This document shows, piece by piece, positions 1 through 64,000 of a DNA stretch of 64,000 nucleotides (the first letter of the stretch is position 1; every line of letters begins with the position of its first letter). The stretch covers positions 2,542,001 through 2,606,000 of the forward strand of contig NZ_AP012547.1 of NCBI RefSeq assembly GCF_000828635.1, read 5' to 3'. Under the pieces are notes generated by a model. It did not search any database and had not been told where the DNA came from. It was given only the letters and a program-made list of their open reading frames with translations. Made by a program: the position numbers and the translations under genes. The stretch comes from Sulfuritalea hydrogenivorans sk43H (GTDB taxonomy: Bacteria; Pseudomonadota; Gammaproteobacteria; Burkholderiales; Rhodocyclaceae).

Positions 1-73
1 CTTCATGCTGGCTCTTGCCGCAGAAGGAGCAATACAACAGTTTTTCGCCGCTACCCGATTTCTTTTCTGCCAT
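1..73 (-). CDS. clpX: ClpX, ATP-binding subunit of ClpXP (5' end only)
   Basis: Only the first 24 codons lie in the window; the gene runs off the left edge. They read [21 protein letters not shown], which contains the first two cysteines (CSFC) of the N-terminal C4 zinc-binding domain of ClpX, the AAA+ unfoldase that feeds ClpP. It starts 25 bases downstream of the clpP stop on the same strand, in the tig-clpP-clpX order usual in betaproteobacteria. The identification rests on this short stretch plus the neighbours. Confidence 0.9.
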
Positions 74-97
74 CTTCGTCTCCGTCCCCGCGAACGA

Positions 98-787
98 TCA
101 AGCCTTGGTCGGCTCGGCGGCTTCGCCGCGGCTGCTCAGCACCTTGTCGACCAGACCATATTCCACCGCCGCCTCGGCGGACAGGAAGTTGTCGCGATCC
201 GTATCGCGCTCGATGCGCTCGATCGACTGGCCGGTGTGCTGCGCCAGCATGCTGTTGAGTTTCTGCTTGAGGAACAGGATTTCCTTGGCATGGATCTCGA
301 TGTCCGAGGCCTGCCCCTGGAAGCCGCCCATCGGCTGATGAATCATCACGCGCGAATTCGGCAGGCAGTAACGCTTGCCCTTTTCGCCGGCGGCGAGCAG
401 GAAGGAGCCCATGCTGCAGGCCTGCCCGATGCACAGCGTCGACACATCGGGCTTGATGAACTGCATCGTGTCATAAATGGCCATGCCGGCGGTAACGGAA
501 CCGCCCGGCGAATTGATGTAGAAGAAGATGTCCTTGTCCGGATTTTCCGATTCGAGGAACAGCAGTTGCGCCACGATCAGATTGGCCGTTGCGTCGTTGA
601 CCGGGCCAACCAGGAAAATCACCCGTTCGCGCAGCAGGCGCGAATAGATGTCATAGGCCCGCTCGCCGCGTCCGCTGGTCTCGATGACCATGGGCACCAT
701 GCCCAGCGCCTGGGTGTCGGGTGTCGGCGCATCGAAGGCGCCACCGCTTTGTCGCGAACCGTACATGGACATCTCCGGCAGGATCAT
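98..787 (-). CDS. clpP: ATP-dependent Clp protease proteolytic subunit ClpP
   Basis: Serine peptidase that forms the tetradecameric barrel degrading substrates unfolded by ClpX or ClpA. The catalytic triad is visible: Ser125 in [11 protein letters not shown], His150 in MIHQPMGG and an Asp near 195 in ERDTDRD (numbering from the start given). The ATG at 787 overlaps the tig stop (ATGA), implying translational coupling. An internal ATG at 766 has GGAG six bases upstream and would give the more usual N-terminus (222 aa), so the true start may be 766. The region up to [10 protein letters not shown] is variable in the family and gives no help. Function is certain; the start is not. Confidence 0.95.
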
Positions 788-2118
788 GCTGCATTTCCCA
801 TCAGCGCATCGAAGGCGATGGGGGTTTCGCTGACTTTGGCATTGGCAAGCACCCAATCCACCACGTTGTTCTCCAGCGCCAGCGCCTCGGCCTCGGCCAG
901 ACGTTGTGGCTGGGAATAGTACCAGCGCACCACTTCCTTGGGGTCTTCGAAAGTCTCGGCGAATTCGTCGACGATGGCGCGCACCTGCTCGGGCTTGACG
1001 TGCAGATCCTTTTCCTTGACCAATTCGGCCAGCAGCAGGCCCAGCTTGACCCGCCGCGTCGCCTGCTCGGTGAACCAGGACGCCTCGACCGGGATGTTCT
1101 TCATGCCCATGCCGCGCGATTCCATGTCGCGTTTCGCCGTTTCGGCCATCTGCTCGGCCTCCATCGCAACCAGTGCCTTCGGCACCTCGATCGGATTCAC
1201 TTTCAGCAGCGCCTCCATGACCTGCTCCTTGACCTTGGCCAGCAGGCGCTTCTTCACTTCGCGTTCCAGATTCGAGCGGACTTCGACGCGCATCCTGGCG
1301 GTATCGCCGTCGGCGACACCGAGCTGCTTGGCGAACTCGGCATCGATCTCCGGCAGCCTGGCGGCCTCGACCTTCTTCACCGTCATCTCGAACTGCACGG
1401 TGTTGCCGGCCAGCTCCGGGGCCTGGTAGTCGGCGGGGAAGGCGACATCGAAAGTCTTCTTGTCGCCGGCCTTGACGCCCTCAAGCTGAGCCTCGAAATC
1501 CGGCAGCATCATGCCGCCGCCGACCATGACCGAGTAGTCACTGGCCTTGCCGCCGGGGAACTCCTCGCCGTTCTTGCGACCGACGAAGTCGATCACCAGG
1601 CGGTCTTCCTTGGCCGACGCGCGATCGGTCTCGACGTAGGTGGTGCGCTGCTTGCGCAGGACGTCGAGCGTCTTGTCGAGTTCGGCGTCGGTCACCGTCA
1701 GGGTCGGCTTTTCGATCGCCTGGCCGGAAATATCCGCCAGCGTGACCTCGGGATAGACCTCGAAAATCGCGGTGAAGCCCAGCAGTCCTGGGCTGGCATC
1801 GGCCTTCGGCTCGATGCGCGGATAGCCGGCAACGCGCAGGTTCTGCTCGCGGACCTTCTCGCCATAGGCTTTTTCCACCGCGGCGCCGATCGCCTCGGAG
1901 CGTGCCTGGGAGCCGTATTGCTGGGCGACCAGCTTCATCGGCACCTTGCCGGGACGGAAACCCGCCGCCTTCACGGTGCGCGACATGCGCTTCAGGCGCT
2001 GTTCGACATCCTTGTCGATCTCGGCCAGCGCCACCGTCATTTCGATGCGCCGCTCCAGCGCGCTGCTGGTGTCGATTGCCACGTCCGTCGTTGCCTTGTC
2101 CGTCATTTCTGTATCCAT
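784..2118 (-). CDS. tig: Trigger factor (ribosome-bound chaperone / PPIase)
   Basis: Trigger factor binds near the ribosomal exit tunnel and shields nascent chains. The 444-residue length is typical. The ribosome-docking signature GFRPGKVP is at about residues 54-61, followed by the FKBP-like PPIase region ([22 protein letters not shown]) and a long helical C-terminal domain. GTG 2121, ATG 2118 and ATG 2106 are all in frame near the start and none has a strong ribosome binding site; ATG 2118 is used here. First gene of the tig-clpP-clpX group, downstream of tRNA-Leu on the same strand. Confidence 0.95.
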
Positions 2119-2180
2119 CACTGAAAAAATTCATTGAAAAAACTGCACCGGCGCCAAGCCCGCGGGCGACGCCCCGATAC

Positions 2181-2265
2181 TGGTGCCCAAGAAGGGACTC
2201 GAACCCCCACGCCTCGCGGCGCCAGAACCTAAATCTGGTGCGTCTACCAATTCCGCCACTTGGGC
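2181..2265 (-). tRNA. tRNA-Leu (anticodon UAG)
   Basis: On the minus strand the sequence begins GCCCAAGTGG and closes with CTTGGGC followed by A and an encoded CCA (2181-2183), giving a 7-bp acceptor stem. The anticodon stem CCAGA/TCTGG encloses the loop TTTAGGT, so the anticodon is TAG. The T arm reads GGTTCGAGTCC. The long variable arm (GCCGCGAGGC) is that of a class II tRNA, as expected for leucine. It lies directly upstream of tig. Confidence 0.97.
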
Positions 2266-2431
2266 CCATGCCGCAGCCGGCCATCCAAGCCGACATCGAC
2301 ACGATCTGAATGGCGAATTTTACCCGCTTTCGGGTTTGCGGGACAGCCGACGGAAGCTTGAACAGGGCGACAAATCCGGTGCATAGCCCCGGTAGAATCC
2401 CGCTTCCGGACCTCTGCCCCGCGCCCTCCGA

Positions 2432-3280
2432 ATGGCCGTCGATCACTACGAAAACTTCCCCGTTGCCTCGGTGCTTCTGCCGGCCCCCCTGCGCGAGCCG
2501 GTGGCGGCCATCTACGGCTTTGCCCGCAGCGCGGACGATTTCGCCGACGAAGGCGATTTGCCGCCCGATCAGCGCCGCGAACTGCTGGCCGGCTACCAGG
2601 CCGAACTGGACGCGATCGAACAGGGCCGTCCGACGCAGCATCCGGTATTCCTGCGCCTGCGCCCGGTGATTGCAAGCTACGGCCTGCCGCTGCAATTGTT
2701 CCGCGACCTGCTCGATGCCTTCATGCAGGACGTGGGCAAGGATCGCTACCGCGACTTCCCGGAACTGATGGATTACTGCCGCCGCTCGGCCGACCCGGTC
2801 GGGCGCCTGCTGCTGCATCTGTTTGGCCATGCCACGGCGGAAAACCTGACGCGTTCGGATGCCATCTGCTCCGCGCTGCAACTGATCAACCACTGGCAGG
2901 ACGTGGGCATCGATGCCGGCAAGGGTACGAACGGCCGCATCTATCTGCCGCAGGACGACATGGCGCGCTTCGGCGTCAGCGATGGTGATGTTCTTCGTCG
3001 CTCAGTTGGCAAACCCGCCAGCACCGACTTTCGGCAGTTGCTGGCATTTCAAGTCAATCGCGCGCGCGCCCTGATGCTTTCCGGCGCCCCGCTGGGCTGG
3101 GACCTGCAGGGACGCATCGGCCTCGAAATCCGCGCCATCGTCGCCGGCGGCCTGCGCATTCTGGATAAAATCGAGGCCGTCGATTACGATGTCTTCAATC
3201 GCCGGCCCAGGCTCCAGGCTCCCGACTGGCCGCTGATCCTGTGGCAATCGCTGGTCCGCCCACTGGACACACATCGGTAA
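2432..3280 (+). CDS. hpnC: Hydroxysqualene synthase HpnC
   Basis: 282-residue squalene/phytoene-synthase fold protein. In the HpnCDE route HpnD makes presqualene diphosphate, HpnC converts it to hydroxysqualene and HpnE reduces that to squalene, the hopanoid precursor. The two Asp-rich metal-binding motifs are visible: RSADDFADE (about residues 32-40) and NHWQDVGID with GRIYLPQDD (about 152-175). It is first in a tight hpnC-hpnD-hpnE array. A -10-like TAGAAT lies at 2392-2397, 35 bases before the start, without a clear -35. Assignment to HpnC rather than HpnD rests on gene order and on the NHWQDVG variant of the second motif. Confidence 0.93.
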   Translation: MAVDHYENFPVASVLLPAPLREPVAAIYGFARSADDFADEGDLPPDQRRELLAGYQAELDAIEQGRPTQHPVFLRLRPVIASYGLPLQLFRDLLDAFMQDVGKDRYRDFPELMDYCRRSADPVGRLLLHLFGHATAENLTRSDAICSALQLINHWQDVGIDAGKGTNGRIYLPQDDMARFGVSDGDVLRRSVGKPASTDFRQLLAFQVNRARALMLSGAPLGWDLQGRIGLEIRAIVAGGLRILDKIEAVDYDVFNRRPRLQAPDWPLILWQSLVRPLDTHR

Positions 3281-3287
3281 ATTCGCC

Positions 3288-4121
3288 GTGACTCCCGATC
3301 AATACTGCCAGGACCGCGCCGCGCAAAGCGGCTCCAGCTTCTACTACAGCTTCCTCTTCCTCGAACCGCTGCGGCGCCAGGCCATCACGGCGCTCTACGC
3401 CTTCTGCCGCGAAGTCGACGACGTGGTCGACGAATGCCCCGACGTCAACTTGTCGCGCGCCCAGCTCGACTGGTGGCGCGGCGAAGTGCAGGCCCTGTTC
3501 GAGGGCCGCCCCAGCCACCCGGTGACGCAGGCCCTGGCCACCTCGCTGAAGTGCTTCTCGCTGCCGCAGGAACAGTTGCTGGAAATCATCGACGGCATGG
3601 AGATGGACCTCGACAACGCGCGCTACGCCGACTTCAAGGCGTTGCATCTGTACTGTTATCGCGTCGCCAGCGTGGTCGGGCTGCTCGCCGCGGAAATCTT
3701 CGGCTACACCGATCGCCAGACGCTCAAGTACGCCCACGACCTGGGGCTGGCCTTCCAGCTCACCAACATCATCCGCGATGTCGGCGAGGACGCGCGGCGC
3801 GGCCGCATCTACCTGCCGCAGGACGAACTGGCGCGCTTCGGCGTCGCCGAGGATGAGTTGCTGCAGGCCCGCTACAGCGACAACTTCCGCCAGCTCATGG
3901 AATTCCAGGTGGAACGCGCCACGGGGCTGTACCAGCAGGCCTTTGCCCAGTTGCCCGCCGCCGACCGCAAGGCACAGCGCGCCGGCCTGATCATGGCCGC
4001 GATCTACCGCGCGACGCTCGACGAAATCGTCAAGGACGGCTGCCGCGTGCTCGATCGCCGCACTTCGCTGCCGCCCTTGCGCAAGCTGTGGCTGGCTGGA
4101 ACAACCTGGCTGAAAGCATGA
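3288..4121 (+). CDS. hpnD: Presqualene diphosphate synthase HpnD
   Basis: 277-residue squalene/phytoene synthase family protein starting at GTG, seven bases after the hpnC stop, so almost certainly co-transcribed. It condenses two farnesyl diphosphates to presqualene diphosphate. The first Asp-rich motif is REVDDVVDE (about residues 41-49) and the second NIIRDVGEDARRGRIYLP (about 155-175), both complete. No strong ribosome binding site precedes the GTG, consistent with re-initiation after hpnC. It is followed by a 166-bp spacer holding a dispersed inverted-end repeat before hpnE. Confidence 0.93.
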   Translation: MTPDQYCQDRAAQSGSSFYYSFLFLEPLRRQAITALYAFCREVDDVVDECPDVNLSRAQLDWWRGEVQALFEGRPSHPVTQALATSLKCFSLPQEQLLEIIDGMEMDLDNARYADFKALHLYCYRVASVVGLLAAEIFGYTDRQTLKYAHDLGLAFQLTNIIRDVGEDARRGRIYLPQDELARFGVAEDELLQARYSDNFRQLMEFQVERATGLYQQAFAQLPAADRKAQRAGLIMAAIYRATLDEIVKDGCRVLDRRTSLPPLRKLWLAGTTWLKA

Positions 4122-4129
4122 ACCTATTT

Positions 4130-4271
4130 TCCGCAGATGACGCAGATTTTCACAGATCAAGACCTGGCAATTCACTCGGTTGGATGCGATCGTTGGTCAA
4201 CCCGATGGGTGATGGGCCAGGCGCGCCAATCTTGTTGATCCATCTGCGCAAATCTGCGAAATCTGCGGATC
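4130..4271. repeat. Dispersed repeat with CCGCAGAT inverted ends, copy 1
   Basis: The left end TTCCGCAGATGACGCAGATT (from 4129) is an imperfect inverted repeat of the right end, which reads ATCCGCAGATTTCGCAGATT on the other strand (ending 4270). Each end is itself built from reiterated GCAGAT units. The roughly 90-bp interior differs from that of copy 2 (33959-34049), so the two share ends and not interior. It fills the hpnD-hpnE spacer. No ORF is present; it looks like a small non-autonomous or REP-like element. Confidence 0.8.
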
Positions 4272-4287
4272 AACCGCATTTTTCAGG

Positions 4288-5544
4288 ATGAAAGTTGCCA
4301 TCATCGGCGCCGGCTATGCCGGCATGGCCGCGGCCGTCGAACTGGCCGCCGCGGGCCGGCAGGTCGAGGTATTCGAAGCCTCGCGCGTGCTCGGCGGCCG
4401 CGCCCGTTCTGTCCCGATCGAGGGCTTCAGTGTCGACAACGGCCAGCACATCCTGGTCGGCGCCTACAGCGAAACCCTGCGCCTGATGCGCACCGTCGGC
4501 GCCGATCCCGATGCCCTGCTCAGGCGCACGCCGCTGCGCTTCGAGTTCCCCGGCGAATTCCTGATGAAAGCGCCGCGCTTGCCGGCGCCGCTGCATACCG
4601 CCTTTGCCCTGCTGCTGGCGCGCGGCCTCGACTGGCGCGAAAAATGGGCGGCGATCCGCCTCATGCAGGGGCTGAAGGCCGGCAAATTTCGCATCGAACC
4701 CGACATCACCGTGACCGAGTGGCTGGACCGCAACAAAACGCCGTCCCGCCAGCGCCGACTCCTGTGGGAGCCGCTGTGCATCGCCGCGCTGAATACCCCC
4801 GCCGAGCGCGCCTCGGCCCAGGTGCTGGCCAAGGTCCTGCGCGACAGCCTCGCCGGTGAGCGCTCCGCCAGCGACATGCTGCTGCCGCAAGTGGATCTGA
4901 CCGCGCTGTTTCCCGAGCCGGCGGCGACGTTCATCGCCCAGCGCGGCGGCGCCGTGCATACCGGCCATCGCGTCGTTTCACTGCGGCGCGAGACGGACGG
5001 CTGGCACATCGACGACGCCGGTTCGTTCGCACAAGTGATTCTCGCCGTCGCGCCCTATCACCTCGGCAACCTCGTGCCGGAACTGGCGCGACAGGTGGAA
5101 CACTTCGACTGGGAACCCATCGTCACCAGCTACTTCAGCTACCCGGACTGGGTGCGCCTGCCGCAACCCATGCTGGGCGTGGATGGCGGGCTCGCGCAAT
5201 GGCTGTTCGACCGCGCGCAACTTTGCGAACAGGACGGCCTGATCGCCGCCGTCATCAGCGCGCGCGGCCGGCATCTGGAGCTGCCGACAGCCGAACTGGA
5301 GCGCCGCATCCATGCCGAGATCGCCGCCGTCGTGTCCGAACTGCCGGACCCGCTCATGGTGCAGACCATCACCGAGAAGCGCGCCACCTTCGCCTGCGTG
5401 CCCGGTCTGCAACGGCCACCGGCTCGCACCCCTCTGCCGGGCCTGTGGCTGGCCGGAGACTATGTGGCCGGCGATTACCCGGCGACGCTGGAAGGCGCGG
5501 TCAGGAGCGGCGTGGCGGCCGCGCGGGGCGTTCTCGACGCCTGA
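4288..5544 (+). CDS. hpnE: Hydroxysqualene dehydroxylase HpnE (FAD-dependent)
   Basis: 418-residue flavoprotein of the amine-oxidase/phytoene-desaturase fold. The dinucleotide-binding motif is at the N-terminus (VAIIGAGYAGMAAA, residues 3-16) followed by the acidic residue ending the second strand (VEVFEA) and GGRARS. The C-terminal FAD motif WLAGDYVAGDYPATLEGAV is near residues 388-406. It catalyses reduction of hydroxysqualene to squalene, completing the route started by hpnD and hpnC upstream. No squalene-hopene cyclase is in this window. Confidence 0.93.
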   Translation: MKVAIIGAGYAGMAAAVELAAAGRQVEVFEASRVLGGRARSVPIEGFSVDNGQHILVGAYSETLRLMRTVGADPDALLRRTPLRFEFPGEFLMKAPRLPAPLHTAFALLLARGLDWREKWAAIRLMQGLKAGKFRIEPDITVTEWLDRNKTPSRQRRLLWEPLCIAALNTPAERASAQVLAKVLRDSLAGERSASDMLLPQVDLTALFPEPAATFIAQRGGAVHTGHRVVSLRRETDGWHIDDAGSFAQVILAVAPYHLGNLVPELARQVEHFDWEPIVTSYFSYPDWVRLPQPMLGVDGGLAQWLFDRAQLCEQDGLIAAVISARGRHLELPTAELERRIHAEIAAVVSELPDPLMVQTITEKRATFACVPGLQRPPARTPLPGLWLAGDYVAGDYPATLEGAVRSGVAAARGVLDA

Positions 5545-5545
5545 A

Positions 5546-5641
5546 TCGCCGTCGCTCCACGGCTGGCTCTGCATAGCCAGCCGGCTGCGCGGGCGTGGAG
5601 CAGTGCTCCACGAATTCCCCGCTCCGCCCAGCGCCGACTTT
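5546..5641. repeat. Palindrome-rich spacer with a degenerate copy of the 24-bp dispersed repeat
   Basis: This intergenic stretch after hpnE has two perfect hairpins: GGCTGGCT/AGCCAGCC with a 6-base loop (5561-5582) and CGTGGAGCA/TGCTCCACG with a 1-base centre (5594-5612). It starts with ATCGCCGT and ends with CCAGCGCCGACTT, which are the two outer parts of the 24-bp VGAG repeat in minus orientation, here separated by about 75 bases. It may be a longer parental or interrupted form of that repeat. It could also serve as a terminator between convergent hpnE and ybbA, though no T-run follows. Confidence 0.55.
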
Positions 5642-5653
5642 CCAGGTGCGCCC

Positions 5654-6355
5654 TCAGCCGACGATGCGCCCCGCATCCAGGCGCAGCGTGCGCCCGCAAC
5701 GATGCGCCAGCGCTTCGTCGTGGGTGACCAGGATCAGCGTGGTGCCGGCCTCGGCGTTCATGGCGAACATCAGGTCGATGATCTGCGCACCGGTGGTGGC
5801 GTCGAGATTCCCCGTCGGCTCGTCGGCGAGCAGCAGTTGCGGCCGCATGGCAAAGGCGCGCGCCAGCGCCACGCGCTGCTGCTCGCCGCCGGACAGGTGT
5901 TTCGGGTAGTGCCCCAGCCGCGCGCCGAGGCCGACCCGGGCCAGCATCGCCTCGGCCGTGGCGCGCGCATCACTGCTACCGGCCAGTTCCAGCGGCAACA
6001 TGGTGTTTTCCAGCGCGGTCAGCGCCGGCAGCAACTGGAAGGACTGGAACACGAAACCCAGCAGCCGGCCGCGCAGCGCGGCGCGGGCATCTTCGTCCAG
6101 CGCCGCCAGATCCTGCCCGCCGAGGTGCACCGTGCCGGAGGATGGCAAGTCGAGCCCGGCCATCAGCCCGAGCAGGGTCGACTTGCCCGAACCTGAAGCG
6201 CCGACGATGGCCACCGCCTCGCCGGAAGTCACGGCAAAGGAAATCTCGTGCAGAATCGTGAGCGTGCCGTCGCCGCTGGGCACGATCTTGCCCAGTGACA
6301 CCACATCGATCACCGCGTCGATCACCGCGCCGGCCATCACCTCATTGCGAATCAT
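5654..6355 (-). CDS. ybbA: ABC transporter ATP-binding protein, YbbA/LolD type
   Basis: About 233-residue ATPase with Walker A GASGSGKSTLL, Q-loop FVFQSFQLLP, signature LSGGEQQRVALARA, Walker B LLLADEPTGNLD and switch His in VTHDEAL. This is the MacB/LolD/YbbA class, and divergence from tesA matches the E. coli ybbA-tesA arrangement, which is why YbbA is preferred. The partner permease is not adjacent. The ATG at 6355 shares the tetranucleotide CATG with the tesA ATG on the other strand. A downstream ATG at 6337 is the alternative start and gives a length closer to E. coli YbbA. Confidence 0.85.
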   Translation of the reverse strand: MIRNEVMAGAVIDAVIDVVSLGKIVPSGDGTLTILHEISFAVTSGEAVAIVGASGSGKSTLLGLMAGLDLPSSGTVHLGGQDLAALDEDARAALRGRLLGFVFQSFQLLPALTALENTMLPLELAGSSDARATAEAMLARVGLGARLGHYPKHLSGGEQQRVALARAFAMRPQLLLADEPTGNLDATTGAQIIDLMFAMNAEAGTTLILVTHDEALAHRCGRTLRLDAGRIVG

Positions 6356-6974
6356 GCTCAAACGCCTTGCCTCCCGTTCCTGTTTTCTGTTGCTGATCTG
6401 TTGCAGCTTCGCCGCCAGCGCGGCCGAAAAACGCATTCTCGTCTATGGCGACAGCCTTTCCGCCGGCTTCGGCATCGCCGTCAGCCAGAGCTGGCCGGCC
6501 CTGCTCGGACAGCGCCTGCAGGCCAATGGTTCCGGCTTCGTCGTGACCAACGCCAGCATCAGCGGCGAAACCACCGCCGGCGGACGTACCCGTTTCGCCG
6601 CGGCCTTGGCCCAGTTCAAGCCTGCCGTCGTCATTCTCGCACTTGGCGCCAATGACGGCTTGCGCGGCCTGCCGGTGGCGGCGATGAAGGACAACCTCGG
6701 ATTCATGGCGGCGCTTGCCAGAAAACAGGGCGCGCGCGTCCTGCTGGTCGGCATGCGCCTGCCGCCCAATTACGGGCCGCAGTACACGCAGGAATTCGAT
6801 GCCGCCTTCCGCGATGTCGCCAAACGGCAGAAGGTCGCCCTGCTGCCTTTCCTGCTGGAACCCATCGCCCTCGACCAGAATGCCTACCAGGCCGACGGCC
6901 TGCACCCCACCGCCGCCGCGCAGCCGAAAATCCTCGATCACGTCTGGAGCGCGCTCAAACCGCTGCTCAACTGA
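6354..6974 (+). CDS. tesA: Periplasmic GDSL esterase / thioesterase I TesA
   Basis: 206-residue SGNH hydrolase. Block I is GDSLSAG with the nucleophilic Ser just after the signal peptide, block III is GANDGL, and block V DGLHP carries the catalytic Asp and His. Residues 1-24 (MLKRLAS then a hydrophobic core to FAASA) form a Sec signal peptide, so the enzyme acts in the periplasm as acyl-CoA thioesterase, arylesterase or lysophospholipase. It diverges from ybbA with overlapping start codons and is followed 19 bases on by selU in the same direction. Confidence 0.92.
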   Translation: MLKRLASRSCFLLLICCSFAASAAEKRILVYGDSLSAGFGIAVSQSWPALLGQRLQANGSGFVVTNASISGETTAGGRTRFAAALAQFKPAVVILALGANDGLRGLPVAAMKDNLGFMAALARKQGARVLLVGMRLPPNYGPQYTQEFDAAFRDVAKRQKVALLPFLLEPIALDQNAYQADGLHPTAAAQPKILDHVWSALKPLLN

Positions 6975-6993
6975 AACACACAGGTCTGGATTC

Positions 6994-8055
6994 ATGTCCG
7001 AAAAACTGCCCAAGGGAGTGGCGACGGTAGCACAGCTCGCCGAATTCGACACCCTGATCGACGCCCGCGCCCCGGCCGAGTTCGCCGAAGACCACCTGCC
7101 AGGCGCGATCAGCATGCCGGTGCTGAACGACGAGGAACGCGCCCGGGTCGGCACGCTCTACAAGCAGGTCTCGGTGTTCGAAGCGAAAAAACTTGGCGCG
7201 GCGCTGGTGGCGAAGAACGTCGCGCGCCATATCGAACAGCACATGCTCGACAAGCCCAAGAGCTGGCGGCCGCTGGTGTATTGCTGGCGCGGCGGCCAGC
7301 GCAGCGGCGCCTTCAGCCACATCCTGCGCGAGATCGGCTGGGATGCGCATCGCATCCAGGGCGGCTACAAGAGCTGGCGCCAGCATGTCATCGAGCAACT
7401 GGCGCTGCTGCCGCCGCAAGTGAAATTCCGCGTCGTCACCGGCGCCACCGGCAGCGGCAAGAGCCGCCTGCTGGAAGCCCTGGCGGCGCGCGGCGGGCAG
7501 GTGCTGCACCTCGAAGAACTGGCCGCGCACAAGGGTTCGGTGCTGGGCAACCTGCCCGGCCAGCCGCAGCCGGCGCAGAAAGGCTTCGAGACGCAACTGT
7601 TCGCCGCGCTGTCCGCGCTGGACCTGACGCAGCCGGTATTCGTCGAGGCCGAGAGTCGCAAGATCGGCCGTTTGCAGGTACCCGATGCGCTGCTCGACGC
7701 AATCCGCGGCGCCCCCGGCCTGCGCATCGACGCCCCGCTGCCGGCCCGCGTCGACTTCCTGCTGCGCGACTATGACTACGCGATTGCCGACCCGGCCTGG
7801 CTGATCGAGCGGCTCGGCCACCTCAAGGGCCTGCAAAGCAACGAGACACTGGAGCGCTGGAGCCTGCTGATCGCCGCGCGGGATTTTCCGGCGCTGGTGG
7901 AAGAACTGCTGACGCAGCACTACGACCCGCTCTACCAGCGTTCGCAAACCGCCAACTACGACTCGTTCGCCGCCGCGACCCGCTACGCGACGGATCGGCT
8001 CGATGCGGCGGCGCTCGACAGACTGGCCGCCGAAATCCTCGCTACATCTGCCTGA
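6994..8055 (+). CDS. selU: tRNA 2-selenouridine synthase SelU/MnmH
   Basis: 353-residue protein with an N-terminal rhodanese domain whose catalytic Cys97 sits in VYCWRGGQRSG, the same number as in E. coli YbbB. A P-loop domain follows (GATGSGKSRLL, about 143-153). The enzyme replaces sulfur by selenium in the wobble 2-thiouridine of certain tRNAs via a geranylated intermediate and needs selenophosphate, so the organism probably makes selD elsewhere. Its 3' end overlaps the convergent LytTR regulator by 14 bases. Confidence 0.93.
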   Translation: MSEKLPKGVATVAQLAEFDTLIDARAPAEFAEDHLPGAISMPVLNDEERARVGTLYKQVSVFEAKKLGAALVAKNVARHIEQHMLDKPKSWRPLVYCWRGGQRSGAFSHILREIGWDAHRIQGGYKSWRQHVIEQLALLPPQVKFRVVTGATGSGKSRLLEALAARGGQVLHLEELAAHKGSVLGNLPGQPQPAQKGFETQLFAALSALDLTQPVFVEAESRKIGRLQVPDALLDAIRGAPGLRIDAPLPARVDFLLRDYDYAIADPAWLIERLGHLKGLQSNETLERWSLLIAARDFPALVEELLTQHYDPLYQRSQTANYDSFAAATRYATDRLDAAALDRLAAEILATSA

Positions 8056-8800
8056 ACAGATGCGCGTGGCCGCGGCTCACGGCCACCGCTTCGGGACGAT
8101 CCTTGAGTTTCAGCGTGACCCGACCGAGCGCATCGTGGCGCGCCGCAACGATCTGCCGCACATTCACCAGCGTGCCGCGATGCACTTGCCAGAACTGTTC
8201 CGGGTCGAGCTGTTCGAGCAGCTCCTTGACCGGGATGCGGATCAGGAGTTCGGCGTCCCGCGTGAACACCGCCGTGTATTTGTCGGTGGCCTGGAAGTAG
8301 CAAATCTCGTCGGTCGCCACCAGCCGCACCTCATTACCGACCGAGGCGCGCACCCAGCGCAGATGTTCGGCAGGCTTGGGCAACAGCGCCTGCAAGCGCA
8401 GCAGAAGGTCGTCGGATTGCGTGGCGGCCGAGCCTGGCGACGCGCGTTGCAGCCGTTCGATGGCCACCCGCAACCGGTCGTCGGCCACCGGCTTCAGCAG
8501 GTAGTCCACGGCTTCGCGCTCGAAGGCCTGCACCGCGAATTCGTCGTAGGCCGTGACGAATACCACGCGACAACGCTTGCGCGCTTCCGGCGACAGCGCC
8601 TGGACGACTTCCAGGCCGCTCAGGCCCGGCATGCGGATGTCGAGAAAGGCAATGTCCGGCCGCAGGACCTCGAACATGTCGCGCGCCTCGATGCCGTTGG
8701 CGGCGACGCCGGCAATGTCGAGTTGCGGCCACAATTCCGCCAGGCGCGCCTTCAGATGCGCCGCCAGCAGCGGCTCGTCGTCGGCAATCAGCGCCTTCAT
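8042..8800 (-). CDS. LytTR-family response regulator
   Basis: 252 residues. An N-terminal receiver domain has acidic residues DDE at 7-9, phospho-acceptor Asp54 in FLDIRMPG and Lys in LLKPV. A LytTR DNA-binding domain occupies about 145-250 (VRASVGNEVRLVATDEICYFQA, VHRGTLVNVRQI). It is encoded directly after the LytS-type kinase with a 4-base ATGA overlap, so the two form a cognate pair. Of the AlgR/LytR class; the target genes are not evident here. Confidence 0.92.
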   Translation of the reverse strand: MKALIADDEPLLAAHLKARLAELWPQLDIAGVAANGIEARDMFEVLRPDIAFLDIRMPGLSGLEVVQALSPEARKRCRVVFVTAYDEFAVQAFEREAVDYLLKPVADDRLRVAIERLQRASPGSAATQSDDLLLRLQALLPKPAEHLRWVRASVGNEVRLVATDEICYFQATDKYTAVFTRDAELLIRIPVKELLEQLDPEQFWQVHRGTLVNVRQIVAARHDALGRVTLKLKDRPEAVAVSRGHAHLFRQM

Positions 8801-9792
8801 GCCGGCACCCCGAGCGGAATGCTCATCGTCGCCGTGGCGCCGGCGCCGACTCCCGAACTCAGTTCGAGGCGCGCCGCCGGTCCGTAGAGCGCCGCGAGGC
8901 GATCCCGCACATTGCGAACGCCGATGCCGTCACCGGGCGTCTCGCCGAAACCGAGGCCATCGTCGGCCACCGCAATCCGCAGGCGCTCGCCCTGCTTTTG
9001 CGCGGATACGGTGATGCGCCCTCCGGCCACCTTGGGCTCCAGTCCGTGGCGGATGGCGTTTTCCACCAGGGGTTGCAGCAGCATCGGCGGGAAGGCCGCG
9101 GCCAGCAGCTCGGGCACGATGTCGAAGCGGTAGTCGAGGCGATTCCCCATGCGGACCTTCAGCACTTCAAGGTAAGCCGTCAGCAGGGCCACCTCGTCGC
9201 CCAGCGTGCCGCCTTCGGCACGCGTGCGGGCCAGGCTCGAACGCAGATAACGGATCAGGGCTTCCAGCAAACTGCCGGCGAGCTTCCGGTCGGTGTCGAT
9301 CAGCGCCGCGACGTTGGCCAGCGAATTGAACAGGAAGTGCGGCTCGATCTGCGCCTGCAGCATGCGCAATTGCGCGGCAAGGCTTTGCTTCTCGGCTTCC
9401 AGCCGGGCCAGTTCGCGTGCCTGCAAATCGCTTTCGAGCTGGGCATTGCGCTGCCGCAGCCAGAAAAATCCGGCGGCGATGGAGCCGAACAGCAAGCCGA
9501 TCAGCAAGGCCTGGGTTTCGTGCGAACCGTCGGGCGAAGCGCCCAGCCCCGTCAGCAGCCGGCCCAGCGCGCCGCCGACCAGCGCCCCCGCCACCACGGC
9601 CGCGGCCACGCCGGCGCCGCGGGCCGCACCGTCCAGGGGCAGGCGTAGCACCATCTGGATCAGGGCCAGGATGCTCAAGCCGGCGCATTGCGAGAACACC
9701 AGATTGACGGCGAAGCCGCCGCCAAACCCGAGCGCGGTGAGAAACCCCGCGATCAGGGTATTGAAGACCAGGGTGGCGATCAGCGACGACAT
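8797..9792 (-). CDS. LytS-type membrane histidine kinase
   Basis: 331 residues. The N-terminal 110 residues hold four hydrophobic segments, then a short coiled coil. The His_kinase domain follows with phospho-acceptor His152 in QIEPHFLFNSL, and a HATPase domain has the N box PLVENAIRHGLEPK and ADDGLGFG. A copy of the 24-bp repeat (residues about 314-321, SSGVGAGATAT) falls exactly where kinases of this family usually carry the G-x-G-T of the last ATP-lid motif, so function is probably retained. Partner of the LytTR regulator. Confidence 0.92.
   Translation of the reverse strand: MSSLIATLVFNTLIAGFLTALGFGGGFAVNLVFSQCAGLSILALIQMVLRLPLDGAARGAGVAAAVVAGALVGGALGRLLTGLGASPDGSHETQALLIGLLFGSIAAGFFWLRQRNAQLESDLQARELARLEAEKQSLAAQLRMLQAQIEPHFLFNSLANVAALIDTDRKLAGSLLEALIRYLRSSLARTRAEGGTLGDEVALLTAYLEVLKVRMGNRLDYRFDIVPELLAAAFPPMLLQPLVENAIRHGLEPKVAGGRITVSAQKQGERLRIAVADDGLGFGETPGDGIGVRNVRDRLAALYGPAARLELSSGVGAGATATMSIPLGVPA
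8829..8852 (-). repeat. 24-bp VGAG repeat, in the LytS-type kinase
   Basis: The minus strand reads GAGTCGGCGCCGGCG, CC, ACGGCGA. In frame it encodes V-G-A-G-A-T-A near the C-terminus of the kinase, in sense orientation. Confidence 0.85.
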
Positions 9793-9799
9793 CGGCGGA

Positions 9800-10108
9800 T
9801 TATTCCACGCTCTTGCCGGCCATCAGTTGCCGGACTTTCCGCTCCTCCCACTCGGCGCCCAGCCAGCGGCCGCGCGCAAAGGTGGCGAAGGCATGCAGTG
9901 TCAGCCATACCCCCCAGCCCAACAGCGGCCAGTAGAACCACAGACGCTCGGGCGAGGCGATCAGGTTGATCGCGGCAAGGCCGGAGTTGATCACCGCGAA
10001 CACCACGAGATGCTTGTAGAAGTTGCGCAGGCCATGCACCTGGCGTCGGGCATCGCGTTCGGCGACGGACAGATTCGGATCATCGATGAAACGGGAATGG
10101 CAGGCCAT
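9800..10108 (-). CDS. Small 2TM-domain membrane protein
   Basis: 102-residue protein with a charged N-terminal helix (SVAERDARRQVHGLRNFYKHL) followed by two hydrophobic segments (LVVFAVINSGLAAINLI and LWFYWPLLGWGVWLTLHAFA) and a basic/acidic tail. This is the layout of the 2TM family often fused or adjacent to LytS-type kinases. AAGGAG seven bases before ATG 10108 fixes the start. It lies 7 bases upstream of the kinase and is probably first in a 2TM-kinase-LytTR operon, where it may modulate the kinase. Confidence 0.85.
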   Translation of the reverse strand: MACHSRFIDDPNLSVAERDARRQVHGLRNFYKHLVVFAVINSGLAAINLIASPERLWFYWPLLGWGVWLTLHAFATFARGRWLGAEWEERKVRQLMAGKSVE

Positions 10109-10176
10109 GATGTTCTCCTTGAAGGATTGCCCGCTCGCACGGGATGGCCGCAGTCTCGGAAAAACCGGCCCGCGTC

Positions 10177-10227
10177 GCCAGCCGGATCCGACGGCTGGCC
10201 GGATTCGCGGCGTGAATTGCCGCCGCG
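10177..10227 (-). terminator. Tandem hairpins after the methyltransferase gene (possible terminator)
   Basis: Two perfect stem-loops sit just downstream of the methyltransferase stop on the minus strand: CGCGGCG/CGCCGCG (10206-10227, 8-base loop) and GCCAGCCG/CGGCTGGC (10177-10199, 7-base loop). No T-run directly follows; the nearest run of five T on that strand is about 15 bases on. Intrinsic termination is therefore uncertain. Confidence 0.4.
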
Positions 10228-10245
10228 AACGATGAACCGCGGCGG

Positions 10246-10803
10246 CTATTGCGGCAGCAGCGGATCGATGCGTCGCGTTGCGCACAGGCGCTGCACCACG
10301 GCCGGTCGCGGCGCGGCGACTTCCCCTTGTTCGAACGCCACCACGACCAGGCGCCGCCGCACCACGTCGAGCAGTTCGCCGGGGCGCAGCAGAAACGCCG
10401 GATTGGAAGGCTTGCCGAAGCGCTCGTTGCCGACCATGAAGGTTTCGTAGATCAGCACGCCATTGACCTCCAGCGCATTGAGCAGCAGCGGCAGCAGCGG
10501 CCGATACAGGTAGTTGGTAACGACAATGCCGTCGAAGGCACGGCCGTGATACGGCCACGGACCGCCTTCGAGGTCCGCCTCCCGCGTGGCGATGCCGGGC
10601 GCCCTGGCCGAAATTTCCGCCAGCGACCCGGCATCGCGATCGACCGCTTCCACCCGGTAGCCGTGCCCGGCCAGCAGCAGCGAATGCCGCCCCCCACCGC
10701 ATGCCAGATCGAGCACCGAGCCGCCCGCCGCGATCAGCGGCATGAAGCGCTCAACCCAATGCGAGGTCATTTCGCTCATATGTTGTGTCATGTCGGGTAT
10801 CAT
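10246..10803 (-). CDS. Class I SAM-dependent methyltransferase
   Basis: 185 residues with motif I VLDLACGGGRHS (SAM binding), motif II acidic residue in VEAVDRD and post-I region IVVTNYLYRPLLPLL. The sequence resembles the short TehB-like or generic Methyltransf_11/25 proteins; the substrate cannot be told from sequence. GGAG seven bases upstream supports ATG 10803. It is divergent from the cyclase-hemerythrin gene across a 44-bp spacer. Confidence 0.8.
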   Translation of the reverse strand: MIPDMTQHMSEMTSHWVERFMPLIAAGGSVLDLACGGGRHSLLLAGHGYRVEAVDRDAGSLAEISARAPGIATREADLEGGPWPYHGRAFDGIVVTNYLYRPLLPLLLNALEVNGVLIYETFMVGNERFGKPSNPAFLLRPGELLDVVRRRLVVVAFEQGEVAAPRPAVVQRLCATRRIDPLLPQ

Positions 10804-10847
10804 TTTGACTCCAAATCAAGGCACAGGCCATCAGGGCTCGACACTTC

Positions 10848-12188
10848 ATGCCCGTGACACCGCGCACGCAGGCTGGCAACCCACAGGACAATCCCGATGC
10901 CCTGCGCGAACGGCTGACTACGACAACCGAAGCCTACGGCCGCTTCGTGCCGCGCGAATTCCTCAACCTGCTGGGCATCGAAGACATCCGCAAAGTGGAA
11001 GTCGGGCAGCAGGTCGAACGCAAGATGACGGTCCTGTTCGCCGACATCCGCAACTTCACCTCGCTGTCGGAGTCGATGAGCCCGCAGGAGAACTTCAACT
11101 TCCTCAACTCCTATCTGATCCAGATGGAGCCGATCATCACCGCTCATGGCGGCTTCATCGACAAGTACATCGGCGATGCCATCATGGCGCTGTTTCCCGA
11201 ATCGCCGGATGCCGCCTTGCGCTGCAGCCTGGCAATGCTGCAACGGCTCGAAGAATACAACGACGGCCGCCAGCGCGCCGGTTATCGTCCGATCAAGATC
11301 GGCATCGGCATCAACACCGGCATCGTCATCCTCGGCACCATCGGCGGCGCGGCGCGCATGGACGGCACGGTGATCGGCGACGCGGTGAACCTCGCGGCGC
11401 GGCTCGAACGCCTGACCAAGGAATACCGGGTATCGATCCTGATCAGCGAATACACCCTGTACTGCCTCGACGAACCCAGCCAGTGGTCGATCCGCTTTCT
11501 CGACCGCACCCACGTACGCGGCAAGCAGGACAACCAATCGGTGTATGAAGTCTTCAACGGCGACCCCGCGCCATTGCGGCGGGCCAAGGAAGAGACGCTG
11601 AAGACCTTTGAACTGGCGCTGGCCTACTATCACCTCGACGACATCCTCACCTCGCGCGAGCGGCTGATTGCCTGCCTTGCCATCGCGCCCGACGACGACG
11701 CCGCGCGCGTCTATCTCGAGCGCTGCGAAAATCCCGTCGGAGGGCTGGGCAATCGGCAGGCCGAACTGACCTCCAGCTGGCGCGAGGAATATTCATTCGG
11801 CCATGCGGCAGTGGATGCCGCGCACAAGAACCTGCTGGCCGACATGAACGGACTGGCCCGCGCGGTGAATGTCGGCGCATGGGACCTGACACCGCCGCTG
11901 CTGGCACAGATACAGTTCGCCGCCGCCAACGATTTCATGATCGAGGAAGAGCTCATGGTGGCGGACGGCTATCCCTTCCTCGACCTGCATGTACGACAGC
12001 ATCAGCGCTTTTTCGAATACTTCGGCGAGTTGCGCCGCGAGATCGAGCGCGGCGAGGAAAATCGCGTCTACCTGGCCTTCCGCGTCAAGCGCTTGCTGAC
12101 CGACTGGCTGGTCAACCACATCCTCAACGCAGATCGCCATTACGGGCACTATCTGCACAGCAAGCAGAGAAACCCGGTTCATTTGTAA
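10848..12188 (+). CDS. Class III nucleotide cyclase with C-terminal hemerythrin domain
   Basis: 446 residues. Cyclase domain about 55-235: metal-binding Asp66 (VLFADIRNFT) and Asp110 (FIDKYIGDAIMALF), and Asn181/Arg185 in VNLAARLE. Lys59 before TVLF fits an adenylate cyclase. After a linker with TPR-like character comes a bacteriohemerythrin domain (about 310-435) with His326, Glu366, His381, His385, His424 and Asp429. The ligand expected as His in the HFxxE motif is Asp362 (DFMIE), so the di-iron site is altered. It suggests cyclase output controlled by O2, NO or iron, but the sensor may be impaired. No strong ribosome binding site; start uncertain by a few codons. Confidence 0.88.
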   Translation: MPVTPRTQAGNPQDNPDALRERLTTTTEAYGRFVPREFLNLLGIEDIRKVEVGQQVERKMTVLFADIRNFTSLSESMSPQENFNFLNSYLIQMEPIITAHGGFIDKYIGDAIMALFPESPDAALRCSLAMLQRLEEYNDGRQRAGYRPIKIGIGINTGIVILGTIGGAARMDGTVIGDAVNLAARLERLTKEYRVSILISEYTLYCLDEPSQWSIRFLDRTHVRGKQDNQSVYEVFNGDPAPLRRAKEETLKTFELALAYYHLDDILTSRERLIACLAIAPDDDAARVYLERCENPVGGLGNRQAELTSSWREEYSFGHAAVDAAHKNLLADMNGLARAVNVGAWDLTPPLLAQIQFAAANDFMIEEELMVADGYPFLDLHVRQHQRFFEYFGELRREIERGEENRVYLAFRVKRLLTDWLVNHILNADRHYGHYLHSKQRNPVHL

Positions 12189-12287
12189 GCCACTCCGACA
12201 GGCACGATCGACGGGAAGGTGCTATGCTTTTGTTGCAGCGCACAATCCTTTCTGACCTCCTGACCAACGACGCTGCGGAGCGCCGCC

Positions 12288-14978
12288 ATGCATAACGAGC
12301 AACACTACCTGCACACCCTGTTCGAGCCGAAATCGATCGCCATCATCGGCGCATCGGAAACACCGAATTCGATTGGCGTCACCCTGGTTCGCAACATGCT
12401 CGATTCCGGGTACAAGGGCAAGCTCTTCTTCGTCAATCCGAAACACGAAACCGTGTTCGGGCAGCAAAGCTATCCGGCGGTGGATACGATTCCGCAGCGG
12501 CTGGATATCGCAGTCATCTGCACCCGGGCGGAAACCGTCCCCGACATCGTCGATGCCTGCGGCCGGGCCGGCTGCAGAAACGCGATTGTCATTTCCGGCG
12601 GCTTCGCCGAAGCCGGCCCGCGCGGCGGCGCGCTGGAACGGGCCGCGCTGGAAAGCGCCCGCCGCCACGGCATGCGCCTGCTCGGCCCCAACTGCCTCGG
12701 CATCATGCGCCCGGGCAGCCACATCAACCTGACCTTCGGCCACGGCTTCGCGCATGCCGGCACCATCGGCCTGATCTCGCAATCCGGTGCCCTGTGCACG
12801 GCGATCCTCGACTGGGCGCTGCCGAACAAGGTCGGCTTCTCCAATGTGGTCTCACTCGGCGCCGAAGGCGACATCGACTTCGGCGAAGTGCTCGACTACA
12901 TGGTCTCCGACCCGCGCACCGAGAACATCTTTCTCTACATCGAGGGCATCAAGAACGCGCGCCGCTTCATGAGCGCGCTGCGCGCCGCCGCCCGCTGCAA
13001 GCCGGTGCTGCTGATCAAGGTGGGCAAGCATCCGGCCGGCGAGAAGGCCGCGCGCTCCCACACCGGCGCCCTGGTCGGCGCCGACGACGTGTTCGATGCC
13101 GCGCTGCGCCGCGCCGGCGTCGTGCGCCTGGCCAACGTCGGCCAGATGTATGCGGCCGCTTCCGCCCTGTTCTCCCACTTCCGGCCGCGCGGCAAGCGCC
13201 TGGCAATCATCACCAATGGCGGCGGCCCCGGCGTCATGGCGGCCGACCATGCCGCCGACATCGGCATCCCGCTGGCGCAACTCGATGCGGCCACCATCAC
13301 GCGGCTCAACGAGCTGCTGCCCGCCACCTGGTCGAAGTCCAATCCGATCGACATCCTCGGCGACGCCGACCCGACGCGCTACGGCGTCGCGCTTCAGGCC
13401 TGCATCGATGACGACAACATCGACGGCGTGCTGGCCATCCTCACGCCGCAGGCGATGACCGACCCGACCCAGGCAGCGCGCACGGTGATCGAAATGGCGC
13501 GGCAGAGCGACAAGCCTCTGGTCACCTGCTGGATGGGCGAAGAGCAGGTGAACGAGGCGCGCAAGCTGTTCCAGGGCGCCGGCATTCCCACTTTCCGCAC
13601 GCCCGAGCCGGCGGTCGACCTGTTCTCGCACATTTCCAACTACTACCGCAACCGCCAGCTGCTGATGCAGACGCCACCCTCGATTTCGGAGCAAACCCCG
13701 CCGCGGCTCGAATCGGCGCGACTGGTCATCGAAACCGCGCTGATGGAAGGACGCAAGACGCTCAACGAAATGGAATCGAAGGCCGTGCTCTCCGCCTTCA
13801 AGATTCCCATCGCGCAAACCATGGTCGCCCGCTCCGCCTCCGAAGCCATGGTGCTGGCCGAAGAACTCGGCCTGCCGGTGGTGATGAAAATCGATTCGCC
13901 GCAGATCGTGCATAAAACCGATTCCGGCGGCGTCCGCCTCAACCTGAACAGCCTCGCCGCGGTGCGCGACTCCTGGCTGGAAATCATGGACGAGGTGAAG
14001 AAGAACCGTCCCGACGCGCACATCAACGGCATCGCCATCGAGCCGATGATCCAGAAACCCAACGGCCGCGAACTGGTGGTCGGCATGACGCGCGACAAGA
14101 TCTTCGGCCCCACCATCGTTTTCGGCCCCGGCGGCACCAGCGTCGAGGCCTACAGCAGCGACCGCGCCGTGGCCCTGCCGCCGCTCAACTCGGTCCTCGT
14201 CGCCGACATGCTGGCCTCGACCCGGACCACCGCCCGACTCGGCGAATTCCGCAACATGCCGCCGGTCAACATGGAGGCGATCGAATCCGTGCTGCTGCGC
14301 GTCTCGGCCATGGTCTGCGAATTGCCGTGGATCAGCGAGATGGACATCAACCCCCTGATCGTCGACGAACACGGCGCCGTGGCGGTAGACGCCCGCATCG
14401 AGATCGAGAACATGCCGATCACCGCCGGACGCTACGACCACATGGCGATTCATCCCTATCCGACGCACCTCAAGTCCAGCTTCCAGGCCAAGGACGGCTC
14501 ATGGGTCACCATCCGCCCGATCAAGCCGGAAGACGTCCGCATGGAACAGGAGTTCGTCAAGGCGCTGTCGCCCGAAACGCGCTACATGCGCTTCATGAAC
14601 ACCATCCGCGAAGTGTCGCCGGCGCAGCTGGTCCGGCTCACGCAAATCGACTATGACCGCGAAATGGCGTTTGTCGCGACCATCGACGCCGACGGTGTCG
14701 AAAAGGAAATCGGCGTCGTCCGCTACGCCACCAGCCCGGACGGCGAATCCTGCGAGTTCGCCATCGTCGTCGCCGACGACTGGCAGGGCCGGGGACTGGC
14801 CCGCCGCCTGATGGGCATCCTGATCGACACCGCGCGCAGCGCCGGCCTGCGCTACATGCATGGCGACTTCCTCGCCGAAAACGCTCGCATGCTGGCATTC
14901 GTCGCCAGCCTGGGCTTCGTGCTTTCGTCCCATCCGGAAGACCACGGCCTCAAGCGCGGCGTGCTGGTTCTGAACTGA
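12288..14978 (+). CDS. Pat/YfiQ-type protein lysine acetyltransferase (NDP-forming acyl-CoA synthetase-like + GNAT)
   Basis: 896 residues. An N-terminal CoA-binding Rossmann domain (SIAIIGASETPNSIG) is followed by the succinyl-CoA-synthetase-like domain with SHTGALVGADD, an ATP-grasp domain (about 480-700; MKIDSPQIVHKTDSGGV, EMDINPLIVDE) and a C-terminal GNAT domain (about 730-890; acetyl-CoA loop DDWQGRGLARRLM). This is the architecture of Salmonella Pat. The His in SHTG, catalytic in true ADP-forming acetyl-CoA synthetases, is retained here, so synthetase activity is not excluded. Neighbours are two nucleotide cyclases and an AMP-forming acyl-CoA ligase bearing a Pat-type PX4GK site, which suggests cyclic-nucleotide-linked lysine acylation of metabolic enzymes. 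Confidence 0.88.
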   Translation: MHNEQHYLHTLFEPKSIAIIGASETPNSIGVTLVRNMLDSGYKGKLFFVNPKHETVFGQQSYPAVDTIPQRLDIAVICTRAETVPDIVDACGRAGCRNAIVISGGFAEAGPRGGALERAALESARRHGMRLLGPNCLGIMRPGSHINLTFGHGFAHAGTIGLISQSGALCTAILDWALPNKVGFSNVVSLGAEGDIDFGEVLDYMVSDPRTENIFLYIEGIKNARRFMSALRAAARCKPVLLIKVGKHPAGEKAARSHTGALVGADDVFDAALRRAGVVRLANVGQMYAAASALFSHFRPRGKRLAIITNGGGPGVMAADHAADIGIPLAQLDAATITRLNELLPATWSKSNPIDILGDADPTRYGVALQACIDDDNIDGVLAILTPQAMTDPTQAARTVIEMARQSDKPLVTCWMGEEQVNEARKLFQGAGIPTFRTPEPAVDLFSHISNYYRNRQLLMQTPPSISEQTPPRLESARLVIETALMEGRKTLNEMESKAVLSAFKIPIAQTMVARSASEAMVLAEELGLPVVMKIDSPQIVHKTDSGGVRLNLNSLAAVRDSWLEIMDEVKKNRPDAHINGIAIEPMIQKPNGRELVVGMTRDKIFGPTIVFGPGGTSVEAYSSDRAVALPPLNSVLVADMLASTRTTARLGEFRNMPPVNMEAIESVLLRVSAMVCELPWISEMDINPLIVDEHGAVAVDARIEIENMPITAGRYDHMAIHPYPTHLKSSFQAKDGSWVTIRPIKPEDVRMEQEFVKALSPETRYMRFMNTIREVSPAQLVRLTQIDYDREMAFVATIDADGVEKEIGVVRYATSPDGESCEFAIVVADDWQGRGLARRLMGILIDTARSAGLRYMHGDFLAENARMLAFVASLGFVLSSHPEDHGLKRGVLVLN

Positions 14979-15566
14979 ATGGCGAAAGTCGGCGCCGGCG
15001 CCACGGCGCGCTGCCCCTGGTGCGGCGAGGATCCGCTCTACGTTGCCTATCACGACAAGGAATGGGGCGTGCCCTGCCACGACGAACGCACGCTGTTCGA
15101 GTTCCTCATCCTCGAAGGCGCGCAGGCCGGGCTGTCCTGGATCACCATCCTCAGGAAGCGCGAAAACTACCGCCGCGCCTTCGACAACTTCGACCCGGTG
15201 AAGATTGCCCGCTACGGCGAACGTGACGTCGCACGCCTGCTGGGCGACGCCGGCATCGTCCGCAACCGGCTCAAGATCGCGGCCAGCATCGGCAATGCCC
15301 GCGCCACGCTGGAGCTTTACGAACAGGGCCTGAGCCTCGATCAGTTGTTGTGGGCTTTCGTCGACGGCCGCCCGCGCATCAACCGCTGGCGCACGATGGA
15401 CCAGATTCCGGCCATCACGCCGCAAGCCGAAGCCCTGTCCAAGGAACTCAAGCGCCGCGGCTTCCGCTTCATCGGGCCGACCGTGGTCTACGCCCACATG
15501 CAGGCCACCGGCATGGTCAACGACCATCTGGTTTCCTGTCCGCGCCACGCCGATCTCGGTGCCTGA
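14979..15566 (+). CDS. tag: DNA-3-methyladenine glycosylase I
   Basis: 195-residue helix-hairpin-helix glycosylase that excises 3-methyladenine. The family signatures YHDKEWGVP, AGLSWITIL and KRRGFRFIGPT are intact. Zinc ligands correspond to Cys12, His25 and a C-terminal His/Cys pair (NDHLVSC). In E. coli Tag, as recalled, the first two are Cys4 and His17, so this protein has exactly eight extra residues, KVGAGATA, encoded by a copy of the 24-bp repeat right after Met-Ala. ATG 14979 directly abuts the stop of the acetyltransferase gene. Confidence 0.93.
   Translation: MAKVGAGATARCPWCGEDPLYVAYHDKEWGVPCHDERTLFEFLILEGAQAGLSWITILRKRENYRRAFDNFDPVKIARYGERDVARLLGDAGIVRNRLKIAASIGNARATLELYEQGLSLDQLLWAFVDGRPRINRWRTMDQIPAITPQAEALSKELKRRGFRFIGPTVVYAHMQATGMVNDHLVSCPRHADLGA
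14986..15009 (+). repeat. 24-bp VGAG repeat, at the N-terminus of tag
   Basis: Reads AAGTCGGCGCCGGCG, CC, ACGGCGC. It encodes V-G-A-G-A-T-A in frame and accounts for an 8-residue length excess over E. coli Tag. Confidence 0.9.
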
Positions 15567-15631
15567 GCGCTTCCGGATTATGGTTACAATACAAGCACTT
15601 TCCGTTCACGGAGCTTCTGCCCGCGCCGCGT

Positions 15632-17989
15632 ATGCAAATCGGCTTCGAAACCATCCGCGAGATTCTGGAACACCGTCTGCATCAGGAAGACATCGAGCGG
15701 CTGCTGCACGGGCTTGACGAATCGGGCAAGGCCGAGCTGTTCTTCCGGATTACCGAAATGCTGCGCCGTACCACGGCGCTGGCCGACATCGCCAACCGGG
15801 TTTCCGACAGCCTGTCGCTCGACGTCCTGTTTCCGCGCCTGATGGAAGTCGTCACCGAAGCGCTGAACGCCGACCGCAGTTCGCTGTTTCTTTTCGACGC
15901 CGAAACAAACGAACTGTTTTCGCGCGTCATGCAAGGCGACGTCATCGGCGAAATCCGCTTCCCCAGCCATCTGGGCGTCGCCGGCTCGGTGTTCACCAGC
16001 GGCCAGGCCGAAATCATTCCCGACGCCTATCTCGATGCACGCTTCAACCAGGACGTCGACCGGCGCACCGGCTACCGCACCCGCAACATCCTCTGCGTGC
16101 CGATCCGCAACAAGCATCACGAGGTAATCGGCATCACCCAGGTGCTGAACAAGCATGTCGGCGATTTCGACACGGAAGACCAGCGACTGCTCGAAGGGCT
16201 GTCGCTGCAAGCTTCGGCGGCACTGGAAAATGCGCGCCTGTTCGAGAAGGTCGAACGCCAGCAGCGCGAGGAGGCGATGCTGCTCGAAGTCAGCATCTCG
16301 ATCGTCTCCGAGATCCATCTCGATCCCCTGCTGGCAAAAATCATGAGCGCGGCAACCGCTCTGCTCGATGCCGATCGCGGCACCCTGTTCCTGCACGATC
16401 CGGCCCGCGACGAACTGTTTTCCCGCGTCGCCGGCGGCATGGCCAGCGAGGGCATCCGCTTCGCGGCCAACGCCGGCATCGCCGGCGAATGCTTCAGCAG
16501 TGGCCGGGTCATCAACATCGTCGATGCCTACAGCGACCCCCGCTTCAACCCCGAATTCGACCAGCAGACCGGCTACCGCACCCACAGCATGCTGTGCATG
16601 CCGATCGTCGCCCGCGGCGAACGCAAGATCGGCGTGATGCAGGTACTCAATCGCAAGGGCGGCGTCTTCGGCAGCGCCGACGAACGGCGCCTGCGCGCCT
16701 TCTCGGCGCAAGCCGCGGTCGCCATCGAAAACGCGCAGCTGTTCGAGGAAGTCAGCGCCGAGCGCAACTACAACGAAGCCATCCTGCACAGCATGAACAA
16801 CGCCGTGCTGACGCTGGATGCCAACGGCGTGCTGCGGAAGGTCAACGAAGCGGCGCTGCGCATCCTGCGCCGCAGCGCCGGGGAACTGCTGGGCCGCACG
16901 CTGGAGGAGCACTTCACCGCCCGCAACGGTTGGGTGGTGAAGAGCCTGGAAAAAGTCCGCGCCTCGGGACGCACCGACATCACCGTCGACACCGACCTGT
17001 TCGTCGAGGACGGCGACGCGATTTCGGTGAACCTCGCCACCGTGCCGCTGACCAGCATGCGCAACGAGGCCATCGGCTACATGCTGATGATGGAGGACAT
17101 CACCCGCGAAAAACGCCTGCGCAACACCATGTCGCGCTACATGAGCAAGACCGTGGTGGACCAGCTGCTGGAAAGCGGCGAGGCGGTGCTGGGCGGCACC
17201 GGCCGCGACGTCAGCGTGCTGTTCTCGGACATCCGCGGCTTCACCTCGATCTCCGAACGCCTCGGCGCCAAGGAAACCGTCGCCCTGCTCAACGAGTACT
17301 TCACCGACATGGTGGATATCGTCTTCGCCCACAACGGCGTGCTCGACAAGTACATCGGCGACATGATCATGGCGGTGTTCGGCTCGGTGCTGCAAAGCAA
17401 GGACGACGCGAGCAACGCGGTCATGGTCGGCAACCGGATGATCACCGGCCTGCACGAGTTGAACCTGCGCCGTGTGGCGCGCGGCGGCGAGCCGATCCGC
17501 ATCGGCGTCGGCATCAGCACCGGCAACGTGGTCGCCGGCAACATCGGCTCGCTGAAGCGCATGGAATACACCGTGATCGGCGACCGGGTCAACCTCGCCG
17601 AGCGGCTGGAAAGCGCCAACAAGTTCTACGGCACCTCGATCCTGATCTGCGACTCGACCCATGCCGCCATCAAGGACCACGAGCCGACCCGCGAAATCGA
17701 CCTGATCCGCGTGCGCGGCAGGGAAATGCCGGTGGCGATCCACGAGGCACTCGGCCATCACACCGACGAGAGCTTCCCGCACCGCGCCGAAGCGCTCGGT
17801 GCCTTCGGCGAAGGACTGGCGCTCTACCGCCAGCGCGAATGGGCCCGCGCCGAACGCTGCTTCCTCCGGGCGCTGGCCGCCAACCCCGCCGACGGCCCGT
17901 CGCGGATTTACCTGGAGCGCTGCGGAATCTACCGCGACGCGCCACCGCCCCGCGAATGGGACGGGGTATGGACCATGCCGGGCAAATAG
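15632..17989 (+). CDS. GAF-GAF-PAS class III nucleotide cyclase
   Basis: 785 residues. Two GAF domains (about 60-210 and 235-385) each end in an NK/NR..F...D-type motif (NKHVGDFDTED, NRKGGVFGSADE) resembling cyclic-nucleotide-binding GAFs. A PAS domain (about 390-500) and a class III cyclase domain (about 520-705) follow, with metal Asp in VLFSDIRGFT and DKYIGDMIMAVF and the Asn/Arg pair in VNLAERLE. The last 60 residues resemble the linker of the cyclase at 10848. ATG 15632 was chosen because the reading upstream is shadow of tag. A -10-like TACAAT lies in the preceding spacer. Likely cAMP-producing, soluble. Confidence 0.9.
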   Translation: MQIGFETIREILEHRLHQEDIERLLHGLDESGKAELFFRITEMLRRTTALADIANRVSDSLSLDVLFPRLMEVVTEALNADRSSLFLFDAETNELFSRVMQGDVIGEIRFPSHLGVAGSVFTSGQAEIIPDAYLDARFNQDVDRRTGYRTRNILCVPIRNKHHEVIGITQVLNKHVGDFDTEDQRLLEGLSLQASAALENARLFEKVERQQREEAMLLEVSISIVSEIHLDPLLAKIMSAATALLDADRGTLFLHDPARDELFSRVAGGMASEGIRFAANAGIAGECFSSGRVINIVDAYSDPRFNPEFDQQTGYRTHSMLCMPIVARGERKIGVMQVLNRKGGVFGSADERRLRAFSAQAAVAIENAQLFEEVSAERNYNEAILHSMNNAVLTLDANGVLRKVNEAALRILRRSAGELLGRTLEEHFTARNGWVVKSLEKVRASGRTDITVDTDLFVEDGDAISVNLATVPLTSMRNEAIGYMLMMEDITREKRLRNTMSRYMSKTVVDQLLESGEAVLGGTGRDVSVLFSDIRGFTSISERLGAKETVALLNEYFTDMVDIVFAHNGVLDKYIGDMIMAVFGSVLQSKDDASNAVMVGNRMITGLHELNLRRVARGGEPIRIGVGISTGNVVAGNIGSLKRMEYTVIGDRVNLAERLESANKFYGTSILICDSTHAAIKDHEPTREIDLIRVRGREMPVAIHEALGHHTDESFPHRAEALGAFGEGLALYRQREWARAERCFLRALAANPADGPSRIYLERCGIYRDAPPPREWDGVWTMPGK

Positions 17990-18041
17990 CGCTTCGCATT
18001 TCCAGTCGAACAATCCTCGCCGACGAACACGGAAACCGACA

Positions 18042-19577
18042 ATGGAACTCTCATCCCTGCTGAGCCATCACGCACGCTACCGTCCGCATGCGACGGCGGT
18101 GGTCTTCGGACAGCAACGGCTGGATTACCGCGACTTCAACGCCCGCGTCGACCGCGTGGCGCACCTGCTGCTCGGGCTGGGCGTAAAAAAAACCGGGCGC
18201 GTCGCCACCCTGCTGCCCAACACGCTGGAACTGCTGGAAACCTACTGGGCCTGCGCCCGGATCGGCGCCGTCGCCGTGCCGCTTTCGCCGCTGCTGACCG
18301 GGGTCGGCCTCTCCAGCCTGATCAACGATGCGGGCGCGGTCTGCCTCGTCACGCAGAACAGCCTGCTGCCGGTGGTCGAAGCCGTGCTGCCACGGCTGTC
18401 GACGCTGGCGCCGCCGCGCATCCTGCTGATCGACGGCGACCAGCCGCCCTGGGGCAGCTACGCCGCGCTGGCCGCCGCCGCGCCGGAGGACGAGCCGCCA
18501 GCCGCCGGCGTCACGGGCGACGACCTGATCAACATCATGTACACCTCGGGCACCACCGGCCTGCCCAAGGGCATCATGCACAGCCATCGCGTGCGCGCCA
18601 TGTACGCGCTGCTGCTGGGCGCCGCCTGGCGCATGACGCCGGAATCGGTGGTGCTGCACAGCGGCGCCATCGTCTTCAACGGCGCCTTCGTCACGCTGAT
18701 GCCGGCCTTCCACCTCGGCGCCACCTACATCCTGCTGCGCCAGTTCGACGCCGCGGAAATGCTGGCCACCATCGCCCGGGAAAAGGTCACACACATCATG
18801 GTGGTGCCGGCGCAGATCATCGCCCTGCTCGACTCGCCGGATTTTGATCCCGCAAAACTCGCCTCGCTGCAGATGATTCTTTCACTCGGCGCGCCGCTGC
18901 CGCAGCCGCGCAAGGACCAGCTGAACCAGCTGCTGCCCGGACGCTTCCACGAACTCTACGGCCTCACCGAAGGCTTCCTCACCATCCTCGACCGGACCGA
19001 TGCGGTGAAAAAGGCCGGCTCCGTCGGCTGCCCGCCGCCCTTCAGCGAAGTGCGCATCGTCGATGAACAGGGCCGCGACCTGCCGCCGGGCCAGGCCGGT
19101 GAAATCGTCGGCCGCGGGCCCTTCGTCATGCAGGGCTACTGGGGCAAGCCGCAGCTCACGGCGGAGGCCCTGCGCGACGGCTGGATCTTCAGCGGCGACA
19201 TCGGTTACCTTGACGACGAGGGCTACCTCTACCTGGTCGATCGCAAGAAGGACATGATCGACTCGGGCGGAGTGAAGGTCTATCCGCGCGACATCGAGGA
19301 GATCGCCGCGCGCCACCCGGCGATAGCCGAGGTCGCCGTGTTCGGCATTCCCCACGAAACCTGGGGCGAAACGCCCGTCGCCGCCGTGGTATTGAGAGTC
19401 GGCGCTGGCGCTACGGCGGACGAACTGCGCGACTGGATCAACGAACGCGTCGCGGCGCGCTACCAGCGCGTCCAGACAGTGATCATCAAACCGGAATTCC
19501 CGCGCAACGCCGCAGGCAAGACGCTGAAGCGCGACATGCGCGAGCCGTACTGGGCCGGACGCGCTAGCCGGATCTGA
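18042..19577 (+). CDS. AMP-forming acyl-CoA synthetase
   Basis: 511 residues of the ANL superfamily. AMP-binding P-loop YTSGTTGLPKG (about 168-178), ELYGLTEG, A8 hinge YLVDRKKDMIDSGGVKVYP and the catalytic C-terminal Lys in PRNAAGKTLKRD. That segment fits the PX4GK pattern acetylated by Pat enzymes, and a Pat-type gene lies 3 kb upstream. The acyl substrate cannot be predicted; the size fits medium- or long-chain ligases. Residues about 452-459 (RVGAGATADEL) are a copy of the 24-bp repeat in a surface segment of variable sequence. It overlaps the convergent MFS gene by 14 bases. Confidence 0.9.
   Translation: MELSSLLSHHARYRPHATAVVFGQQRLDYRDFNARVDRVAHLLLGLGVKKTGRVATLLPNTLELLETYWACARIGAVAVPLSPLLTGVGLSSLINDAGAVCLVTQNSLLPVVEAVLPRLSTLAPPRILLIDGDQPPWGSYAALAAAAPEDEPPAAGVTGDDLINIMYTSGTTGLPKGIMHSHRVRAMYALLLGAAWRMTPESVVLHSGAIVFNGAFVTLMPAFHLGATYILLRQFDAAEMLATIAREKVTHIMVVPAQIIALLDSPDFDPAKLASLQMILSLGAPLPQPRKDQLNQLLPGRFHELYGLTEGFLTILDRTDAVKKAGSVGCPPPFSEVRIVDEQGRDLPPGQAGEIVGRGPFVMQGYWGKPQLTAEALRDGWIFSGDIGYLDDEGYLYLVDRKKDMIDSGGVKVYPRDIEEIAARHPAIAEVAVFGIPHETWGETPVAAVVLRVGAGATADELRDWINERVAARYQRVQTVIIKPEFPRNAAGKTLKRDMREPYWAGRASRI
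19396..19419 (+). repeat. 24-bp VGAG repeat, in the acyl-CoA synthetase
   Basis: Reads GAGTCGGCGCTGGCG, CT, ACGGCGG. Sense orientation, encoding V-G-A-G-A-T-A. Confidence 0.85.
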
Positions 19578-20799
19578 GCGCGGGCCGACCAACGCGGCGG
19601 CCCATGGCCAGCACCGTCAGCACCGCCAGCACCTGCAGCAGCGCCACGCCCGGCAGCACGCCATCGCGGCCGCCGGCATCGAGCAGCATGCCGAAAGCCA
19701 GCGGCCCCAGGGCCAGGCCGACATCCAGACCGGAATAGACGAAGCCATAAACGCGGCCGAAGGCCGGCGACGCATTGCCGCCGGCCAGCGAATCCGTGGC
19801 AACCCGGCGCACCAGCAGGTCGCGCGAGGGACCGGCGAGGCCGACGCCGATGCCGATGCCGGCCATCAGCGGAATCACGCTCCAGGCCGCGGGAAGCCCG
19901 CTGGCCAGCACCGCGGCGAAAACCGCGGCGGCGATCAGTGCGCCGCCGACGGTACGGTCATGTGCCTGCACCCGCACGGCAACGAAACCCCCGATCACCA
20001 TGCCCGCCGCCGACCCCAGCAAATAGCCGGTCAGCGCGGCCACCGCGGTCGCCGGCGACAAACCGTAGATCCCGCCCAGCACCGGCGCGGAAAAACTCTG
20101 CAAGCCGCCGAAGGCCGCCGTGATCAGCAGGAAGAACATGAAGGCGAGCCAGATCGCCGGAGCGCCGAGAAAGCCGAAGGTCGCCCCCGCCGCCGTACCG
20201 CCAGCGCCGACTCTTGCCACATCGTCGTCCAGCAGCGGCTTTGCCATCTGCAGCGCGGCGACGGAACACAAGGCCACCAGCGCGGCGGCAATGCCGGCCC
20301 CGCGCCATCCTGCCCAGGCCAGTGCCATGCCCGAAATCGCCGCGCCGATCGCCCAGCCCAGGTTGCCCGAGAGCCCATGCACCGAAAACGCATAGCCCAG
20401 GCGCGCTGGTGACACCTTCTTGTTCAGCAGGGAGAAGTCCGCCGGATGGAACACCGAATTGCCAATGCCGGCGAGCGCCACCGCCAGCAACAGCATCGAA
20501 TAGTTGGCCGCCGCCGAAAGCGCCAGGCCGGAGGCCGCCAGCAGGCTGACGCCGGCCATCAGTACCCGGCGCGCGCCGTAGCGATCGACCACGATCCCGG
20601 CGAAGGCCTGGCCGACGCCGGAAATGGTGAAAAACACGGTCATCAGGAAGCCGGCCTCGGTATAGCCGAAACCGAAGTCCGGCATCAGCAGCGGAAACAG
20701 CGGCGGTAACAAAAGATGGAACAGATGCGAGGTGGCGTGGGCGACGCCGACCAGCGCAATCACTGCCGCATCCGCACGCACGGGTGAATTGGGGATCAT
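19564..20799 (-). CDS. MFS transporter (fosmidomycin-resistance-like)
   Basis: 411 residues with twelve predicted membrane segments. The MFS signature between TM2 and TM3 reads GIVVDRYGARRVLM, and GNSVFHPADFSLL resembles the Fsr-type exporters. The substrate is unknown. The central cytoplasmic loop between the two six-helix halves contains the peptide RVGAGGTAAG (residues about 196-204), encoded by the 24-bp repeat, a position that tolerates insertions. It is transcribed toward the acyl-CoA synthetase. Confidence 0.85.
   Translation of the reverse strand: MIPNSPVRADAAVIALVGVAHATSHLFHLLLPPLFPLLMPDFGFGYTEAGFLMTVFFTISGVGQAFAGIVVDRYGARRVLMAGVSLLAASGLALSAAANYSMLLLAVALAGIGNSVFHPADFSLLNKKVSPARLGYAFSVHGLSGNLGWAIGAAISGMALAWAGWRGAGIAAALVALCSVAALQMAKPLLDDDVARVGAGGTAAGATFGFLGAPAIWLAFMFFLLITAAFGGLQSFSAPVLGGIYGLSPATAVAALTGYLLGSAAGMVIGGFVAVRVQAHDRTVGGALIAAAVFAAVLASGLPAAWSVIPLMAGIGIGVGLAGPSRDLLVRRVATDSLAGGNASPAFGRVYGFVYSGLDVGLALGPLAFGMLLDAGGRDGVLPGVALLQVLAVLTVLAMGRRVGRPALRSG
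20190..20213 (-). repeat. 24-bp VGAG repeat, in the MFS central loop
   Basis: The minus strand reads GAGTCGGCGCTGGCG, GT, ACGGCGG. Sense orientation, encoding V-G-A-G-G-T-A. Confidence 0.9.
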
Positions 20800-20931
20800 C
20801 GGTCGATGCTAACCGAAATCCGCGACTGAAATATCTGCTGACACTCCTTAACAGACGGTGCGCAAATCCCTGCCTATCGTGCAGCTCATGGGCAGCGCCG
20901 GTGCGCCACCCGACAACCCGAGGAGATGAAC

Positions 20932-21603
20932 ATGAACAGGAAGACCCTGCAACTCAGCATGCTCGCCAGCGCACTGCTGGCCCTGACCGCCATCGCGACG
21001 CCGGCACGTGCCGACGAGCGCAATGCCGGCTTCGAATGGTTCCAGGACCATCGCGAAATCCGCCGCGACAACCGCGAGATCCGCCAGGACGTCCGCGAAA
21101 TCCGGCAGGACCGGCAGGAACTGCGCGACGACTATCGCGAACTGGCCGAAGACCGCGCCGACTACCAGCGCGCCAAGGCCGCGGGCGACGTCGCCGGCAT
21201 GCGCCGCGAGCGCATGGAAATCCGCAGCGACAAGCGTGAAATCAGCCGCGACCAGGCCGAACTGCGGCGCGACCAGCGCGAACTGCGCCACGACGTACGC
21301 GAACGCCGGCAGGACGGGCGCGAGGCTCGCCGCGACTACCGCCAGGACCAGCACTCCGGACAGTGGAATCAGGCACACCGCGGCTGGGGAGAACACCGCC
21401 AGGATTTCCGCGAAGCCCGCCATGAGTACCGCCAGGAGCATCAGGGCATGCAGACCAGCCCGGCGCAGCGCGTCAATTGGCAAGCACCGAACCAGCAGCA
21501 CTACAGCCCGGCCGCCGGCAACGCGCAAGGTCGCGGTCGGCAGAGCAACGACGGCAATCATTTCGGCCAGCAGCAGGGCCGCGGCAACGCCCGGCGCGGC
21601 TGA
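20932..21603 (+). CDS. Secreted Arg/Asp-rich heptad-repeat protein, function unknown
   Basis: 223 residues. Signal peptide MNRKTLQLS...TPARA, cleaved before DER. The mature protein is dominated by seven-residue units of the form R-E-I-R-x-D (REIRRDN, REIRQDV, REIRQDR and so on, about residues 40-135), predicting a long, highly charged helix or coiled coil. A Gln/Asn/Gly-rich low-complexity tail follows. ATG 20932 has AGGAG six bases upstream; the in-frame ATG at 20926 is too close to it. No enzymatic motif is seen. Periplasmic location and a structural or stress-related role are inference. Confidence 0.75.
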   Translation: MNRKTLQLSMLASALLALTAIATPARADERNAGFEWFQDHREIRRDNREIRQDVREIRQDRQELRDDYRELAEDRADYQRAKAAGDVAGMRRERMEIRSDKREISRDQAELRRDQRELRHDVRERRQDGREARRDYRQDQHSGQWNQAHRGWGEHRQDFREARHEYRQEHQGMQTSPAQRVNWQAPNQQHYSPAAGNAQGRGRQSNDGNHFGQQQGRGNARRG

Positions 21604-21610
21604 GTGCCGG

Positions 21611-22000
21611 TCAGGCGTTGCGCTTCACCAAGTGCCCACGCAGCCAGCCGGCGAACTCGATTTCTTCAAGCTCGCCGGCGGCGAGCGATAGCATCGCATG
21701 GGTTGCCTCTGCCTGGGTCGCGGCAAGGCGATAGCCGTTCAAGGCGAGAAACAAACCGACCGAGAGAAATGCTGCCCGCTTGTTGCCATCGACAAAGGGA
21801 TGATTCTGCGAAATCCCCGAGCCGTAAGCAGCGGCCAAGTCGGCTACGTCCGGACTGCCATATGCCGCCAGATTTTTTGAACGCGCCAAGGCGGAATCGA
21901 GCAAGCCTTCATCGCGCATGCCCGCAGCGCCGCCATGTTCGGCCAAACTCTCGCCATGCAGCAGCAGCAGCGCCTGCTTGCCTATCCAGCGCCAGTTCAC
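21611..22000 (-). CDS. Doc-type Fic toxin
   Basis: 129 residues with the Fic/Doc motif NHPFVDGNKRAAF at about 66-78, complete with the catalytic His and GNKR. Doc kinases phosphorylate elongation factor Tu and block translation. The conserved Doc features LLHGESLAEHGG, RDEGLLDSALAR and AGELEEIEFAGWL are present. It is the second gene of a toxin-antitoxin operon; its ATG overlaps the antitoxin stop by 4 bases (ATGA). Confidence 0.93.
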   Translation of the reverse strand: MNWRWIGKQALLLLHGESLAEHGGAAGMRDEGLLDSALARSKNLAAYGSPDVADLAAAYGSGISQNHPFVDGNKRAAFLSVGLFLALNGYRLAATQAEATHAMLSLAAGELEEIEFAGWLRGHLVKRNA

Positions 22001-22221
22001 TTGGCTAGCGCGTGGAAGGTGTCGCGGAACTCGCGCATGAAATCGCGACCGGCCGTCATCTGCTCTTCAAGCGCCGGATCATAGGGTGTGACAACGTAAC
22101 CTTCGGGAGTCTCGGTCAGGAAAACCGACTCGCCCTTCTCCACTTTCAGGTTCGCAAGTACCTCCTTCGGCAGGATGACGCCGACGGAATTGCCGATCTG
22201 GGTGAGTTTGAGGATGTGCAT
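21997..22221 (-). CDS. AbrB/MazE-type antitoxin of the Doc module
   Basis: 74 residues. The N-terminal swapped-hairpin SpoVT/AbrB domain reads MHILKLTQIGNSVGVILPKEVL, typical of DNA-binding antitoxins. An acidic/hydrophobic C-terminal tail (DPALEEQMTAGRDFMREF) would wrap the toxin. It precedes doc with overlapping ATGA. A promoter and a 16-bp inverted repeat lie immediately upstream (22240-22281), as expected for autoregulation. Confidence 0.9.
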   Translation of the reverse strand: MHILKLTQIGNSVGVILPKEVLANLKVEKGESVFLTETPEGYVVTPYDPALEEQMTAGRDFMREFRDTFHALAK

Positions 22222-22239
22222 GGCGGGCTTCAGCGAAGT

Positions 22240-22277
22240 TATAACATACGTTATACTACGCTGAAGCCACCCCGATT

Positions 22278-22281
<4 letters not shown>
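22240..22281 (-). promoter_or_regulatory. Promoter and palindromic operator of the AbrB-Doc operon
   Basis: On the minus strand TTGAAA (22276-22281) and TAGTAT (22253-22258) are 17 bases apart. A perfect inverted repeat TATAAC-ATAC-GTTATA (22240-22255) covers the transcription start region, a typical place for repressor binding by the antitoxin. The -35 hexamer overlaps the clpB stop codon. Confidence 0.7.
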
Positions 22282-24872
<2,591 letters not shown>

Positions 24873-24905
24873 GGGATAAGCCTCGGAAATTTGTCATTGG
24901 ACCGA

Positions 24906-24933
24906 ACATGGGGATTGCCGGTCGAATTTCAAT
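24906..24933 (-). promoter_or_regulatory. Sigma32 (RpoH) heat-shock promoter of clpB
   Basis: On the minus strand ATTGAA (-35, ending the TTGAA core at 24928-24932) is followed after 14 bases by CCCCATGT (24906-24913). This matches the sigma32 pattern CTTGAA, 13-15 bases, CCCCATnT almost exactly. It predicts a leader of about 25 bases before the clpB ATG at 24872. Known clpB genes are RpoH-controlled, which agrees. Confidence 0.88.
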
Positions 24934-24949
24934 CCACGCCCAAAGTGAT

Positions 24950-27900
24950 ATGTTTACATCTTTCCCGTCCGCCCCGTCAGCCGTGACCGAATCGCCGCCT
25001 CCCCCCCGAACCAGGCCATTGCTGCGCGGCGTTCATGTACCTGCCATATGGACGCTGCCGGTTCTGCTGATTGTCGGAATCGGACTCTTGCTCGGCTGGA
25101 GCACCCACCAGAGCTATCAGAACACGCTGGAACAGGAATATCGGCTGCTCGAAGCGCAGGCGCGCACGGCCGACGCGCAGATGGCCGGGGCCTTGCGCGG
25201 CGTTGACCTCCTGCTGCAACGGATCATCGAAGAGCGGCTGGAAACGCCGGCGCCGAAAGCCGCCGATCTCGAACGCTTTCACCTGGAAAGGATGAAGTTC
25301 TTTCCCGAGATCAGGTTTGTTCTCACCACCGACAGCAAGGGCCGCGTCGTGACGGCGAGCAGCAGCATCGATGCCGGCACCGCCGACAAGGTCCGCGGCA
25401 TTGACGTCTCGCAACGCGAATATTTCATCGCGCATCGGGATGCGCAGGGTGACGCCCTTGATCGCCACATCATCTCGCGCCCCATTACGACCGCGGTCAG
25501 CGGAATTACCACCATCGTCGTTTCACGGGCGATTCGCGGCCCCGGAGGCCGCTTCGAGGGCGTGGCGGTGGCCACCCTGGCGCCGGCGTATTTCCATTCC
25601 GTGCTTGAACCGATCCTGCCGGGCGATGCCGGCCAGGCCCTGCTGGTGAATGTGGATGGCGATGTCCTCTATGCCCTTCCCGACCCGTCCCTGATCGGCA
25701 AAAGCATCGCCGGCGGACAGGCATTCAAAGACCACCTGAAGGCCGTGGATCGCGTCACTTACCACCTGAACCCCACGGCAATCGCCGGCAAGGAACGTAT
25801 CAGCATCCTGCGCCGGATGGAATATCCGGATCTGCTGGTGATCGTCTCGCGCGATGCCGACGCAGTGTTCAAAGTCTGGCGCCGGAACGCATTCCAGCGC
25901 GGCTTTGGATTCTCCGCTGCCGTCATCGGTACACTGTTTCTGGCCTGGCTGGCGAACCGGCGCCAGCGCGAGGCCTTCGCCGCCAAAGGTTTCTCGGAAC
26001 GGCTGATCGATACCGCCAACGTCATGGTGGTCGGTCTCGACAGCGAAGGCCGGGTAAGTATTTTCAACGAAGCGGCCGAACGGATTTCCGGCTACCGAAA
26101 AGATGAAGTGCTGGGCCGCAACTGGTTCGAACTGGCCGTTCCCAGAGAACGCTATCCGCAGGTCTGGGAAATATTCTCCCGGCTGACAGCCGACGGCGAC
26201 CTGCCGCGCACCTTTGAAAATCCGATTCTGACCAGGGACGGACAGGAGCGCGTGATTGCCTGGCAGAACAATGTCGTCGCCGACCCCAGCACGCCCTCCC
26301 GGACCGTTTCCTTCGGCATCGACATCACCGACCGCAAACGCGCCGAAGAAGCCCTGACGCACTCGGCAGACACCTTGCGCCGGGCGCAAAACGTCGCCCA
26401 TGTCGGCAGCTGGCACCTTGATGTCGGCACCAATATCCTCGAATGGTCGGAGGAAACCTACCGGATTTTCGGCATCCCCCAGAACAAGCCGATGGCACTG
26501 GAAGACTTTGTCGCCACGATTCATCCGGATGACCAGGGACCTACCCTGGAAGCATGGAACCGGGCGCTGAAAGGCGAGCCTTACGATATCGAACACCGGA
26601 TCCTGGTGAATGGCCAGGTTCGCTGGATCAACGAAAGGGCCGACCTGGTATTTGACCAGGGCGGCCATCTGGTCAGCGGCCTCGGCACGGCGCAGGACAT
26701 CACCGAGCGCAAGCTCGCCGAGGAGAAGATTCGCCAGGGCCAGCAATATCTGCGGCAGTTGATGGATGAATCGCCCCTGCCCATGCTGATGCTGCTGGAG
26801 GACCGGGTAGACTTCATCAACCATCGCTTCACGGAGACGCTCGGCTACACCCTGGACGACATTCCGGATGCAGCCCACTGGTGGCCGCTGGCTTACCCGG
26901 ATCCGGACTATCGCCGTCAAGTGCGGGCAAACTGGGACCGGCGCGTTGAAGAAGCCCGGCAGCACGGAACCGCCGTCACGCCGGCGGAAGTGACGGTCGT
27001 TTGCCGCAACGGTGAACACCGGATTTTCGATATCCGCCTGACCACCATCGGCGAGCGCAGCCTGGTGGTCTTCGTCGACCTGACCGAACACCGCCGCACC
27101 GAGCAGGAACTGCGCAAGGCAACCGAAATGGCGGAGAGCGCCAGCCGGGGCAAGAGCGAATTCCTCGCCAACATGAGCCACGAAATCCGCACGCCGATGA
27201 ACGCCATCATCGGGCTTTCCCAGCTCGCGCTGAGCGAACAGCTCGACCCGACGTTGAAGGACTACCTGAACAAGATACACGGCTCGGCGCGTGCCCTGCT
27301 TGGCATCCTCAACGACATCCTCGACTATTCCAAGATCGAGGCCGGCCACCTGCACGTCGACCACATAGAATTCTCCCTCGACCAGGTCTTGCAGAACATT
27401 TCGACGCTGTTCTCGCTGAGCACCGAAGAGAAAGGCCTGCAACTGGAACTGTCGGTAGCGCCGGATGTGCCCCGGCAACTGATCGGCGACCCGCTGCGAC
27501 TGACGCAGGTACTGTCCAACCTGATCAGCAATGCCATCAAATTCACGCCGCACGGCAAAGTGGCGATCGCGGTAAGCAGCATCGGCCAGACCGAAAATGT
27601 CGCCAGGCTGCGTTTTACCGTCAGCGACTGCGGCATCGGCATCAGCAAGGAAACGCTGGCACGGCTGTTCCAGCCCTTTGTCCAGGGCGACAGTTCGATC
27701 ACCCGGCGCTACGGCGGCACCGGCCTCGGGTTGACCATTACCCGGCGCCTGGTCGACCTGATGCGCGGCGAGCTGCACGTCGTCAGCGAGGAAGGAAGCG
27801 GCAGCGCCTTCACCGTGGAAATCGCCTTCGGCCTGGCCCATGCCGCGACAATCCCGGCCCCGGCGCCGGACTCCGGCCGATCGCTGACGGGGCTGCGCGT

Positions 27901-28912
27901 GCTGGTGGTCGAGGACAATCCGATCAACCGGCAGGTGGCACAGGAATTCCTGCGCCGCAAAGGGGTTCAGGTCGTCACGGCGGGAGACGGCGAGATTGCC
28001 CTGCGGCTGCTGGATGTGGAGAAATTCGACGCCGTGCTGATGGACGTGCATATGCCGAACATGGACGGTCTCGAAGCCACCCGCCGGCTTCGGTTCGACC
28101 CCCGCTTCGTCGCGCTGCCCGTGATCGCGCTGACTGCCGCTGCCATGGACGATGAAAGGGAAGCCTGCATGCGGGCAGGCATGAACGATTTTGTCGCCAA
28201 GCCGATTGAGGTCGAAGAGCTCTTCGCCACCCTGCTGCGCTGTTTGCCCGAACGGCCGCCAGCCGTCGACCCGGCATCCGGCACAGCAGGCGCAGAGCCC
28301 CGTGCAGCGCATTTGACGGCTCTCATCCAGGGCTTCGACATGCGCCGGCTGAACGATATCGTCGATGGCGACCAGGACTTGCTGCGCGGCCTGTTGCAGG
28401 CTTTCCGCGACGACAATGCCGACGCAGCCGAAACCATCACAGCCCATCTCGCCGCCGAATCCGAAGAAGACGCCTTGCGCCTGGCCCACACGATCAAGGG
28501 CTCCGCCGCCAATCTCGGCGCCATGCAACTTTCCAGGGCGGCACAAGCAGTCGAACAGTTGCTGCGCGCGGGCGCGACGACCGAAACCCTGCAAACCGCG
28601 CTGTTCAATCTGCGCAGCGAACTGGCAACGGCGCTCGATGGGGCGACAGCCTTCCTGGCGCGAACCGAGACGCCCGCCGCGGGACCCCGCGAGCGGCTCC
28701 CGGATCCGGAGGCGGCGCTGGCGCTCTGCAAATCGCTGTCAGGCTCGATCCAGGACCATGAACTGATTCCTCCCGCGCAACTGGCGGCCCTGAAGTCGGT
28801 GCTGAACGGCTGCGCCGGGGCGGCAAGCCAGAGGCTTGAAGCAAGCCTTTCGCGTTATGACTTCGCAGAAGCGCAGAAGGCGCTGGCGGCGATCGAACTG
28901 GAGATACGATGA
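24950..28912 (+). CDS. Membrane hybrid histidine kinase (Cache-PAS3-HisKA-HATPase-REC-HPT)
   Basis: About 1320 residues. TM1 (about 33-52), extracytoplasmic Cache-like sensor (about 60-300), TM2 (about 318-336), three PAS domains (about 350-725), HisKA with the phospho-acceptor in SHEIRTPMN (about 744), HATPase (N box [16 protein letters not shown]), REC with Asp in [12 protein letters not shown] (about 1031) and HPT with His in [13 protein letters not shown] (about 1180). It feeds a four-step phosphorelay, presumably to the REC-GGDEF protein whose start overlaps its stop (ATGA). ATG 24950 lies just outside the divergent clpB promoter; a more upstream start at 24908 is possible. Confidence 0.92.
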
Positions 28913-29850
28913 GTTCCGAAACGCACCCGGCACCAGCACCCGATCCGATGCACGCCATGCCGCTGGTGCTGATCGTCGACGACCAGATCAGCAACATCAA
29001 ACTCCTGAGCGCGATCCTCGGCGACGACTACCGCATCCGTGTCGCCACCAACGGTCTCGATGCGCTGAAACTGGCCGAAGCCGCGCCGCAACCCGATCTG
29101 ATCCTGCTCGACATCATGATGCCGGACATGGACGGCTACGAGACCTGCCGCCGGCTCAAGAGCAACTCCGTCACACAGAACATTCCCGTCATTTTCGTCA
29201 CCGCCCTGAGTTCGGAGGCCGATGAAGAGCGCGGCCTCAACCTCGGCGCCATCGACTACATCACCAAACCGCTCAGTGCGCCCGTGGTGCGGGCGCGCGT
29301 GCGCAATCACGCCGTCCTCAAGCGCAAGGCCGATCTCCTCGAATCGCTGGCCCACATCGATTCGCTGACCGGCATCGCCAACCGCCGCCGCCTCGATCAC
29401 GCCCTGACCCAGGAGTGGCGTCGCTGCCTGCGCGCCGACGAGTCGCTGGCGCTGCTGATGATCGACATCGATGCCTTCAAGGCCTACAACGACCACTATG
29501 GCCACGGCCGCGGCGACCTCTGCCTGACAAAAGTCGCCGGCACCCTCGCCGCCGGCCTGCAGCGCCCGGCAGACCTGGTTGCGCGCTATGGCGGGGAGGA
29601 GTTCGCCGTGCTCCTGCCGGACACCGATCTCGTTGCCGCGGCGCTGATTGGCGAACGACTGCGCCAGCAGATCGAGGCGAAGCAAATACGGCATGCACCG
29701 GGACAACGGCACGAGTTCGTCACCATCAGCGTCGGCTGCGCCGCGTTACCGCCGGCTGACGCGCTGAAGACACAGGACCTGATCGACATCGCTGACAGGA
29801 ATCTCTACACGGCCAAGAATACCGGCCGCAACCGGGTCTGCGCCGGCTGA
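28909..29850 (+). CDS. Response regulator diguanylate cyclase (REC-GGDEF)
   Basis: 313 residues. Receiver domain with phospho-Asp68 in LILLDIMMPDMDG and Lys in YITKPLSAP, then a GGDEF domain with the active site RYGGEEFAVLLP (about 224-235). The signature is GGEEF, compatible with c-di-GMP synthesis. It is translationally coupled by a 4-base overlap to the hybrid kinase upstream, whose HPT domain is the likely phosphodonor. A PleD/WspR-like output controlling surface attachment is inference. Confidence 0.94.
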   Translation: MSSETHPAPAPDPMHAMPLVLIVDDQISNIKLLSAILGDDYRIRVATNGLDALKLAEAAPQPDLILLDIMMPDMDGYETCRRLKSNSVTQNIPVIFVTALSSEADEERGLNLGAIDYITKPLSAPVVRARVRNHAVLKRKADLLESLAHIDSLTGIANRRRLDHALTQEWRRCLRADESLALLMIDIDAFKAYNDHYGHGRGDLCLTKVAGTLAAGLQRPADLVARYGGEEFAVLLPDTDLVAAALIGERLRQQIEAKQIRHAPGQRHEFVTISVGCAALPPADALKTQDLIDIADRNLYTAKNTGRNRVCAG

Positions 29851-29868
29851 AAACTCCCCGGCGCCAAA

Positions 29869-30231
29869 CTACCTTGCCAGCAGGGTCAGCAGCGCGAGCA
29901 GCGCCGGTCCGCCCTGTATCCATGCAATGGTTTTCCTGACCGTCAGTCCGCCATAAACGCCGGCAACGATTACGCACCCGAGAAAGAACATCTGGACATG
30001 AATGCCGGCCGCAACGTCCGGGTAGATCAGCCCCCAGAGCAAGCCGGCGGCGAGAAAGCCGTTATAGAGTCCCTGGTTGGCCGCCAGCACCTTCGAGGCC
30101 TCGGCCCGCTCCGCGGTATTGCCGAAAATCCTGAGCCCCTTCGGCCGGGTCCAGAGAAACATTTCCAGGTAAAGAAAGTACGCATGTTCGAGCGCCACCA
30201 GCAATACCAGGACGATGCTCAGCATTTTCAT
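29869..30231 (-). CDS. DUF1304-family membrane protein
   Basis: 120 residues with four hydrophobic segments, beginning MLSIVLVLLVALEHAYFLYLEMFLW and containing NQGLYNGFLAAGLLWG, both typical of the DUF1304 family of small integral membrane proteins of unknown function. AAGGAG seven bases upstream of ATG 30231 supports the start. Convergent with the GGDEF gene and divergent from the phasin gene. Confidence 0.82.
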   Translation of the reverse strand: MKMLSIVLVLLVALEHAYFLYLEMFLWTRPKGLRIFGNTAERAEASKVLAANQGLYNGFLAAGLLWGLIYPDVAAGIHVQMFFLGCVIVAGVYGGLTVRKTIAWIQGGPALLALLTLLAR

Positions 30232-30319
30232 GGTTCACTCCTTGTTGTAATGGCCCGCAAGCTTCAGTATGGTTGACAACGAGGTGTCCCAACAACATCC
30301 GATGCCAATGTGATGCATG

Positions 30320-30360
30320 TTGATTTAGATCAGCCTGTCGCAAGTCATTGGTGGTATTTT
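30320..30360 (+). promoter_or_regulatory. FNR/Anr-type box and -10 upstream of the phasin gene
   Basis: TTGAT-TTAG-ATCAG (30320-30333) matches the FNR/Anr palindrome TTGAT-N4-ATCAA in nine of ten positions. A -10-like TATTTT lies at 30355-30360. The box centre is about 40-41 bases before the predicted start, the class II activator position. This suggests induction of the phasin under low oxygen. Confidence 0.65.
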
Positions 30361-30392
30361 GGTTTTACCGGGTTAATCACAGGAGAAATATC

Positions 30393-30914
30393 ATGCCAGG
30401 CAAGGTCGAACAATTCAGCGAACTGCACCGCAAGAACATGGAAGCCGCCATGCGCATGGCCCAGCTTTCGATAGAGAACTCCCAGCGCATCATGGCGCTG
30501 CAATCCGAACTGGCTAAGGAAATGTTCCAGAGCGGCGTGGAAAACGCCAAGGCGCAGAGCGGCGCGCGCGATCCGCAGGCAATGATGGCCTTGCGTACCC
30601 AGTACGCACAGGAAACCACCCGACGCATGGTGGCGGCCGCACAGCAGATCGCCGAGATCAGCAATGCCGCGCGGGCCGAGTTTTCCCGGCTGGTGACCGA
30701 ACAACTGGCCTCCGGCAGCCAGGACATGACCGAATCCATGCAGACCTTCATGAAAAGCCTGCCCGGCCAGACGCCCAACATGATGGAATCCTTCCAGCAG
30801 GCCATCGCCACCGCCAATCAGGCTTTCGAGCAGATTTCAAAAGCGTCGACGGCGGCCATGACCAGTGTCGGCGAATCGGTCAAAAAGGCCACGGGCGGCG
30901 CCAAACGCAAGTAG
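30393..30914 (+). CDS. phaP: Phasin (PHA granule-associated protein)
   Basis: 173 residues, entirely helical and amphipathic, matching the Phasin_2 family: KVEQFSELHRKNMEAAMRMAQLSIENSQRIMALQ and AARAEFSRLVTEQL segments, and a Lys-rich C-terminus (KKATGGAKRK). Phasins coat polyhydroxyalkanoate granules. ATG 30393 is preceded by AGGAGA. An FNR-type box lies upstream and a hairpin terminator downstream, so it is probably monocistronic. No PHA synthase lies in this window. Confidence 0.9.
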   Translation: MPGKVEQFSELHRKNMEAAMRMAQLSIENSQRIMALQSELAKEMFQSGVENAKAQSGARDPQAMMALRTQYAQETTRRMVAAAQQIAEISNAARAEFSRLVTEQLASGSQDMTESMQTFMKSLPGQTPNMMESFQQAIATANQAFEQISKASTAAMTSVGESVKKATGGAKRK

Positions 30915-30933
30915 TCGGGACGCTGCTCCATCA

Positions 30934-30970
30934 ACGGCCGACCACTCGCGTGGTTGGCCGTTTGCGTTTT
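30934..30970 (+). terminator. Rho-independent terminator of the phasin gene
   Basis: Twelve-base arms ACGGCCGACCAC and GTGGTTGGCCGT pair (one G-U) around the loop TCGC and are followed by TTGCGTTTT. It starts 20 bases after the phasin stop. Confidence 0.75.
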
Positions 30971-31071
30971 CGCTCGCCGCCGCGACCCATTGAATATGTC
31001 GTTCGTAATAGAATTTACTCACTGCAAAGAACGCAAGCGACGGCCATGCCGAAAATGGGGGAAGGCGAAGA

Positions 31072-31422
31072 ATGAATTTTGACGATGCAATCGCGGCCCA
31101 CATCACGTGGAAGGTCCGGCTCAGCCAGTTCATCGAGGGTACCCGTAGCGACAGCATCAGCAGTGCCGACGTCGAGCAGGACAATCGTTGCGACCTGGGA
31201 AAATGGATCCACGGGGAAGGCGCGGCGTTCAAGGCAGCGCCCCACTATCAGGACCTGATGGACAAGCACGCCCACTTTCACAAGTGCGCCGCGGAAGTCG
31301 TCAGGAAGGTTGAAAGCGGCGACAGGGATGGCGCCAGGCTGGCCCTGCGCGACTTGTCCGCCCAGTCGCGGGAAACCGTGGCGGCAATAATGGAACTCAG
31401 GAAGGACGTCGCGAAACGCTGA
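31072..31422 (+). CDS. Stand-alone CZB (chemoreceptor zinc-binding) domain protein
   Basis: 116 residues corresponding to a complete CZB domain: His10 (HITWKVRL), Cys40 in CDLGKWIHGEG, and His66/His70 in KHAHFH form the 1Cys/3His zinc site. In chemoreceptors and diguanylate cyclases such as DgcZ the domain senses zinc or hypochlorite. Here no output domain is attached, so it must act in trans or simply bind metal. Monocistronic between phasin and the convergent moaE. Confidence 0.85.
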   Translation: MNFDDAIAAHITWKVRLSQFIEGTRSDSISSADVEQDNRCDLGKWIHGEGAAFKAAPHYQDLMDKHAHFHKCAAEVVRKVESGDRDGARLALRDLSAQSRETVAAIMELRKDVAKR

Positions 31423-31449
31423 TTCATCCCGCGCCGGGAGGGAAGCCTT

Positions 31450-31971
31450 TCAGCGATTCCAGCGCCCTGCGGCGTGATCGTCGCTTTCGCGGGCATCCAC
31501 CCAGTGTCCGCCTTCCGGAGTTTCTTCCTTCTTCCAGAACGGCGCCCGCGTCTTCAGGTAATCCATGATGAATTCGCAGGCGGCAAAGGCCTCGCCACGA
31601 TGGGCCGAGGCCACCGCGACGAAAACGATGCGATCGCCCGGCAGCAACCGGCCGACGCGGTGGATCACCCGCACGCCATAAATATTCCAGCGCCCGCGCG
31701 CCTCGGTGACGATGGCGTCGAGCGCCTTTTCGGTCATGCCGGAATAGTGTTCGAGGGTCATCGCCTGCACCGCCGCCGTCTCGCCAGCGCCGTCCGCAGG
31801 GGATACCGCCCCCGGCTGCGCCGGAGGCATAACTGTTGCAGCCTTGTCGGCTCGCACCAACCCGACGAAACTGGCTACCGCCCCGACATCGTCGCGCCCG
31901 GCAGAGAGCGCTGCGATCTCCGCGCCCGCATCAAAGTCGGCTTCCTGCACGCTGACCGACATGTCAGCCAC
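31450..31971 (-). CDS. moaE: Molybdopterin synthase catalytic subunit MoaE
   Basis: 173 residues, about 20-25 longer than usual. It transfers sulfur from MoaD thiocarboxylate to precursor Z. Family landmarks: ASFVGLVR, LEHYSGMTEKAL, RVIHRVGRLLPGD, FVAVASAHRGEAF, and a Lys-rich end LKTRAPFWKKE with the active-site lysines. The extra residues (about 43-68, KAATVMPPAQPGAVSPADGAGETA) fall between VGLVR and the LEHY strand, where other MoaE proteins have a short loop, and contain a degenerate VGAG repeat (DGAGETA). Last gene of mobB-moeA-moaD-moaE; its start overlaps moaD by 8 bases. Confidence 0.93.
   Translation of the reverse strand: MADMSVSVQEADFDAGAEIAALSAGRDDVGAVASFVGLVRADKAATVMPPAQPGAVSPADGAGETAAVQAMTLEHYSGMTEKALDAIVTEARGRWNIYGVRVIHRVGRLLPGDRIVFVAVASAHRGEAFAACEFIMDYLKTRAPFWKKEETPEGGHWVDARESDDHAAGRWNR
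31773..31796 (-). repeat. Degenerate 24-bp VGAG repeat, in moaE
   Basis: The minus strand reads GGACGGCGCTGGCG, AG, ACGGCGG. It keeps the 11-base GGCGCTGGCG core and the ACGGCG end, with T to A in the first GTC codon, encoding D-G-A-G-E-T-A in the same frame as the other copies. Confidence 0.6.
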
Positions 31972-32215
31972 CCGTGACCGGTGGAAAGAACGCTACCTCG
32001 TCGCCGGCCTTGATCGCTGCCTCGGGACCGACCATTTGCTGGTTCACCGCCGAGCGCAGGTTCTTCATCGTCGCCAGCGCCGACCACGCTTCTCCGCGCG
32101 CCGCAAGATGATCGCGCAGCGCGCCGACCGTGCCGACGCCGGCAGGCAGGGCGAGCGATTCCGACCCCTTACCCAGGGTCTCGCGCAAGCCGGCAAAGAA
32201 AAGCACCTTGATCAT
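31964..32215 (-). CDS. moaD: Molybdopterin synthase sulfur-carrier subunit MoaD
   Basis: 83-residue ubiquitin-like protein beginning MIKVLFFAGLRETLG and ending FFPPVTGG. The C-terminal Gly-Gly becomes the thiocarboxylate that donates sulfur in molybdopterin synthesis. NLRSAVNQQMV is the usual central motif. It overlaps moaE and lies 4 bases after moeA. Confidence 0.95.
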   Translation of the reverse strand: MIKVLFFAGLRETLGKGSESLALPAGVGTVGALRDHLAARGEAWSALATMKNLRSAVNQQMVGPEAAIKAGDEVAFFPPVTGG

Positions 32216-32219
32216 GAAT

Positions 32220-33422
32220 TCAATATAGCAGTTCGGAGAACGGCAGGAAACGCAGCGTGTCGCCGCGCCGGATGGCCTGTCCCGGCGGATTGTCGATCAG
32301 GCCGTCGGCCCAGGTGCAGGAGGTCAGCACACCCGAACTCTGGTTGGCGAACAGTTCCAGCCCGCCTTGCGCATTGATGCGGGCGCGGAGGAACTCGCGC
32401 CGCGGATCGCCCTTCCACTCGCAATCGGCGCGCAGCGATTGCGCGCGCGGCATCACGCTCGCCGCGCCCTGCGCCTTGAGGATGAAGGGCCGCACCAGCA
32501 TGATGAAGGTGACGAAGCTGGACACCGGGTTGCCCGGCAGGCCGATGAAGGCCGCCGCGCCCACCCTGCCGAACGCCAGCGGCTTGCCCGGCTTGATGGC
32601 GATCTTCCACAGGTCGAGCGCGCCCTCGGCCTCCACCGCGGGCTTGACGTGGTCCTCCTCGCCGACCGAAACGCCGCCGCTGGTGAGGATCAGGTCATTG
32701 GCCGCCGCCGCCTCGCGCAAGGCGGCACGCGTGGCTTCGCGGTTGTCGGGCACGATGCCGAGGTCCGCGACCTCGCAGCCGAGCCCTTCGAGCAGGGCGC
32801 GCAGCGTGTAGCGGTTGGAGTTGTAGATGCCGCCGGGCTTGAGCGGCTCGCCGGGCATCGCCAGTTCGTCGCCGGTCGAAAACAGCGCGACGCGCAGGCG
32901 CCGGAACACCGCGAGCCGCGCCGCGCCGACCGAGGCGGCGACGCCGACGTGAGCGGCAGACAAGCGCGTGCCCGCGGCCAGCACTTCGGCTCCTGCGGCG
33001 ATGTCCTCGCCGCGGCGGCGTATCCACTCGCCGGGGTGCGGCACATGATTCACCGTCACGCTGCCGTCCTCCAGCGCGCACAATTCCTGCATCACCACGG
33101 CATCGGCGCCGGCCGGCAGCGGCGCCCCGGTGAAGATCCGCGCCGCCGTTCCGGCAGCCAGCACATGCCCGACGCTGCCGGCGGGAATGCGCTGGGCCAC
33201 GGCGAGCCGCGTTCCGGCCGTCGGCACATCGGCGCAGCGCACCGCGTAACCATCCATCGAGGTGTTGTCCAGCGGCGGCACGTCGATCGCCGAGCGCAGG
33301 CCCTGCGCGAGGATGCGCCCCGCCGCCGACTGCGTCGGCACGGTCTCCGTCTCGCGCAGCGGGTCGGCTCCGGCCAACAGGCGGGCCAGGGCTTCTTCGA
33401 AATAAAGCATGTTTCGGCTCAT
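32220..33422 (-). CDS. moeA: Molybdopterin molybdenumtransferase MoeA
   Basis: 400 residues. It inserts molybdate into adenylated molybdopterin. Typical blocks are PPLDNTSMDGYAVR, IFTGAPLPAGADAVVMQE, the MPT-binding domain FSTGDELAMPGEPLKPGGIYNSN, LTSGGVSVGEEDHVK and KPGKPLAFGRV with IGLPGNPVSS. ATG 33422 overlaps the mobB stop by 4 bases, so translation is coupled. Reading frame upstream of that ATG is only mobB shadow. Confidence 0.95.
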   Translation of the reverse strand: MSRNMLYFEEALARLLAGADPLRETETVPTQSAAGRILAQGLRSAIDVPPLDNTSMDGYAVRCADVPTAGTRLAVAQRIPAGSVGHVLAAGTAARIFTGAPLPAGADAVVMQELCALEDGSVTVNHVPHPGEWIRRRGEDIAAGAEVLAAGTRLSAAHVGVAASVGAARLAVFRRLRVALFSTGDELAMPGEPLKPGGIYNSNRYTLRALLEGLGCEVADLGIVPDNREATRAALREAAAANDLILTSGGVSVGEEDHVKPAVEAEGALDLWKIAIKPGKPLAFGRVGAAAFIGLPGNPVSSFVTFIMLVRPFILKAQGAASVMPRAQSLRADCEWKGDPRREFLRARINAQGGLELFANQSSGVLTSCTWADGLIDNPPGQAIRRGDTLRFLPFSELLY

Positions 33423-33940
33423 CGGAACCCCTGGTGGCGCAGAATGAAATCGGCAATCGCGTCGCGATCGTTGAGGTCGAGTATTGGCAAGCCGGTCGGC
33501 AGTTCGGTCTGCGCGGCAACCGCGTCCGGCTCGTCGGTCGCCACGGCAACGATGGTTTCCACCCCGCTGCCGGCGATCAGCGGCTTGCCGACCGAAGGCC
33601 GATGCACTTCCAGCTTGGGGATCGGCGTGTGCTTGAAGCCCTCGACCAGCACCAGATCGCATTCCGAAAAGCGCGCGATCTGTTCCTCCAGCGAAGGTTC
33701 CGGCGCGCCGCGCAATTCGTGCATCAGCACCCAGCGCTGGTCGGAAATCAGCAGCACCTCCGAACAACCGGCCTCGCGCAGGCGGTAGGAATCCTTGCCC
33801 GGATGGTCGATGTCGAAACGATGGTGCGCATGCTTGATCAGCGAGACGCGCAAGCCTGCCGCCGTCAGGCGCGGGATCAGGGTCTCCAGCAGCGTGGTTT
33901 TGCCCGAGCCGGAATAGCCGGCGAGACCGAAGACTTTCAT
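33419..33940 (-). CDS. mobB: Molybdopterin-guanine dinucleotide biosynthesis adapter MobB
   Basis: 173-residue P-loop GTPase-like protein: Walker A GYSGSGKTTLLE at 8-19, HAHHRFDIDHPGKDSYR and LVLVEGFKHTPIPKLEVHR. MobB assists MobA in making MGD. It is first gene in the four-gene molybdopterin operon; a dispersed repeat lies immediately upstream, so the operon promoter must be within or beyond it. Confidence 0.93.
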   Translation of the reverse strand: MKVFGLAGYSGSGKTTLLETLIPRLTAAGLRVSLIKHAHHRFDIDHPGKDSYRLREAGCSEVLLISDQRWVLMHELRGAPEPSLEEQIARFSECDLVLVEGFKHTPIPKLEVHRPSVGKPLIAGSGVETIVAVATDEPDAVAAQTELPTGLPILDLNDRDAIADFILRHQGFR

Positions 33941-33958
33941 TCAATAAACCTCAGGCCA

Positions 33959-34049
33959 ATCCGCAGATGACGCAGATTACGCGGATAAAACAACCAGACG
34001 GCCAGGCCACACCCCGCTCCATCTGCGTCAATCGGCGAAATCTGCGGAT
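33959..34049. repeat. Dispersed repeat with CCGCAGAT inverted ends, copy 2
   Basis: Left end ATCCGCAGATGACGCAGATT (from 33959) and right end which on the opposite strand reads ATCCGCAGATTTCGCCGATT (ending 34049). The ends match copy 1 at 4130-4271 at nearly every position, while the interior is shorter and different. It occupies the spacer between mobB and the ATP-grasp-like gene. Confidence 0.8.
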
Positions 34050-34076
34050 CAAATGCCTTTCGCTGATTCATGTCCG

Positions 34077-35366
34077 TCAAAGCACCGAAGGCACGGTCAG
34101 CACCGGGGCAAAGCCGCCGCCGGGGGTGCGGAAATTGGTGGTCTGCCCCTGCCACAGGCGCGCGGCGATCAACTGCACATGCCCGGCATAGACGTAGTTG
34201 CGCAAATCGAGCTTGAGTTCCACCGGCGCCTCAGCCACCTTCAAGGTGCGCGACGACGGCGGCACCAGCGCCTGCGCGATGTAGCTGCCGGCCAGCACTT
34301 CGTCGAACACCCGTTTGGTGATCTTGTCGCCGCGATACGCCGCCTTGGAACCGTAGCCGGCGGCCGGCTTGAAGAACAATGCCTTGCGCCGAGCCCAGAG
34401 ATCGTCGGCATGTTGCGGCAATACCAGTTCGGTGCGCGGAATGTTCGCCGTGAGCGTGGCGCGCGTCCCGGCATCGACGCCCCAGCCCGCCAGCACCGCA
34501 TCATCGGACAAGGCCACCAGGTTGCGCTTGTCGGCATACAAGGCATGGGCCCGCGGATGCGGCGTCACCACGGTGGCATCGGCAAGGTAAGCCTCGCGCA
34601 GCGCGCGGCTTTCCGGCGCTTCCAGCGCGAAATCGGTCAGCCGGTTGTAGACCAGGTCGATGCGGTCGGCGCCGTGCCACAGGGCGCCGTCGCGAAACGC
34701 CAGTTCCTGCGGATCGCAGATCACCGCTCGAATCCCGGCGCGCTCGAACAGGCGCCGGAACAGGACGAACTCGGGATAGAGGTATTGCGTCTGCGGCGCT
34801 TCGTCGACGATCGCGATGCGGGTCAGCGGTGCATCCGAAAACGCCCGCCATTCGGCGCGAAACATCTCCAGGAACAGATGCTCCGGCGTGTCGCCGGCCA
34901 GATCGCCGGGCAGCAGCGCTTCGACGTCGTCGCAGCAGGCCTTCTGCGCGCGCGCCAGCAAGGCATTGAGCAGGCCGCCGCCGGCATTGGTATTGATCTC
35001 GATCAGTTGCGGGCCGAAGTTGCCAACCCCGTTGCCGAGATGGAAGTCGTAGCCGAGGAACACGCCGCGCGACGCCGTCGGGTGCCGCGCGATTGCCGGC
35101 GCATGGGCCAGAACATGTTCGCGCCAGGCGGGCAGCGCCACCACCCGCTCCACCGCCGCAACCAGGCACGCCATGCGCTGCACGTGCTCGGCACTGACAA
35201 ACACCACCGAGGCCGAAAACAGGTGCGGCCGCCCCGCCATCACTTCCTCGTGAAAACCCGGGCTGACCCGCTCCAGTTCCGCCGCCAGCCCCTCGCGGTC
35301 GAGCGAGACGCATTGGCAGCCGGCGTTCAGCCGGTCCGCGAGTTCGATGCTGGCATGGCTAGTCAT
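34077..35366 (-). CDS. ATP-grasp-like protein, function unknown
   Basis: 429 residues. Not confidently placed in a named family. Suggestive features are GYDFHLGNGVGNFGPQLIEINTNAGGG (about 105-131), where Glu and two Asn resemble the metal/ATP site of ATP-grasp enzymes, and ALFFKPAAGYGSKAAYRGDKIT (about 333-354), which resembles the phosphate-binding glycine loop. The order metal site before P-loop would fit a circularly permuted ATP-grasp as in glutathionylspermidine synthase-like proteins. It overlaps the dinG-like gene by 8 bases and is co-transcribed with it. Confidence 0.6.
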   Translation of the reverse strand: MTSHASIELADRLNAGCQCVSLDREGLAAELERVSPGFHEEVMAGRPHLFSASVVFVSAEHVQRMACLVAAVERVVALPAWREHVLAHAPAIARHPTASRGVFLGYDFHLGNGVGNFGPQLIEINTNAGGGLLNALLARAQKACCDDVEALLPGDLAGDTPEHLFLEMFRAEWRAFSDAPLTRIAIVDEAPQTQYLYPEFVLFRRLFERAGIRAVICDPQELAFRDGALWHGADRIDLVYNRLTDFALEAPESRALREAYLADATVVTPHPRAHALYADKRNLVALSDDAVLAGWGVDAGTRATLTANIPRTELVLPQHADDLWARRKALFFKPAAGYGSKAAYRGDKITKRVFDEVLAGSYIAQALVPPSSRTLKVAEAPVELKLDLRNYVYAGHVQLIAARLWQGQTTNFRTPGGGFAPVLTVPSVL

Positions 35367-37323
35367 GCCGCGATTCTACCGGCACCACAGCCTCGAAAAA
35401 TGCCTCCACCTCCGCCACGTCGCGCGTGCGCCGCATCGGCGGCAGCGAACGCCAGATCGCCTTGCCGTAGGGTTTTCCGGTCAGGCGCGGATCGCAGATC
35501 ATCAGCACGCCGCGATCACTCTCGTCGCGGATCAGCCGGCCCGAGCCCTGCTTCATGCTGATCACCGCGCGCGGCAACTGGTATTCCATGAAGGGGTTGC
35601 GCCCCGCCGCGCGCAGGCGGTCGATGCGCGCCGAAAGCACCGGGTCGTCGGGCGGCGCGAAGGGCAGCTTGTCGATCACCACCAGCGACAAGGCCTCGCC
35701 GCGCACGTCGACGCCTTCCCAGAAACTCTGGCTGGCAACCAGGATCGCGTTGCCAAGGAAGCGGAAGCGCTCCAGCAGTTCGGTGCGCGAGCCCTCGCCC
35801 TGCATCAGGAGCGGCAGGTCGAGCCCATCGGCCGCGAGCTTTTCCTGCAGCAGTTCGCGAATGCGGCGCATCGCCCGCAACGAGGTGCACAGCACGAAAG
35901 CGCGCCCGCCCGAGGCGCGGATTGCCGGCCACGCGGCTTCCGCCACGGCTTCCTGGTAAAAGGCGCTGTTGGGATCGGGCATGCCCGGCGGTGCATACAG
36001 CAAGGCATTCTTCTCGTAATCGAAGGGGCTGCCCCACACCGCGGTATCGGCTTCCGCCAGCCCCAGTTCGCCGCAGTAATGCGAAAAATTGTTGCCCACG
36101 GCGAGTGTCGCCGAAGCAAAAATCCAGGCGCGCGGATGACCTTCCATCTGGCGCTGGAAAATCGGCGCGATGTCGAGCGGCGTCAGGTTGAGCGACATGG
36201 CCTGCGAATAGACCTCGACCCATTTCACGACATCGCCCTCGCCGCTGCCGCCGCGCCAGCGTTGCAATGCCAGCGCCAGCTCCTGCGTGCGGCGCAGGCA
36301 GTTGGCGAGGCCTTCGCCGCGCTCGGCCTGGGTTTCCAGATGGCGCCCGAGTTCCTTGATGGCGGCCGCCAGGCCCTGCAGGGCGTCGTCGAATGCCGCA
36401 TCGCTTTCCAGGCGCGCCGCCGGCAGTCGCTGGTTCTCGCCCTTCACAGCCAGGCGCAGGTCGCGCGCGGCCTTGTCCAGCGCCTGCGCCGCCTCCTGCA
36501 GCGGCGGGTAATCCTTCGCCGCGACGACGGCCTCGTTGCGCGTATCGCGCGCCAGCTCGATGACCTGGCTGGTCGACACGCTCTCGCCGAAGAACAGCCC
36601 CGCGACCTCGGGCAACTGGTGCGCCTCGTCGAAGATGATGGTGTTGCAGGCCGGCAGCAGTTCACCCATGCCCTCGTCCTTCAACATCACGTCGGCGAAG
36701 AACAGGTGATGGTTGACCACCACCACGTCCGCCGTCAGCGCATCCTGGCGCGCCGCCAGCACGAAGCATTCCTTGACGTTGGGGCATTCCTGGCCGAGGC
36801 AGTTCTCGCGCGTCGACGTGGCCTGCGCCCAAGCCCCGGAATCCTCGGGCACATCGATGCATTCGGCCTTGTCGCCGGTCCGGGTGCGTTCGGCGAAGCG
36901 GGCGATCTTGCGCAAATGCGCCGCCTCCTCGCGCGAAGCCAGCCGGCCCGCGCTCATCGCCCGCTCCAGGTGATACGGGCAGACATAATTGGCGCGCCCC
37001 TTCAGCAGCGCAATCGTGGCGCCGACCTTGAGCGCGTCGCGCACGGTGGGCAGGTCGCGATTGAAGAGCTGGTCCTGCAGCGTCTTGGTGCCGGTGGAAA
37101 CGATCACCTTGCCGCCCGAGAGCAGCGCCGGCGCGAGATAGGCAAATGTCTTGCCGGTGCCGGTGCCGGCCTCGGTCACCAGCGCCAGGTTGCCCGCGAT
37201 GGCCGCGGCTATGCGCTGCGCCATCTCCAACTGCTGCGGCCGTGGGCGAAAGCCTGGCACGGCGGCGGCGAGCGGCCCCTCGGGGGCGAAGATGCGCTCA
37301 ATTTCGTGGATGGGATCGGACAT
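35359..37323 (-). CDS. DinG/YoaA-family ATP-dependent DNA helicase
   Basis: 654-residue XPD-like superfamily 2 helicase. Walker A TEAGTGTGKTFAYL (about 49-62), DEAH box IIFDEAHQLPEV, and motifs VLCTSLRAMRRI, VASQSFWEGVDVRGE and QGSGRLIRDESD. Four cysteines (YVCPYHL, ENCLGQECPNVKEC) between motifs I and II are the [4Fe-4S] ligands. The length fits YoaA more than DinG. Its likely role is unwinding of structured DNA during repair. Confidence 0.92.
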   Translation of the reverse strand: MSDPIHEIERIFAPEGPLAAAVPGFRPRPQQLEMAQRIAAAIAGNLALVTEAGTGTGKTFAYLAPALLSGGKVIVSTGTKTLQDQLFNRDLPTVRDALKVGATIALLKGRANYVCPYHLERAMSAGRLASREEAAHLRKIARFAERTRTGDKAECIDVPEDSGAWAQATSTRENCLGQECPNVKECFVLAARQDALTADVVVVNHHLFFADVMLKDEGMGELLPACNTIIFDEAHQLPEVAGLFFGESVSTSQVIELARDTRNEAVVAAKDYPPLQEAAQALDKAARDLRLAVKGENQRLPAARLESDAAFDDALQGLAAAIKELGRHLETQAERGEGLANCLRRTQELALALQRWRGGSGEGDVVKWVEVYSQAMSLNLTPLDIAPIFQRQMEGHPRAWIFASATLAVGNNFSHYCGELGLAEADTAVWGSPFDYEKNALLYAPPGMPDPNSAFYQEAVAEAAWPAIRASGGRAFVLCTSLRAMRRIRELLQEKLAADGLDLPLLMQGEGSRTELLERFRFLGNAILVASQSFWEGVDVRGEALSLVVIDKLPFAPPDDPVLSARIDRLRAAGRNPFMEYQLPRAVISMKQGSGRLIRDESDRGVLMICDPRLTGKPYGKAIWRSLPPMRRTRDVAEVEAFFEAVVPVESRHD

Positions 37324-37368
37324 GGCGGGCGCGGCATGGTAGCACGCGGGGCAAAGCGGGAAGGCCAG

Positions 37369-37392
37369 GAGTCGGTGCTGGCGGTACGGCGA
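37369..37392 (+). repeat. 24-bp VGAG repeat, intergenic, left of the HEPN remnant
   Basis: Reads GAGTCGGTGCTGGCG, GT, ACGGCGA, one mismatch (T) from consensus. Not in a gene. Base composition falls sharply directly to its right. Confidence 0.9.
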
Positions 37393-37454
37393 TCAGGCTA
37401 TCTTCAAATCAATTCGAAGCTGCCCCCAAATCGGTGAGCATATCCAAGCTATCG

Positions 37455-37915
37455 CTAAGGCGATTTCATAAGAGATCGAAAGAGCCCCGAGACTTCCTTA
37501 TGTATAACCCTGGATAGCATGGTCTGCGCCTCAATCTCGGTTCGGATATCAAGAACCGCCCCCGCCGTTCGTGAATGAACAACATCACTCCTGCGACCGT
37601 ATATCTCCCTGAAATGCTGCCGAAGCTCAACCCTCTCCGACGCGATCTGCCCCATTAGATACGCGTATCGATCTGCGAGCCGATCCGTTAGCGGCACTGT
37701 CCGCGAATTCTCGTCATCGCCAAGAATGGCTTCCAAGCCAATGCAGCGCTGAAGAAATGCCACAGTGTGATTGTCGGCTGTATCAGCATCGAAATACCAT
37801 TCCAACGCAGCGCGAATACGTTCGGCATCCTTGTGGGATTCACTAAGAGACTGTATGCCCAGTCAATCGACGCGAGCAATTGTAGCGAACGGAACTTAAC
37901 GATAAGAGGCCGACT
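37455..37915 (-). pseudogene. Remnant of an ApeA/HEPN-like gene (truncated and frameshifted)
   Basis: The 3' part (to the stop at 37455) encodes about 120 residues including ALEWYFDADTADN, FLQRCIGLEAILGD, LADRYAYLMG and IYGRRSDVVHS. The last is the R-x4-H-like motif of HEPN RNases and Apea-like C-termini. Upstream the matching reading continues in another frame (VKFRSLQLLASIDWAYSLL) with a frameshift near 37815-37850, and that frame hits a stop at 37916. The N-terminal two thirds expected for an ApeA-type protein are missing. GC content is clearly lower than in the flanks. It is bracketed by two direct copies of the 24-bp repeat. Confidence 0.65.
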
Positions 37916-37951
37916 TCAGTATTAGTTTGCGCGACATTAGAGGTCTCCAAG

Positions 37952-37975
37952 AAGTCGGCGCTGGCGCCACGGCGG
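37952..37975 (+). repeat. 24-bp VGAG repeat, intergenic, right of the HEPN remnant
   Basis: Reads AAGTCGGCGCTGGCG, CC, ACGGCGG. Same orientation as the copy at 37369. Confidence 0.9.
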
Positions 37976-38009
37976 CCCAGCGCACTATGCAAGCCAGATT
38001 GCGCTTCGA

Positions 38010-38270
38010 CTAGTCCCGATAAACCTCACGCCTGTGCCCGACCTTCACGACTTCGACCACCACTTCCAAGTCGAGTATTTCGTAAAGAATCCGGTAATTC
38101 CCTTGCCGGATCCGATAGCGCTCCTGGGCGGAAAGCTTTTCGCAGCCGACGGGACGGGGATCGTCGCGCAGCGACTCGATCCGCTCCAGGATGCGGCGCA
38201 AATCCGCCTTCGGAATGTCCCGCAGGTCCTTTGCGACGGAGGTCTTGAACCTCAGTTCATATCGAGCCAT
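38010..38270 (-). CDS. RelE/ParE-family toxin
   Basis: 86 residues with the RelE/ParE-superfamily fold pattern: YELRFKTSVAKDLRDIPK, RRILERIESLRDDPRPVGCEKLS, ERYRIRQGNYRILYEI and a final VVVKVGHRREVY. RelE-type members cleave mRNA at the ribosome. It is second in a two-gene operon, overlapping the antitoxin by 14 bases. Confidence 0.92.
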   Translation of the reverse strand: MARYELRFKTSVAKDLRDIPKADLRRILERIESLRDDPRPVGCEKLSAQERYRIRQGNYRILYEILDLEVVVEVVKVGHRREVYRD

Positions 38271-38490
38271 CGGCTTTCAGCCTGGCCAGGAACTGTTCGT
38301 AACTCATGGTCTTTTCTTTTGCCCGGCCGGAAAACGCGGCCAGGTCTTCCTCGTCTTCCCGCAACGATGCCCGGACGGCGTCATTGACGATCTCGGACAT
38401 CGAGCGATGCGCGGTCGCCGCCTTGAGGCGCAGCGCCTGGTGCAGCCCGGGTTCGAGGTACAGCGTGGAACGAATGGCTTGGGTGGTCAT
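38257..38490 (-). CDS. Ribbon-helix-helix antitoxin of the RelE module
   Basis: 77 residues. The N-terminal strand and two helices (TLYLEPGLHQALRLKAATAHRSMSEIVNDAVRASL) are a CopG/RHH DNA-binding domain, and the acidic tail would neutralise the toxin. GGAG lies six bases before ATG 38490, making it preferable to the ATG at 38496. A perfect palindrome sits right upstream. Confidence 0.9.
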   Translation of the reverse strand: MTTQAIRSTLYLEPGLHQALRLKAATAHRSMSEIVNDAVRASLREDEEDLAAFSGRAKEKTMSYEQFLARLKADGSI

Positions 38491-38500
38491 GGTCATCTCC

Positions 38501-38527
38501 AAAACGTCGTGACGTTTTAGCAGTATA
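38501..38527 (-). promoter_or_regulatory. Palindromic operator and -10 of the RHH-RelE operon
   Basis: AAAACGTC-GT-GACGTTTT (38501-38518) is a perfect 8-base inverted repeat, 10 bases before the antitoxin start. On the minus strand TATACT (38522-38527), preceded by TGA, is a plausible -10. Autorepression by the RHH protein is the expected mode. Between 38528 and 38660 nothing recognisable was seen. Confidence 0.7.
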
Positions 38528-38660
38528 TCACCAAGCCTGCTTGCCGGATAGATCGTCCATGCGACCTCTTCGCGCACGTCGTGCCGCAGAAATCCATCGC
38601 CGCAATGCTTGCGGAAATCCCCGTTGAAACAGAAAAATAAACTGACTGGCTCCTGCAACT

Positions 38661-38702
38661 TTGACCTCGATCAATTACAGGAAATCCGATGTCGGTTATA
38701 TC
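38661..38702 (+). promoter_or_regulatory. FNR/Anr/Dnr-type box and -10 of the FeS/NrfD/cytochrome operon
   Basis: TTGAC-CTCG-ATCAA (38661-38674) matches the FNR/Dnr palindrome. A -10-like TATATC (GTTATAT context, 38696-38702) puts the box centre at about -41, class II spacing. The leader to the GTG at 38796 is then about 87 bases. This predicts induction without oxygen or with nitrogen oxides. Confidence 0.72.
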
Positions 38703-38795
38703 TCTCAAGTTAGCTTTTTGGGCGGCAAGACAATCCGGATTCCGATCGCCGGAACTTGCGCTGAATATGAAAACATCCCCTGACTGGAGGACAAA

Positions 38796-39887
38796 GTGAC
38801 CCCTGACAAGAGCCCCTCGGCCGATCCCGCCCAGGAAAAACCTTCCCACAGCCCGACGCAAGCGGCGTCGGCGGATCCTTCCGCGCCGGGCCCGACAACC
38901 TCGCGCCGCGGCTTCCTGAAAGCGGGCGGTGCCCTCAGCATGTCGTCGCTGATGGGCACCGCGGCACTGATGACCCAGTCCGACGATGCCGCCGCCGCCA
39001 CCGAATGGGCCGAGCATTTCCAGAAGAACTACCGCCTGATGACGGACGCGGAAAAAGCCGAGGCACGCACCCGGCTCGAACGGCGCTACTCCTCCGAGTA
39101 CGGCAAGAAGGTCACCGTCGATACCACCGGGCCGCAGCCGGGCGTGCTCATGGGCTACGCCCTGAACATCCGGAAATGCATCGGCTGCCGCCGTTGCGTC
39201 CATGCCTGCGTCGAGGAAAACAACCAGTCGCGCGGCACGCGGCCCGGGGAAAAGATCGAGTGGATCCAGGTGCTCAGGATGGAGCGCGGCGAGTTCGCGA
39301 AGGACAAGATGAACCAGGGCTATCCCGAAGGGCTGGGCATCCAGGTCGGCGGCAACGCCTACACCCCGGCCGGCCAGGTGCTCGAAGGGCAATACCGCTA
39401 TGAACCCGAGGCCGTCCCGGAAAAGGACGCCACCTACATGCCGATCGCCTGCATGCAGTGCGAGAAGCCGCCCTGCGTCAAGGTGTGCCCGGTGCGCACG
39501 ACTTACCGCGAGGCCGACGGCCCGGTGGTGATCGACTACAACTGGTGCATCGGCTGCCGCATGTGCATGGGCGCCTGCCCCTACTGGGCGCGTCGCATCA
39601 ACCTGACCACCCCGGTGCTGCCCAAGGAGGAAATGAACCCGGTGACGCATTACCTGGGCAACCGTCCGCGCATGCGCGGCGTCGTCGAGAAGTGCCACTG
39701 GTGCCTGCAGCGCAGCCGCCAGGGCCGCTACCCGGCCTGCGTCGAGGTCTGTCCGGTGGGCGCCCGCAAGTTCGGCAACCTGCTCGATCCGGAAAGCGAA
39801 GTGAGCAAGATCCTGGAGCGCAAGAACGTGTTCCGCCTCAAGGCCGAGCTCAACACCTTCCCGAAATTCTTCTACTTCTACGATTGA
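38796..39887 (+). CDS. Tat-exported four-cluster ferredoxin subunit (DmsB/PsrB/DsrO type)
   Basis: 363 residues starting at GTG with GGAGG seven bases upstream. The Tat signal TSRRGFLKAGG at 36-46 places it in the periplasm. Four cysteine groups, CIGCRRCVHAC, CMQCEKPPCVKVC, CIGCRMCMGAC and CHWCLQRSRQGRYPAC..C, bind four [4Fe-4S] clusters as in DmsB, PsrB, NrfC and DsrO. It should shuttle electrons between the NrfD-type quinone-reactive subunit and the cytochrome encoded next. No molybdopterin catalytic subunit is adjacent, resembling Dsr/Qrc/Nrf-like modules rather than a DMSO reductase. Confidence 0.9.
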   Translation: MTPDKSPSADPAQEKPSHSPTQAASADPSAPGPTTSRRGFLKAGGALSMSSLMGTAALMTQSDDAAAATEWAEHFQKNYRLMTDAEKAEARTRLERRYSSEYGKKVTVDTTGPQPGVLMGYALNIRKCIGCRRCVHACVEENNQSRGTRPGEKIEWIQVLRMERGEFAKDKMNQGYPEGLGIQVGGNAYTPAGQVLEGQYRYEPEAVPEKDATYMPIACMQCEKPPCVKVCPVRTTYREADGPVVIDYNWCIGCRMCMGACPYWARRINLTTPVLPKEEMNPVTHYLGNRPRMRGVVEKCHWCLQRSRQGRYPACVEVCPVGARKFGNLLDPESEVSKILERKNVFRLKAELNTFPKFFYFYD

Positions 39888-39897
39888 GGAGCGAGCC

Positions 39898-41121
39898 GTG
39901 CAACAACTGATCAGTTTCGCTACCGATTATTCGCGTTACGTCCTCAAGGGCGGCACGAAGTTCTACACCTGGATGGGCTCCCTCGGGGTGCTCATGCTCG
40001 GCATGCTGTACGTGTTCTACCTGCAGAACACCGAGGGCCTGATCGTCACCGGCATGACCAGCCAGATCCACGACGGCCTGTATTTCGCCAACCTGGTCTT
40101 CCTCGTCGGCGTGGCGGCCGGGGCGGTGACCATCGTCTTCCCGGCCTACGCCTATCACCACGAGGGCATGCACAAGGTGGCCGTGCTGGGCGAGATGCTG
40201 GCAATCACCGCCGTGATCATGGTGATGATGTTCGTCTTCGCCCACATGGGCCGGCCCGATCGCCTGTGGCACATGATTCCGCCCTGGGGCATCTACAGCT
40301 TCTCGTCGATGCTGGGCTGGGACGTGATGGTGCTCAACGGCTACCTGATCCTCAACTTCGTCTGCGGTTTTTACTACCTGTGGTGCAAGTACACCGGCAA
40401 CCCGATCAACAACAAGTGGTTCCTGCCGCTGGTGTATGTCGCGATCGTCTGGGCACTATCGATCCACACCGTCACGGCCTTCCTGATCTCGACCATGCCG
40501 TCGCGTCCGATGTGGTTCCACAGCATGATGCCGATCCGCTTCATCACCACCGCCTTCGCGGCGGGCCCGGCGCTGATCATCCTGATCTTCCTGATCATCC
40601 GCAAGAACACGAAGTTCTGGGTCGATGACAGCGCGATCAAGCTGCTCACCACCATCGTCACCTGGTGTCTGGGCATCGCCATCTTCCTGACCCTGTCGGA
40701 AGTCGTGGTCGAACTCTACGCCCGTACCGAGCACGCCAACGGCCTCTACTACCTGATGTTCGGCCTGCACGGCTTGACCCGGCTGGTGCCCTGGTTCTGG
40801 AGCGCCGTGGCTCTGATGGTCGGTGCCTTCATCCTGTTCCTGATGCCGTCCTTCCGCAACGACTTCAAGAAGCTGGTGATCCCCTGCGTGATGGCCTTCA
40901 CCGGCATCTGGATCGAGAAGGGCATGGGCCTGATCGTCCCCGGCTTCATCCCGTCCCCGATCGGCGAGGTGACCGAGTACTACCCGAGCTTCGTCGAGGT
41001 GCTGCTGTCCCTCGGCATCTGGGCCTTCGGCTTCTTCATCCTGACCATCCTGCTCAAGGGTGCCATCGGCATCCTGTTGGGCGAGATCAAGTACGGCGGC
41101 CAGGCTGCCGCCGCCAAGTGA
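39898..41121 (+). CDS. NrfD/PsrC-family quinone-interacting membrane subunit
   Basis: 407 residues, GTG start with GAGGAG upstream, 10 bases after the FeS gene. About nine to ten hydrophobic membrane helices, with the NrfD-type loop AHMGRPDRLWHMIPPWGIYSFSSMLGWDVMV and a long DsrP/HybB-like second half. It passes electrons between the quinone pool and the periplasmic FeS subunit. The direction (quinol oxidation or quinone reduction) cannot be told from sequence. Confidence 0.9.
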   Translation: MQQLISFATDYSRYVLKGGTKFYTWMGSLGVLMLGMLYVFYLQNTEGLIVTGMTSQIHDGLYFANLVFLVGVAAGAVTIVFPAYAYHHEGMHKVAVLGEMLAITAVIMVMMFVFAHMGRPDRLWHMIPPWGIYSFSSMLGWDVMVLNGYLILNFVCGFYYLWCKYTGNPINNKWFLPLVYVAIVWALSIHTVTAFLISTMPSRPMWFHSMMPIRFITTAFAAGPALIILIFLIIRKNTKFWVDDSAIKLLTTIVTWCLGIAIFLTLSEVVVELYARTEHANGLYYLMFGLHGLTRLVPWFWSAVALMVGAFILFLMPSFRNDFKKLVIPCVMAFTGIWIEKGMGLIVPGFIPSPIGEVTEYYPSFVEVLLSLGIWAFGFFILTILLKGAIGILLGEIKYGGQAAAAK

Positions 41122-41131
41122 GATGACGATC

Positions 41132-41953
41132 ATGAATAAACTTGCATTCCACACGATGATCCTCGCCTTCTGCTGCGGCATGATGGCTCCCGCCCTGGCG
41201 CAGGAACAAAAGGCAGCAGCAGCGGCGCCGGCCCCGGCGCCGGCGGCAGAAACGGTCTGTTTCGAAAGCCGCAAGGGCGCGTCGGAAGTCACCAAGCGCG
41301 ACCTCCAGCCCGGCTGGCCCAACGTCAAGTGTTCGCCGAAAACCGGCGCGGTGCTCTGGTGGGGCGACCCTTTCGACGGCACGGTGCCGATGGGCAAGAT
41401 GCCCCTGCTCGACAAGATCCCCGAGGGACACGCGGTCATCAAGCCGCGCACGGAGAAGCTGGCCCTGATGCCGATGTGCGGCGTCTCCTGCCATAACGGC
41501 ATCGGCCCCAAGTTTTCCCCGCCGACGCTGCCCAAGGGCAGGAAACCAGCACCGGTCCCGACCATGGAAGCGATGGTTCCCGATCTCAAGGACCTGCAGC
41601 ACGGCCGCGGCCGCATCTGGTGCCTCGACTGCCACCACACGACCAAGCGCAACATGCTGGTCGACCACTTCGGCGATCCGGTGAGCTTCGACCAGCCGCA
41701 GCTGCTGTGCGGCAAGTGCCACGGCGACAAGCTGCGCGACTGGCGCGACGGCATTCACGGCAAGCGCATCGGCGAATGGGCCAGCACGGGCAAGAAGCGC
41801 TGGTTCACCTGTACCGAGTGCCACAACCCGCACAACGTCCAGGACGGCGCCAGAAACCGGGGCTTCGTCCAGATCGCGCCGGAAGCGCCGCCGCAACTGC
41901 CCAGGGGCATGAAGGACGCCAAGTACGAGCGCGTGCACGGCATTGCCCACTGA
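41132..41953 (+). CDS. Periplasmic multihaem c-type cytochrome with one CX3CH site
   Basis: 273 residues with a signal peptide (MNKLAFHTM...PALAQ) and an Ala/Pro linker. Three canonical haem motifs CLDCH (164-168), CGKCH (193-197) and CTECH (227-231) and a fourth of the unusual spacing CGVSCH (116-121, CX3CH). Two further cysteines (43, 67) lie outside motifs. Probably the third component of the FeS/NrfD complex. The ATG at 41123 is an alternative start. Similar to cytochromes accompanying NrfD modules but not assignable to DsrJ, QrcA or NrfH by eye. Confidence 0.85.
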   Translation: MNKLAFHTMILAFCCGMMAPALAQEQKAAAAAPAPAPAAETVCFESRKGASEVTKRDLQPGWPNVKCSPKTGAVLWWGDPFDGTVPMGKMPLLDKIPEGHAVIKPRTEKLALMPMCGVSCHNGIGPKFSPPTLPKGRKPAPVPTMEAMVPDLKDLQHGRGRIWCLDCHHTTKRNMLVDHFGDPVSFDQPQLLCGKCHGDKLRDWRDGIHGKRIGEWASTGKKRWFTCTECHNPHNVQDGARNRGFVQIAPEAPPQLPRGMKDAKYERVHGIAH

Positions 41954-42381
41954 TGCCGGATTCATCTGAAAAACCGGGGCCGGTCCGGGGCGATCCCACC
42001 TGGGTCGCCCCGGCCCTGACGCGCGAAGAAAAGACGCGGAACGTCGGCAAGACGCCCGTCTTCTTCGGGCCGCCGCTTGCGGTCCTCACCGACGGCCACA
42101 AGAACACCATGGAGATCAGCGGCAAACTCAACCGCACCGCCGAGCGCTACCTGGAACTGCTCAGGCATCATGGGCTGGAACTCGCCGAGCCGGAACGCAA
42201 GTGCCTTGCCCATATCTGCCATATCGGCTTCATGTCGCCGCTGGAGATCAGCGAACTGCCTTTTGAAGTCAGCATCACCGCGTTCGATTGCGAAGGGCTG
42301 GACAAGCCGGCATTGGCGGCAAAACTCGAAGCGGCCAGCTTCGCCGACCTCGTTGCCGTCGTCGAGTCGCTCGGATTCTGA
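41953..42381 (+). CDS. Conserved-looking 142-residue protein of the cytochrome operon, function unknown
   Basis: The start overlaps the cytochrome stop (TGATG), so it is translationally coupled. No signal peptide or membrane segment; a charged, Pro-rich N-terminus is followed by KLNRTAERYLELLRHHGLELAE and a Cys/His patch RKCLAHICHIGF, then an acidic helix ending SFADLVAVVESLGF. The Cys-x3-His-x-Cys-His arrangement could bind metal. I do not recognise the family. Its position suggests an assembly, regulatory or soluble partner of the FeS/NrfD/cytochrome complex. Confidence 0.75.
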   Translation: MPDSSEKPGPVRGDPTWVAPALTREEKTRNVGKTPVFFGPPLAVLTDGHKNTMEISGKLNRTAERYLELLRHHGLELAEPERKCLAHICHIGFMSPLEISELPFEVSITAFDCEGLDKPALAAKLEAASFADLVAVVESLGF

Positions 42382-42398
42382 CAAACAGGAAATCAATC

Positions 42399-42803
42399 GT
42401 GCCGAATCGCGTGCAATGGAATCCAGGCTACGGCGTGGGCAATGAAATCCTCGACAGCCAGCACCGCAACATCCTGGCGCAATGCAATGCCCTGGCCGAC
42501 CACGCCGTCGACACCAGCCCCGAGAGCGACCTGAAATTCCAGGAAGTCTTCGCCGAACTGACGGCCCTGGCGCGCGCGCATTTCGCCAGCGAAGAGGACC
42601 TGCTCGCCCGCGGCGCGTGCCCCGCGCTCGACGAGCACCTGAACGAGCGCGACGAGTTCGACTATCTGGCCGCCGACATCGCCACCACGGAGAACTTCGA
42701 CAAGCTCGAACTCCAGCGCTTCCTGGCCCTCTGGTGGGTCGGACACATCATGGATTCCGGCAAGCGGTATCGCGCCTGCGTCGCCGGCTCGCCGGCCGGC
42801 TGA
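42399..42803 (+). CDS. Hemerythrin-like protein with incomplete di-iron site
   Basis: 134 residues, GTG start with AGGAAA seven bases upstream. The bacteriohemerythrin fold is clear (VQWNPGYGVGNEILDSQHRNIL, AHFASEEDLLARGACPALDEH, WWVGHIMDSGKRY). Ligands His22, His61, Glu65, His80 and His116 are present. The usual second His of the HxxxH pair is Arg84, and the expected Asp five after His116 is Gly121 (an Asp is two residues earlier). O2 binding may be lost, leaving a mononuclear or NO/iron-handling role. Last gene of the FNR-box-preceded operon. Confidence 0.85.
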   Translation: MPNRVQWNPGYGVGNEILDSQHRNILAQCNALADHAVDTSPESDLKFQEVFAELTALARAHFASEEDLLARGACPALDEHLNERDEFDYLAADIATTENFDKLELQRFLALWWVGHIMDSGKRYRACVAGSPAG

Positions 42804-42818
42804 CGCCGGCCCGGAAGG

Positions 42819-43661
42819 CTACAGCCCGAGCGTGATCCTGGCGCCGGCGAAGCGCGCCTCGATGCGCGGAAAATGCTCGGCGAACTGGCGCCAGTCGATG
42901 CCCATGCGGGCGCAGGACAAGTCGGACAGATTGGGGACCCGCGCATCCGCGCCGCCGCCCAGGTCGAGGGCGTGGGCAAGCACTTCGGCGACATGGACGG
43001 CATCGGCCATTTCGTTTTCCGGCCCCTCTTCGCCGGAAACATGGTGGCCGGCAATGGCATCCGCCACGACTTCCGGCAGCTTCCAGAGCCGGGCCAGTTC
43101 GCCGCCGACATGGGCATGGTCGACTCCGAGATGTTCGCGCTCGGCATCGACGATGTCGATGTCGCGCTGCGCCTTCAGCTGCAACGTGTCGGCATAGGCT
43201 TCGGGATCGAAGGCGAACAGCAGGAGCTGGCCCACGTCGTGCAGCAGGCCGGCGGTATAGGCCACATCGACATCGAGCCCGGCATGGGCCGCGACTTCCT
43301 GCGCGCATACCGCCACGCCCACGCTGTGCAGCCACAGGCGATGCGCGTCGAAGGGCCGCGGCAGGCGGAAGCGATCGATCACCGCGGTGGCAAGGGTAAT
43401 GTCGCGGACGCGGCCGACGCCAAGCAGCATGATGGCCTGGCGCACCGAGTCGACCCGGCCGCTGGCGCCGATCGCGCCGGCATTGGCGGCCGCCAGCAGC
43501 CGTACCGCCACCGCCGGATCGCTGACGATGTGGTGACCGAGGGCTTCCGCATTGGCATCCTCGTCACCGAGCATTTCCAGAATCCGCACCACGATGTCGG
43601 GCAGGGCCGGCAAGGCATCGGCCCGCGCCAGCACCTGCTCAAGCGTGAACGGGCGGGTCAT
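42819..43661 (-). CDS. HDOD-domain signalling protein
   Basis: 280 residues forming one HDOD domain: PALPDIVVRILEMLGD, IVSDPAVAVRLLAAANAG, VDSVRQAIMLLGVGRVRDI, YTAGLLHDVGQLLL, HAHVGGELARLWKLP and AIAGHH. HDOD proteins are HD-related, usually catalytically degenerate, regulatory modules linked to c-di-GMP and motility. The start overlaps the stop of the 106-residue gene upstream by 4 bases. Confidence 0.9.
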   Translation of the reverse strand: MTRPFTLEQVLARADALPALPDIVVRILEMLGDEDANAEALGHHIVSDPAVAVRLLAAANAGAIGASGRVDSVRQAIMLLGVGRVRDITLATAVIDRFRLPRPFDAHRLWLHSVGVAVCAQEVAAHAGLDVDVAYTAGLLHDVGQLLLFAFDPEAYADTLQLKAQRDIDIVDAEREHLGVDHAHVGGELARLWKLPEVVADAIAGHHVSGEEGPENEMADAVHVAEVLAHALDLGGGADARVPNLSDLSCARMGIDWRQFAEHFPRIEARFAGARITLGL

Positions 43662-43978
43662 GATACTTGCTGCCGCCGATAGTCGGCGATCGCCGCGGCG
43701 AGTTCCTGGCGCGCGTCGCCGGTCCTGCCCCGAAACAGGCGGGCAACCCCCTCCATGGCCGCCGTCAGGTCATCCTCGATCTGCGCCGCGCTGCGCGTTT
43801 CTTCCTGCACCACATGGACGAATTCGATGCCGCGCTGGATCAGGTTCCGCAATTGATCGGCATCGATCTCGGTGCCGGCGGACAGCAGCAAGGCGCCGTC
43901 GGGGCGGCGCACGGCTTGTGCCAGCCGCATGCCCGGCTTGAGACCCAGGGTCGCAACGCAAACCGTACGTTCAGTCAA
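43658..43978 (-). CDS. Small protein resembling the N-terminal module of HD-GYP proteins
   Basis: 106 residues starting at TTG; AAGGAG six bases upstream makes this start convincing and excludes upstream ATGs. TLGLKPGMRLAQAVRRPDGALLLSAGTEIDADQLRNLIQRGIEFVHV matches the L-x-PGM-x-LA...G-x-LL-x-xG module that precedes many HD-GYP phosphodiesterase domains. Here it is free-standing and translationally coupled to the HDOD gene, as if an HDOD/HD regulator had been split. Confidence 0.75.
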   Translation of the reverse strand: MTERTVCVATLGLKPGMRLAQAVRRPDGALLLSAGTEIDADQLRNLIQRGIEFVHVVQEETRSAAQIEDDLTAAMEGVARLFRGRTGDARQELAAAIADYRRQQVS

Positions 43979-44053
43979 GATCAACTCCTTCGATGGAAGC
44001 CGTTGGGCGGGAGTGTACCCGAGCCTGCCCGCCGCGCGGGCTCGGGGCAAAGA

Positions 44054-44842
44054 CTAGGGCAGTTCCTCCACCTTCAGCAGGAGTCGGCGCTGGCGGGACG
44101 CCGATTGCGCGCCGATGCTGGCGATTCCGGCCGAATTGCCGCTTTGCTCGCCGGCCGAGCCGCCCAGCTCCAGCCATTCGCCCAAGCGGCCGCTGACCGT
44201 GGTCAGCAAGCGCTGCACATTCACCGAACCCGGCAGTGGTCCGGGCGTATCGTCGCGCGGGCTGATTTCCAGCGTCACGCGATCGCCGGAAAGGCGCGGC
44301 ACGGCGACAAAACCGGTGCCCAGATCGCGCTGCACGAAGCTCTCCGACACCACCACGCCCGCCGGCGTCAGCACCACCTGTCGCAGCGGCAGCAGCATCG
44401 ATTCGCCGACCAGGATCGCGGCACGTCCGCCGTCGATGGTCTGCACCTGCTGCGTGGTGTCGCGCCGGCTGCGGCTGTCGGACTGATGGAGGTGTCCGCG
44501 GCCGCTGATCGCCGTACCGCCAGCGCCGACTTCCACTCGACCGCTTATCCCCGCACCGCGATCCGTGCCGACGTCGGCGCCCTCCTGCCGCACGCTGATC
44601 ATCAACCGCCGCACGGGGATGTCGAGCGAGGCGACGAGTGCCTTGATGTCGGCCTGATTGCGGCTCGACGCACGCAGGAACAGCTTGTCGTTCATGCCGC
44701 TGAGCGCCCCGCCCGGTTCGATGAAGGGCATCAGTTGCGGCAGCAACTGCTCCGCGCTTCGGTGGCGCAGGTCGATGATCTCCAGCGCCTGGGCCCAGGC
44801 CACGGAACTGATCATGAGAAAAGCAATAAAGAACCGCTGCAT
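44054..44842 (-). CDS. Exported secretin-like protein (short, no clear multimerisation domain)
   Basis: 262 residues with signal peptide MQRFFIAFLMISSVAWAQA. LEIIDLRHRSAEQLLPQLMPFIEPGG and NQADIKALVASLDIPVRRLMISVRQE resemble the N-domain repeats of GspD/PilQ secretins. The C-terminal half (GFVAVPRLSGDRVTLEISPRDD, VNVQRLLTTVSGRLGEWLELGG) resembles the strand-rich secretin core but is too short for a full gate. The copy of the 24-bp repeat at 104-111 (VEVGAGGTAIS) lies between the two parts, and a second, antisense and diverged copy overlaps its 3' end. Confidence 0.7.
   Translation of the reverse strand: MQRFFIAFLMISSVAWAQALEIIDLRHRSAEQLLPQLMPFIEPGGALSGMNDKLFLRASSRNQADIKALVASLDIPVRRLMISVRQEGADVGTDRGAGISGRVEVGAGGTAISGRGHLHQSDSRSRRDTTQQVQTIDGGRAAILVGESMLLPLRQVVLTPAGVVVSESFVQRDLGTGFVAVPRLSGDRVTLEISPRDDTPGPLPGSVNVQRLLTTVSGRLGEWLELGGSAGEQSGNSAGIASIGAQSASRQRRLLLKVEELP
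44081..44104 (+). repeat. Diverged 24-bp VGAG repeat, antisense in the secretin-like gene
   Basis: Reads GAGTCGGCGCTGGCG, GG, ACGCCGA; one base of the right end differs. It is the only clear genic copy on the strand opposite the gene, near its 3' end. Confidence 0.75.
44509..44532 (-). repeat. 24-bp VGAG repeat, in the secretin-like gene
   Basis: The minus strand reads AAGTCGGCGCTGGCG, GT, ACGGCGA. Sense orientation, V-G-A-G-G-T-A. Confidence 0.9.
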
Positions 44843-44860
44843 GTGCATGTCCCGTGACCC

Positions 44861-44866
44861 TATACT
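44861..44866 (+). promoter_or_regulatory. Candidate -10 of metY
   Basis: TATACT lies 32 bases before the metY ATG, inside the 56-bp divergent spacer. No convincing -35 was found at the proper distance. Confidence 0.4.
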
Positions 44867-44898
44867 TGCTCTCTTCACCGTCCAGAGAAAGCCCGCAA

Positions 44899-52653
<7,755 letters not shown>

Positions 52654-52657
<4 letters not shown>

Positions 52658-54801
52658 CCGCCTGGACCCGGCTGAATTCCTTTCTTGAGTGGCGCTCGCT
52701 GAAAACGCGGGTGACCCTGCTCACCCTGGCGGTATTCCTGGTCGGCATCTGGACCATGTCCCTCTACGCCAGCCGCATGCTGCGCAAGGAAACGGAACAC
52801 CTGCTGGCCAGCCAGCAGATCTCGACGGTTGCCTTGCTGGCGACCCAGATCAATCAGGACCTGGTCGATCGAATACGCGGACTGGAAACAGTCACACGCA
52901 ACATCTCCCCCGGCCTGCTGGGCCATCCCGAAGCCCTGCAAGCCTTCCTCGTGCAGCTTCCGGTACTGCACAACCTGTTCAACGGCGGCATCGTCGCCAT
53001 TGCGGCCGATGGCACGGCAATCGCGGAGGCCCCGTTCAATGCGGGCCGCATCGGCGTCAACTACATGGACATTGCCGAGGTAGCCGCCGCCCTCAAGCAA
53101 GGGAAAGCCGGCATTGGCAAACCCGTCATGGGCAAAAAGCTGAGGGCGCCGGTGTTCGGCATCGCCGTGCCGATTCGCGATGCCCACGGCAAGGTGATCG
53201 GCGCCCTGAGCGGGGTGATCAATCTGGGCAAACCGAATTTCCTCGACAGGATTGCGCAAAGTCCCTACGGCAAGACCGGCGGCTTCATGCTGGTCGCCAA
53301 GCAGCAAAGGCAGGTGGTCACCGCCACCGACAAGCGGCTGATCATGGCGGCACTTCCCGCCGTCGGCAGCAACCCCCTGATCGACAGCTTCGTCCAGGGC
53401 TACGAGGGCTCGGGGGTGATCGTCAATCCGCTTGGAACGGAAGTGCTGGGCTCTGCCAAGGGCATTCCGCTGACAGACTGGTACATCGCCGTGGCGCTGC
53501 CCACCGAAGAAGCCTTTGCCCCGCTCAAGATCCTGCAACAGCGGATTCTGCTGGCCACGCTGATGCTGACCCTGCTGGTCGGCGTGCTGACCTGGTGGCT
53601 GCTGAAGCGCCAGCTTTCGCCCTTGTTCGATACGGCAAAGACGCTGGCCACACTGGCAAAAACCGGCGAACACCCACGCTCCCTGCCAGTCGCAAGGCAG
53701 GACGAGATCGGCGAACTCATCGGCGGCTTCAATCGCCTGCTGGAAACCCTGGCGCAACGGGAGGCGATTCTGCGCGAAAGCGAGGCGCGCTACCGCACGT
53801 TCTTCGAGCTCTCGCCGGATGCCATTCTGGTACACCGCGACAGTACCGTCATTTTCGCCAACGCGCGCGCAGCAAAGCTGTTCCACGCCGAGTCGCCGAC
53901 GGCGCTGATCGGACAGGACTGGCACCCATTGTTCGAGCCGGAGTACTGGGAAGCCATCGAGCAGCGCATCGCAATGCTGGTAGACAACAAGGTCTCGCAT
54001 CTGGCGCCGCTTGAGCGGCGTTTTCCGACGCTCGGCGGCGACGCGCTCACCATGGAAGCGACTGGAAGCCGCATCATCTTCAACGGCCGGCCGGCCGTCC
54101 TCTCGGTATTCCGCGACATCACCGAGCGCAAGCAGGCCGAAGAGCAGCGTCTCGCCGACGCCCGCCGGCAACGCGACACCCTGGTGCGCGAGGTACACCA
54201 CCGCATCAAGAACAACCTGCAAAGCGTCGCCGGCCTGCTGCAGCGCGAACTGGGCCGCTTCCTCGAACTCGACCCGCGGCTGGAAACCGCCATCAGCCAG
54301 GTCAACGCGATTGCCGTGGTGCATGGCCTGCAAAGCGCCAGCAGCGACGAAGCCATCGGCTTGTGCGACAGCGTCTGCAGCATCTGCGCCTCGGTCGCCG
54401 AGTTGTCGCAACGTCCGGTGCGGTTTCATGCGGAGGAGGAGCCGGCCGACCGGCCGGTGCGCATCGAGACCGGCGAAGCGGTTTCCCTGGCGCTGGTGCT
54501 CAATGAATTGATCCTCAATGCCGTCAAGCATTCGCCGCCCGACGGCGCCGCGCCCACCGTATCGTTCAGCGCCGACGACAGCAGCGCGCAACTGGTGATA
54601 CGCAATGCGCTCGCCGCGGCGCCGGAATTCGACATAGGCACCGGCACCGGCCTCGGTACCGGCCTGCATCTGGTACGCTCGCTGCTGCCGGATCAGGGGG
54701 CGCAACTGACCTATGAACTGGATACGGAGAATTTAATGTTGACACGTTTGAAACTGACCACCCCGGTCATCGCATGCCCGCCGCGGAAGCGGCCCCGCTG
54801 A
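52654..54801 (+). CDS. Membrane Cache-HAMP-PAS HisKA_2 sensor histidine kinase
   Basis: 715 residues. TM1 about 20-38, periplasmic double-Cache-like sensor (about 45-300; FGIAVPIRDAHGKVIGALSG), TM2 about 303-322, HAMP (about 322-372), PAS (about 380-490), HisKA_2 (REVHHRIKNNLQS, about 511) and HATPase. The kinase core from DARRQRDTLVREVHH onward is almost the same as in the upstream soluble kinase, apart from conservative changes, pointing to recent duplication. It is followed 2 bases on by the ANTAR regulator, the common partner of HisKA_2 kinases. Confidence 0.93.
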
Positions 54802-54803
54802 CC

Positions 54804-55355
54804 ATGGCCAGGATCCTGATTGCCGATGACGAACGGGTGGTGTTGTTCACGCTGGCCGAAGGCCTGCGCGAAGCCGGTTTCGACGTCATCGAGGCGCACG
54901 ACGGCTTGCAGGCGCTGGAGCTGTGCCGAAGCGAAGCGCCCGATCTGGCCCTGCTCGACATCCGCATGCCCGGCCTCGACGGACTGGAACTGGCGCGCCG
55001 CCTGCGTGACGAGACAAGCGTCCCCTTCCTGTTCTTTTCCGCCTATGGCGACGAGGCCATGGTGCGCCGCGCGGTGGAGATCGGCGCGCTGGGCTATCTG
55101 ATCAAGCCGCTGCTGGTGTCATCCATCGTACCGACGGTACGCACCGCGCTGGCCCGATCCAAGGACATCAGCGGCCTGCAGGGTGCCCTGGAGAGCAATC
55201 GCACCATTGCCACCGCGGTCGGCATGCTGATGCGCAGCGAAGGCATCGACCGGCAGGCCGCCTTCGAACGCCTGCGCCAGCGGGCGCGCACCCAGCGCCG
55301 CAAACTGGAGGAACTGGCACGCACGATCATCGACCAGAAACAGACACCGGCATAA
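54804..55355 (+). CDS. ANTAR-domain response regulator (RNA-binding antiterminator)
   Basis: 183 residues. Receiver domain with DDE at 8-10, phospho-Asp52 in LALLDIRMPG and Lys in YLIKPL. A C-terminal ANTAR domain (about 125-178) with IATAVGMLMRSEGIDRQAAFERLRQRAR has the three-helix pattern of NasR/AmiR/EutV, which bind paired hairpins in nascent RNA and prevent termination. ATG 54804 is preferred because it begins directly with the receiver strand; ATG 54774 would overlap the kinase. The likely phosphodonors are the two HisKA_2 kinases upstream, and the 337-base leader downstream is a candidate target. Confidence 0.92.
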   Translation: MARILIADDERVVLFTLAEGLREAGFDVIEAHDGLQALELCRSEAPDLALLDIRMPGLDGLELARRLRDETSVPFLFFSAYGDEAMVRRAVEIGALGYLIKPLLVSSIVPTVRTALARSKDISGLQGALESNRTIATAVGMLMRSEGIDRQAAFERLRQRARTQRRKLEELARTIIDQKQTPA

Positions 55356-55692
55356 AACCATAATTTGATTGCGGGATTCCTCTCCCGCGACCGCCCATCC
55401 ACAAATTGATGCACGGTATCAAACAATTGATCTTGCAAGTATTTGTCGACGTGCTAGGATGGTTTTCTGTCGAAAGACATAATACAAGCCGCCCCACGCC
55501 GGGCAGCTTGCAGCCGGGGCCCAAAAAACCGCCTCGCTTATGAAATCCGCGGTCACGCCGCAGCATGCGGCATGACAAATGGAACATGGAGCGAAGCATG
55601 CAAGGAGTCCCCGACCTCACTCTCTATCCTGAGTCGGTCACAAACCTCCCGCCACCCGCCGAGAGGCTGGCCGGCTGCATTTCGGGCAACCA
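55356..55692 (+). promoter_or_regulatory. 337-bp spacer with candidate promoter, TTGAT half-sites and a structured leader
   Basis: No gene is seen. TTGCAA (55433-55438) and an extended -10 TGCTAGGAT (TAGGAT 55455-55460) are 16 bases apart. Just upstream three TTGAT half-sites alternate in orientation (55406-55410, 55418-55422, 55427-55431), spaced 7 and 4. Their spacing does not fit an FNR box. Transcription from here would give a leader of about 225 bases containing a perfect hairpin (55557-55571) and several GC-rich imperfect stems, before the GGDEF/EAL gene. Confidence 0.5.
55557..55571 (+). other. Hairpin in the GGDEF/EAL leader
   Basis: GCCGCA-GCA-TGCGGC is a perfect six-base stem with a three-base loop, about 120 bases before the start codon. 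Not followed by a T-run, so not a terminator by itself. Confidence 0.45.
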
Positions 55693-58600
55693 ATGAGCCT
55701 GGCCCCGCGCCCGCTCCGCGGCAGCCGCTTCCTTGGCGAATGGCTGTTCCTGCTTGCCGCCCTGACGGCATTCGGCGGCTATATCGGTTATTCGCAATAC
55801 CAGGATTACCTCCAGATCGAAATCCAGGAGCGCGAGCGCCTGACGACTGAAGCCGCCGTGATCGAGAAGAACCTGGTGCCGCAGCTGCATTCGGCCAACC
55901 ATGCGCTGGAAACCATCCGCGACGACCTTTCGCACTGGCGGATGGAGAAAGACGGGCAGTGGCGAACCAATCGGCGGCTGCAAGTCTTCGCCGACATCCT
56001 GCCCGGCATGCGGGTCCTGCTGGTGGTCGACGCGGACGGCCGGATAACGGCTTCCAACAATGCAACCCTGGTCGGGGCCAGCCTTGCCCACCGGGAATGG
56101 TTCCAGCTCGCCGCCAGGAACAATGCTCCGCAAACGCTTTACCTGATCCCGCCGATCAAATCCCTGATCGATACCTATGTCATGGCGCTGGCGCGCTCGG
56201 TGGCCCGGCCGAACGGAGAATTCGGCGGGGTCGTTTATGCCTCCTTCGATCCGGATTTCGCCCGGACCCAGCTCGACTCGGTGCTCTACACCCCCGACGC
56301 ATGGGCTGCCCTCGCCCATGGCGACGGCAAGCTGTTCATGATGGCGCCGGAAAAGAAACACCTGGCCGGCACCGATCTGGCGACGCCCGGCAGCCTGTTT
56401 ACCCGCCATCGCGACAGCGGCCAAAAGACGAATGTGTACACCGATCGTGTCGCCGCGACGGGCGAACAACGCATGATTGCCCAGCGCACGATCCACCCCG
56501 ACGACTTGTTCATGGACAAACCGCTGGTGGTTGCCGTTTCGCGCGATCCACGAACCATTTTTGCGTCCTGGCAGCGGGCCACCACCCTGCACGCCCTGTT
56601 GTTCGGGATAGTGGCGGTGGTGGCCGTCCTCAGCCTGGGCTTCTATCAGCGGCGGCAGCGCGGCCTCCAGGACATTGCCGACCGCCACGAACAGGCGCTG
56701 CAAGCCAGCGCTGACCGCCTGAACGAAGCGCAGCGCATCGCCCAGGTCGGCAACTGGACACTGGACCTGGTCAGCGGCGAACTGACCTGGTCGGATCAGG
56801 TATTCCGTTTGTTCGAGATCGATCCGGCCCGGTTCGGTGCCACCTACGACGCCTTCCTCAATGCCATCCATCCCGACGATCGCGAAGCAGTGCATCAGGC
56901 CTATGCCGAATCGCTCGTAACCCGGCAGCCATACGAGGTCACCCACCGGCTGCGCATGAATGACGGGCGCATCAAGTGGGTGCATGAGAAATGCCTGTCC
57001 GAATTCGACGCGACAGGCAAGCCCTTGCGTTCCCTGGGCACGGTACAGGACATCACCGACGGCAAGCTGGCCGAGATCGAACTGCGCATCGCCGCGGCGG
57101 CCTTCGACTCGCAGGAAGCCATGATGGTCACCGATGCCAACAGCGTGATCCTGCGGGTCAATCGGGCCTTCGTCCAGATCACCGGCTATACGCCCGCGGA
57201 AGCCGTGGGCCAGACACCCCGCCTGCTCCAGTCAGGACGCCATGACAAGACGTTCTATCGCGAAATGTGGGAAGCCATCAACCGAACCGGCACCTGGCAG
57301 GGTGAAGTCTGGGACCGGCGCAAGGATGGCACGGTATATCCGAAATGGCTCACCATCTCGGCGGTAAAGGATGACAGCGGCACCGTGACCCATTACATCG
57401 GTTCGCACTACGACATCACCGAACGCAAGATCGCCGAAGAAAAGATCAGGCAACTGGCCTTCTTCGACCAGTTGACCGGCCTGCCCAACCGGACACTCCT
57501 CATGGATCGCCTGCGGCAGACCATGGCCGCCAGCTCGCGCAGCGGCGGCCATGGCGCCCTGCTGTTCATCGATCTGGACAACTTCAAGATGCTCAACGAC
57601 ACGCTGGGCCACGACAAGGGCGACCTGCTGCTGAAACAGGTTGCCCAGCGCCTGAAGCTGTGCGTGCGGGAGGGTGACACGGTCGCCCACCTGAGCGGCG
57701 ACGAATTCGTCGTGGTGCTGGCCGGGCTGGACGCCGACAGCGCCGACGCGGCGGCGGATATCGAGGCCATCGTGGAAAAGATCCTTGCCTCGCTCAACCA
57801 GGACTACCTGCTCGCCGATGTCGTTCATCACAGCACCGCGAGCATCGGCATCACGCTGTTCATGGGCGATCCGACCAGCATCGACGAACTGATGAAGCAG
57901 GCCGATCTGGCCATGTACAAGTCGAAGGAAGCCGGACGCAACACATGGCATTTCTTCGACCCTGGCATGGAATCCGCCGTAAAGGAACGTGCGGCGCTGG
58001 AAGACGATCTGCGGCTGGCCTTGCAGGAACAGCAGTTCGTGCTCCACTTCCAGGCCCAGGTGGTGGGAGAGCGCCTGACCGGCGCCGAAGTCCTGGTGCG
58101 CTGGCAGCACCCGCAACGCGGCATGGTGCCGCCGGGCGAATTCATTCCCCTGGCCGAAGACACCGGCCTGATCCTGCCGCTCGGCGAATGGGTGCTCGAC
58201 GCCGCCTGCCGCCAGCTGGCGCGCTGGGCCACCCAACCGGAACTGGCCCATCTCACGCTCGCGGTCAACGTCAGCGCGCACCAGTTCGGCCAGGTCGATT
58301 TTGTCGACCAGGTGCTGGCCGTGCTGAAGAACACCGGTGCCAATCCGCGGTTCTTGAAGCTGGAACTGACCGAAAGCCTGCTGGTCGACAACGTGCAGGA
58401 CATCATCGGAAAAATGTTCGCGCTGAAGGCCAGGGGCGTGGGCTTCGCGCTGGACGACTTCGGCACCGGCTATTCCTCGCTGTCCTACCTGAAGCGGCTG
58501 CCGCTCGACCAGTTGAAGATCGACCAGTCCTTTGTGCGCGACATCCTGGTTGACCCCAACGATGCGGCAATTGCCCGCACCATCGTGGCGCTGGCCGAAA

Positions 58601-58758
58601 GCCTCGGGCTCGGCGTGATCGCCGAGGGCGTGGAAACGGAAACACAACGCGAGTTCCTGGCCAAATCCGGCTGTCATGCCTTCCAGGGCTACCTCTACAG
58701 CAAGCCCGTGCCGCTCGACAAATTCGAGGAGCTCATGACCGCCGAGGCAGTGGCGTGA
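55693..58758 (+). CDS. Membrane Cache-PAS-PAS-GGDEF-EAL protein
   Basis: 1021 residues. TM1 about 13-32, Cache-like sensor (about 40-290), TM2 about 300-318, two PAS domains (about 335-585), GGDEF domain with SGDEF at the active site (about 669) and EAL domain whose signature reads EVLVRW (about 799). The substrate-binding NVSAHQF, ELTES, DDFGTG, LKIDQSFV and EGVETE motifs are intact, so phosphodiesterase activity is likely. SGDEF in place of GGDEF is often still active or GTP-binding. Its second PAS closely matches one in the next protein. The stop overlaps the next start (GTGA). Confidence 0.93.
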   Translation: MSLAPRPLRGSRFLGEWLFLLAALTAFGGYIGYSQYQDYLQIEIQERERLTTEAAVIEKNLVPQLHSANHALETIRDDLSHWRMEKDGQWRTNRRLQVFADILPGMRVLLVVDADGRITASNNATLVGASLAHREWFQLAARNNAPQTLYLIPPIKSLIDTYVMALARSVARPNGEFGGVVYASFDPDFARTQLDSVLYTPDAWAALAHGDGKLFMMAPEKKHLAGTDLATPGSLFTRHRDSGQKTNVYTDRVAATGEQRMIAQRTIHPDDLFMDKPLVVAVSRDPRTIFASWQRATTLHALLFGIVAVVAVLSLGFYQRRQRGLQDIADRHEQALQASADRLNEAQRIAQVGNWTLDLVSGELTWSDQVFRLFEIDPARFGATYDAFLNAIHPDDREAVHQAYAESLVTRQPYEVTHRLRMNDGRIKWVHEKCLSEFDATGKPLRSLGTVQDITDGKLAEIELRIAAAAFDSQEAMMVTDANSVILRVNRAFVQITGYTPAEAVGQTPRLLQSGRHDKTFYREMWEAINRTGTWQGEVWDRRKDGTVYPKWLTISAVKDDSGTVTHYIGSHYDITERKIAEEKIRQLAFFDQLTGLPNRTLLMDRLRQTMAASSRSGGHGALLFIDLDNFKMLNDTLGHDKGDLLLKQVAQRLKLCVREGDTVAHLSGDEFVVVLAGLDADSADAAADIEAIVEKILASLNQDYLLADVVHHSTASIGITLFMGDPTSIDELMKQADLAMYKSKEAGRNTWHFFDPGMESAVKERAALEDDLRLALQEQQFVLHFQAQVVGERLTGAEVLVRWQHPQRGMVPPGEFIPLAEDTGLILPLGEWVLDAACRQLARWATQPELAHLTLAVNVSAHQFGQVDFVDQVLAVLKNTGANPRFLKLELTESLLVDNVQDIIGKMFALKARGVGFALDDFGTGYSSLSYLKRLPLDQLKIDQSFVRDILVDPNDAAIARTIVALAESLGLGVIAEGVETETQREFLAKSGCHAFQGYLYSKPVPLDKFEELMTAEAVA

Positions 58759-61700
58759 CTGAACAGCCGACAGTCGGCGCCGGCGATACGGCGACAGTCC
58801 GAACGGGTATGCACTTCGCCAGGCAGGACGGCAAGTTCCAGCCCAATCGGCGGCATCTGCTCGTGGCGCTGCCCGCCTTGCTGGTGCTGGTCACCCTGGC
58901 AATCGTCAAGATCTATGTGCCGCAAATCGAGCGCGATGCCTACACCAGCCTGGAGATCGCCGCCCGGCTCAAGAGCCAGCAGGTGGAGGCCTGGCTTGCC
59001 GAACGACACAACGACGGCAGGGTGCTGGCATCCGACACGGAACTGATCGAGCGTGTCGCCGCCATTCAGCACCGCCATGATCCGGCAATGAAGGAGTTGA
59101 TCCTCAAACGGCTGATGATAGTCAGCAGCGGCTACGGCTATTCCACCGCCGTGGTGCTTGACCCGACCGGGAAGGAATTGCTGACGGCAGGTGGCGCCCA
59201 CGAAATTTCGGAACAAACCAGGGCGCTGCTGCCAAAGGCCTTTGCCACCGACGAGATTGCCCGCAGCGCCTTCTATCTGGATGCCAACGACGGCCAGGCG
59301 GCGCTCAACTTCGTTGTCCCCTTGCAGCACATTGTCGCCGGCAAGCGCCAGGCGGTCGGCGCGCTGGTGCTGCATGCCGAACCCGGCGAGTCGATGTTCC
59401 CGATGATCCTGGGCTGGCCGTCGGCCAGCCGCAGCGGCGAAACCCTGCTGGTGAAGGGCGTCGGCGACTCGGTCATCTATCTCAACCAGCTCCGGCACAC
59501 CAGCGCCCCGGCGATGACGATCAGGCAGAACCGGGCCGACCCCACGCTGCCCTCCGCCCAGGCGGTTCATACCGGCAAGGCCGGCGCATCGCGCGGCAAG
59601 GATTATCGCGGCGTGGACGTACTGGCGGTTTATCGCCCGATCGCCGGCACCAGCTGGCACCTGATCGCCAAGATCGACTACGACGAAATCATGGAACCGC
59701 TGTGGCGACTGGTGATCTGGGTCGGCCTGGTGGCGCTGGCCGCGGCGTTGGCCATCGGCTTGATGCTGCGCCGGCTCTGGTCGCAACAGCAAAGCATGCG
59801 GGAACTGGCCGCACAGGCCAAACTGACGGAAAGCCTGCGCCAACGGGAAGAGCGTTTCCGCGCCATCACGGAAACGGCCTACGATGCGATCGTCACTGCG
59901 GATACCGGGGGCAACATCACCAGCTGGAACGCTTCGGCCGCTCGGATATTCGGCTTTGACAAGGCCGAGATCATCGGCCAGCCGCTGACGCGGATCATTC
60001 CGCCGCGCTTCCAGCAGGCCGCCATGGCCGGCTTTCAGCGCCTGATGAACGGCGACCCGGACCACCTCGATGGCGGCGTCGTGGAATTGACCGGACAGCG
60101 CCGGGACGGCAGCGAGTTTCTCCTCGAACGCTCGGTGGCGCTGTGGCAAACCGAGGATGGCCGCTTCTTCACCTGCACCATGCGCGACATCACCGAGCGC
60201 AAGAAGGCGGACGAAGCGCTGCGCATCGCCGCTGCCGCCTTCGAGTCGCACGAAGGCATTGTGGTGACCGATGCCGACGACGTGATCCTGCGGATCAACC
60301 AGGCCTTTACCACCATCACCGGCTACCCCGAAGCGGAAGCCGTCGGCAGGAGAATGAACTTCCTCAAGTCGGATCGCCATGAACCGGATTTCTACGCGGA
60401 GATGTGGCAGGAAATCCTGGCGCACGAAACCTGGCAGGGCGAAATCTGGAACCGGAACAGGGACGGCACGATCCATCCCCACTGGCTGACCATCTCGGCG
60501 GTCAGGGATGGCGATGGTCGAATCACCCATTATGTCGGCGCCTATACCGACATCACCGAGCGCAAGGAAGCCCTGCAGGCGCTGGAAGCCAGCCGGAATT
60601 TCAACGAGCAGATCGTCTCCGCGTCGCCGATCGGCATCCTGACTTATGACGCAACGGGGCAGTGCCTGACGGCAAATGCCAATGCCGCCGATCAGTTGGG
60701 AGCAACGCGCGAGCAATTGCTCGGACAGGACTTCCGGAAAATCGAGTCATGGAAGAGTTCCGGCCTTCTGGCCTGTGCCGAGAAGGCGCTGGCCACCGAC
60801 GAGCATGCGCAGATCGAGGCCCATTTCGTCACCAGTTTCGGCAAGGAAATATGGCAGCACGCGATTTTTTCCCGCTTCTCGGCGAACGGGCGCATGAACC
60901 TCCTGCTGATGATCACCGACATTTCCCGACGCAAGCAGCAGGAAGAAAAAACCCGCCAGCTTCTGGCGCAAAACGAAACCATCCTCGGCAACGCCCTGGT
61001 CGGCATCGTCTATCTCAAGCAACGCCGCATCGTTTCCTGCAACCGCCGGATCGAGGAACTGTTTCAATACGAACCGGGCGAACTGCTCGGCCAATCGAGC
61101 GAGCTGTTCTACGACTCCCAGGAAACCTATGATCGACTAGGAAGAATCGCCTACGACGCGGTGGCGGAAGGCCAGAACTACAGTACCGAGGTCATGTTGC
61201 GGCACAAGGACGGCAGCCTGTTCTGGGGCGCGCTGAGCGGCCGCGCCATCGATCCCGCGCATCCGAACGACGGCAGCATCTGGGTATACGCCGACATTTC
61301 CGAACGCCGGCGCGCGGAGGAGGAAACCGGCAAGCTGCGGCAGGCGGTGGAACAGAGCCAGGTTTCGATCGTCATCACCAACCGCTACGGCGTCATCGAG
61401 TACGTGAACCCGAGCTTCACCCGGATTACCGGCTACACCCGTGAGGAAACGGTCGGCCGGACCCCGAGCATTGTGAAATCCGCGGAGACACCCCGTGCAA
61501 TACATGAAGACCTCTGGAACACCATACTTGCCGGCAGGATCTGGCGCGGCATCCTGCGCAACCGCTGCAAGAACGGCAGTCTGATCTGGGAAGAAACATC
61601 GATCTCGCCGATCTTCAACGAAGACGGCGAAATCAGCCATTTCGTCGCGGTCAAGGAGGATGTGACCGAGCGCAAGCGGATCGAACGGCAGCTCGAAGAG

Positions 61701-63566
61701 CACCAGGCCAACCTGGAAGGCCTTGTCCTGCAGCGTACCGCCGAGTTGAACGAAGCCCTCGCCGCGGCAAAACGGGCGGACCAGTCGAAGGATGAATTCC
61801 TCGCCAACATCACCCACGAACTGCGCACGCCGCTCTCCGCCGTAATCGGCTTTTCAAACCTGGCGCGGCCGTTTGCCACCGATGCGCGGCAGCGCGAGTA
61901 TCTGGACAAGGTCAATAGCGCCGGCAAAACGCTGGCCGGCATCATCGACGACCTGCTCGACCTGTCGAAGATCGTCGCCGGACGCATGGAGTTCGAAGTC
62001 AAGCCCTTCAGCCTGCGGCAACTGGTCGTGCGCAGCCACTCGGTGACCAGCTACCGGGCGCAGGAAAAGGGGCTGGCGCTGATCGAGCAGATCGATCCGG
62101 AGGTTCCCGACGTTCTGGTGGGCGACAGCCTGCGCGTGGAGCAGATCCTGCTGAACCTGCTCTCGAACGCCGTGAAATTCACCACCACCGGCCGGGTGGA
62201 ACTGCGCATCGGCATTCATGATCGCGAAGCGAAGCGCCTGTGCCTGAACATCGAAGTGGAGGACACCGGGATCGGCATGAGCGAAGAGGGAATCGCCCTG
62301 CTGTTCAAACCCTTCTCGCAGACCGACGCCTCGATGACGCGCAAATATGGCGGCACCGGCCTCGGCCTGGCGATCTGCAAGCGCCTGGCCGAAATGATGG
62401 ACGGCGACATCGGCGTCACCAGCCGCGAGGGCAGCGGCACGACCTTCCGGGTCAGGCTCTGGCTCGGCCTGGATGAAACCGGCGCGTTGCCGATCGAAAC
62501 GGAGCAACCGGAGGAGTCGACGCAGATACGTTACCGGGATGTGCGGGTGCTGGTGGTGGATGACCAGCCGTTCAACCGCGACGTGGTCGAAGGACTGCTC
62601 GCCGCGGTCGGCGTCACTCCGCATCTGGCGGACAACGGCCAGGAAGCGCTCGACATGCTGTCCCTGGGCACGGACAGCTTCGATCTGGTGCTGATGGATA
62701 TCCAGATGCCGGTGATGGACGGCCTCACGGCGACCCGGGTGATCCGCAAGCTGGAAGGCTTTGCGCAGCTGCCGATCATCGCCATGACGGCGCATACGAT
62801 GGCGCACGAAAAGGAGAAAAGCGCCGATGCCGGCATGAACGACCATATCGGCAAACCCTTCGACGAATCCGGCTTCTACCAGATGCTGGCGAAATGGATT
62901 CCGCGCCACAAGCACTATCTGCCGGCCGTCGCGGAACCCCGCCCGGCTTCGACCAACGGAATGCCGCTGCTGGCCGGCGTCGATACCCGTGCCGGACTGG
63001 CGCTGCTGCTCGGCGACGAGACGCGCTATCGGCACTGGCTGGGCGACTTTGTCGCCGAGGCCCCCGCCGCCATGAAGCAGATACGGCTGGCGCTCGCCGC
63101 CGGCACGCCGGAGGCGGCCAGCATGACGGCGCATACCCTGAAGGGACGCATGGGCCTGCTCGGCATGAAGACCCTGCATGCCGTCGCCTCGGCCCTCGAA
63201 ACGGCCATAGACAACGCCTCGCCGGCGAGCGAACTGCTGCTCGACCTGGAACGCGGCGTCGCCGCCATGTGCGCCGAAATTCAGCAAGGGCTCGGCCCCG
63301 TCACCCCGCCGGAAACCGCTGCCGAAGCCTTGCCCGGGGAACTGCCGCCCGGAACGCCGCCGGCTTCCGTGACCCGCCTGATCGAACGCTTGCAGGCCGG
63401 CGACAGCGATTGCGACCTGCTGGTCCGGGACTGTCTCGCCGAACTCAAGGACACGGCCTGGGTGCCGTGCCTGCACCACGTACTGATCCATATCCAGAAC
63501 TTTGACTTTGACGCCGCCATCGCCCTGCTTTCCGGCAAGCGGCAGGCGCGGAACAAGGGGGGCTGA
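58755..63566 (+). CDS. Large membrane hybrid histidine kinase (five PAS, HisKA, HATPase, REC, HPT)
   Basis: 1603 residues. TM1 about 33-55, extracytoplasmic sensor (about 60-310), TM2 about 315-338, five PAS domains (about 365-985), coiled coil, HisKA with His in THELRTPLS (about 1020), HATPase (NLLSNAVKF; GTGLGLAI), REC with Asp in VLMDIQMPVMDG (about 1314) and HPT with His in AHTLKGRMGLLG (about 1460). The GTG start gives residues 6-13 TVGAGDTA from the 24-bp repeat. An ATG at 58809 (MHFARQDGK) is the alternative start and would leave the repeat untranslated. It likely phosphorylates the regulator at 63570. Confidence 0.92.
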   Translation: MTEQPTVGAGDTATVRTGMHFARQDGKFQPNRRHLLVALPALLVLVTLAIVKIYVPQIERDAYTSLEIAARLKSQQVEAWLAERHNDGRVLASDTELIERVAAIQHRHDPAMKELILKRLMIVSSGYGYSTAVVLDPTGKELLTAGGAHEISEQTRALLPKAFATDEIARSAFYLDANDGQAALNFVVPLQHIVAGKRQAVGALVLHAEPGESMFPMILGWPSASRSGETLLVKGVGDSVIYLNQLRHTSAPAMTIRQNRADPTLPSAQAVHTGKAGASRGKDYRGVDVLAVYRPIAGTSWHLIAKIDYDEIMEPLWRLVIWVGLVALAAALAIGLMLRRLWSQQQSMRELAAQAKLTESLRQREERFRAITETAYDAIVTADTGGNITSWNASAARIFGFDKAEIIGQPLTRIIPPRFQQAAMAGFQRLMNGDPDHLDGGVVELTGQRRDGSEFLLERSVALWQTEDGRFFTCTMRDITERKKADEALRIAAAAFESHEGIVVTDADDVILRINQAFTTITGYPEAEAVGRRMNFLKSDRHEPDFYAEMWQEILAHETWQGEIWNRNRDGTIHPHWLTISAVRDGDGRITHYVGAYTDITERKEALQALEASRNFNEQIVSASPIGILTYDATGQCLTANANAADQLGATREQLLGQDFRKIESWKSSGLLACAEKALATDEHAQIEAHFVTSFGKEIWQHAIFSRFSANGRMNLLLMITDISRRKQQEEKTRQLLAQNETILGNALVGIVYLKQRRIVSCNRRIEELFQYEPGELLGQSSELFYDSQETYDRLGRIAYDAVAEGQNYSTEVMLRHKDGSLFWGALSGRAIDPAHPNDGSIWVYADISERRRAEEETGKLRQAVEQSQVSIVITNRYGVIEYVNPSFTRITGYTREETVGRTPSIVKSAETPRAIHEDLWNTILAGRIWRGILRNRCKNGSLIWEETSISPIFNEDGEISHFVAVKEDVTERKRIERQLEEHQANLEGLVLQRTAELNEALAAAKRADQSKDEFLANITHELRTPLSAVIGFSNLARPFATDARQREYLDKVNSAGKTLAGIIDDLLDLSKIVAGRMEFEVKPFSLRQLVVRSHSVTSYRAQEKGLALIEQIDPEVPDVLVGDSLRVEQILLNLLSNAVKFTTTGRVELRIGIHDREAKRLCLNIEVEDTGIGMSEEGIALLFKPFSQTDASMTRKYGGTGLGLAICKRLAEMMDGDIGVTSREGSGTTFRVRLWLGLDETGALPIETEQPEESTQIRYRDVRVLVVDDQPFNRDVVEGLLAAVGVTPHLADNGQEALDMLSLGTDSFDLVLMDIQMPVMDGLTATRVIRKLEGFAQLPIIAMTAHTMAHEKEKSADAGMNDHIGKPFDESGFYQMLAKWIPRHKHYLPAVAEPRPASTNGMPLLAGVDTRAGLALLLGDETRYRHWLGDFVAEAPAAMKQIRLALAAGTPEAASMTAHTLKGRMGLLGMKTLHAVASALETAIDNASPASELLLDLERGVAAMCAEIQQGLGPVTPPETAAEALPGELPPGTPPASVTRLIERLQAGDSDCDLLVRDCLAELKDTAWVPCLHHVLIHIQNFDFDAAIALLSGKRQARNKGG
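58771..58794 (+). repeat. 24-bp VGAG repeat, at the 5' end of the hybrid kinase gene
   Basis: Reads CAGTCGGCGCCGGCG, AT, ACGGCGA. V-G-A-G-D-T-A in frame if the GTG start is used. Confidence 0.85.
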
Positions 63567-63569
63567 CCC

Positions 63570-64000
63570 ATGGACAAACTGATACTGCTGGTCGATGACG
63601 ATCCCGCCGTGCTGGCAATCCTCAAGGAAAGCCTGCGGCCGCATTACCAGATCCGTATCGCCACCAACGGCCGGAAAGCGCTGGAACTGGCGCACCTGCA
63701 ACCGCTGCCGGACCTGATCCTGCTCGACGTCAAGCTGCCCGACATGCACGGCTACGACGTCTGCACCCGGCTCAAGCAGGATCCGTTGACGGCAGCCATT
63801 CCGGTGATGTTCCTGTCCAGTCATTCCGATGTGGGCCACATCACCCACGGTCTCGAACTCGGCGCCGTGGATTACGTCAGCAAGCCGGTCGCGCCGCCGA
63901 TCCTGCTGGCTCGCGTCCGCACCCATCTGCGCCTGCGCGAAGCGGGCGACCTGCTGCGCGACCAGAATGTGCATCTGGAAAGCCTGGTCAGCAAGCGTAC
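63570..64000 (+). CDS. Response regulator, probably REC-HD-GYP (3' truncated by window end)
   Basis: 143 codons are present. Receiver domain with DDD at 9-11, phospho-Asp in LILLDVKLPDMHG (about 53) and Lys in YVSKPVAPP. The following linker VRTHLRLREAGDLLRDQNVHLESLVSKRT is the coiled linker that in many regulators joins a receiver to an HD-GYP phosphodiesterase domain, but the output domain lies outside the window. Four bases after the hybrid kinase, so the likely phospho-target of it. Confidence 0.88.
   Translation, partial: MDKLILLVDDDPAVLAILKESLRPHYQIRIATNGRKALELAHLQPLPDLILLDVKLPDMHGYDVCTRLKQDPLTAAIPVMFLSSHSDVGHITHGLELGAVDYVSKPVAPPILLARVRTHLRLREAGDLLRDQNVHLESLVSKR

Follow-up and report, generated by a model that had tools for sequence, protein, structure and literature searches.

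A long, high-copy repeat of Sulfuritalea and related Rhodocyclales as a putative DUS-like self-tag

The window analysed here, a stretch of 64,000 nucleotides from Sulfuritalea hydrogenivorans sk43H (NZ_AP012547.1, positions 2,542,001 to 2,606,000), contains 12 matches to a 24-mer at no more than 3 mismatches, where 0.02 were expected; none of 100 shuffled windows reached this number. Together with one degenerate copy at 31773, which differs from the 21-bp core at a single site, there are 13 good copies. A preliminary description of this DNA had listed 11 main positions, all of which hold the 24-mer at this threshold, and two degenerate ones. Its copy at 31773 is real, its copy near 5619 has 5 mismatches over 21 positions and does not stand out from numerous background matches, and a minus-strand copy at 4738-4761 had been omitted.

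Genes were called with a codon-usage gene caller and host families were assigned by Pfam. Eight of the 13 copies lie on the sense strand in the frame that reads VGAGxTA. Three of them read VGAGATA: one close to the C-terminal end of a LytS-type histidine kinase (gene 8797-9792; copy 8829-8852, minus strand), one at residues 4-10 of Tag (14986-15009, plus), and one in an acyl-CoA ligase, where it falls within the match to the C-terminal domain (19396-19419, plus). The peptide is VGAGGTA within the MFS_1 match of a transporter (20190-20213, minus) and in ClpB, between the matches to the AAA lid and the second AAA domain (23285-23308, minus). The degenerate copy gives DGAGETA in MoaE (31773-31796, minus), and VGAGDTA is found in two sensor kinases, ahead of the first PAS match in one (51564-51587, plus) and at residues 7-13 in the other, a hybrid kinase of 1603 aa (58771-58794, plus). 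One copy is sense in another frame, ESALAGRR, in the plus-strand gene 43667-44857 (44081-44104, plus); the same gene holds an antisense copy (44509-44532, minus), and the second antisense copy, with one mismatch, lies inside the plus-strand gene 4288-5544 (4738-4761, minus). The remaining two, 37369-37392 and 37952-37975 (both plus), are intergenic according to the gene caller used. Pfam bears out the host families named earlier, both PAS sensor kinases included, apart from the secretin-like host, which was not confirmed. Over the window, Rfam gave a tRNA as its sole match at the gathering threshold.

The repeat is a genome-wide feature. At up to 2 mismatches the 21-bp core occurs 727 times in the 3.80-Mb genome (364 and 363 on the two strands, about 190 copies per Mb), compared with 8 occurrences of the reversed pattern, a control about 90 times lower. 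A genome sample of 464 kb holds 49 perfect copies, against none for the control, and 20 copies with one mismatch. The spacing is Poisson-like, with a mean of 1.78 and a variance of 1.51 over 46 bins of 10 kb. The consensus is approximately 5'-RARAGTCGGCGCTGGCG-NN-ACGGCGA-3', an asymmetric word of about 23-24 bp in which a purine-rich lead joins a 21-bp core of 19 fixed bases, the motif being split by two free bases; its information content in the sample is 35.5 bits. When overrepresented 11-mers were ranked, pieces of the motif filled at least the top five ranks, both here and for stretches taken from four further genera with high copy numbers.

The preliminary description held that the repeat is translated in one frame in nine of ten genic copies. 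The frame bias is real and was overstated, the fraction in the window being 8 of 11. In the 464-kb sample there are 98 matches when 3 mismatches are allowed, of which background should account for about 9; they comprise 45 sense, 29 antisense and 22 intergenic copies and 2 that cross a gene end. The VGAGxTA frame accounts for 32 of the 74 genic copies, the other sense frames for 11 and 2, and the antisense frames for 20, 8 and 1. Intergenic copies are enriched, since about 9.5% of bases lie outside called genes, and no clustering at gene ends was seen among the 74 (8 lie in the first 30 aa of a protein and 7 in the last 30, where about 6 each were expected). Because 42 of the 74 genic copies are in other frames or antisense, the peptide seems to follow from what proteins tolerate and not to be the target of selection. 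The same figures, with the intergenic copies and the reversed-pattern control, bear on whether the repeat arose by chance from codon usage and a common peptide, VGAGxTA. Such an origin would agree with the frequent VGAGxTA reading and with the GC-richness that the motif shares with the genome, but it is refuted by the controls and has next to no probability.

All 31 genomes of Sulfuritalea (Rhodocyclales) examined carry the repeat, and it is present at high copy in five further genera of the same family, which makes six high-copy genera. Within Sulfuritalea, one genome (G016) has decayed to 88 copies, compared with about 200-790 in the other 30. The motif was also observed on IMG/VR contigs (at least 120 stretches), with a further density of about 0.44 per 10 kb.

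Per-lineage matrices indicate that the spelling is lineage-specific at identical orthologous sites while the core is conserved. In the cross-lineage comparison, matching orientation and flanks were enforced, which provided nine L052 copies with orthologues; three pairings in opposite orientation (L050 at 1133, L059 at 750 and L068 at 12698) and two look-alike sites with 3 mismatches were left out. Motif position 18 is G in all nine L052 copies and A in 21 of 22 partner copies. Five sites are common to L052 and L053; there the core ends in G in 5/5 L052 copies and in A in 5/5 L053 copies, while in the aligned flanks A changes to G in 87 of 414 cases (21%). Similarly, L068 copies end in A, and seven orthologues from other lineages end in G. 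Clade-specific dialects around a conserved core, as seen in DNA uptake sequences (DUS) and uptake signal sequences (USS), are therefore observed.

Most copies are also maintained in place. At six window sites, a small sample, 34 orthologous alleles aligned without gaps from species of normal copy number have a motif identity of 0.90, compared with 0.83 and 0.78 in the flanks and 0.60 at the two free positions. In seven alleles of the low-copy L036 and L064, motif identity falls to 0.74, the flanks being at 0.78 and 0.77. The motif is better conserved than its flanks at four of these sites but not at the other two. At single sites, when 3 mismatches are allowed and the reference is counted, the copy at 4738 is present at 14 of 16 orthologous loci within the genus and that at 8829 in 12 of 12 species; the ClpB site is common to L068, L041 and L098, among others. 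A second orthologous region, L155, has only five sites with four or more species; its 11 low-copy pairs all fall at one site, where the low-copy G021 keeps the motif at 0.93, which argues against uniform decay in low-copy species. Maintenance at orthologous positions and decay in low-copy lineages, both typical of DUS and USS, were thus observed.

Alleles without the motif were compared in length with those that carry it. The lengths differ in 24 of 36 cases, so gain by insertion is possible at some sites, with differences ranging from -19 to +57. One site is compatible with insertion: at the GPAT-Tag spacer, six motif-lacking species are 19 bp shorter. In some relatives the motif lies in this same spacer, directly after the upstream stop codon. 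These shorter alleles, the excess of perfect over one-mismatch copies, and the longer composites with motif parts that are also seen at orthologous sites would fit one proposal of the preliminary description, a mobile micro-element filtered by protein tolerance, which could here be a copy-paste unit of about 24 bp, or the remnant of longer composites, that spreads by insertion. However, the length difference is zero in 12 of the 36 cases, so the fixed length that precise insertion would leave was not found; orthologous copies are shared across genera and differ by dialect, an in-place respelling that is unexpected for dead insertions; and no marked hairpin was detected in four copies folded against shuffles (z-scores -1.25 to +0.64). 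We consider a micro-element quite unlikely.

DNA of foreign origin was surveyed for the motif. Four 20-kb stretches between 1.90 and 1.99 Mb contain no copies in 80 kb, where about 14 were expected; three of the four were picked after the first had proved empty. This island has a GC content of 0.55-0.57 and carries F-type conjugation genes, RepA and restriction genes. Seven other integrase-like loci, the two best-scoring aside, are mildly poorer, with 18 copies over their 140 kb where about 25 would be expected; one of the seven is supported by two matches that both fall short of the family cut-off. An integrase match at 3.668 Mb, inside L160, was kept outside this count. The large conjugative island is the sole empty locus among the integrase neighbourhoods, the others being without clear depletion, and the one examined copy of a 1.2-kb multicopy element lacks the motif. 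Rarity in recently acquired DNA, another mark of DUS and USS, is accordingly seen on one conjugative island. The motif may offer a sequence-only flag for acquired DNA.

The even spacing, the presence on both strands and genome-wide, and the above-flank conservation at most tested sites would also be compatible with a binding site for a nucleoid protein or one that organises the chromosome, kept site by site through selection. Total strand counts are equal here, unlike those of strand-polarised segregation signals. For the decay in G016 and for the change of dialect, which affects all L052 sites compared, selection would have to act on each site separately, and such a role accounts less well for the dialects and for the lack of copies in foreign DNA. 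We consider a nucleoid site unlikely.

Competence machinery, which accompanies DUS and USS, is present in the genome and is not specific to high-copy genomes. The genome encodes ComEC, DprA and type IV pilin-like proteins, one of which matches PF16732 (ComP_DUS) at 43.9 bits (cut-off 27.3). ComEC was found in 30 of 30 genomes, few- or no-copy relatives alike, and ComP_DUS pilins in 40 of 40, with and without high copy; DprA is above its cut-off in 13 of 14, the exception being a high-copy draft assembly (G004) in which a gap is possible. The low-copy G016 retains all three. Because ComEC and ComP_DUS pilins are equally present in low- and no-copy relatives, no gene tracks the repeat among these ComEC, ComP_DUS and DprA sets. 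For the PilE-like pilin of the genome, the best sequence match among solved structures is geopilin, and ComP is not among the 19 structure matches listed. A FimT-like pilin in the same gene cluster was also read and gave no lead.

Of the three roles suggested in the preliminary description, DNA uptake fits best with the copy number, strand balance, dialects, in-place maintenance, decay and empty island. Counting against it are the two window sites without above-flank conservation, the motif kept by G021 at one L155 site, the length differences of motif-lacking alleles, the competence genes of low- and no-copy relatives, the scarcity of inverted pairs, the merely mild shortage at other integrase loci and the occurrence of the motif on IMG/VR contigs. 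Judged from sequence, the repeat is probably a DUS-like self-tag (we put this at roughly 70%). A minor pilin of the type IV pilus would bind the motif on extracellular DNA during natural transformation, and motif-bearing fragments would be preferentially taken up and recombined. Homologous replacement could then mend damaged copies and spread new ones into tolerant sites such as spacers, linkers and termini, and VGAGxTA would be a by-product of the best-tolerated reading frame. Dialects are proposed to arise because homologous replacement follows changes in receptor specificity, which the copies would track. An uptake tag predicts natural transformation in these bacteria, on which no report was found in the literature searched for competence or transformation in this group. 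A more far-reaching version, which we regard as speculative and on balance doubtful, is that Rhodocyclales possess a third uptake-sequence system, whose tag is unusually long and rich in information. Its reader would be a minor pilin of the ComP_DUS family, and shifts in the specificity of this pilin would have respelled hundreds of copies where they stand. The system might share descent with neisserial DUS, at which the AGACGGC end shared by one dialect would hint.

Among known short repeats, HIP1 of cyanobacteria is an 8-bp palindrome, very abundant in coding and non-coding DNA. The present repeat is alike in abundance and in occupying both, but it is a long motif without such symmetry. REP elements (RAYT) and the Rickettsia palindromic elements are palindromic, inserted and dispersed, the latter inside reading frames. 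They resemble our repeat as dispersed short sequences but differ from it, as no marked fold and no fixed insert length are seen here; REP elements are mainly extragenic, and the REP/RAYT class was rejected, with 74 of 98 copies inside genes and the folds of four copies not clearly above shuffles.

According to excerpts of PMC12616744, uptake sequences are known from two families only, which makes it hard to judge whether such tags are isolated accidents or something that transformation produces repeatedly. If the repeat is an uptake tag, this would be a third family with such a system and an independent case. Six high-copy genera, their dialects, low-copy sister species and an empty island would together form a comparative system for the origin of a tag, its respelling and its shaping of proteins. 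In Neisseriaceae, DUS occur as dialects that follow clades (excerpts of PMC3630211), and DUS copies face gaps or unrelated sequence in relatives and are absent from recent acquisitions (excerpts of PMC2397512). As far as these excerpts go, the present repeat is alike in being a high-copy short motif with clade dialects, whose copies face gaps or unrelated sequence in relatives and are missing from one acquired conjugative island, and a ComP_DUS-family pilin occurs here too. DUS are, however, continuous words of 10-13 nt, whereas here the 19 fixed bases of the 21-bp core and the lead are split by two free bases. There is no full match to the published TTCAGACGGC, and the neisserial 10-mer GCCGTCTGAA, as given in the excerpts of PMC2397512, is absent from the consensus; AGACGGC alone is shared, in part of one dialect, where it recurs in some copies of G177, L053 and L059. 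Inverted pairs, described as common for DUS and USS in the excerpts of PMC12616744, are not prominent here (2 of the 4 pairs less than 500 bp apart in the 464-kb sample). The same source describes the USS of Pasteurellaceae as discontinuous, up to 32 nt long and of types that follow subclades, and in these respects, discontinuity and subclade types, the USS resemble our repeat. The sequences are unrelated: the USS consist of a 9-nt core followed by downstream AT-rich regions, whereas here an A- and purine-rich part lies upstream of a GC-rich core.

At up to three mismatches, the window holds 12 copies of the 24-mer, against 0.02 expected from shuffled sequences. All eleven main copies listed in the preliminary description contain the 24-mer; of its two degenerate copies, the one at 31773 is genuine and the one near 5619 belongs to the background, and a copy at 4738 was absent from its list. 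A short palindromic stretch, GTGGAGCACTGCTCCAC, adjoins the weak 5619 match (about 5540-5640). The genome is a single contig of 3,802,648 bases. In it the 21-bp core has 855 matches at ≤3 mismatches (436 forward, 419 reverse) and 727 at ≤2 mismatches, compared with 57 and 8 for the reversed pattern used as a control. When the window was sampled together with 20 stretches of 20 kb from the same genome (464 kb), matches with 0, 1, 2 and 3 mismatches numbered 49, 20, 13 and 16 (control: 0, 0, 0 and 9), and motif spacing is Poisson-like. The same sample contains a second overrepresented word family, TTTCGCAGATT / TCCGCAGATTT, with 11 and 12 occurrences versus about 0.2-0.3 expected.

The 98 sample matches were classed using our own codon-usage gene caller: 45 are sense, 29 antisense, 22 intergenic and 2 lie across a gene end, and no preference of motif copies for gene ends was seen. 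It had been proposed that genic copies are translated in a single frame. A bias toward VGAGxTA is present (8 of the 11 genic copies in the window), but it is weaker genome-wide and does not amount to one frame: sense matches in the sample read VGAGxTA in 32 cases and fall in the other two frames in 11 and 2, and antisense matches are divided 20, 8 and 1. The one-frame appearance of the window is a strong local sample of this weaker bias.

All 31 genomes of the genus Sulfuritalea carry at least 88 copies at ≤2 mismatches. In a family survey (297 genomes, 68 genera), 37 genomes reach 100 or more copies: 12/13 in Sulfuritalea, 10/11 in genus g43, 4/4 in g70, 9/9 in g88, and the sole genome in each of g32 and g62. 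A genome of g47 has 70 copies; the remaining genomes have 59 or fewer, many at control level and a few somewhat above it (59 vs. 10 in the control, 38 vs. 3). Order-wide, more than 5 copies at ≤1 mismatch were found in only 4 of 399 genomes, all four in this family. In a tree of a neighbouring 896-aa protein, the motif is dense in the Sulfuritalea clade, a second clade and the stretch L074, and lineages without it fall between these. Four genomes of other families (G395, G348, G601, G608) each contain 3-5 matches with no more than 1 mismatch, and in G395 some of these finish in GGCA; they are possibly segments transferred from high-copy genera. Among viral contigs of IMG/VR (L161-L280), at least 120 stretches, of phage or host flank, have an exact 22-bp match, and additional copies occur at a density of about 0.44 per 10 kb.

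Orthologous sites within the genus form 23 clusters, in which the motif is retained at ≤3 mismatches by 80 alleles (references included) and missing from 36. Of these 36, 12 are of the same length, the others differing by -19 to +57 bases with no standard insert length found among them, whereas 4% of 1331 control alleles changed length. Motif sites are thus places that tolerate change and are prone to indels. Motif identity was also compared with that of two flanks in ungapped orthologues of the window copies. In species with normal copy number (34 alleles), it is 0.90 for the motif, 0.83 and 0.78 for the flanks and 0.60 for the two free positions; in the low-copy relatives L036 and L064 (7 alleles), it is 0.74 for the motif and 0.78 and 0.77 for the flanks. 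Site by site, the motif exceeds its flanks at 4/6 and does not at 2/6. No perfect copy was found in 301 kb of low-copy G016; a contrary case is low-copy G021, which retains the motif at one site of the stretch L155. In the spacer 3' of the 896-aa gene, the motif in L068 (12698) is oriented opposite to that in L065, L066, L052 and L063, which suggests independent gain at a favoured place.

All per-lineage matrices share the core GTCGGCGCTGGCG-NN-ACGGCG, around which each lineage has its own dialect: nnrarAGTCGGCGCtGGCGnnACGGCGa in S. hydrogenivorans sk43H, often GGTGC in G061, a tendency to finish in ACGGCA in G177 and L053/L059, and aActCGGCGCyGGCGnGGCGGCG in L052. Orthologous copies carry the spelling of their own lineage. 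Counting only pairs in the same orientation with a matching flank, nine L052 copies could be compared with 22 partner copies in other lineages; both flanks match the same partner at 5/9 sites and one flank at the others. Motif position 18 is G in 9/9 L052 copies and A in 21/22 partners, the exception being in L050. At the five L052 sites common to L053, L052 has G and L053 has A as the final core base (5/5), compared with 87 of 414 L053 A's facing an L052 G in the flanks of these pairs (21%); 5/5 at each of two diagnostic positions has a chance probability of about 4e-4, assuming independent sites. At the ClpB site, the L068 copy finishes in A and seven orthologues from four other lineages finish in G. 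Because orthologous copies differ by lineage dialect, the copies have been rewritten in place, which would not be seen if they were dead insertions. Near 3089 and 4740 in L052 and near 886 and 2582 in L040, each copy has its own lineage's dialect despite flanks 88-93% identical; this could reflect transfer followed by rewriting, or merely conserved genes. Longer composite variants also occur at orthologous sites in low copy (L043, L048, L049, L041 and one place in our sample; L042-L044 and likewise one place in our sample). In one form, the motif start is succeeded by TCCCGNAGG and a second part resembling GCGCTGGCG; in the other, there is an inserted CACCTGGGA..CAGGTG stretch. These variants might have arisen by recombination or represent a separate micro-element.

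L151, one of the 20 stretches in the sample, lacks the motif; it encodes RepA, a TraD/TraG-type coupling protein, a UmuC-type polymerase and an OLD-type nuclease. Three more stretches of the region, picked after L151 was found empty, also contain no copy (0 in 60 kb vs. about 10.7 expected for these three alone, Poisson about 2e-5). They carry F-type TraN, TraC and TraG along with type I restriction genes and a TraI_2 protein. Their GC content is 55-57%, while the 19 sample stretches apart from L151 have 62-66%. Depletion in acquired DNA is demonstrated for this one island only, since seven other integrase-like loci are just mildly poorer (18 copies vs. 25 expected). The large low-GC island spans about 1.89-2.01 Mb, as read at L402, L403, L151 and L404, and further encodes HipA and NERD proteins. 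Elsewhere, a 1.2-kb element (L155:14702-15900), present in the genome in six or more near-identical copies, is probably an insertion sequence.

The genome encodes ComEC, DprA and a pilin cluster, one protein of which (150 aa) matches PF16732 ComP_DUS with a score of 43.9 bits. ComEC and ComP_DUS are present in high- and low-copy genomes alike, and high-copy G004 has only a weak DprA match. Abundance, dialects, rewriting in place, decay in some species and one empty island are established at the level of sequence; a role in DNA uptake would further involve binding of the motif, biased uptake and recombination. A limited literature search under uptake sequences (Rhodocyclales, Betaproteobacteria), Rhodocyclaceae competence and Sulfuritalea transformation found no earlier report of the motif, the uptake-sequence literature found for Betaproteobacteria being on Neisseria only. 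Uptake sequences are used, as far as known, only by Neisseriaceae and Pasteurellaceae (PMC12616744); they have clade-specific dialects (PMC3630211), and new copies stand opposite gaps or unrelated sequence and are missing from recent acquisitions (PMC2397512). The motif described here agrees with uptake sequences in its clade dialects, in having copies opposite gaps or unrelated sequence, and in its absence from one acquired island.
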